From positions 1 through 24,579 of the IMG/VR virus record IMGVR_UViG_3300035180_000686: a stretch of DNA of 24,579 nucleotides; one strand, written 5' to 3'. Source of the stretch: a virus. Positions 1 to 24,579 of this stretch are shown in pieces (positions within the stretch are counted from its first letter, which is position 1; every line of letters begins with the position of its first letter). The notes beneath the pieces were generated by a model. It had not been told where the DNA came from. It ran no database searches and saw nothing but the letters and a program-made list of their open reading frames with translations. The position numbers and the translations under genes were made by a program.

Positions 1-2223
1 TTGGCTTCCCCCTGCAGGATTGGAATATCCTCCCCCCGGGCCGCTATTAGGCTGTTCTTGCACACCTCCAACTCGTTGTCCAGTATCGCCTGGAGCGCCA
101 GCCCTGACGGGTTGTACTGGCTGTTGAACAGCTCCTTGCGGTACTCCAGCACCTGCTCTCGCGTGAGCAACCTGTGTAGGTGTGACATCTTTTTCCAGTC
201 CTTTCATGATAGTGTTATACGTCGCCGCATCTGCCATCGCGGTATTCTTGTCACTCTGGGTAAGCTGCTTGACAGAAGATGCCAGTAACTCACGTATCTC
301 AGCACGTAGCATTTCTTCCTGTTGGTCAGCCTGCTTCTGTGCTGCAGCATCACGACTGGCTTCACGTGTCTTCGCATCCTCTGCCGAGCACAACACTTTG
401 CCGATGTCTACGTCTCTAGTAGCCATACGATCTTTTGTAAGGTCGTACCAGTTTATGTATATCTGTTCTTCTGGTCGTAGGGTATTGACCAGATTATCAT
501 ACGCCATGCCCCGTGTCTCTTTGGCGATGAGGCTGGTTGACCCATGCGTCACTACCTGGAAGTCCCCCTGTATGTCTGGGCGAGTGTTGAAGTGCTTGTT
601 GAACGCGACTAGCGACGCGAACACAGACTGCGTGAACAAGTCGAAGTTACGCACTACATCCTTAAACGGCAGCGCAGCATCTCCACGTATCATGGATGCC
701 CCCGCAGCGGTACGGAATGGCTCTGACGGTCCTTTCTGCATGTCGCCGCCAGTGGCTGCGTTGATGAATGTCTCGGTGTCCGCGAAGCCCTGGAACATTG
801 TGCTAATCTTCATCAGCTCGTCGATGTGGCTATCGACGTTGATGTTCTTAATGGCTGGGTACTGAGCGTCCTGGCCAGTGCCTTCGCGGTAGAATATCTT
901 GTGTGCGTGGACTGAGTTGAGGTCCTGGTCCAGCCGCAGCAGGTCGGTGTTCATCTCCGTGATCGGGCCGCACACGACCGAGCCATTATCCATAATCATA
1001 CGTGTTGTCGCCGATACCCCCATCTGGGAGTCGCGCATGATGTTAGGTAGTCCGTTGCCGAGTATGGAGCTATCGTCTTCCTCGAACACGAAGTGGTGGA
1101 ACGTGTTAACCCGTACGTCAGGCTCTACCATAGCCCAAGGACTCATAGTTGCCTTAATAACCGTGCTTCCCAGCACCCAGACGACAGCTTCAATCATGTC
1201 GTTCAGGTTCTCATCCGCAATATCAACACCTGCCCCTTTCAGATAGGCACCGGATAGATACCCGTCCCAAGCGATGATTTCGTACTTACGACCCGTGGTA
1301 TCATTCACGTTTACCTGTACACCTAATGTCTTCAGTTCAGATTCATAAGTACGCCGTACATAGTTACCCATTGCGTTATCGGTTAGGTACTTAGTGATCG
1401 CGCCCTTCAAAAAGTCTGGTCTATCTGCCAGCTCGCGTATCTGTCTGCGGCTCATAACCATGCGAGTAAACTGCCCATCCATCTGGTGCAGGAACTTAGC
1501 CGACATGTCTGGGTAATAGTCCCATACGGACACTGCTTCAAACTGTGGGCGTAACGCCTCCACAGTTATCGGGGTGATGCTACCATCTGGGTTACGCTGC
1601 CAGCGACGCTGGGTCTGTGCCTTAGCGAACGGGCCGTGCAGTATGCCTATGCCGTAGGTAATACCCGACATGAGAACTTTGCGGCAGAGCGCTACGTAGT
1701 CGACCATACGGTCGCCACCTATCTCGTCCAGTTGGTCTTCTATCTCGGTGGTTAAGTTGGCTGCGCGTACAGAAGCGAAGTCACGTATGGCGGCTTCTAT
1801 CTGGTCATCCGTAGGCACTGTCACCTGCCCTGTAGTCGGGTCAGGCTGCTGCAGCTTCATCAGGATAGACGCCAAGTCCTCTGCTTCCAGATTAGGTACC
1901 TTGGACGGCTCAATGCTCCAGTTACGTTCGCTGCTGGGGAATAGCAGGTTCATCATGCGTGACAGCATGGATACACACTTAACACGTGTCAGTTTCGGAT
2001 ACGCCTGTGACCGGTTAGGGTCTAACTGCTTCTCTATATCTGGGTCATACACACCTAGGAACTGCCGCAGGTTACGCATCCATCGCAGCTCTGCTATACG
2101 TCTATCAGACTCGTACTGCGCAAAGTCTTTCGTCATGCGCTGCCCCAACGCTGCAATCACTGTGTCGTTCAACACAGGCGCTACGGGGGGTGCTGCCATT
2201 TGGTTAACGTCGGGGGTAATCAT
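1..2223 (-). CDS. Portal protein (P22-type), C-terminus cut by window edge
   Basis: This open frame runs from ATG at 2223-2221 to the window edge: 741 codons with no stop, so the C-terminus may extend further. The portal is the dodecameric ring at the head vertex through which DNA is packaged and ejected. My translation begins MITPDVNQMAAPPVAP and shows features of long podovirus portals: an N-terminal helical region, a central part with WDYYPDMSAKF and a TFHHF...SILGNGLP segment, and a long helical, Gln/Glu/Ala-rich C-terminal part followed by a Gly/Pro/Gln-rich tail. The length is close to the P22 portal. A GGAG ribosome site lies just upstream of the start, and TerL ends 29 bp before it. 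The call rests on overall pattern, length and position next to the terminase genes. Plus-strand frames here are shadows. Confidence 0.88.
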   Translation of the reverse strand, partial: MITPDVNQMAAPPVAPVLNDTVIAALGQRMTKDFAQYESDRRIAELRWMRNLRQFLGVYDPDIEKQLDPNRSQAYPKLTRVKCVSMLSRMMNLLFPSSERNWSIEPSKVPNLEAEDLASILMKLQQPDPTTGQVTVPTDDQIEAAIRDFASVRAANLTTEIEDQLDEIGGDRMVDYVALCRKVLMSGITYGIGILHGPFAKAQTQRRWQRNPDGSITPITVEALRPQFEAVSVWDYYPDMSAKFLHQMDGQFTRMVMSRRQIRELADRPDFLKGAITKYLTDNAMGNYVRRTYESELKTLGVQVNVNDTTGRKYEIIAWDGYLSGAYLKGAGVDIADENLNDMIEAVVWVLGSTVIKATMSPWAMVEPDVRVNTFHHFVFEEDDSSILGNGLPNIMRDSQMGVSATTRMIMDNGSVVCGPITEMNTDLLRLDQDLNSVHAHKIFYREGTGQDAQYPAIKNINVDSHIDELMKISTMFQGFADTETFINAATGGDMQKGPSEPFRTAAGASMIRGDAALPFKDVVRNFDLFTQSVFASLVAFNKHFNTRPDIQGDFQVVTHGSTSLIAKETRGMAYDNLVNTLRPEEQIYINWYDLTKDRMATRDVDIGKVLCSAEDAKTREASRDAAAQKQADQQEEMLRAEIRELLASSVKQLTQSDKNTAMADAATYNTIMKGLEKDVTPTQVAHARAGAGVPQGAVQQPVQPVRAGAPGDTGQRVGGVQEQPNSGPGGGYSNPAGGSQ

Positions 2224-2252
2224 TCAAGCTCCAGTAATAGGTCAAGTGCGTG

Positions 2253-3686
2253 TCATCGTACAGCATAACTGTTCTTAAATACAGGGGGTTTGAATGTGGA
2301 TGTGCTGCCCCGTGCTGCCCGTGCGTCAGCTGCGGTTACATACCTACACAGATAACCAAACGCATCCCCTGGGTGAGAATACGCATTTTTCTCCGGGGCA
2401 GCACTGCGCTCCTGCTTTTTCCCCACGCTATACCTCCACCCACCAGTGAGTGCTCTGATCAGGACCTTACAACTCGGGTCAATCAGTAACGCTGGGCCTT
2501 CTGCTGTCAGTCGGGTAGTGAAGTGCTCTATCGCGTCCAGCCGAATCTGCAGTCGGTTGTTATCTTCACTGCCCGGAGGGAACTTTACTGACCAAAACGC
2601 CTTGTTTTTCGCTGATTTCAGCACATCCACGACTGTTTTCTCGTCCGTCTGTACCCTCGATTTCGCTGCTGGGTCGGGTGAAATAATGACTTCATACCCC
2701 GCATATCGGGCTTTTAGCAGCGGTTTTAGCCTATCTGCGCATAGTCTTTCGGCACCATAGTCCTGTTGTACCAGCTCATCAAGCACAACTAGCCTTCCAT
2801 TCAGGTCCATCTGCCCAACTATCATGGCACTGGACACACCTGGGTCAAACCCAATGACGAGCGGCAGGTGTGGATTGGCGTGCAGCGACTGCTTGGCCAC
2901 ATGTATGTCGTGTTTGAACGTGGGGATGACTGGCTTACCGTCCAGACTGTACCCCCAACGCCCTTCTATATACTGCATTACCCACTGCGGGGTCTTGCCT
3001 TTGGCCAGATTGGTGTAATACTCCTGCTGCCCCGGCAGATTGTCCAGGTTCTCCGCGTCTTCGGAAAAGCCTGATGGCTGAGTGAACAGGATGACGTTCT
3101 CTGGCAGCTTCTCGTGCAGGTAGTCGTACCACCATGAGTCTTCATCACCTGGGTTACTCGCACCCCACATGCCCCAGTTCGTAGCGCCCCCGTCTTTCTT
3201 TGGCGGGTAGCGCCCGACACGAGCGGACAGTGCTTCCACGATGCTCTTGTCTATCTGTACAAACTCATCCAGTATAACAAAGGTCACCTCCAATGACAGC
3301 ACGCGTGCCACGTCGTCTGGCGTATCGAGTGGGCGGAACAATACCTCGCACTCCACGTCCCCAAACTTGAGCAGAAACTTTTTCTCCGTGGCACGCCAGT
3401 TACCTGCCTGCCCATCCTTGAACCAATAGTTCCATGAGCTTATCGTGGTATCGTTCAGCTGTGGTGCGGTGTTACGGACGATTACAGCGCGAGTGCGGCG
3501 TATGCCGTCTACCGGGCTAGGCTCCTGCAGGCTGGCCATAAACGCGAGCTTGAAGAAAATGCCCGTCGTCTTGCCTGACCCTACTGGCCCAATGACCCAA
3601 TCGAAGAACAACTCGTGCGGGGTGTAGTGGGTTATGAAGTCCCGAACGGTTGGTGGTGGTGTGTAATTGACGCCGTCTGCAGCCAT
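2253..3686 (-). CDS. terL: Terminase large subunit (ATPase and nuclease)
   Basis: The 477-residue protein is the packaging motor: an N-terminal ATPase drives DNA into the prohead and a C-terminal RNase H-fold nuclease cuts concatemers. Visible motifs are Walker A GPVGSGKT (residues 33-40), Walker B FVILDE (136-141) with the catalytic Glu, a WGASNPGD segment near 174-181 resembling the coupling motif, and the first nuclease acidic residue in IGFDPG (Asp281). A late HPGDAFGYLCRY segment supplies the final acidic position. Length is typical of TerL. The start ATG directly follows the TAG stop of the small subunit with no gap; GAAGGTGA upstream serves as ribosome site. It is followed by the portal gene, the usual packaging order. 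Confidence 0.96.
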   Translation of the reverse strand: MAADGVNYTPPPTVRDFITHYTPHELFFDWVIGPVGSGKTTGIFFKLAFMASLQEPSPVDGIRRTRAVIVRNTAPQLNDTTISSWNYWFKDGQAGNWRATEKKFLLKFGDVECEVLFRPLDTPDDVARVLSLEVTFVILDEFVQIDKSIVEALSARVGRYPPKKDGGATNWGMWGASNPGDEDSWWYDYLHEKLPENVILFTQPSGFSEDAENLDNLPGQQEYYTNLAKGKTPQWVMQYIEGRWGYSLDGKPVIPTFKHDIHVAKQSLHANPHLPLVIGFDPGVSSAMIVGQMDLNGRLVVLDELVQQDYGAERLCADRLKPLLKARYAGYEVIISPDPAAKSRVQTDEKTVVDVLKSAKNKAFWSVKFPPGSEDNNRLQIRLDAIEHFTTRLTAEGPALLIDPSCKVLIRALTGGWRYSVGKKQERSAAPEKNAYSHPGDAFGYLCRYVTAADARAARGSTSTFKPPVFKNSYAVR

Positions 3687-4205
3687 CTATTCGTCACCTT
3701 CTATACGTCGTGCTGTTGCGGTTATATTTGTAGGCGCAGGGCGACTGCTGGCTGGCGCAGCCCCTAGGTTTATATTGATCTGGAACCCTGACCCTGTAGC
3801 CACTGCTTCGCCTACGCCCTTCTGTTCATACCCTGCCCACCGGGTTACATTCTCTATCGCCTTAACCGCCACTGCTGCTGGGGTGAGGGGGTCATGTATG
3901 AGCTTGTGTAGTTTGGCTAGAGCGTCATCGCTGATGAGCTGCGCCTTAGTCTTGAAGGATACGCCCTCCTTACTGACGTTGTCCACTGCTTCCTGATAGG
4001 AGCGTATGAACTGTGGGTGCTGCATCAGCTGCTTGAACTCGTCCTTGCTAATGCCATAGGCAGCGCAGATATCAGGCAGGGGTGCAGTACGCAGTGCCAG
4101 CTCCACGAACAGCATCGGCGGGAATCCCAAGTATACCGGGTTGTCAGGATGCGTAGCACCCCACTGGTTACTCACCTGTGTTGTGTCGAGTACGTCGCTG
4201 CTCAT
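3687..4205 (-). CDS. terS: Terminase small subunit
   Basis: The 172-residue protein lies directly upstream of terL and shares its operon. TerS recognises the packaging site on phage DNA and stimulates TerL. The N-terminal half contains a helix-turn-helix-like stretch (ELALRTAPLPDICAAYGISKDEFKQLMQ, about residues 34-61) of the kind used for DNA recognition. It is followed by helices with SFKTKAQLISDDALAKLH and an AVAVKAIENVTRWAGYE segment, typical of phage small terminases. The C-terminus is rich in Ala, Pro and Arg. The ATG at 4205 has GAGGG about 7 nt upstream and lies inside the end of the preceding zinc-protein gene (38-bp overlap), so translation is probably coupled. Identification is by position and pattern. 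Confidence 0.85.
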   Translation of the reverse strand: MSSDVLDTTQVSNQWGATHPDNPVYLGFPPMLFVELALRTAPLPDICAAYGISKDEFKQLMQHPQFIRSYQEAVDNVSKEGVSFKTKAQLISDDALAKLHKLIHDPLTPAAVAVKAIENVTRWAGYEQKGVGEAVATGSGFQININLGAAPASSRPAPTNITATARRIEGDE

Positions 4206-4410
4206 TGCCAGCCCTCACTCGGGTTAGGTACTTCGCTCGGATTGTCGCAGCTTTGCCCGGGTTCTTGGCTATCCATGCGGCGTGCTTATCAGTGGCACAG
4301 GCTTTGCAGTAGTAGCTGAGTCCATCGGGGGTCTGCCGGTTAGCCCCAAAGTCCACAGCGGGTAGCACTTCCTGGCAGCACGAACATTTTTTGGTGGCGT
4401 GTGTATTCAT
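4168..4410 (-). CDS. Small zinc-knuckle protein, first gene of leftward operon
   Basis: This 80-residue basic protein has two Cys pairs, C9-x2-C12 and C35-x2-C38, separated by a segment with DFGANRQTPDGLSYYCKAC. That spacing is seen in the zinc ribbon of many small phage proteins related to HNH or endonuclease VII-type folds. No His-Asn-His catalytic set is visible, so a nuclease is not supported; a zinc-stabilised nucleic-acid-binding protein is the safer reading. The C-terminal half is rich in Lys and Arg. It is the first gene of the packaging operon and overlaps terS by 38 bp. Its ATG falls almost exactly at the transcription start predicted from the promoter at 4417-4445, so the mRNA may be leaderless. 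Confidence 0.72.
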   Translation of the reverse strand: MNTHATKKCSCCQEVLPAVDFGANRQTPDGLSYYCKACATDKHAAWIAKNPGKAATIRAKYLTRVRAGNEQRRTRHNTGE

Positions 4411-4416
4411 GGGCGT

Positions 4417-4445
4417 ACTATAGGTATGTGTGGAGAAGTTGTCAA
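4417..4445 (-). promoter_or_regulatory. Consensus sigma70 promoter of the leftward packaging operon
   Basis: On the minus strand there is a perfect -35 TTGACA (4445-4440), a 17-nt spacer and -10 TATAGT (4422-4417). The expected start, about 7 nt past the -10, coincides with the first codon of the zinc-knuckle gene at 4410, leaving essentially no 5' leader. No copy of the 20-bp palindrome lies downstream, unlike most rightward promoters here. Confidence 0.8.
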
Positions 4446-4464
4446 GAGGTATATTTGCTATGTA

Positions 4465-4577
4465 AGGTATATTAGTATTGCAAAAATCTCGGAAATTTTA
4501 TACTAGGCGTGTAAGTGTTGGGGGTTATATAAGGTATAACAGGTATATTAGTATTGCAAAAATCTTGGAAATTTTAT
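4465..4577. repeat. 37-bp direct repeat pair in the divergent control region
   Basis: The stretch 4465-4501 recurs at 4541-4577 with a single C/T difference. Each unit begins AGGTATATTAGTATTGC and ends GGAAATTTTAT. The units are 76 bp apart start to start. Between them, 4521-4540 reads GGGGTTATATAAGGTATAAC, a degraded version of the spacer and -10 region of the promoters at 9700 and 19577. A regulatory role, such as tandem protein sites between divergent promoters, is inference. Confidence 0.7.
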
Positions 4578-4597
4578 GTGATGTACCATGAAGGAGC

Positions 4598-4660
4598 ATG
4601 ACCCCACGCGCGTGGGCAAAACCCTTCGGGGGGTAGGGTCATAGAAAAGAATCCTTTTCT
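4598..4660. other. Nested hairpin structure in the divergent region
   Basis: ATGACCC (4598-4604) pairs with GGGTCAT (4636-4642). Inside are CCCACGCGCGTGGG (4603-4616) and CCC-TTCG-GGG (4622-4630), giving a possible three-way junction. Directly after it, AGAAAAG (4643-4649) pairs with CTTTTCT (4654-4660). It lies just upstream of the first rightward promoter. There is no clean T-run, so a bidirectional terminator or a structured DNA/RNA element are both possible. Confidence 0.5.
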
Positions 4661-4677
4661 TTATCCTGCTGTTTTTG

Positions 4678-4706
4678 CTTGCTTTTTTGCCTGATAGGTG
4701 TATAAT
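4678..4706 (+). promoter_or_regulatory. First rightward promoter
   Basis: The -10 is a perfect TATAAT (4701-4706). The -35 is weak: CTTGCT at 17 nt or TTGCTT at 16 nt spacing. The region GCCTGATAGGTGTATAAT aligns with the promoter at 5021-5049, and the whole segment from here to the start codon is a duplicate of that region. The palindrome starts 34 nt after the -10. Confidence 0.65.
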
Positions 4707-4740
4707 GAGAATCTCAGTCGGGCAATACCGCTTGGCTGAT

Positions 4741-4760
4741 ACGGTGTTCTGGAACACTGT
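4741..4760 (+). repeat. Palindromic element copy 1 (leader of 4798 gene)
   Basis: ACGGTGTTC-TG-GAACACTGT. The arms carry a paired change relative to the family (GTGTTC/GAACAC instead of GTGTGC/GCACAC), so pairing is kept. The third position of the right outer arm is T, giving a G.U pair in RNA. It is followed by TTAGAATTTTTACTTACTTA, shared with copy 2. Confidence 0.85.
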
Positions 4761-4797
4761 TAGAATTTTTACTTACTTATTTTTGAAAGGTAACATC

Positions 4798-4956
4798 ATG
4801 GCTACATATCACATTTTTGACGTTCAGCAAAAACTTATCAAGGCTGTTGATAGCCTTGCAACGCCTGTTTTTTATTCTGGCATTGAATTTGATGTTAGAT
4901 TTGCCGCTGGCCTCTTGGCTTGTCCTCACGCCGTTTTTTTTAGCGGCTTGGGATAA
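4798..4956 (+). CDS. Small hypothetical protein, possibly frameshifted
   Basis: A 52-residue frame starts at ATG 4798 after a GAAAGG ribosome site, in the same leader context as the larger gene at 5142. The product begins MATYHIFDVQQKLIKAVDSL and has no recognised family. Near its end is a run of eight T (4934-4941). A shift from frame 1 to frame 2 at this run would replace the last four residues with about 24 more, ending at 5014 (...HSDLPMFAYVD). This could be programmed slippage, a decayed gene or a sequencing error; the unshifted 52-residue form may equally be correct. The gene lies between a promoter and a second, duplicated promoter. Confidence 0.5.
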   Translation: MATYHIFDVQQKLIKAVDSLATPVFYSGIEFDVRFAAGLLACPHAVFFSGLG

Positions 4957-5020
4957 TCTGCACTTTGCAAGCGCAGGGCATAGCGACTTGCCAATGTTTG
5001 CATACGTGGACTAACCCACA

Positions 5021-5049
5021 TTGACTTATGCGCCTGATAAGCGCACAAT
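5021..5049 (+). promoter_or_regulatory. Promoter of the 5142 gene
   Basis: TTGACT (5021-5026), 17-nt spacer, CACAAT (5044-5049). It aligns through the spacer (GCCTGATAAG) and downstream leader with the 4678 promoter, so the two control regions are tandem duplicates of about 120 bp. The palindrome starts 34 nt after the -10. Confidence 0.65.
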
Positions 5050-5083
5050 AGTCACATCAGTTAGACAATAACGCCTGACTGAT

Positions 5084-5103
5084 ACGGTGTGCTAGCACAC
5101 TGT
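5084..5103 (+). repeat. Palindromic element copy 2 (leader of 5142 gene)
   Basis: ACGGTGTGC-TA-GCACACTGT. The inner 14 bp are a perfect DNA palindrome. The outer right arm has T opposite G (a G.U pair in RNA). It is followed by the same T-rich TTAGAATTTTTACTTACTTA as copy 1. Confidence 0.88.
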
Positions 5104-5141
5104 TAGAATTTTTACTTACTTACATAAAGGATTTATATATC

Positions 5142-5942
5142 ATGGCTAATTCTATCAACACAACAACCGCATACGACGTTATCGCATTGGGCGCATCCAT
5201 TGGCGATGCAATTTTTTCCGTAGGCATACACGAAGCGCAGGCAAACATGGGCAAGGCTTCACTAAAAGATACTATTCTCAACAGTATAATGGAGCTTCGT
5301 ACATACCACGTTTCACAGCAGGGTGAACAGCATCAGGCATATATTGCCGGATGTATAGCCTTGTTTGGAGACGGCGTATATAACGCCAAAAACTATGTTG
5401 CAGGGTCTGTGCGTCAAGCCGTTGAATCCAGCTTACGGGCAAGAAAAGCCGCCCATAAATCAGCATTTATGAAAACCCGCGGCGTGACAGCCAAAAAGCC
5501 AGCGACAGAAGCGGATTTGCTGGCATATGCGGGTATTGCCAAGGTATTAGATTTTGAAGCTGACAAGGTAATAAGCGGGTTAAAATCCGCTTTAATGCGG
5601 GCGCGTATGATATACCGTGCGGCGTGGTCTTGCCCGTCAATTATGACAGACGATAGCGGCGCGTATCGTGGGCTGAATACCATATACTCCGACGCGTCGG
5701 AGTTGGTAAAGAATAAAACAGTAACAGCTAAACCCACGGCGCAAACGTCCACAGACAAGGGCGCAGACGCGCCAAGCGGTAAGGCGGCTAATAATAAAGA
5801 AGCATTTGAGATGATTATCGCAAAAGAAAGTCCAGCGACGGTTATATCGTGGATGATAGAACTATTAGCATCGGAAACAACATACGCGAAGAAACACGCG
5901 TTGCAGTTAAAGACGCTTGAGGCATTAAAAGCTCAGCTATAA
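5142..5942 (+). CDS. Hypothetical early protein, 266 aa
   Basis: I do not recognise this protein. It starts at ATG 5142 after TAAAGG and ends just before two strong terminators, so with its own promoter it forms a monocistronic unit. The N-terminal two-thirds look helical, with conserved-looking Tyr/Trp in the middle (RMIYRAAWSCP, about residues 154-164). A flexible Thr/Ala/Lys/Pro-rich linker follows (about 195-217, with TAKPTAQTSTDKGADAPSGK), then a short helical tail ending LKTLEALKAQL. There is no signal peptide or membrane segment. The folded domain-linker-tail layout and isolated strong expression unit suggest an abundant early protein, for example a nucleic-acid-binding or host-takeover protein, but that is only inference. 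Confidence 0.8.
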   Translation: MANSINTTTAYDVIALGASIGDAIFSVGIHEAQANMGKASLKDTILNSIMELRTYHVSQQGEQHQAYIAGCIALFGDGVYNAKNYVAGSVRQAVESSLRARKAAHKSAFMKTRGVTAKKPATEADLLAYAGIAKVLDFEADKVISGLKSALMRARMIYRAAWSCPSIMTDDSGAYRGLNTIYSDASELVKNKTVTAKPTAQTSTDKGADAPSGKAANNKEAFEMIIAKESPATVISWMIELLASETTYAKKHALQLKTLEALKAQL

Positions 5943-5960
5943 TCTAACCGCTAAACTCTC

Positions 5961-5988
5961 AGCCCGCCCCTAAAAGGCGGGCTTTTTT
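5961..5988 (+). terminator. Intrinsic terminator 1 after the 5142 gene
   Basis: A perfect 8-bp stem AGCCCGCC / GGCGGGCT (5961-5968 with 5976-5983), a 7-nt loop CCTAAAA and a six-T run. It lies 18 bp after the stop of the 5142 gene. Confidence 0.93.
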
Positions 5989-6006
5989 GCGTCTGTAAAA
6001 TCCTTG

Positions 6007-6031
6007 CCCACGGCTTGCCGTGGGTTTTTTT
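6007..6031 (+). terminator. Intrinsic terminator 2, tandem
   Basis: CCCACGGC (6007-6014) pairs with GCCGTGGG (6017-6024) around a 2-bp center (the effective loop is 4 nt), followed by seven T. It backs up terminator 1 and isolates the downstream control region from the 5142 unit. Confidence 0.92.
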
Positions 6032-6045
6032 CGCCCTGAATTTTC

Positions 6046-6065
6046 ACGGTATGCCAGCACACCGT
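6046..6065 (+). repeat. Palindromic element copy 3
   Basis: ACGGTATGC-CA-GCACACCGT. One arm position is changed (A opposite C). It lies in non-coding DNA 14 bp after terminator 2. Confidence 0.78.
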
Positions 6066-6136
6066 AGCCGCGCGGAGCGCGATACCGTAGTAACAAGCGC
6101 GTGGCAAGTGTGTGTGGTACAGACGTATGGAGCGTG

Positions 6137-6156
6137 ACGGTGTGCTGGCACACTGT
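6137..6156 (+). repeat. Palindromic element copy 4
   Basis: ACGGTGTGC-TG-GCACACTGT, 33 bp after the first 26-bp repeat ends. The right arm has T opposite G. Confidence 0.85.
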
Positions 6157-6197
6157 ATAGGTGTATAGGCGATACCGTAGTAACAAGCGCGTGGGTA

Positions 6198-6217
6198 ACG
6201 GTGTGCTGGCACACTGT
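6198..6217 (+). repeat. Palindromic element copy 5
   Basis: Same sequence as copy 4, 4 bp after the second 26-bp repeat. The right arm has T opposite G. Confidence 0.85.
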
Positions 6218-6374
6218 GTCCTACAGACCTATGGAGTAGCACACACGATACACGTGTATGGAGCGATAACTAACAAATTCGATGAATGGGCAAAAATGCA
6301 AATATACGTGATACAGACGTATGGAGCGATAAATACGAAAGTCGATGAATCATACTGGATAGGTGTGTATGGAG

Positions 6375-6948
6375 TAGCACACGGCAAAATAATAAAAACG
6401 CATATCGCCAAATAGCATCAGGATTTCAAGAATAGAAAAAAAACTTATATGCAGCCACCACTTTTATTGTGCGGAAATGCCCACGAAATCAAGGGGTTAT
6501 AAAGGTGGACACCACTTGAATAATTTACTGCTTAGTTGGGGGTGTTTTTATCGCCGCTGGAGGCCACGGAATATATAGGAATAAATAAATACTCTATGGT
6601 AAGTAATACAATTAAACAATAAAGCAGACAAAAAAAAGGGTGTGTTTATACGCGCGCGAGGGATACAAGGTATGTTAGTAAATCGCATGGAAAAAAGTAA
6701 CAACGATGGCATAAAAGTTATACAAGCCTCATAATATAATAACACCGCCTTTTCCAGACTGCTTTTTCTGGTTAGTTGCTTAATCGGTTGCTATTCGTGG
6801 CTTACAAGCCACCACCTTTTTCCGCCTACCCTACCAAGTTCAGCATTTCGCATGATATAAGTATATGATTATAGGCACTAAGCAGACGGATAGACAGCTA
6901 AACAGCATAATGATTTTTGACCCCCGAAATAATGCTATTTGATCAATC
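6375..6948. other. AT-rich non-coding stretch
   Basis: About 570 bp without a convincing gene: frames are short and lack ribosome sites. It holds A- and T-runs, an alternating CGCGCG at about 6651, a TATAAT at 6735-6740 without a good -35, and a hairpin plus T-run at 6797-6821. It may be part of a replication origin or a non-coding RNA locus, but nothing else can be supported. Confidence 0.55.
6797..6821 (+). terminator. Possible intrinsic terminator in the non-coding region
   Basis: GTGGCTT (6797-6803) pairs with AAGCCAC (6806-6812), giving an effective 4-nt loop, followed by CACC and five T (6817-6821). A second short hairpin CCAGA...TCTGG lies just upstream (about 6755-6772). It could end a small RNA or transcription entering from the left. 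The stem is short, so confidence is moderate. Confidence 0.45.
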
Positions 6949-7012
6949 TCGTTTCTATTTGGCACTTTTCGTTTCTATTCGGGTGGATAACCTGCATTTC
7001 GTATCTATTTGG
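6949..7012 (+). promoter_or_regulatory. Three phased direct repeats upstream of the 7019 promoter
   Basis: TCGTTTCTATTTGG occurs at 6949-6962, as TCGTTTCTATTCGG at 6969-6982, and as TCGTATCTATTTGG at 6999-7012. The starts are 20 and 30 bp apart, and the -35 element begins 20 bp after the third start. All are multiples of about one helical turn, so bound proteins would sit on one face of the DNA beside RNA polymerase. This fits an activator or cooperative repressor site. Confidence 0.65.
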
Positions 7013-7018
7013 AGCTCC

Positions 7019-7047
7019 TTGACATATACACCTATAGAGCGTATAAT
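7019..7047 (+). promoter_or_regulatory. Consensus sigma70 promoter of the main rightward operon
   Basis: Perfect TTGACA (7019-7024), 17-nt spacer and perfect TATAAT (7042-7047). The spacer starts TATA and the -10 is followed by AG, as in the promoters at 9700 and 19577. The predicted start is near 7054; the palindrome begins 35 nt after the -10. Confidence 0.88.
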
Positions 7048-7082
7048 AGTATCTAAGTGGGAGAGGTATCTCAACCACCTGC

Positions 7083-7102
7083 ACGGTGTGCCAGCACACT
7101 GT
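7083..7102 (+). repeat. Palindromic element copy 6 (leader of 7138 operon)
   Basis: ACGGTGTGC-CA-GCACACTGT, in the 5' leader, 35 nt before the start codon. It is followed by CATTACTTAACT and a CAGGAG ribosome site. The right arm has T opposite G. Confidence 0.88.
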
Positions 7103-7137
7103 GGAATCCGAAACATTACTTAACTCAGGAGAACGTC

Positions 7138-7359
7138 ATGTTACATTTACTAAACACCCGCATCGAAGAACTGTACAGCCTATCCAACGCAACAATGGAC
7201 GATATGTACGCAAGCAACACCCGCATCAACCACGTAAGGGAGTTCACCTCTCACATAGAGGCAGAAAACTTCCTATTCGAGTGCAACCACCGCTGCACTG
7301 TAGAAGACTATAGCGACCCAGACACGGGTGCGTTCGTCATTGTTATGTGGGAGGCGTAA
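7138..7359 (+). CDS. Small hypothetical protein, first gene of the main rightward operon
   Basis: The 73-residue product starts at ATG 7138 after CAGGAG; an in-frame upstream ATG at 7057 lies in the leader before the hairpin and is not used by a ribosome site. The protein (MLHLLNTRIEELYSLSNATM...) is acidic, likely helical at the N-terminus, and ends with an FVIVMWEA strand. No family is recognised. It is the first gene after the strongest promoter in the window, so it should be among the earliest and most abundant products. Its TAA stop overlaps the next start (TAATG), so translation of the next gene is probably coupled. Confidence 0.7.
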   Translation: MLHLLNTRIEELYSLSNATMDDMYASNTRINHVREFTSHIEAENFLFECNHRCTVEDYSDPDTGAFVIVMWEA

Positions 7360-7808
7360 TGGATATGCCTCGTAAACCCACTACAAACGCCGCCAGTGCA
7401 TCCAATCGCGCCGGCAATACCAACACAGCCAACGGTGTGCCAGCACACCGTACAGCCCCAACCACACAGACCCACATGGTGGTGACATTCGGGTGGGGTA
7501 GTAGATACGTGCTACCCATTGAAGCCGCGTTAGAGCTACAGCGCGTCATGGCGCAGGCGATACGGGTAGAAAGCGCGTGCAGCTTAGTTGGGAACCACGA
7601 CCTATGGGTGCGTAATCTGTCGAATATAGACGTGGTTACAAACTTCGTGTCCGCAGACGATGAGTACGCTGTAGATAGAACAACCGCCGACGGAGACATT
7701 ATCGCCTACGCCACCACATACAGAGCCACCAAAGAACTAGGCGGAGACGAAGCAGTATCAGGGCTGACCTTTGCCAAATACACAGCAGAAAAAGGAGCAA
7801 CAGCATGA
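7359..7808 (+). CDS. Hypothetical protein, 149 aa
   Basis: The start is taken as ATG 7359, which overlaps the previous TAA and has GGGAGG 4 nt upstream; ATG 7365 is an alternative. The N-terminal 35 residues are Ala/Asn/Thr-rich and probably disordered, and contain a palindromic-element copy read as NGVPAHRT. The rest alternates strands and helices (MVVTFGWGSRYVLPIEAALELQRVM...) and carries an acidic EYAVDRTTADGDI segment. No known family is recognised. It ends with an ATGA overlap onto the next gene. The predicted disordered N-terminus means the palindrome there could have inserted without harming a fold. Confidence 0.75.
   Translation: MDMPRKPTTNAASASNRAGNTNTANGVPAHRTAPTTQTHMVVTFGWGSRYVLPIEAALELQRVMAQAIRVESACSLVGNHDLWVRNLSNIDVVTNFVSADDEYAVDRTTADGDIIAYATTYRATKELGGDEAVSGLTFAKYTAEKGATA
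7432..7451 (+). repeat. Palindromic element copy 7 (inside the 7359 gene)
   Basis: A perfect 20-bp copy, ACGGTGTGCCAGCACACCGT, read in frame within NGVPAHRT in a low-complexity N-terminal region. Confidence 0.9.
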
Positions 7809-8272
7809 GAATCCCACAGCAGATAGCAAAGCACGCCGTAAACGTTACAGTATCATTGGACCCAAGCACTTGGTCAGTGCGACTGCATAACGCGGTGGCC
7901 AAGAACATACGAGGCGGGCTCATAGTCGGTAACGGCTCCGCCGCACAGATAGCCGTTGCATACAGGCGGAGCGTAGGAGCGCCCACGGCGTACACATACG
8001 GGTACGGCGGCGTGTGGTGGGATAACATGCCCAAGGACTACGACCTCTGGGAGCAACTAACGGATTTAGTAACCACGGTACAGCTACGTGGTGAAACTCG
8101 CAATCGTTACTGGATGGACAGAATGGATGGGGTACTAGCAGTGATTGCCGAGCGCCAGCCAAAGGGGGGCGTGTACTATGGAGGTAGAGAGGACGTAGTC
8201 GAGCTGCTCCACCCAACGCTACCCGAGGTAGAGATGCCTACGGGTGCATTTACCCTAAGCTACAAGCAGTAG
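7805..8272 (+). CDS. Hypothetical protein, 155 aa
   Basis: ATG 7805 overlaps the previous stop (ATGA), with AAAGGAG upstream. The 155-residue protein is rich in Tyr, Trp and Gly in the middle (SVGAPTAYTYGYGGVWW, about residues 56-72), followed by a helical stretch DYDLWEQLTDLVTTVQL and a Gly/Tyr-containing VYYGGREDVVELL. I do not recognise a family. There are no cysteines, signal sequence or membrane segment, so a soluble cytoplasmic protein is likely. It is co-transcribed with its neighbours from the 7019 promoter and followed by a palindromic leader ahead of the DUF3150-like gene. Confidence 0.78.
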   Translation: MRIPQQIAKHAVNVTVSLDPSTWSVRLHNAVAKNIRGGLIVGNGSAAQIAVAYRRSVGAPTAYTYGYGGVWWDNMPKDYDLWEQLTDLVTTVQLRGETRNRYWMDRMDGVLAVIAERQPKGGVYYGGREDVVELLHPTLPEVEMPTGAFTLSYKQ

Positions 8273-8293
8273 CCCGAGCAACCAACACAACAC

Positions 8294-8313
8294 ACGGTGT
8301 GCCAGCACACCGT
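8294..8313 (+). repeat. Palindromic element copy 8 (leader of 8335 gene)
   Basis: A perfect 20-bp copy in the 62-bp gap before the DUF3150-like gene, 21 nt before its start, with no promoter visible nearby. Confidence 0.9.
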
Positions 8314-8334
8314 ACAAGCCAAAGGAGCAACATC

Positions 8335-9291
8335 ATGAGCAACATACGAAACCACGTCATGCTAGGCAGGCTATCATTCAGCGGCTGGGCGGGGGAGATT
8401 AAAGACAGCACCTCTAGTCGCAAGATAGAGGCAGATAACGGCGCGGTAGAGGGCGCGTCGAAAGCCAAGAAAGTGCTACTGCCTGGCGTAGTAGAGTTGG
8501 AGGCTATCCAGAAGTTCGCCGCCACCACCCGTACATGGTGGCATGGGGTATCAGTACCATGGGAGGATGGAGGTGCAAGGGCGTATAGTGCCGCTAGGCA
8601 CATCGAACTGCTCACCGATATAGGTGACAGACAACGCGAGTACGATAGCCTAGTAGATGCGTTCGTGTTGAAATACCCGACGGCGTATGCCGAGCAACAG
8701 TTCAGGCTTAACCACCTGTTCAACGCGGCGGACTACCCAGACCCGAGTACCATACGGGACAAGTTCGCCTTTAACTTCCACATCCGCCCGATAGCGGACG
8801 CCGAGGACATAAGAGTTATAGAGGGCTTGACCAGTCAAGAGGCAGACAGGCTGATAGCCCAAGCCAAGGAAGCCGAGCGTGAGCAGGTGCAAGCGGCGGT
8901 AGATGACGCGTATAAAAAGCTATATAAAGTAATCAAGGCAATGGCGGACAAGCTCGCCGTACCCGTGGGCGAGAAAGGTAGTATCTTTCGCGACAGCCTG
9001 ATTAGTAACATACGTGACATAGCCGAGCTAATGCCTGGGCTTAATATAACCAATGACCCGCAGTTGAACGCACTGGCGGCGAAGGCTATGCAGTTGACAG
9101 CGTACACGGCCGATGACTTGAAGTCATCGGGGCTACGTGCCGAGGTACAGAAACGTGCGGCGGAACTGGCTGGCATGTTCACTACGGTATCGCAACCAAC
9201 GTCAGCACCAACGGTGTGCCAGAACACCGTGGACACATCAATACAAGACGCCGCCGCCGCTGTGCTGGCCGGCATAAACTGGGACGAATAG
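8335..9291 (+). CDS. DUF3150-like protein, partner of the AAA/VWA module
   Basis: The 318-residue protein starts at ATG 8335 after AAAGGAG; the in-frame ATG at 8299 lies inside the palindrome and is not preferred. The N-terminus has the pattern I associate with DUF3150: a short strand (VMLGRLSFSGWAGEIKD), a Lys-rich KKVLLPG, WHGVSVPWEDGGARAYSAARHIELL, and then YPTAYAEQQFRLNHLFNAADYPDPSTIRDKFAFNF. The second half is a long helical region (about 175-300) ending INWDE. DUF3150 genes of phages and bacteria often sit next to MoxR/CobS-type ATPases and VWA proteins, as here (10463 and 12323). The biochemical role is unknown. An imperfect palindrome copy lies near the 3' end. Confidence 0.72.
   Translation: MSNIRNHVMLGRLSFSGWAGEIKDSTSSRKIEADNGAVEGASKAKKVLLPGVVELEAIQKFAATTRTWWHGVSVPWEDGGARAYSAARHIELLTDIGDRQREYDSLVDAFVLKYPTAYAEQQFRLNHLFNAADYPDPSTIRDKFAFNFHIRPIADAEDIRVIEGLTSQEADRLIAQAKEAEREQVQAAVDDAYKKLYKVIKAMADKLAVPVGEKGSIFRDSLISNIRDIAELMPGLNITNDPQLNALAAKAMQLTAYTADDLKSSGLRAEVQKRAAELAGMFTTVSQPTSAPTVCQNTVDTSIQDAAAAVLAGINWDE
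9211..9230 (+). repeat. Palindromic element copy 9 (inside the DUF3150-like gene)
   Basis: ACGGTGTGC-CA-GAACACCGT, with one unpaired arm change. It is read in a different frame from the other in-gene copies (TVCQNTV), in a Thr/Ser/Pro-rich linker near the C-terminus. Confidence 0.8.
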
Positions 9292-9301
9292 GAGAGAAAT
9301 C

Positions 9302-9703
9302 ATGGGATACCGAAGCGAAGTAGCCTACTACATAAGAGGCACAGAGGAGGACATAACCACACTGCTTACCACGCATAGCCTGAAGTACGAGGGCGACCCT
9401 GCGGTGCATAGGGAGTGCATGGAGGAGCTACAGATAACGCCCACAGGCATATATTTTCACGCCGTAAGCACTAAGTGGTATGACGGGTATCCGGGGGTGC
9501 AGTGGCACTCAAAACTGTGGAATTTAGCGGGGGACATGGAGGACACTGGAACACTCCCGCTCACGGGTCAGCTTATCCGCGTTGGTGAGGACGACGACGA
9601 CGATGAAGAACATCGCTTCGGGGACATAGTGGACTGGATATACATAAGCCGTAAGATTGAACTAGACGACGTGTTCCCGGCGTTCCCAGCCGTAACCCCT
9701 TGA
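9302..9703 (+). CDS. Conserved phage protein of the MGYRSxVAY type
   Basis: The 133-residue product begins MGYRSEVAYYIRG, a signature I associate with a widespread small phage protein of unknown function. The frame shows short strands separated by acidic stretches: a central GIYFHAVSTKWYDGYPGVQWHSKLWNL, an Asp/Glu run (EDDDDDEE, about residues 96-103), and a DWIYISRKIELDDVFP tail. The start at 9302 has GGAGAGAAATC upstream, 10 bp after the DUF3150-like stop. Its TGA stop is part of the -35 hexamer of the next promoter, so the operon is re-primed here. The role is unknown; the family match is from memory. Confidence 0.8.
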   Translation: MGYRSEVAYYIRGTEEDITTLLTTHSLKYEGDPAVHRECMEELQITPTGIYFHAVSTKWYDGYPGVQWHSKLWNLAGDMEDTGTLPLTGQLIRVGEDDDDDEEHRFGDIVDWIYISRKIELDDVFPAFPAVTP

Positions 9704-9728
9704 CATATAGGGGTATATAAGGTATAAT
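9700..9728 (+). promoter_or_regulatory. Consensus internal promoter
   Basis: Perfect TTGACA (9700-9705), 17-nt spacer and TATAAT (9723-9728). The -35 overlaps the stop codon of the 9302 gene. The spacer (TATAGGGGTATATAAGG) differs at one base from that at 19577. The palindrome starts 34 nt after the -10. Confidence 0.88.
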
Positions 9729-9762
9729 AGTTACATGAATCGGGCAATTCAGAACATAACTT

Positions 9763-9782
9763 ACGGTGTGCCAGCACACTGA
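9763..9782 (+). repeat. Palindromic element copy 10 (leader of 9795 gene)
   Basis: ACGGTGTGC-CA-GCACACTGA. The last base deviates. The right arm has T opposite G. It lies about 29 nt into the predicted transcript and 12 nt before the start codon. Confidence 0.82.
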
Positions 9783-9794
9783 TACGGGGGCAAT

Positions 9795-9950
9795 ATGATT
9801 CACCTAGCACTAACCTTTATCGTCGGCATGATGGACTTTAGAGTGAACTACCCGCCATACATCGCAAGCAAGCAGGTACGAGATATGTATTACAAGGGGC
9901 AAGACTTTGCCCACACACTAACCTTTAACCACTGGAGAAACGACAAATGA
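9795..9950 (+). CDS. Small hypothetical protein, 51 aa
   Basis: A short frame starts at ATG 9795, preceded by GGGGG about 6 nt upstream, and ends with an ATGA overlap onto the next gene. The product begins MIHLALTFIVGMMDFRVNYP. Its first 13 residues are hydrophobic, too few for a confident membrane span; the rest has several Tyr and a basic-aromatic end (FNHWRNDK). No family is recognised. Support comes from the promoter, leader and start-stop overlap rather than from the sequence itself, so it could also be a leader peptide that couples translation to the 9947 gene. Confidence 0.6.
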   Translation: MIHLALTFIVGMMDFRVNYPPYIASKQVRDMYYKGQDFAHTLTFNHWRNDK

Positions 9951-10390
9951 ACACAGGCAACGGTAAATTTAAGTACACAGGAGCGAATCACAACGGGGTG
10001 GTAAGCACCCGCGCAGTAGAGGCCGCACTTGGTCACCACTTCCAGCCACAAGGCGACATGGACGAGCTACTTGCCACGCTCATGGCGGCTGACGTGACTA
10101 CGGTATTGCCTGACGGTGTGCTGGCACACGGTTGGTGCGCTGATATGAGTGTGCTGGAGCTGGCACAGGAAGCATTCGGCATGGCAGTGATGCTGGACGA
10201 ATACACCCGCTTTGTTGGCAATGAGCGTGTGTTGAACCTGATAGCGGCCATTGAGTCGACCATCGCACCTGATGGCGACCTGATTACAATGGACATGAAC
10301 CGAATCCTAACCGCACTAGCAATACTTAAAGGCGACCATGTGGCGGCAACGTCACCAGCGTCACCTGAACCAGAACTCGTAGCAGAGTAA
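9947..10390 (+). CDS. Hypothetical protein, 147 aa
   Basis: The frame begins at ATG 9947, overlapping the previous stop, with GGAG upstream. It has a short N-terminal part (KFKYTGANHNGVVSTRAVEAALGHHF), then mostly helices with many Met and acidic residues (VLELAQEAFGMAVMLDEYTRFVGNERVLNLIAAIESTI). The C-terminus is Pro/Ala/Glu-rich (ATSPASPEPELVAE) and probably disordered. A palindrome copy in the middle is read as PDGVLAHGW. No family is recognised. It is the gene before the AAA ATPase in the same transcription unit, so it may work with that module, but nothing in the sequence proves it. Confidence 0.78.
   Translation: MNTGNGKFKYTGANHNGVVSTRAVEAALGHHFQPQGDMDELLATLMAADVTTVLPDGVLAHGWCADMSVLELAQEAFGMAVMLDEYTRFVGNERVLNLIAAIESTIAPDGDLITMDMNRILTALAILKGDHVAATSPASPEPELVAE
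10113..10132 (+). repeat. Palindromic element copy 11 (inside the 9947 gene)
   Basis: ACGGTGTGC-TG-GCACACGGT, with one right-arm mismatch. It is read in frame as D-G-V-L-A-H-G. Confidence 0.8.
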
Positions 10391-10400
10391 CCCGTAGGAC

Positions 10401-10420
10401 ACGGTGTGCCAGCACACCGT
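10401..10420 (+). repeat. Palindromic element copy 12 (leader of the AAA ATPase gene)
   Basis: A perfect 20-bp copy in the 72-bp gap before the AAA ATPase, 42 nt before its start. It is followed by an A/T-rich stretch and TTAGGAG. Confidence 0.9.
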
Positions 10421-10462
10421 TCAGTAGCACTTTCCGCAACATAATTTATTAGGAGTAATACC

Positions 10463-11584
10463 ATGCAAGCACTTCGACTCAAAGACGTACCAAATGTTCT
10501 CGTCCGTAACTACTTGGCAAAGACCAACGTGTTCCTAGCATCGAAACCCGGCATCGGCAAGACAGATACAGTGGAGTTGTTCATCCGTAAAATGCAGGAG
10601 CGCACCGCTGGCTTCCAAGCATGGCACTTCTATGGTCCGAGCCTTAGCCCAACAGATATCCAGATGGCTATGCCTGATACCGAAACAGGGCTGATGAGAA
10701 TCTTTAACAACAGCCAGCTACCCAATGCGTATACCCACCCAGAGTTACAGGGCGTCGTGTTCATTGGTGAGATGCCGAATACTGACCCGACCACGTTGAA
10801 GCAGTTGCAGAAGTACGTGAACGGCGAGGACATGAACGGGCTACGTAAACCCGATGGTGTCATGGTGATTGCCGACGGTAATCGTCTGGCTGATAAGGCT
10901 GGCGTACTGCAACAAGGTCGTGCACTGATGAACAGGTTTCTGTCCATAGATGTATATACAGAAGCCGAGGACTGCATCGAGTACGCAGTGAAGCATGAGT
11001 GGCACTCATCGGTACAGTCGTTCTTGCGGGAGTATCCTCACCTCATAGATAACTACGACGAGGTGTTCCAAACCACGGCGTCAGCGCGGGAAGCCGCGGA
11101 AGTGAACCGCCGCAATGGCGGAACGGACGCACAGGCCGAGGAGGGCAAGGCTGGTATCTGGGCAAGTATGCGTGGCTGGAACCGCGTGTCGAACCTTGAG
11201 GTAGCGGGTGAGTCGCTACACAGCGAGCCTACCCCATCGGAGCTTATGGGGTCAGTAGGTACTGGCCCAGGTGCGCAGTACATAGCGCACAAGGCAATGC
11301 TGGGCAAGTTAGCCAGCTTCGCAGACATTGTCGCTAACCCTGAAAAGGTAGCCATACCTACGAAGATGGACGAGGCGTATGCCCTGTCTACAGTGGTGGC
11401 TGTACGTTGCCAAGCCGAGCAACTGGCGGCGGTATATAAGTTTGCTAAGCGGTTACCGCACGACTTGCAAGCGTACATCCTGCGTACCATGATAATGCGT
11501 AAGAACTTCCCGCTGTTGGGTAGCGTTGAATACCGTGAGTGGATACGTGACCCACAGTTGAATCAGTTGATCACCGCACGGTAA
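10463..11584 (+). CDS. MoxR/CobS-type AAA+ ATPase
   Basis: The 373-residue protein has an AAA+ core near the N-terminus. It shows Walker A SKPGIGKT (residues 27-34), Walker B VVFIGE (98-103) with Glu as catalytic base, sensor-1 Asn in IADGNR (Asn140) and a likely arginine finger in LMNRF (Arg158). This layout, without an N-terminal domain, matches the MoxR/CobS-like group, whose members remodel or insert metal into targets together with VWA proteins. The rest is helical. The gene starts at ATG 10463 with AGGAG and ends TAATG, overlapping the next start. Its VWA partner lies 740 bp downstream. I infer a MoxR-VWA pair; the target is unknown. Confidence 0.88.
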   Translation: MQALRLKDVPNVLVRNYLAKTNVFLASKPGIGKTDTVELFIRKMQERTAGFQAWHFYGPSLSPTDIQMAMPDTETGLMRIFNNSQLPNAYTHPELQGVVFIGEMPNTDPTTLKQLQKYVNGEDMNGLRKPDGVMVIADGNRLADKAGVLQQGRALMNRFLSIDVYTEAEDCIEYAVKHEWHSSVQSFLREYPHLIDNYDEVFQTTASAREAAEVNRRNGGTDAQAEEGKAGIWASMRGWNRVSNLEVAGESLHSEPTPSELMGSVGTGPGAQYIAHKAMLGKLASFADIVANPEKVAIPTKMDEAYALSTVVAVRCQAEQLAAVYKFAKRLPHDLQAYILRTMIMRKNFPLLGSVEYREWIRDPQLNQLITAR

Positions 11585-11823
11585 TGGACGCGCCACTACG
11601 TGACGGGTGGATGAGGGCTAGGGGCAACTCCTACACATACCATTTATCGACCAGCGACGATACCCCCCCAAACTATGGCTTCGTCAGCAGGATGTACAGT
11701 GGTGATGGGTGGGGTGGAGTAGTGTTTACCCATGGCGATGAAGACCTGAATGCGCCCAACATACCTACACTAGAGGAGGCTATGATATGGGTAGAGACGA
11801 CGTCCGCACTAGCGAGAGAGTAA
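11584..11823 (+). CDS. WVE-family small protein A
   Basis: A 79-residue protein begins at ATG 11584, sharing one base with the TAA of the ATPase gene (translational coupling). The pattern is LRDGW near the N-terminus, a central GDGWGGVVF strand, and a C-terminal helix LEEAMIWVETTSALARE. It is the first of three tandem paralogs with the same C-terminal helix. No known domain is recognised. The last 37 bp of this gene also encode the first residues of paralog B in another frame. Small, acidic and soluble; likely an accessory or target of the AAA/VWA proteins on both sides, but that is inference. Confidence 0.75.
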   Translation: MDAPLRDGWMRARGNSYTYHLSTSDDTPPNYGFVSRMYSGDGWGGVVFTHGDEDLNAPNIPTLEEAMIWVETTSALARE

Positions 11824-12041
11824 CGCTACGTGACGGGTGGGAGCAGGCGTTCAACGGCGGCTACGAATTTGTAGTGGACGATAGTGTACGTGGTTTTGTA
11901 TGGCGTAGCTACGATGGTAGCGGGTGGGTAGGGGGGATAGTTATCGATGGCCGTGTCGCAGACCCCCACCAGTACCACATACCTACACTAGAGGAGGCTA
12001 TGATATGGGTAGAGACGACATACGCACTAACGAGAGAGTAA
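11787..12041 (+). CDS. WVE-family small protein B
   Basis: The 84-residue frame begins MGRDDVRTSERVTLRDGW at ATG 11787 and overlaps gene A by 37 bp. GAGGAGG, inside the end of gene A, lies about 8 nt upstream, so it is a plausible ribosome site. The protein keeps the family pattern LRDGW, GSGWVGGIVI and EEAMIWVETTYALTRE. It is 218 bp out of register with paralog C, which shows a tandem duplication. No catalytic residues are visible. Function unknown. Confidence 0.75.
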   Translation: MGRDDVRTSERVTLRDGWEQAFNGGYEFVVDDSVRGFVWRSYDGSGWVGGIVIDGRVADPHQYHIPTLEEAMIWVETTYALTRE

Positions 12042-12259
12042 CGCTACGTGACGGGTGGGGGGAGTCACTTAATGACGTATACGACTTTGCCATCGACGAC
12101 GTGATATGCGGGTTTGTCGTCAGTATGCCTGATGGGTGCGGATGGCTGGGGGCGGTACTTGCCAATGGCCGTGGCGACGACCCACCCGGATGCCGCATGG
12201 ATACTATAGAGGAGGCCATGATATGGGTAGAGACGACATACGCGCTAACGCGGGGGTAA
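12005..12259 (+). CDS. WVE-family small protein C
   Basis: The 84-residue frame begins MGRDDIRTNERVTLRDGW at ATG 12005 with GAGGAGG upstream and overlaps gene B by 37 bp. It is the most diverged in the middle (DDVICGFVVSMPDGCGWLGAVL) yet retains both ends, as expected if the ends are constrained by the overlapping frames. An earlier in-frame start at 11924 exists but has no ribosome site and would overlap gene B much further. It is followed by a truncated fourth start. Confidence 0.75.
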   Translation: MGRDDIRTNERVTLRDGWGESLNDVYDFAIDDVICGFVVSMPDGCGWLGAVLANGRGDDPPGCRMDTIEEAMIWVETTYALTRG

Positions 12260-12318
12260 TACTACGGTATCGGTGTGCCAGCACACTGTGCCAGAAACAC
12301 AACTTAACTAAGGAGTAA
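12223..12318 (+). pseudogene. Truncated fourth copy of the WVE array
   Basis: The junction at the end of gene C again carries GAGGAGG and an ATG (12223) encoding MGRDDIRAN, the same start as B and C. After about 11 residues the homology stops and the frame reads through the palindrome leader to 12318, 31 codons in all. It looks like a remnant of a deleted unit or the leftover of the duplication process. It is probably not functional, although it could still be translated as a short peptide. Confidence 0.6.
12270..12289 (+). repeat. Palindromic element copy 13 (leader of the VWA gene)
   Basis: TCGGTGTGC-CA-GCACACTGT, 33 nt before the VWA start. It is followed by ACAACTTAACTAAGGAG, a leader nearly shared with copies 6 and 14. 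The right arm has T opposite G. Confidence 0.85.
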
Positions 12319-12322
12319 CAAA

Positions 12323-13504
12323 ATGCAAGCAAATCTAACAGCAGATGCGGCAGTAAGACTAATGCTCAACTTCCCAATGATTTCGGAGCTGTACTACAGC
12401 ATGGCGATCATTGCGGATGAAAACGTAGGTACACTGGCAACGGATGGGCGCACCATGTGGGTATCGCCTACATTCTGGAAAGGGCTTACCCTCGAACTAA
12501 AGGTAAGCGCGTTAGCGCACGAAGTAGTGCATAAGATGCTACTCCACTGCTCACGCCGTGGGCATCGTGATGCGAAGCTATGGAATGTGGCCGCTGACTA
12601 TGTGGTGAATGGGTTGCTCAAGCAGAACGGCATGAGCATTGGCAAAGACTGGATACAGCCACTGGATAAGTACATAGGCTGGAGCGTTGACGCGGTGTAC
12701 GCCGACTTATTGCGGGAGCTTGGTGAGCCTGACAATGCGGGCGAGGGCGAGGGCGAGGGCGAAGGTGAAGGTGAAGGTGAAGGTGACAGCGGTGGCATGG
12801 GCATACCCAAGTCAGTAGAGGGTAAGGCATGGGACGACATCAAGGAGGTGACAGGTAGTCCAGAAGAAGTGGCTAAGTATGAATCTGACGTCATGACGGC
12901 GGTGAATAAGGCGTTGATGTCAGCACAAGCCATGGGTAAAGTACCTGTTGGCATGGGCAACTTCGACAACGTGTTCATCGCTACCGCAGAGCCATGGTAC
13001 AACCACTTGGCTAGGTTCATGCAGAGTCTGTCCGTGTCAGAGTTTAACTGGGCACGAGTGAACAAGCGCAACCTAGTAAGCCACGGATTCTTTAGCCCAC
13101 ACGTGTACTCGGAAAGTCTGGGCGAAGTCGTGGTCGCAATAGACTGTTCAGGCAGTGTATACGGCCCAGCAGAGCAAGCAGGGTTCGCAGGGCACGTTAG
13201 TGCCATATTGTCGGAAGCCAAGCCAGCCAAGGTGCATGTGCTGTACTTCGACAGTCGGATACAGCGCCACGAGGAGTTAGACCCTGGCCTTATGGACTTC
13301 AGCACTCACCCCAAGGGCGGCGGCGGCACGGCGTTTGAACCTATATGGGGCTGGTGTGAGTATGAGGGCGTTGTGCCCGCAGTATGTATCGTGCTGACAG
13401 ATACCTATGGTAGCTTTGGACAAGAGCCAGAGTATCCTGTGATATGGGCAAGCATAGAGGAGAACGTGACCGTTCCATTCGGGGAGTTGATATATGTCCA
13501 ATGA
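12323..13504 (+). CDS. Metallopeptidase-like/VWA protein (CobT/DUF2201-like)
   Basis: The 393-residue protein has two recognisable parts. The N-terminal part carries a zincin-like signature, ALAHEVVHKMLLHCSRRGHRDAKLWNVAADYVVN, with HExxH at 66-70 and Asp92 as a possible further ligand. The C-terminal part has a VWA MIDAS, VVVAIDCSGSV (Asp274, Ser276, Ser278), and a later VLTDTYG. They are joined by a GEGEGE run (about 140-154). This architecture matches DUF2201 putative metallopeptidase/VWA proteins, usually paired with MoxR-type ATPases such as the one at 10463. Peptidase activity is not established for the family. The start has AAGGAG, and the stop overlaps the next gene by 11 bp. Confidence 0.88.
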   Translation: MQANLTADAAVRLMLNFPMISELYYSMAIIADENVGTLATDGRTMWVSPTFWKGLTLELKVSALAHEVVHKMLLHCSRRGHRDAKLWNVAADYVVNGLLKQNGMSIGKDWIQPLDKYIGWSVDAVYADLLRELGEPDNAGEGEGEGEGEGEGEGDSGGMGIPKSVEGKAWDDIKEVTGSPEEVAKYESDVMTAVNKALMSAQAMGKVPVGMGNFDNVFIATAEPWYNHLARFMQSLSVSEFNWARVNKRNLVSHGFFSPHVYSESLGEVVVAIDCSGSVYGPAEQAGFAGHVSAILSEAKPAKVHVLYFDSRIQRHEELDPGLMDFSTHPKGGGGTAFEPIWGWCEYEGVVPAVCIVLTDTYGSFGQEPEYPVIWASIEENVTVPFGELIYVQ

Positions 13505-13935
13505 CCAGTTACCCCGGTGGGAGATAGTTACAGACCACCACAGCCAATACTTTACCCGACAAAACACGTGGGCGGCGGCGGGTGCGGTGTGGTTCACCCC
13601 AGATAAGGGGGGAATGTGGGGCGCACACGTGAGGGTACCTGGCAGTAATTCGCGTAGTGCGCACCTCGTGACCGAAGCAGAAGCCAAGGCGTGGGTGGAG
13701 CTGACGGTGGGATTGATATATGTCCAATGACCAGTTACCACGGTGGGAGAAAGCTCCACACCACAACAGCCGATACATTACCCGACCAAACACGTGGGTA
13801 CCAGCGGGTGCGGTGTGGTTCTACCCACAGAAAAACGTATGGACTGCACACGTGCGGGGCGTCATGCCGAGCGATATATACTTCGCGACCGAAGCAGAAG
13901 CCAAGGCGTGGGTGGAGCTGACGGTGGGATTGATA
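13487..13935 (+). repeat. Second tandem duplication (genes D and E)
   Basis: The 27-bp sequence beginning TTGATATATGTCCAATGACC occurs at 13487-13513 and 13713-13739. A 49-bp block at 13670-13718 appears identical at 13887-13935. The duplicated 5' segment includes the start region, so the first copy reuses the end of the VWA gene (LIYVQ) and the second the end of gene D (LIYVQ). Confidence 0.88.
13494..13730 (+). CDS. WVE-family small protein D
   Basis: The 78-residue frame starts at ATG 13494, 11 bp inside the VWA gene. GGGGAGTTGATAT upstream supplies the ribosome site. It begins MSNDQLPRWE and ends TEAEAKAWVELTVGLIYVQ. The middle (AVWFTPDKGGMWGAHVRV) has the strand-turn-strand look of genes A-C, and the C-terminal helix with a WVE-T core suggests the same family despite little other identity. 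It is a tandem duplicate of gene E. No known function. Confidence 0.78.
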   Translation: MSNDQLPRWEIVTDHHSQYFTRQNTWAAAGAVWFTPDKGGMWGAHVRVPGSNSRSAHLVTEAEAKAWVELTVGLIYVQ

Positions 13936-13944
13936 GGAGGCTAA
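13720..13944 (+). CDS. WVE-family small protein E
   Basis: The 74-residue frame begins MSNDQLPRWE like gene D and overlaps it by 11 bp. The last 16 codons before the final two residues match D at the DNA level, while the middle has diverged (AVWFYPQKNVWTAHVRG). Such a mosaic of identical ends and variable centre fits either a recent duplication with selection for change in the middle, or gene conversion of the ends. It is followed closely by gene F. Function unknown. Confidence 0.78.
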   Translation: MSNDQLPRWEKAPHHNSRYITRPNTWVPAGAVWFYPQKNVWTAHVRGVMPSDIYFATEAEAKAWVELTVGLIGG

Positions 13945-13945
13945 C

Positions 13946-14191
13946 ATGGAAGCAGAATGGAGCGTAATGCGTGGGGGGTATGAGTATGTACGAACGTACC
14001 CGACTAAATTTGGCAACCTTGGGGCTAAGAAGCACAGGGTACGACTGGCGATTGTAGCGGGTTGCTGCGACAGTGACACAATGCAGGCATACTACAGAGC
14101 TACGGTTCTCGGTAGCGAGGCAGGGCGGTTCGATACCAAGGAGGATGCAATGCGCTGGGTAGAGGCTACGGTGATACTGCAACAAGAGTGA
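13946..14191 (+). CDS. WVE-family small protein F
   Basis: An 81-residue frame starts at ATG 13946 after GATAGGAGG, one base after the stop of gene E. It begins MEAEWSVMRGGYEYVRTYPT and ends FDTKEDAMRWVEATVILQQE, so it keeps the C-terminal WVE helix of genes A-E. The centre is longer and more basic, with a Cys pair (GCCDS). It is the most distant member of the array. Its TGA stop shares a base with the next palindrome copy, so ribosomes finish directly on that hairpin. Confidence 0.75.
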   Translation: MEAEWSVMRGGYEYVRTYPTKFGNLGAKKHRVRLAIVAGCCDSDTMQAYYRATVLGSEAGRFDTKEDAMRWVEATVILQQE

Positions 14192-14210
14192 CGGTGTGCT
14201 GGCACACTGT
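14191..14210 (+). repeat. Palindromic element copy 14 (leader of the 14241 gene)
   Basis: ACGGTGTGC-TG-GCACACTGT, beginning on the last base of the previous stop codon and 30 nt before the next start. It is followed by CATTACTTAACTAGGAG, the shared leader. The right arm has T opposite G. Confidence 0.88.
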
Positions 14211-14240
14211 GTGGAAGCATTACTTAACTAGGAGATTGAC

Positions 14241-14987
14241 ATGAGACTATATTGGAACCTACAAAAGATTTACAACGGCAAGCAAGCATACAAGGCTGAT
14301 CGTGCTATACCGAACGAAAACAACTGCCGCGTCAGTAGCTTTACAGACGATGAGGGTAAGCCTGCATACCGAGTAAAACTTCACGGCAACACCATCATTG
14401 AGGCGTATAGTACACACTTCATGGTGACCAACGCAGGCTGGGCTACACCAACCACGCACGCTCGTATATGGAGCATAGCGGACGTGAGAATATTCAACGA
14501 CTCGAAGTGCAAGTTCCGTGACAAGTACCGCGTATATGACAGGAGCAGAGGCAAGTCGCTACCGATGCCGAGGGCAATTCTGCTACACTATGGTACACAC
14601 CGCGTGTTCGACGAGTGTGTACAGTCAGACTACATAGTGACGGTGAAGCCAGAGTCGCGTAAAGCCTACATGGCACTGTGCAAGCGTGCGTGGAATAACT
14701 TGACTGCGCGTATCGCGATTGGTGAGTTTACTGGCGCTGAATACAGCATAGGGTATATAACGCCGAGCGATAAGCTGGCGATTATGAAACGCATTGCAGA
14801 CGGAGAGTTCCTAGAGCGGGCGGAAGTATTGAAGCTGGTTACTAGCAATGCGTGGGGTACGATAGACCCCGACGACCCACTAGCGGACATCAAGGTAATG
14901 TGGAAAGCGATAGTAAATAACGTGCGGGATGCGTACCATACAGCCCACGACGGATACAATATAGAGGAGATTAAAAATGGCGAGTAA
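14241..14987 (+). CDS. Hypothetical phage protein, 248 aa
   Basis: The frame starts at ATG 14241 with CTAGGAG upstream. The protein begins MRLYWNLQKIYNGKQAYKADR, is basic with many Tyr and Arg, and has a middle segment RIWSIADVRIFNDSKCKFRDKYRVYDRSRGKSLPMPRAILLHYG. The C-terminal part is helical with ADGEFLERAEVLKLV. I do not recognise a domain. There is no signal peptide or membrane segment. The abundance of basic and aromatic residues would suit nucleic-acid binding, but this is weak. It has its own palindrome leader and overlaps the next gene by 11 bp. Confidence 0.78.
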   Translation: MRLYWNLQKIYNGKQAYKADRAIPNENNCRVSSFTDDEGKPAYRVKLHGNTIIEAYSTHFMVTNAGWATPTTHARIWSIADVRIFNDSKCKFRDKYRVYDRSRGKSLPMPRAILLHYGTHRVFDECVQSDYIVTVKPESRKAYMALCKRAWNNLTARIAIGEFTGAEYSIGYITPSDKLAIMKRIADGEFLERAEVLKLVTSNAWGTIDPDDPLADIKVMWKAIVNNVRDAYHTAHDGYNIEEIKNGE

Positions 14988-15261
14988 CGGAAATAGTGTA
15001 GCAATACAAGAATTACTCAGGCGCACCACCCGCATTGAGAGCCGACTGGTTAAGCTGGCCGAAGGTATGGATATCCCCGTTAAGCTACCGCCCGCCATCC
15101 GTGCGCAGGTAAGCAGTGTCGGGGAGTGCCAGGTCATCATCGACATCATGGACGCGCCCCTGTCCAGCATAGTAGAAGCCTGCCAAAAACGTGGCGCGGT
15201 GGATACGTGGGCGGCGGTACACTGTGGAGGGCAATGGGTAGCACAGGTATTTATACCCTAA
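14977..15261 (+). CDS. Hypothetical protein, 94 aa
   Basis: ATG 14977 has GAGGAG upstream within the end of the previous gene (11-bp overlap, so coupled). The 94-residue product has a helical N-terminal half (IQELLRRTTRIESRLVKLAEGMD) and a second half with SVGECQVIIDIMDAPLSSIVEACQKRG, ending in WAAVHCGGQWVAQVFIP. The final strand-rich segment with Trp resembles the small WVE-type proteins upstream in style only. No family is recognised. Confidence 0.72.
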   Translation: MASNGNSVAIQELLRRTTRIESRLVKLAEGMDIPVKLPPAIRAQVSSVGECQVIIDIMDAPLSSIVEACQKRGAVDTWAAVHCGGQWVAQVFIP

Positions 15262-15302
15262 CCAGCAACAATAGTAGCACTACTTACTTAGGAGGAAAGA
15301 AC

Positions 15303-15593
15303 ATGAGCAAGATTATTCACACGAAACTACTGCTTAACACGCTCGATATGCGCGACCTTTTACTGCGGCAGATTGAGCTTCAGACCACGGCGCTACGAGC
15401 AAGTAAGACGCGCCTAGGGCTAGTAGAGGAGTTCGCACGTGCCAACTTTATGGGCGACATGTGGGGGATTAAGCAACTCGCTCCACACATAACCAGCGGC
15501 AAGTGTAGCGACAAGTATTACGTGTACGCCGATACTCCAGCGCGAACAAGCCAGTGCATGAATACCATAAAGGTGTGGAGGGCGGCGCAATGA
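15303..15593 (+). CDS. Hypothetical protein, 96 aa
   Basis: The start is ATG 15303, with a strong TAGGAGG and an ACTTACTT leader like those after the palindromes, though no palindrome is present here. An in-frame ATG at 15126 lies inside the previous gene and is rejected. The product (MSKIIHTKLLLNTLDMRDLLL...) has a long amphipathic helix of about 40 residues, possibly a coiled coil, followed by GIKQLAPHITSGKCSDKYYVY. Its TGA stop overlaps the next ATG. Function unknown. Confidence 0.72.
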   Translation: MSKIIHTKLLLNTLDMRDLLLRQIELQTTALRASKTRLGLVEEFARANFMGDMWGIKQLAPHITSGKCSDKYYVYADTPARTSQCMNTIKVWRAAQ

Positions 15594-16246
15594 AATTCAT
15601 AGAACTGAGCACTGAGGTGCAGGAGAAGTTAGTAGAGGGGCTATCCGACTCGCTTTGGGGTGACTGGTACGACTGCACATACGACGACTTCACCCATATC
15701 TGTACACGCCTAGGGATAGACACAGACGCCACAGGTAAGGGGCCAGACATTTCATTCTCGGGGTTCTATTCACAAGGAGATGGCGCCTCGTTCGGGGGTC
15801 GTATGGACTTGACTGAGGTAGCGGGGTGTGGGGCGAAGATGCGCGAGCACGCGCCAAACGATACAGACCTCCACGAGATTGCTGACAGGCTTGAGGTAGC
15901 AGTGGGCGTGCTAATGAGCACTACGGTATTGCTTGGTGTGGACCTTGACTACCCACGGATGACTATCACAAACAGGGAAAGGTCACACACGCACATCGTG
16001 GACTGTAACATACTGGAGTACAACTCCTTTGAGGCCGATATAGAAGCCGCTATGATTGAGCAGGTAGACATGCTCATAGAAGAAGTAGAGGCGGTGGTAG
16101 AATCCTTAGCTTCGTGGCTGTGTAGGGCGCTACAGACGGAGTATGAATACCAGACATCCGAGCAAATGCTCATTGACCAGGACGAAAACTATGATGCAGA
16201 TGGGAAAATAATATATGAGCAACCAACTAAACATACAGGGAATTAA
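15590..16246 (+). CDS. Phage protein with FSGFYSQGDGASF motif, 218 aa
   Basis: I chose ATG 15590 because it overlaps the previous stop (ATGA) and matches the usual MKxIELS start; an upstream in-frame ATG at 15554 lies within the previous gene. The protein contains WYDCTYDDFTHICTRLGID and then ISFSGFYSQGDGASFGG (about residues 55-71), a signature found in a widespread phage protein family of unknown function. The second half is very acidic and helical (EADIEAAMIEQVDMLIEEVEAVVESL), so a coiled coil or oligomerisation helix is likely. It overlaps the next gene by 32 bp. Confidence 0.82.
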   Translation: MKFIELSTEVQEKLVEGLSDSLWGDWYDCTYDDFTHICTRLGIDTDATGKGPDISFSGFYSQGDGASFGGRMDLTEVAGCGAKMREHAPNDTDLHEIADRLEVAVGVLMSTTVLLGVDLDYPRMTITNRERSHTHIVDCNILEYNSFEADIEAAMIEQVDMLIEEVEAVVESLASWLCRALQTEYEYQTSEQMLIDQDENYDADGKIIYEQPTKHTGN

Positions 16247-16586
16247 GACGTTTATGGGGGCGAGCGGGCAACTGGGCAAGACAGGCACGCCATTCTTATA
16301 TAGGAAGCTAACCTCGGACAAGTACCACGAGTTCCTTAGCGCCTGTGTTGAGCAGGAGGATGTAGCGGCGTTTACCAGTTGTCTGGACTTGGTATGGGTA
16401 GCGATCAGCTACATGCAATCCCGAGGCTGGGACGTACCCCGTGGGTGGGCGGAGATTGAGCGCAGTAACCTAGACAAAATCTGCCCCGAGACGCTATCCG
16501 TTCGGCACCGCAGTGACGGCAAAATTCTACCGCCTGACGGGTGGAAGCCACCGGAACTTAACTTTATATTGGAGAAATTAAAATGA
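16215..16586 (+). CDS. MazG-like/phosphoribosyl-ATP pyrophosphohydrolase-like protein
   Basis: The 123-residue protein has the layout of all-alpha NTP pyrophosphohydrolases of phages: TPFLYRKLTSDKYHEFL, SCLDLVWVAISYMQSRGWDVPRGWAEIERSNLDKI, then a RHRSDGKILPPDGWKPPEL tail. The last part is very characteristic (W-x-EIxRSNxxK...). Canonical enzymes use an EExxE...D-x3-D metal site. Here the first helix (KYHEFLSACVEQED) is degenerate, so catalytic activity is uncertain, while the DLVWV helix keeps its Asp. Such enzymes cleave (d)NTPs or alarmones. It sits between small hypothetical genes with coupled starts. Confidence 0.72.
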   Translation: MSNQLNIQGIKTFMGASGQLGKTGTPFLYRKLTSDKYHEFLSACVEQEDVAAFTSCLDLVWVAISYMQSRGWDVPRGWAEIERSNLDKICPETLSVRHRSDGKILPPDGWKPPELNFILEKLK

Positions 16587-17194
16587 GTAACGAATTTAAC
16601 CTAGAGCGTGCCATCTCTGGAGAACCAATTGAAACAAGTGATGGAACTCCAGCAGATTTTATTGCCTATAGACCTACTGCGAAAGATAGTAAGCAGATCG
16701 TCATGCAAGTTAAAGATGATATATTTACATACTATGCAAACGGAAGCTACCATGATCTAGTTATAGGTTGTCCTTTAGACCTACGTATGAAACCCAAGAT
16801 AAAACAGATTGACTGGGCTAAGATGCCAGTTGATACACTTATTATCCTTGGTATTTACGCAGGAGGGGATAAACGCTACTTCAGTTCGTTTAACAGTGGG
16901 CTGGTACATTACTACCAAGGTGGTGCGACCTCAAAAACTGCGGCCAGCAACTCAGACGTATTCACAATTAACCCAAATAACGTAAAGATCGCACCAGACC
17001 AGCCTTGGACAGTATGGTTAGGCGGCGATTGCCCGATTCCAGATGGGCTGGAGTTTGAATATATGATTAACGACGACCCTGGGCAAGTGATGGTCGCTAA
17101 AGAAAGTGCAAGCGCGTATTTATGTTTGTGGCACCCCAAGGTTATTTATGCTTACCGACTAACAGGCAAGGTATTGGACGGGTGGAAGCTATGA
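16583..17194 (+). CDS. Conserved phage protein with NLERAxSGEP N-terminus, 203 aa
   Basis: The frame begins MSNEFNLERAISGEPIETSDGTPADFIAY, a start I recognise from many (pro)phage-encoded proteins of unknown function (NLERALSGEPVxTRDG type). The body is rich in strands (QIVMQVKDDIFTYYANGSYHDLVIGCPLDLRM), with a Trp-rich TVWLGGDCPIPDGLEFEYM and a C-terminal YLCLWHPKVIYAYRLTGKVLDGWKL. It starts with an ATGA overlap. From here to about 18.2 kb the DNA is visibly more AT-rich with different codon choice than its neighbours, suggesting a separately acquired block. Confidence 0.82.
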   Translation: MSNEFNLERAISGEPIETSDGTPADFIAYRPTAKDSKQIVMQVKDDIFTYYANGSYHDLVIGCPLDLRMKPKIKQIDWAKMPVDTLIILGIYAGGDKRYFSSFNSGLVHYYQGGATSKTAASNSDVFTINPNNVKIAPDQPWTVWLGGDCPIPDGLEFEYMINDDPGQVMVAKESASAYLCLWHPKVIYAYRLTGKVLDGWKL

Positions 17195-17301
17195 AAAAGT
17201 TTCTACTTATCATATTCCGCATGTCTCTGCTTCTTTTTTACTTGGTAATAGTATTTTCCCCTATGATGATCATTGCGCATTTTGCACTTAAATACTGGTA
17301 G
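17191..17301 (+). CDS. Small single-span membrane protein, 36 aa
   Basis: A short frame at ATG 17191 overlaps the previous stop (ATGA). The product MKKFLLIIFRMSLLLFYLVI... is almost entirely hydrophobic after a Lys-Lys start, with residues 4-29 forming one membrane span and a short AHFALKYW tail. A cleavable signal is not evident. It could be an inner-membrane miniprotein such as a superinfection-exclusion or holin-like factor, but nothing in the sequence identifies it. GTGGAAGCT upstream is only a weak ribosome site, so translation probably depends on coupling. Existence is fairly likely given the tight packing. Confidence 0.6.
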   Translation: MKKFLLIIFRMSLLLFYLVIVFSPMMIIAHFALKYW

Positions 17302-17312
17302 AGGAGAAGATT

Positions 17313-17660
17313 ATGAGTGGGATTAGAAGATATTACCCATCTGACATACAATTAAATTTAGGCAGGTCTCGTATTTTACTTACAGAACACTTAGCTGGGC
17401 AGGTATGTCTATACGAAGACGTAGCCCCAATCATCCAGCTCAATAAAGAGCTTGACGCAGAGAACAAAGAGCTTGAAGCAGAGATTAAGCGGCTACGTGA
17501 GCAGAAGCCAGCACAAGAGATACCAGCCGAGCTTGTGGAGTGGGCTAATAGCTGGCAAGAAGATGATAGTGATATGCCTTCATATCTAACTGGATGTAAC
17601 GACATGAAGCATTTTGTGAAATCGCAACTGGAAAAAATGAAAGGCAAACCATGCAAGTGA
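17313..17660 (+). CDS. Coiled-coil phage protein, 115 aa
   Basis: The frame starts at ATG 17313 with GAGGAGAAG upstream. The N-terminus (MSGIRRYYPSDIQLNLGRSR) is followed by a heptad-like stretch IIQLNKELDAENKELEAEIKRLREQK (about residues 40-65), a short coiled coil. The C-terminal part is VEWANSWQEDDSDMPSYLTGCNDMKHFVKSQLEKMKG. It resembles many small phage accessory proteins with a coiled coil and an acidic domain. Function unknown. Overlaps the next gene by 10 bp. Confidence 0.75.
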   Translation: MSGIRRYYPSDIQLNLGRSRILLTEHLAGQVCLYEDVAPIIQLNKELDAENKELEAEIKRLREQKPAQEIPAELVEWANSWQEDDSDMPSYLTGCNDMKHFVKSQLEKMKGKPCK

Positions 17661-17791
17661 GTATTCCAATAGACTGTCGCCAGTGCAAACTATTTATCTG
17701 GAAGCGCATGTCTTGTGCGGCAACGTATTCATGCGTAAACGGCAGCCAGTACAAGCCGAGTAACTTTATTCAAATTTTTAGAACGGAATAA
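17651..17791 (+). CDS. Cys-rich miniprotein, 46 aa
   Basis: The frame begins at ATG 17651 inside the end of the previous gene and ends 2 bp before the next start. The product MQVSIPIDCRQCKLFIWKRM... has Cys at 9, 12, 22 and 28 (C-x2-C-x9-C-x5-C), compatible with a small zinc-binding knuckle, and a basic/aromatic character (FIWKRM). Similar Cys-rich miniproteins are common in phage accessory regions. A ribosome site is weak, so coupling is likely. A short false frame cannot be fully excluded. Confidence 0.6.
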   Translation: MQVSIPIDCRQCKLFIWKRMSCAATYSCVNGSQYKPSNFIQIFRTE

Positions 17792-17793
17792 CT

Positions 17794-18060
17794 ATGCAAG
17801 TGAAAATGACTGTTGATGATGCGTTAGAGTTTGCAGATGAGTGGGGGCAAGGTATGACATTCCACGAAGAATCGCAAGGCTGGTGGGTAGTGTGCGCCAT
17901 ACTTGCCGCTGAGGTTAGGCAGCTGCGAAAACTTAACTCACCACTTGACGATAACAACAGGTTGAAGAAAGAAAATCTAGTATTGAAGCTGCAACTACTG
18001 AGCATTGAGCAAAGTCATACAGTTAAATTAACGCCTGCGTGTGTAGTGATAGCGAAATGA
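17794..18060 (+). CDS. Hypothetical phage protein, 88 aa
   Basis: The frame starts at ATG 17794 and shares its first codons (MQV) with the preceding miniprotein. The product MQVKMTVDDALEFADEWGQGMTFHEESQGWWVVCAILAAEVRQLRKL is a common layout in small phage proteins: an acidic helical start, a Trp pair, then a longer helix running into LKKENLVLKLQLLSIEQ, with coiled-coil character. Function unknown. Ends in an ATGA overlap. Confidence 0.75.
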   Translation: MQVKMTVDDALEFADEWGQGMTFHEESQGWWVVCAILAAEVRQLRKLNSPLDDNNRLKKENLVLKLQLLSIEQSHTVKLTPACVVIAK

Positions 18061-18227
18061 AACTAAATAAACCAGAGAAACTTACAAAGATTCGGGATGA
18101 GGTAGAGGAATTTATTGCGGCGCACGAACTGAAAACCCATCACTACCTGTCGGACACGGAAATAATAGCCGAGTTTAGTATATACAAAAAGAAGCACGTG
18201 AGAGAAGCGATTAACAACCTGAGATGA
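18057..18227 (+). CDS. Small hypothetical protein, possibly DNA-binding, 56 aa
   Basis: ATG 18057 overlaps the previous TGA. The 56-residue basic product (MKLNKPEKLTKIRDEVEEFI...) has a central HYLSDTEIIAEFSIYKKKHVREAINNLR. This could be the helix-turn-helix half of a winged-helix-type fold (SDTEIIAEF as first helix, KKHVREAINNLR as second). The evidence is only the pattern and small size. It is followed by AGATGAGGAAATC and the next gene at 18238. Confidence 0.62.
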   Translation: MKLNKPEKLTKIRDEVEEFIAAHELKTHHYLSDTEIIAEFSIYKKKHVREAINNLR

Positions 18228-18237
18228 GGAAATCACT

Positions 18238-18402
18238 ATGACCCATGAGATATGGAAACTAACTGGCGGTTTCGACGAACTCCAACGCCTGGAAATGAAG
18301 CGCGAAGAAGACGAGTATCGCCGCCGCGAGTTGCAGGACGAACTTGACCGAGACAAACGAAGTGAGGAGGAAGACTATGCCAAGCCTACCGAGCACAGCT
18401 GA
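18238..18402 (+). CDS. Small highly charged protein, 54 aa
   Basis: The frame starts at ATG 18238 after GAGGAAATC. Most of the product is a charged helix (LQRLEMKREEDEYRRRELQDELDRDKRSEEED), alternating Glu/Asp and Arg/Lys, with coiled-coil or single-alpha-helix character. It overlaps the next gene by 26 bp, and that gene's AGGAGG ribosome site lies inside it. Function unknown; coding status rests on the ribosome site and tight packing. Confidence 0.55.
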   Translation: MTHEIWKLTGGFDELQRLEMKREEDEYRRRELQDELDRDKRSEEEDYAKPTEHS

Positions 18403-18868
18403 ACGTATACACCACAGGTACACTATCGCGCAGGGTAGACGCCAGCAGATACTCGACGCGCTTAATACCAACATAGAAGATGGTCGCATCGTCCCTATGA
18501 AGGCTAGAGATATACGGGAGAAGCTAGACCCGTACATAGCGCAGATACACCATATATTGACAGGCATGGAGGAGCTGGGGGAAGTATCACGCACAAGCTA
18601 TGGCTACTTACCACTGAAGGACACCACTGCCGAACCTGTGGGGGTACTTAAAATAGGTAGGGATACCCCAAAGAAAAGAAAAGGCACGCGTGGTACAGTG
18701 CCCCGAGAGCGTATAATACCCCAGATGTCAGACCCAGTACCGCCGGGGTGTGTGCGTAGCGTGATACACGTGTGTAGCCAGACTGAGTCGAAACCGACAG
18801 AGCCTAGAGGCAAACGGAATATTAGGCATGACGCCAGCGGCGCAAGTCTTAGCAGTGTTTATTGGTGA
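18377..18868 (+). CDS. Winged-helix candidate regulator, 163 aa
   Basis: I chose ATG 18377 because GAGGAGG lies 8 nt upstream; the in-frame ATG at 18344 has no such site. Residues about 10-75 fit a winged helix: helix RQQILDALNTN, recognition-like RDIREKLDPYIAQIHHILTGMEELGEVSRTSYGYLPL with a wing at the end. It is followed by a basic, Pro-rich tail (TPKKRKGTRGTVPRERI) that could contact nucleic acid. This is the best candidate transcription factor in the window and could act at the repeat elements, but no binding site is proven. The C-terminus is probably disordered. Confidence 0.7.
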   Translation: MPSLPSTAERIHHRYTIAQGRRQQILDALNTNIEDGRIVPMKARDIREKLDPYIAQIHHILTGMEELGEVSRTSYGYLPLKDTTAEPVGVLKIGRDTPKKRKGTRGTVPRERIIPQMSDPVPPGCVRSVIHVCSQTESKPTEPRGKRNIRHDASGASLSSVYW

Positions 18869-18887
18869 TTCACAACAGGAGAGCAAC

Positions 18888-19118
18888 ATGAGATTACATA
18901 CGCTACACTACACAACAAAAGAAACAAACGGGCTAAAGGTAGAATGGTTCGGCACCGAACGTGAGGCGATACAGCGCCGTGGGGAACTGTTTGCATCGGG
19001 GGTTTGCGTGGGACTTAAACGCCAGCAGATGATATACCCAGTCGACGTGCCTACGAAGAAAGAAGACTTGCTGGATTGGTTGCGCGAGCAGGAAGCACAA
19101 CGCGACGTACGTGGCTAA
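18888..19118 (+). CDS. Hypothetical protein, 76 aa
   Basis: I chose ATG 18888 after ACAGGAGAGC; the in-frame ATG at 18828 would overlap the previous gene by 41 bp and lacks a ribosome site. The product MRLHTLHYTTKETNGLKVEWFGTEREAIQRRGELFASG has a strand-helix pattern similar to small phage proteins with a TEREA motif, and ends DVPTKKEDLLDWLREQEAQRDVRG. It resembles a single compact alpha/beta domain of about 70 residues. Function unknown. Confidence 0.72.
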   Translation: MRLHTLHYTTKETNGLKVEWFGTEREAIQRRGELFASGVCVGLKRQQMIYPVDVPTKKEDLLDWLREQEAQRDVRG

Positions 19119-19127
19119 GGGTACATC

Positions 19128-19340
19128 ATGGACGGAGTAGATAAGGCCGCGGACCCGATAGACCACTCAGCCAATATGCAGGCGAAGATGGATCAAGCAC
19201 AGGTAGACATCATACGTAGGGAAGCGCAGAAGCCTATACCTACGTCTAAGGTGTGCCTGTATTGTGCAGAACCAACAGAAGCAGGAGCACGATGGTGCAA
19301 TGGGTTCTGTAGGGATAGGTGGCAGGCAGATAGGAGGTAG
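19128..19340 (+). CDS. Small C4 zinc-finger protein (DksA/TraR-like in style)
   Basis: The 70-residue protein has a charged helical N-terminus with ADPIDHSANMQAKMDQAQVDIIRREAQ, then a zinc site C43-x2-C46 and C57-x3-C61 (CLYCAEPTEAGARWCNGFCRDRW). This is like the short TraR/DksA-type proteins that phages use to act on RNA polymerase through its secondary channel, but the second pair is C-x3-C and the usual DxxDxA tip is not clear. A generic small zinc-binding phage protein is the alternative. The start at 19128 has AAGGG upstream. Confidence 0.72.
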   Translation: MDGVDKAADPIDHSANMQAKMDQAQVDIIRREAQKPIPTSKVCLYCAEPTEAGARWCNGFCRDRWQADRR

Positions 19341-19344
19341 CATA

Positions 19345-19575
19345 GTGGTAGATATTTTATGGTCGCGAGAGCGCACCCAGCACCGCCAAGAAGTTGCCCG
19401 CATACTACGGGAGATTACTAGTGGGGTTGTCACGGAAGTAGACCTAGCCGCGCTACACAATTTCTGCATGGTATCGTTGCAGGTACAGCACAAGATAAAC
19501 CGCAACACGTGGAAGGCGGCAGAGCGAGACGCGCTAACGATAGCGTTCCTGCGCGACGCCGTAGAGGACGCGTAG
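19345..19575 (+). CDS. Hypothetical protein with GTG start, 76 aa
   Basis: I chose GTG 19345 because GGAGG lies 7 nt upstream and the previous gene stops at 19340. An in-frame ATG at 19264 would overlap the zinc-finger gene by 77 bp. The product VVDILWSRERTQHRQEVARI is basic at the N-terminus and continues as two or three helices with EVDLAALHNFCMVSLQVQHKIN and WKAAERDALTIAFLRDAVEDA. The helical composition would suit a small nucleic-acid-binding or regulatory protein, but no family is recognised. It is the last gene before the 19577 promoter, whose -35 lies one base beyond the stop. Confidence 0.68.
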   Translation: MVDILWSRERTQHRQEVARILREITSGVVTEVDLAALHNFCMVSLQVQHKINRNTWKAAERDALTIAFLRDAVEDA

Positions 19576-19576
19576 A

Positions 19577-19605
19577 TTGACATATAGTGGTATATAAGGC
19601 ATAAT
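19577..19605 (+). promoter_or_regulatory. Promoter of the replication module
   Basis: Perfect TTGACA (19577-19582), 17-nt spacer and CATAAT (19600-19605) followed by AG. The spacer TATAGTGGTATATAAGG is a one-base variant of the 9700 promoter spacer. No palindrome follows at +29, unlike 4678, 5021, 7019 and 9700. Confidence 0.82.
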
Positions 19606-19634
19606 AGCAGTTCTACCTAGAGGGAGAAGTAAAG

Positions 19635-19958
19635 ATGAAATACACAGCGATCAACAGCGTGCACAAGCCTATCAGTACGCTTGAGGAAATGCTACATGAC
19701 CGTGCCGAGAGTATAAGTCCCGAGGAGCCTAAACCAGCAAAGGATACACAAGTAGGTGGTGACCACTATAAAAAGCTGGGTAGGTATCAACCTTGGGAGG
19801 TGCTAGAGCATTGGCTAACACCCGAGGAGTTCCGTGGGTATATGAAAGGTACAGCCATTGCGTATCTAGCCCGTGAGAGAGACAAGGGCGGCAATATAGA
19901 CGTAGCCAAGGCAGCGCACACCCTACAGGGGTTCCTCGAAACACTGACTAAGGAATAG
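19635..19958 (+). CDS. DUF3310 protein
   Basis: The 107-residue protein contains the DUF3310 signature VGGDHYKKLGRYQPWEVLEHWLTPEEFRGYMKGTAIAYLARERDKGGNIDVAKAAHTLQGFLE (about residues 40-102). The N-terminal 35 residues look disordered. DUF3310 proteins are very common in phage replication regions; the domain has been called nucleotide-kinase-like, but no activity is established as far as I know. It starts at ATG 19635 after GGGAGAAG, as the first gene of the promoter at 19577, and ends two bases before the polymerase gene. It is probably co-expressed with the polymerase. Confidence 0.9.
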   Translation: MKYTAINSVHKPISTLEEMLHDRAESISPEEPKPAKDTQVGGDHYKKLGRYQPWEVLEHWLTPEEFRGYMKGTAIAYLARERDKGGNIDVAKAAHTLQGFLETLTKE

Positions 19959-19960
19959 CC

Positions 19961-21841
19961 ATGGATATTGTGACGTTGGACTTCGAGACGTACTACGGGG
20001 CAGACTTCACACTATCTAAGCTAACCACAGAAGCCTACGTGCGTGACCCTCGGTTCGAGGTTATCATGTGCGGGGTTAAGCGGAACGATGAGCCTGGGTA
20101 CTGGGTGGATGCACCAGATGTAGCAACACATTTGCAGACGATGGACCTTGAGAACCACGGTGTGCTGGCACACCATGCCCACTTCGACGGGCTGATACTA
20201 TCCCACCACTATGGCATTAAACCGAAGGCGTGGTTCGATACACTGTCCATGGCACGGGCTATTCATGGCGCTAACGGTGGGTTGTCACTGGCAAAGTTAG
20301 CAGAGCAATATGGGATAGGTGCCAAGGGTAATGAGGTAATACACGCTAAAGACCTGCACAGGAAGGACTTTAGCCCAAGTACCATAAAGAAGTACGGTGC
20401 GTACTGCGTACAGGACTGTGACTTGGAACGTGCGCTGTTTCTCCATCTCATGCCACACTTCTGCAAGGGGGAATTGAAGCTGATCGACATGATGATACGT
20501 ATGTTTACTGAGCCAGTGTTACAGATAGATGCACCTATGCTGGAGGAGTACGCGCAAGATATTCGGGCAGAGAAGGTTTCACTGCTACTGCAGGCTGGTA
20601 TACAGCTTACGGATGTAATGAGTAATGATAAGTTTGCCCTAGCATTGCAGAACCTTGGGGTAGTACCACCGCTCAAGGTTAGTCTGACCACCGGTAAAGA
20701 GACGTACGCTTTTGCTAAGACTGACCCCGCAATGGAGGCACTGGCGGAGCACCCAGACGAAGTAGTGCAGGCGCTTATCGCCGCTCGGCTGAAGAACAGG
20801 TCAACCATTAACGAGACCCGAGCACAGCGCATGATCGACATGATTAAGCGCGGGCCAGCCCCAGTGTACCTAAAATACTATGGCGCATCAGGAACAGGCC
20901 GAGCTTCGGGTGGCGACAAGATGAACTGGCAGAACTTCGGTAGGGGGGGTAAGCTACGCAAGTCAGTTATGGCACCGCCTGAGCATGAGATTGTGGTGGG
21001 TGACTCGTCCAACATCGAGGCGCGGGTGCTGGACGTGCTGGCTGGGCAGGAAGATGCTGTGCAGGTGTATAGGGATAACGATGCAGGTGTCGGACCCGAT
21101 ACATACTGTGTGCTTGCTGGTAAGATATACCATAGGGTCGTTACCAAGGCTGATAAGGATGAGCGGCAGTTAGGTAAAGTCGCTAAGCTAGGTCTAGGGT
21201 ATGGTATGGGTGCCGTGAAGTTTGTTTCTGCGGTCCGCGCCATGGCTAGAAAAGTAATTAGCGAAGACATGTCAGCGTCTGTAGTATCGGTGTATCGAAG
21301 CACCCACCCACACGTCATCATGCTGTGGAAACGGGCGGAAGATTCGCTCAAGTGGATACAGAAGGGCATTGAGGGTCAGGCGATAGACGTTAGTGGGGTA
21401 GTGGTAACCTGTAAAGAGGGAATACTACTACCTAACGGCATGAAGATTCGCTACCCAGACTTGAAGTACAAGCCTAAAGCGTTCGGCATGGACGTCCCAG
21501 ATGCAGGATGGACGTTCTGGAATGGTAAAACCAGAGAGAAGATATACGGCGGTAAGATAGTTGAGAACATCGTGCAAGCGCTGGCTCGCATCGTCGTTAT
21601 GGACCAGACCCTAGTAGTCGCTGAATGGTGCGCTAAGAAGGCATCCACAGCCGCCGCAGGGCAGGAATACCGAGTCGTGCTATCAGTCCACGACGAGGTA
21701 GTATCAGTTGTACCAACGCAAGACGCGGTGGAGTGTTTGGAGTTTACTAACTGGGCATTGCGTCAACCGCCCAAGTGGATGCCAAACCTGCCACTATTTT
21801 CAGAGGGTGGTATCGGTGCTCGCTACGGCGACGCTAAATAA
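19961..21841 (+). CDS. polA: Family A DNA polymerase with 3'-5' exonuclease
   Basis: The 626-residue protein is the phage replicative polymerase. It has an N-terminal 3'-5' exonuclease domain: exo I DFET (Asp7, Glu9), AHHAHFDGL for exo II, and KKYGAYCVQDCDLERALF for exo III. The polymerase domain has motif A VVGDSSNIEAR (Asp348), motif B RQLGKVAKLGLGYG (Arg402, Lys406, Tyr414) and motif C SVHDEVVSVV (Asp578). No 5'-3' nuclease is present, as usual for phage enzymes. By alignment of motif B with E. coli Pol I, Leu410 occupies the Phe762 position. Start ATG 19961 with TAAGGAA upstream, 2 bp after the DUF3310 stop. A palindrome copy lies inside the exo region. Confidence 0.96.
   Translation: MDIVTLDFETYYGADFTLSKLTTEAYVRDPRFEVIMCGVKRNDEPGYWVDAPDVATHLQTMDLENHGVLAHHAHFDGLILSHHYGIKPKAWFDTLSMARAIHGANGGLSLAKLAEQYGIGAKGNEVIHAKDLHRKDFSPSTIKKYGAYCVQDCDLERALFLHLMPHFCKGELKLIDMMIRMFTEPVLQIDAPMLEEYAQDIRAEKVSLLLQAGIQLTDVMSNDKFALALQNLGVVPPLKVSLTTGKETYAFAKTDPAMEALAEHPDEVVQALIAARLKNRSTINETRAQRMIDMIKRGPAPVYLKYYGASGTGRASGGDKMNWQNFGRGGKLRKSVMAPPEHEIVVGDSSNIEARVLDVLAGQEDAVQVYRDNDAGVGPDTYCVLAGKIYHRVVTKADKDERQLGKVAKLGLGYGMGAVKFVSAVRAMARKVISEDMSASVVSVYRSTHPHVIMLWKRAEDSLKWIQKGIEGQAIDVSGVVVTCKEGILLPNGMKIRYPDLKYKPKAFGMDVPDAGWTFWNGKTREKIYGGKIVENIVQALARIVVMDQTLVVAEWCAKKASTAAAGQEYRVVLSVHDEVVSVVPTQDAVECLEFTNWALRQPPKWMPNLPLFSEGGIGARYGDAK
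20157..20176 (+). repeat. Palindromic element copy 15 (inside polA)
   Basis: ACGGTGTGC-TG-GCACACCAT. It is read as HGVLAHH immediately before the exo II motif, where a hydrophobic-A-H sequence is usual, so the match could be partly chance. Confidence 0.65.
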
Positions 21842-21855
21842 TGAGGGAGTATAGT

Positions 21856-22053
21856 ATGGACACAAACGCGCAAGACACTGGTATACACGGACCAGAACTA
21901 GTCCACATGGCAGAGAAATTATTAGCGGCGTATAACGCCCTTGCCGCCGAACGAGGGATAGCCAACACAACAGAGGCGCGTCTGGCAAACGAGCTACGCA
22001 CTAAAATCGCGGAGACCCGGGAACTGTACGGAATGCAGAAAGGGGGTGTGTAA
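21856..22053 (+). CDS. Small helical protein, 65 aa
   Basis: I chose ATG 21856, which has GAGGGAG 8 nt upstream; the in-frame ATG at 21841 overlaps the polymerase stop (TAATG) but has only a weak site. The product MDTNAQDTGIHGPELVHMAE is mostly helix (KLLAAYNALAAERGIANTTEARLANELRTKIAETRELYG). No family is recognised. It lies directly after the polymerase and its TAA overlaps the next start, so it is co-translated with the replication genes. A processivity or single-stranded-DNA-related accessory is conceivable but unsupported. Confidence 0.7.
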   Translation: MDTNAQDTGIHGPELVHMAEKLLAAYNALAAERGIANTTEARLANELRTKIAETRELYGMQKGGV

Positions 22054-22247
22054 TGGCGTTTTTCCTAGAGAGCACTCGTAAGCCCGGACTGCGATACAGG
22101 GTAGCTAAGCTGGACAGGGCTACCATGCGAGCCACTCTGATCGGGGAGTTGAACGTACCATTTGAGCGCGTGCTGGATGCGGCGTCGCTTGAGAAGTATG
22201 GATATAAAATAGTGAAGGTGCCCGATGAGGCTGTGGCTGAAGCATAG
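22053..22247 (+). CDS. Small hypothetical protein, 64 aa
   Basis: ATG 22053 overlaps the previous TAA (TAATG), with GGGGGTG just upstream. The 64-residue product MAFFLESTRKPGLRYRVAKLDRATMRATLIGELNVPFER has a strand-strand-helix pattern (RYRVAKLDRATMRATLIGELNVPF, then VLDAASLEKYGYKIVKV). It resembles the small basic beta proteins often found near phage polymerase genes. Function unknown. It overlaps the next gene by 23 bp. Confidence 0.72.
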   Translation: MAFFLESTRKPGLRYRVAKLDRATMRATLIGELNVPFERVLDAASLEKYGYKIVKVPDEAVAEA

Positions 22248-22419
22248 CACCGACACTACGCACATATACGAGGTGCTGGCGTACAATCCAGTTACCCACG
22301 TAGGTACAATCCAAGGTAAACTAGACATGTATGAGACACCGTTGTGGCCATACATGTTAAAGCGAAGTGGATACACCTACGTTACGGAGAACGATCATGC
22401 CCAGCAGCCCCTCGTATAA
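22225..22419 (+). CDS. Small hypothetical protein, 64 aa
   Basis: ATG 22225 lies in the last codons of the previous gene (23-bp overlap) with GAAGGTG upstream. The product MRLWLKHSTDTTHIYEVLAY is strand-rich and resembles the preceding gene in style (THVGTIQGKLDMYETPLWPYMLKRSGYTYVTEND). The two could be distant paralogs, but identity is low. Function unknown. Its end overlaps the HNH gene start by 23 bp. Confidence 0.65.
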   Translation: MRLWLKHSTDTTHIYEVLAYNPVTHVGTIQGKLDMYETPLWPYMLKRSGYTYVTENDHAQQPLV

Positions 22420-22663
22420 GCGCGACTACACGCAAGAGACAAAAACTTCCCATGCTCGTGGGGAGAAACCAAAGACCGTGCTACGCAACAAAGCCCGGCG
22501 GCTCATGCTTAAAAAAGGCATGGTAAAGCCCGGCCAAGATGTAGACCACAAAGTGCCATTGAGCAAAGGCGGAACAAACAGCCCAAGCAATTTACGCGCC
22601 CGTGCCCCCACAGCAAACAGAGGGTACCCGCGTAACCCAGACGGGTCAATGAAGGGAAAATAA
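22397..22663 (+). CDS. HNH-family protein (endonuclease candidate)
   Basis: I chose ATG 22397 (GGAGAACGATC upstream) over the in-frame ATG at 22367. The 88-residue protein has a basic N-terminus (KRDYTQETKTSHARGEKPKTVLRNKARR) and the motif VDHKVPLSKGGTNSPSNLRA (Asp50, His51, Asn61, Asn65), a compact HNH of the small phage type. Such proteins nick or cut DNA and may help packaging or recombination. The usual Cys pairs around the HNH are absent. The C-terminus repeats NRGYPRNPDGSMKGK, typical of small HNH proteins. The next gene starts directly after it. Confidence 0.82.
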   Translation: MPSSPSYKRDYTQETKTSHARGEKPKTVLRNKARRLMLKKGMVKPGQDVDHKVPLSKGGTNSPSNLRARAPTANRGYPRNPDGSMKGK

Positions 22664-23347
22664 ATGAAGCCGTTAGCGTGGAGTCATAGCGCACTGAACG
22701 ACTTTATAACCTGCCCCAAAGCGTACTTCCACAAGCGCATCGCTAAAGATGTACAGGATGTGCCAGGAGAAGCGGCAACGTGGGGCGACAGGGTACATAA
22801 GGCGTTCGAGGCATACTTGAAAGGGGTTAGTAGCGCCGAAGTAGAGATACGACTCGACCCCGAACTGGAGATATATAAAGGCTATCTGGACGAGATAGCA
22901 GCTCGTCCAGGGGTAATGTATATCGAGCAACAGCTGGCAATCAACAAACAGATGGAGCCGTGCGGCTGGTTCGATAAGGACGTGTGGATGCGGGGCATAA
23001 TTGACGTACTACACGTAGATGGAGACACCGGCACGGTGCTTGACCACAAGACGGGCAAGCCAAAGAATGACCCGAGGCAGCTCAAACTATTCGCGTTGCT
23101 GGTGTTTATCCACCATCCGGAAGTGCAGGTTTGCAACTCGGAGTTTCAGTGGTTGAAGTTCGGCACTACCGATAGCGCACGGTATTTGCGCAGTCAAGAA
23201 GCGGAACTGTGGCAGGAGATGCTACCGGACCTACTACGGTATCGTACGGCGTTCAAACTGGAAGTGTTTAACCCTAGACCATCAGGGTTGTGTAATGGGT
23301 GGTGTCCGGTAAAGCAGTGCCAACACTGGAAACCGAAACGTAACTGA
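22664..23347 (+). CDS. RecB/Cas4-like PD-(D/E)XK nuclease with likely 4Fe-4S cluster
   Basis: The 227-residue protein begins with WSHSALNDFITCPKAYFHKRI, the usual RecB/Cas4 start with a Cys (Cys17). It then shows AATWGDRVHKAFEAYL (conserved His), a GIIDVLHV strand and VLDHKTGKPK (Asp and Lys of the active site). The end has C210-x3-C214-x4-C219, which with Cys17 would bind a 4Fe-4S cluster as in AddB/Cas4-type nucleases. Such enzymes act on DNA ends during recombination. The start is immediately after the HNH stop. It forms a nuclease-helicase group with the VRR-NUC and SNF2 genes. Confidence 0.9.
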   Translation: MKPLAWSHSALNDFITCPKAYFHKRIAKDVQDVPGEAATWGDRVHKAFEAYLKGVSSAEVEIRLDPELEIYKGYLDEIAARPGVMYIEQQLAINKQMEPCGWFDKDVWMRGIIDVLHVDGDTGTVLDHKTGKPKNDPRQLKLFALLVFIHHPEVQVCNSEFQWLKFGTTDSARYLRSQEAELWQEMLPDLLRYRTAFKLEVFNPRPSGLCNGWCPVKQCQHWKPKRN

Positions 23348-23466
23348 ACCAAAAAATCCCCGCCGAACCGTGAGGTAAGGCGAGGCAAAGGACTCAACGA
23401 GGGAGATGAGGGCTTCAATTAGAGCATATCCCGTCGCGTCTGTCAAAAATGTAATGGAGAATTAAC

Positions 23467-23781
23467 ATGACCCCTGAAGGCAAAGTAAAAGAGCAGGTGA
23501 AGAAGCTACTCAAAGCATACGGTGCGTACTACCACATGCCAGTACAGAACGGGATGGGGTCACCCACGCTCGACTTTATCTGCTGTCTGAATGGCAGGTA
23601 TATAGCTATAGAAACTAAGTCCCCCGGCAAACTTGCTACCGTCCGCCAGCAGAAGACCATGGCAGAGATAGCCGCAGCTGGAGGCACGGCGCTAGTAATA
23701 GATGGCTCGGCGGAACACCTGCGCCAGCTACAGGACTGGCTGATATATGTTACAACTACCGATAAGTTGGGCGCACCATGA
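23467..23781 (+). CDS. VRR-NUC domain nuclease
   Basis: The 104-residue protein is a single VRR-NUC domain: MTPEGKVKEQVKKLLKAYGAYYHMPVQNGMGSPTLDFICCLNGRYIAIETKSPG, with Asp36 and the E49-T-K51 pair of the PD-(D/E)XK core, then LATVRQQKTMAEI with the conserved Gln. Such stand-alone phage enzymes cleave branched DNA and often lie beside SNF2 helicases, as here; in eukaryotes the fold is joined to FAN1. The start has GGAG upstream after a 119-bp gap with no visible gene, and the stop overlaps the helicase start (ATGA). Confidence 0.93.
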   Translation: MTPEGKVKEQVKKLLKAYGAYYHMPVQNGMGSPTLDFICCLNGRYIAIETKSPGKLATVRQQKTMAEIAAAGGTALVIDGSAEHLRQLQDWLIYVTTTDKLGAP

Positions 23782-24579
23782 TAATCCACGAAGACTCAAA
23801 CTCTATCCTGCTACGGATAAAGAACCCAGAACTGATACGCAAAGTGCTCCCCAAGCATGTACGGGACATAGACGTACAGGGACACAACCTGCAGGTGAGG
23901 CACGATTTGGACGCCGTAAAAGTCCTGCGGAATCTGGGCATCAAGGCGCCCAGCCCGATACGCACCCAGTATAACTGGCCAGGTAGGTTCGTACCGTTTG
24001 AGCACCAGAAAACCACGGCGGAGTTCCTGACGTTCTATAGTAAGGCGTTCGTGCTAAATGAAATGGGTACATCGAAAACAGCCAGTGCGTTGTGGGCGGC
24101 GGACTACCTCATGCGTATCGGTAAGATACACAAGGTGCTGATTATATCGCCGCTGTCCACGCTTGAACCAGTATGGCAGCAGGAGATTTTTGATGTGCTC
24201 ATGCACCGCTCGAGCGTGCTACTGCATGGTGCGCGGGACAAACGGTTTGACCTTTTGACGTCCGACGCAGACTTCTACATAATAAACCCTGATGGAGTGG
24301 GGATCGTCGCAGACACGGTTCGTAAGCGCCTTGACATCGACTTGGTTATTATTGACGAGGCTGCTGCGTACCGTAACGGCACCACAAAACGGTACAAAGA
24401 CCTGCTGAAACTGCTACGTCCGGACGTTAGGCTGTGGCTGATGACGGGTACCCCATGCCCGAACGCCCCGACCGACGCATGGGCGCTGGCGAAGCTGGTA
24501 AACCCCACGAAGGTGCCGCAATACTTCACCTCGTGGAAGCGGCAGACCATGATGCAGATTACCTCGTATAAGTGGGTGC
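23778..24579 (+). CDS. SNF2-type DEAD-like helicase, cut by window end
   Basis: The open frame begins at ATG 23778 (overlap with the VRR-NUC stop) and runs to the window end, 267 codons. It has FVPFEHQKTTAEF upstream of motif I (NEMGTSKT, residues 94-101), motif Ia-like VLIISPLSTLEPVW, motif II DEAA (193-196) and motif III LMTGTPCP. This is a superfamily 2 SNF2 helicase/translocase core; the second RecA domain lies outside the window. The combination VRR-NUC + SNF2 is a common phage pair thought to process replication or recombination intermediates. The motif II sequence is DEAA instead of DEAH/DEAQ. Confidence 0.92.
   Translation, partial: MIIHEDSNSILLRIKNPELIRKVLPKHVRDIDVQGHNLQVRHDLDAVKVLRNLGIKAPSPIRTQYNWPGRFVPFEHQKTTAEFLTFYSKAFVLNEMGTSKTASALWAADYLMRIGKIHKVLIISPLSTLEPVWQQEIFDVLMHRSSVLLHGARDKRFDLLTSDADFYIINPDGVGIVADTVRKRLDIDLVIIDEAAAYRNGTTKRYKDLLKLLRPDVRLWLMTGTPCPNAPTDAWALAKLVNPTKVPQYFTSWKRQTMMQITSYKWV

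Follow-up and report, generated by a model that had tools for sequence, protein, structure and literature searches.

Many palindromic repressor sites, the conserved inverted repeats (CIRs), are spread through the early region of the Streptomyces phage phiC31, both at promoters and downstream of them. Cluster O mycobacteriophages carry more than 30 copies of a 17-bp dyad, a 7-bp inverted repeat around a free 3-bp centre, which lie in intergenic regions and within reading frames with little orientation and which are suggested to be sites for a dimeric regulator (PMC4351075). L5-type phages have more than 20 operators and stoperators, located at promoters as well as within the short spaces that separate genes; the orientation of these sites correlates with transcription, and they are proposed to stop both initiation and elongation (PMC9283540). 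In the SAS/ESAS system of Cluster K phages, some of the non-structural genes have an inverted repeat ahead of their ribosome site, with a consensus that differs between subclusters; the ESAS has 17-bp arms with longer spacers and is tied to the 13-bp SAS, and in Adephagia the promoter hexamers lie within the ESAS itself (PMC3203893, PMC11373665). A described RNA counterpart is the antiterminator RNA of HK022, in which putL and putR, two sites per genome of ∼70 nt each that involve an RNA triplex, fold into a pair of stem-loops immediately downstream of an early promoter (PMC9378689).

The window, the entire 24,579-nt stretch of viral DNA that was analysed, contains the 20-bp sequence ACGGTGTGCYRGCACACYGT at 15 places when up to three mismatches are allowed, compared with none in 100 dinucleotide shuffles. 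Because the site is near-palindromic, the 15 places give 27 strand matches. As the earlier note had claimed, all copies lie between 4741 and 20176 and the leftward operon (1–4410) has none. The half-site is ACRGTGTGC, and the two base pairs at the dyad are free (CA in 8 copies, TG in 6 and TA in 1); in the window and its relatives alike the stem sequence is fixed and the centre is CA, TG or TA in either orientation. The copies hold the same places in relatives and are more conserved than their flanks in every class (0.93–0.98 versus 0.78–0.88).

Four copies lie downstream of promoters, copies and promoters alike being on the + strand: copy A, ACGGTGTTCTGGAACACTGT (4741–4760), follows P1 (4678–4706; poor −35, −10 TATAAT at 4701–4706), copy B, ACGGTGTGCTAGCACACTGT (5084–5103), follows P2 (5021–5049; TTGACT/CACAAT), copy F (7083–7102) follows P3 (7019–7047; TTGACA-17-TATAAT) and copy J (9763–9782), 12 nt upstream of the ATG at 9795, follows P4 (9700–9728; TTGACA-17-TATAAT). 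The distances reported earlier from the −10 to the start of the repeat, 34, 34, 35 and 34 nt, proved correct and extend to six related contigs, where the spacing is 33–35 nt in 18 of 18 leaders. It is fixed although the P1/P2, P3 and P4 leaders are unrelated sequences, and it places the repeat at about +28 to +47. The P1 and P2 leaders themselves are a paralogous duplication. The remaining copies, also on the + strand, are distributed along the rightward early operon. Copy C, ACGGTATGCCAGCACACCGT (6046–6065), has a mismatch in mid-stem and lies ∼20 nt past two intrinsic terminators (5961–6025, + strand), the only terminator cluster that stands out near the promoters, located 3′ of the first main early gene (5142–5942, + strand; 266 amino acids, predicted fold of low confidence). 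Copies D (6137–6156) and E (6198–6217) are in a non-coding region, copy H (8294–8313) is intergenic with an ATG (8335) 21 nt on, and copies L (10401–10420), M (12270–12289) and N (14191–14210) lie upstream of the ATPase gene at 10463 and the genes at 12323 and 14241, respectively. Four copies are within reading frames, and the frame used differs among them: copy G (7432–7451) in ORF 7347–7808, copy I (9211–9230; G8/A13 mismatch) close to the 3′ end of ORF 8335–9291, copy K (10113–10132; G3/G18 mismatch) in ORF 9947–10390 and copy O (20157–20176) in the DNA polymerase gene. At copy G, relatives differ at non-synonymous positions only, and all of these changes match the repeat's own variants. 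Copy O may be a chance occurrence, since its letters encode GVLAHHAHFD, which we take to be an exonuclease motif.

Palindromes throughout the early region are a feature shared with the phiC31 CIRs. The repeat also resembles the Cluster O sites in that a single palindrome recurs many times, its half-sites fixed and its centre free, but the sequences and the phages are unrelated and the Cluster O sites are spread genome-wide; in the part of that report consulted, some sites lie near predicted promoters, and neither a fixed spacing, as found here, nor tandem leader hairpins, as found at P1 and P2, are described (PMC4351075). L5-type sites are asymmetric, 13 bp long and bound by a monomer, in contrast to the 20-bp near-palindrome (PMC9283540). 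Unlike the Cluster K ESAS, the repeat is not followed by a fixed 13-bp element, and the gap to the ATG varies from 12 to 42 nt among the eight copies at that range upstream of a start codon. Hairpins were also examined for a general enrichment upstream of the ribosome sites of early genes; the excess was small and mixed between phages, and was discarded.

Three related uncultured phages (G003, G011 and G012) have dispersed palindrome sets of their own. G003 shares the GTGTGC-N2-GCACAC core with the window and has 7 copies, all in the syntenic early region; downstream of one of its promoters, three hairpins are predicted in a contiguous row, and the middle one is its palindrome. G011 has 7 copies of GACANNTGGTYG-N4-CRACCANNTGTC, unrelated in sequence to the window repeat, one of which abuts the −35 of the first promoter, and G012 has 7 copies of another unrelated palindrome. 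In all four phages palindromes lie on both sides of the first early gene and occur nowhere outside the early operon; in the clade of the window their spacing is linked to promoters. Since the sets differ in sequence and flank the same first gene, the most likely role of the repeat is that of a protein-binding switch specific to the lineage, rather than of an RNA hairpin alone. The comparison of these four genomes suggests that the circuit appears to be kept by position between phages while the site sequence changes. The phage collection contained no near-nucleotide match to the window, and a search for a host through terminase in genome contigs found none.

The variation between copies was used to discriminate between an RNA hairpin and a DNA site. 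Position 18, in the right outer arm, is T in eight copies (4741, 5084, 6137, 6198, 7083, 9763, 12270 and 14191), and copy A is changed in both arms together (T8/A13), both in agreement with the earlier note. Its statement that the mirror change is never seen holds in the window, where A3 is absent; among relatives, however, eight sequences have A3, accompanied by T18 in seven of them and by C18 in the other. Pair 3/18 is G.U at nine loci and A.C at one, and follows the direction of transcription. The one-sided changes elsewhere comprise 1 G.U, 5 A.C and 4 others; hence the argument from wobble-type change to an RNA hairpin is true at this one column pair and is ruled out as a general argument for the repeat. 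Likewise, the orientation assigned to the rightward-strand copies is carried by the 3/18 asymmetry, the centre dinucleotide being mixed. This is also how the repeat compares with the orientation of L5-type sites, and the strand symmetry of variation expected of a Cluster O- or CIR-type system is present outside pair 3/18 and absent at it. The right arm varies more than the left (16:5), and its changes include pair-breaking ones. A coding-strand C-to-T mutation bias was rejected as the cause of T18, with 352 C/T versus 401 A/G differences in the early operon in the comparison with K627 and similar counts in three further comparisons. In the palindromes of G011 (G.U 5, A.C 5; N positions unpaired) and G012 (G.U 5, A.C 6; hand count) there is no wobble bias. 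Relatives varying in this way, which the earlier note had named as telling against RNA, are thus largely what is found outside pair 3/18.

RNA structure is present beside the repeat. At P1 and P2 the leader has two hairpins in tandem, the repeat being the downstream one; this pattern, which the earlier note does not mention, is weaker at P3 and P4. Hairpin 1 (4714–4739 at P1, near +1; 5057–5082 at P2; + strand) directly adjoins it near the 5′ end of the RNA. Hairpin 1 covaries as sense-strand RNA at both promoters, with 98.1% of cells paired and 23 G.U versus 2 A.C, and is a real RNA structure; the earlier RNA reading is in this respect partly supported. The P3 counterpart, GTGGGAGAGGTATCTCAACCAC (7057–7078, + strand), is invariant across five relatives, and the weak one at P4, TGAATCGGGCAATTCA (9736–9751, + strand), has a fold stability that is not significant and wobble-only variation (3 G.U, 0 A.C) of the same sign as at P1/P2. 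A covariance model of the P1/P2 leader did not extend to P3, P4 or G003, and a search of Rfam gave no family at gathering score, the sub-threshold matches resembling a terminator or chance. Since hairpin 1 is adjacent to the repeat, RNA acts at least beside it; a 5′ hairpin at P1/P2, and perhaps at P3/P4, may shield the mRNA, separately from the role of the repeat.

We propose, with confidence that is evenly balanced, that a homodimeric regulator of the rightward early operon, probably encoded by the phage, recognises the repeat as a palindromic site in DNA. A fixed stem with a free centre is the behaviour of a duplex site and the opposite of usual RNA recognition, and a site for a dimeric regulator is favoured by the variation without wobble bias in G011 and G012 and by the free half-site positions in one of them. 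The dimer would bind the repeat as a DNA duplex just ahead of the promoter-bound polymerase, and the bound protein would act as a roadblock that blocks or stalls polymerase as it departs from the promoters and once more further down the operon, at the copies between genes, next to the double terminator and within some reading frames. Early transcription would thereby be shut down or timed, according to an operator/stoperator logic like that put forward for Cluster O repeats, stoperators and the phiC31 CIRs. Several observations stand against a DNA site, namely the RNA pairing of leader copies, the G.U at pair 3/18 that follows transcription and the adjacent RNA hairpin 1. So do two features of G003: bases outside its core are complementary in most copies (hand count), and neither HTH_3 (PF01381) nor integrase (PF00589) was found in its 63.8 kb. 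Both domains, which a temperate immunity system would be expected to include, were also absent from the window, a fragment; G011 has HTH_3 and G012 an integrase. The lack of an HTH_3 repressor in G003 is a difference from L5-type phages.

It is possible, if doubtful, that the repeat itself acts as an RNA hairpin, the second of tandem 5′ hairpins in the P1–P4 transcripts that would be recognised on growing or completed mRNA, with put- or nut-like antitermination or anti-pausing, or control of the stability or translation of early genes, as its role. The covarying hairpin 1 next to it, the hairpin array of G003, the double terminator after the first operon segment, a possible target for put-type read-through (which works in cis via the RNAP zinc-binding domain), and the copies shortly upstream of start codons are consistent with this, as is the pairing of leader copies: among 12 distinct locus sequences they pair throughout, except for pair 1/20 in one leader (P4), with compensatory changes at 8/13, G.U present and A.C absent. 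The arrangement at P1/P2, an early promoter with a pair of stem-loops immediately behind it, is also the anatomy of put (PMC9378689). However, the in-ORF copies and copy C persist despite broken pairing, wobble bias is confined to pair 3/18, and the second stem, unlike in put, is dispersed without the first, the interior copies lacking hairpin 1. The P1/P2 leader model found nothing better than E 3.7 in HK022, which together with the single terminator cluster near the promoters counts against the put-like antitermination that had been suggested, and a lambda-type nut site has a hairpin with a conserved loop, boxA and an N-like protein, whereas the loop of the repeat is not conserved. A more specific version, in which the 5′ hairpin and the GTGTGC hairpin would act on polymerase at +30 to +50, loading it so that elongation becomes processive in a put-like manner, with renewal at later copies, we consider unlikely; if true, such distributed RNA-based elongation control would be without an earlier description in the literature found.

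The palindromes could instead be centromere-like, packaging or genome-organising sites to which a nucleoid-type or ParB-like protein binds, any effect on transcription being secondary. Phage N15 has several dispersed palindromes bound by its partition protein, and RHph_TM3_14A has ∼59 palindromes spanning both operons. This is improbable given the restriction of copies to the early operon in four phages, the promoter-linked spacing and the absence of ParB_N (PF02195) from the window (a fragment), G003, G011 and G012. Spread of a selfish or recombination-borne REP- or MITE-like palindrome with no regulatory role would account for copies in different reading frames and for the duplicated P1 and P2 leaders, but is very improbable because target-blind insertion yields neither the kept places, with the repeat conserved above its flanks, nor the fixed promoter spacing.

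A candidate binder is an 80-residue protein with four cysteines (4168–4410, − strand), similar to phage proteins annotated as endonuclease VII, which among the phages examined accompanies the GTGTGC palindrome only. A structure search with it gave no significant match, and its distant relatives (L086–L088) have no palindrome family. A 56-residue protein (18057–18227, + strand) with a sub-threshold GntR-like match is a weaker candidate.

As a worked example of strand-specific variation used to separate the two kinds of element, the repeat teaches that wobble at one base pair is too little to tell an RNA hairpin from a DNA site. We infer that regulator and sites change together in related phages, which appear to retain the circuit itself, with palindromes on either side of the first early gene and at intervals down the operon. 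This group of uncultured phages would thus provide a natural series of a regulator and its many sites changing specificity together.

The window spans the entire 24,579-base IMG/VR record (such records may be incomplete) and is a tailed phage fragment in which portal and terminase genes (1–4205) are read leftward and early and replication genes, including those for a family-A DNA polymerase, a RecB-type exonuclease and a helicase, are read rightward. No near-nucleotide match to the window was found among 50,697 phage records, and no terminase relative was encoded in bacterial genome contigs. Based on the polymerase, the nearest named relatives include Rhizobium phage RHph_TM3_14A (35%) and Pseudomonas phage KPP25 (32%). 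Close uncultured relatives share ∼82–100% DNA identity across the main aligned parts, and three distant uncultured phages were also compared, G003 (55% identity, polymerase), G011 (49%) and G012 (50%, ATPase). Tandem duplications at 11695–12275 and 13487–13935 (218-nt and about 226-nt spacing) have yielded families of small related ORFs.

The 20-bp near-palindrome with core GTGTGC-N2-GCACAC is present in 15 copies where none is expected, every one within the rightward operon. An earlier note's copy positions, its counts of T at position 18 (T18) and the change it describes in both arms of copy 1 were all reproduced. At the four rightward early promoters P1–P4 (4678, 5021, 7019 and 9700), the repeat follows the −10 element by 34, 34, 35 and 34 nt, and this spacing is 33–35 nt in 18 of 18 leaders from six contigs, with promoters called from consensus only. 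A fifth promoter-like site (TTGACA-17-CATAAT, within 19577–19958), upstream of a DUF3310 gene, is without a palindrome. The divergent promoter region (4450–4577) contains a 52-nt direct repeat with copies at 4450 and 4526 (87% alike), and a minus-strand near-consensus promoter, TTGACA-17-TATAGT, lies at 4445–4410; transcription from it would be expected to begin roughly on the gene 4410 start codon (ATG), so that a leftward transcript is possibly leaderless.

Relatives carry the repeat at the same places as the window. It is more conserved than its 60-nt flanks in leaders (0.93 versus 0.78), in non-coding copies (0.95 versus 0.82), before ribosome sites (0.98 versus 0.81) and in reading frames (0.96 versus 0.88). 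In copy G (7432–7451, within the ORF at 7347–7808), all differences among relatives are amino-acid-changing and each falls where other copies vary too, which argues that conservation here acts on the nucleic acid element. A region of ∼1 kb without clear genes (5943–7018), which includes copies C, D and E along with short repeats and AT-rich stretches, might be a replication origin. In the window and G003 alike, a conserved element is found close to the palindromes: GCGATACCGTAGTAACAAG near 6090 and 6172 in the window, and GCGGTACTGTAGTAAT near 61251 and 61356 in G003.

The earlier note had taken one-sided, wobble-type change in the repeat as the mark of an RNA hairpin. This holds at pair 3/18, with G.U at nine loci and A.C at one, and does not hold elsewhere, where one-sided changes comprise 1 G.U, 5 A.C and 4 others. 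Distinct one-sided changes, counted per place, number 16 in the right arm versus 5 in the left (sign test p∼0.03); coding-strand C-to-T mutation bias fails to explain T18. Leader copies show 6 G.U and no A.C, non-coding copies 4 of each, and in-ORF copies 1 G.U, 3 A.C and five more mismatches, although the copies share ancestry, so that the counts do not represent independent events and independent changes are few. The centre is CA, TG or TA in every copy, a set that is closed under reverse complement and so carries no directional information. Binding of the duplex by a dimer gives this pattern, in which the stem is fixed and the centre free. That the repeat acts instead as RNA is possible, if somewhat doubtful: in leader copies pairing is kept in almost all sequences, pair 8/13 changes on both sides and an RNA hairpin adjoins the repeat, and most copies of the G003 palindrome are complementary past the core (hand count).

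When leaders were folded and aligned, the adjoining hairpin (hairpin 1) begins about 8–10 nt past the −10, which places it close to where the RNA is expected to start and upstream of the repeat. At P1 and P2 it spans 26 nt and stops 1–2 nt short of the repeat; over hairpin 1 and the repeat hairpin together, 98.1% of pair cells are standard (nine distinct sequences), falling to 31–52% when the partner is slid, and helix 1 has 23 G.U cells versus two A.C and one A.A. The P4 hairpin is smaller, with three G.U changes, no A.C and a fold no more stable than shuffles, and that of P3 is unchanged in five relatives (z∼−2). In G003, too, three predicted hairpins lie back to back after a promoter, and the middle one is that phage's palindrome. 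Nothing else favours the RNA side as strongly as this leader structure, but it bears on hairpin 1. For the leader, the closest known kind is HK022 put; the leader model, with E-values from a short calibration, found no match in HK022.

Matching palindrome sets occur in the distant relatives, and shuffled genomes yielded no comparable family. G003 has 7 copies of GTGTG(T/G)GCATGC(A/C)CACAC, identical to the window's in core and spacing and restricted to the syntenic early stretch (60403–63489 and 455–3434) of its 63.8-kb record. In the G011 early operon (36269–45856), a 28-bp gapped palindrome, GACANNTGGTYGNNNNCRACCANNTGTC (GACANNTGGTYG-N4-CRACCANNTGTC), is present in 7 copies, one adjoining the −35 of the first promoter and several upstream of ribosome sites; its positions 5, 6 and 13 show free, unpaired variation in both arms (G.U 5, A.C 5). 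G012 has 7 copies of the long palindrome GGACRAAGCCGCG...CGCGGCTTTGTCC (48933–58805, reverse-oriented coordinates), four immediately upstream of ribosome sites (G.U 5, A.C 6; hand count, seven copies). Palindromes flank the first early gene in all four phages: copies A/B and C (6046–6065) in the window, 60403 and 61304 in G003, 36269 and 37053 in G011, and 48933 and 50063 in G012. RHph_TM3_14A, used as a control for strand symmetry although it may be a different system, has about 59 genome-wide copies of GTTACCT-N3/4-AGGTAAC in both operons, with strand-symmetric variation (19 G.U, 20 A.C); no description of them was found in the literature searched.

Since two sets vary strand-symmetrically and different sequences occupy similar places, we read the whole, across these four genomes, as sites on duplex DNA that have diverged in specificity. 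The repeat is filed among dispersed palindromic regulatory sites, the closest known kinds being Cluster O repeats and L5 stoperators. The phiC31 CIRs are a further such kind. An 80-residue four-cysteine protein (4168–4410, minus strand) is a candidate binder from its distribution in two lineages, co-occurring only with the GTGTGC palindrome among the phages examined; a 56-residue protein with a sub-threshold GntR-like match is another. We propose with moderate confidence that the repeat is an operator or roadblock on early transcription. Bound as duplex DNA by a dimer, the site at about +28 to +47 would impede early transcription, further sites inside the operon would repeat this action, and the roadblock would time early transcription.
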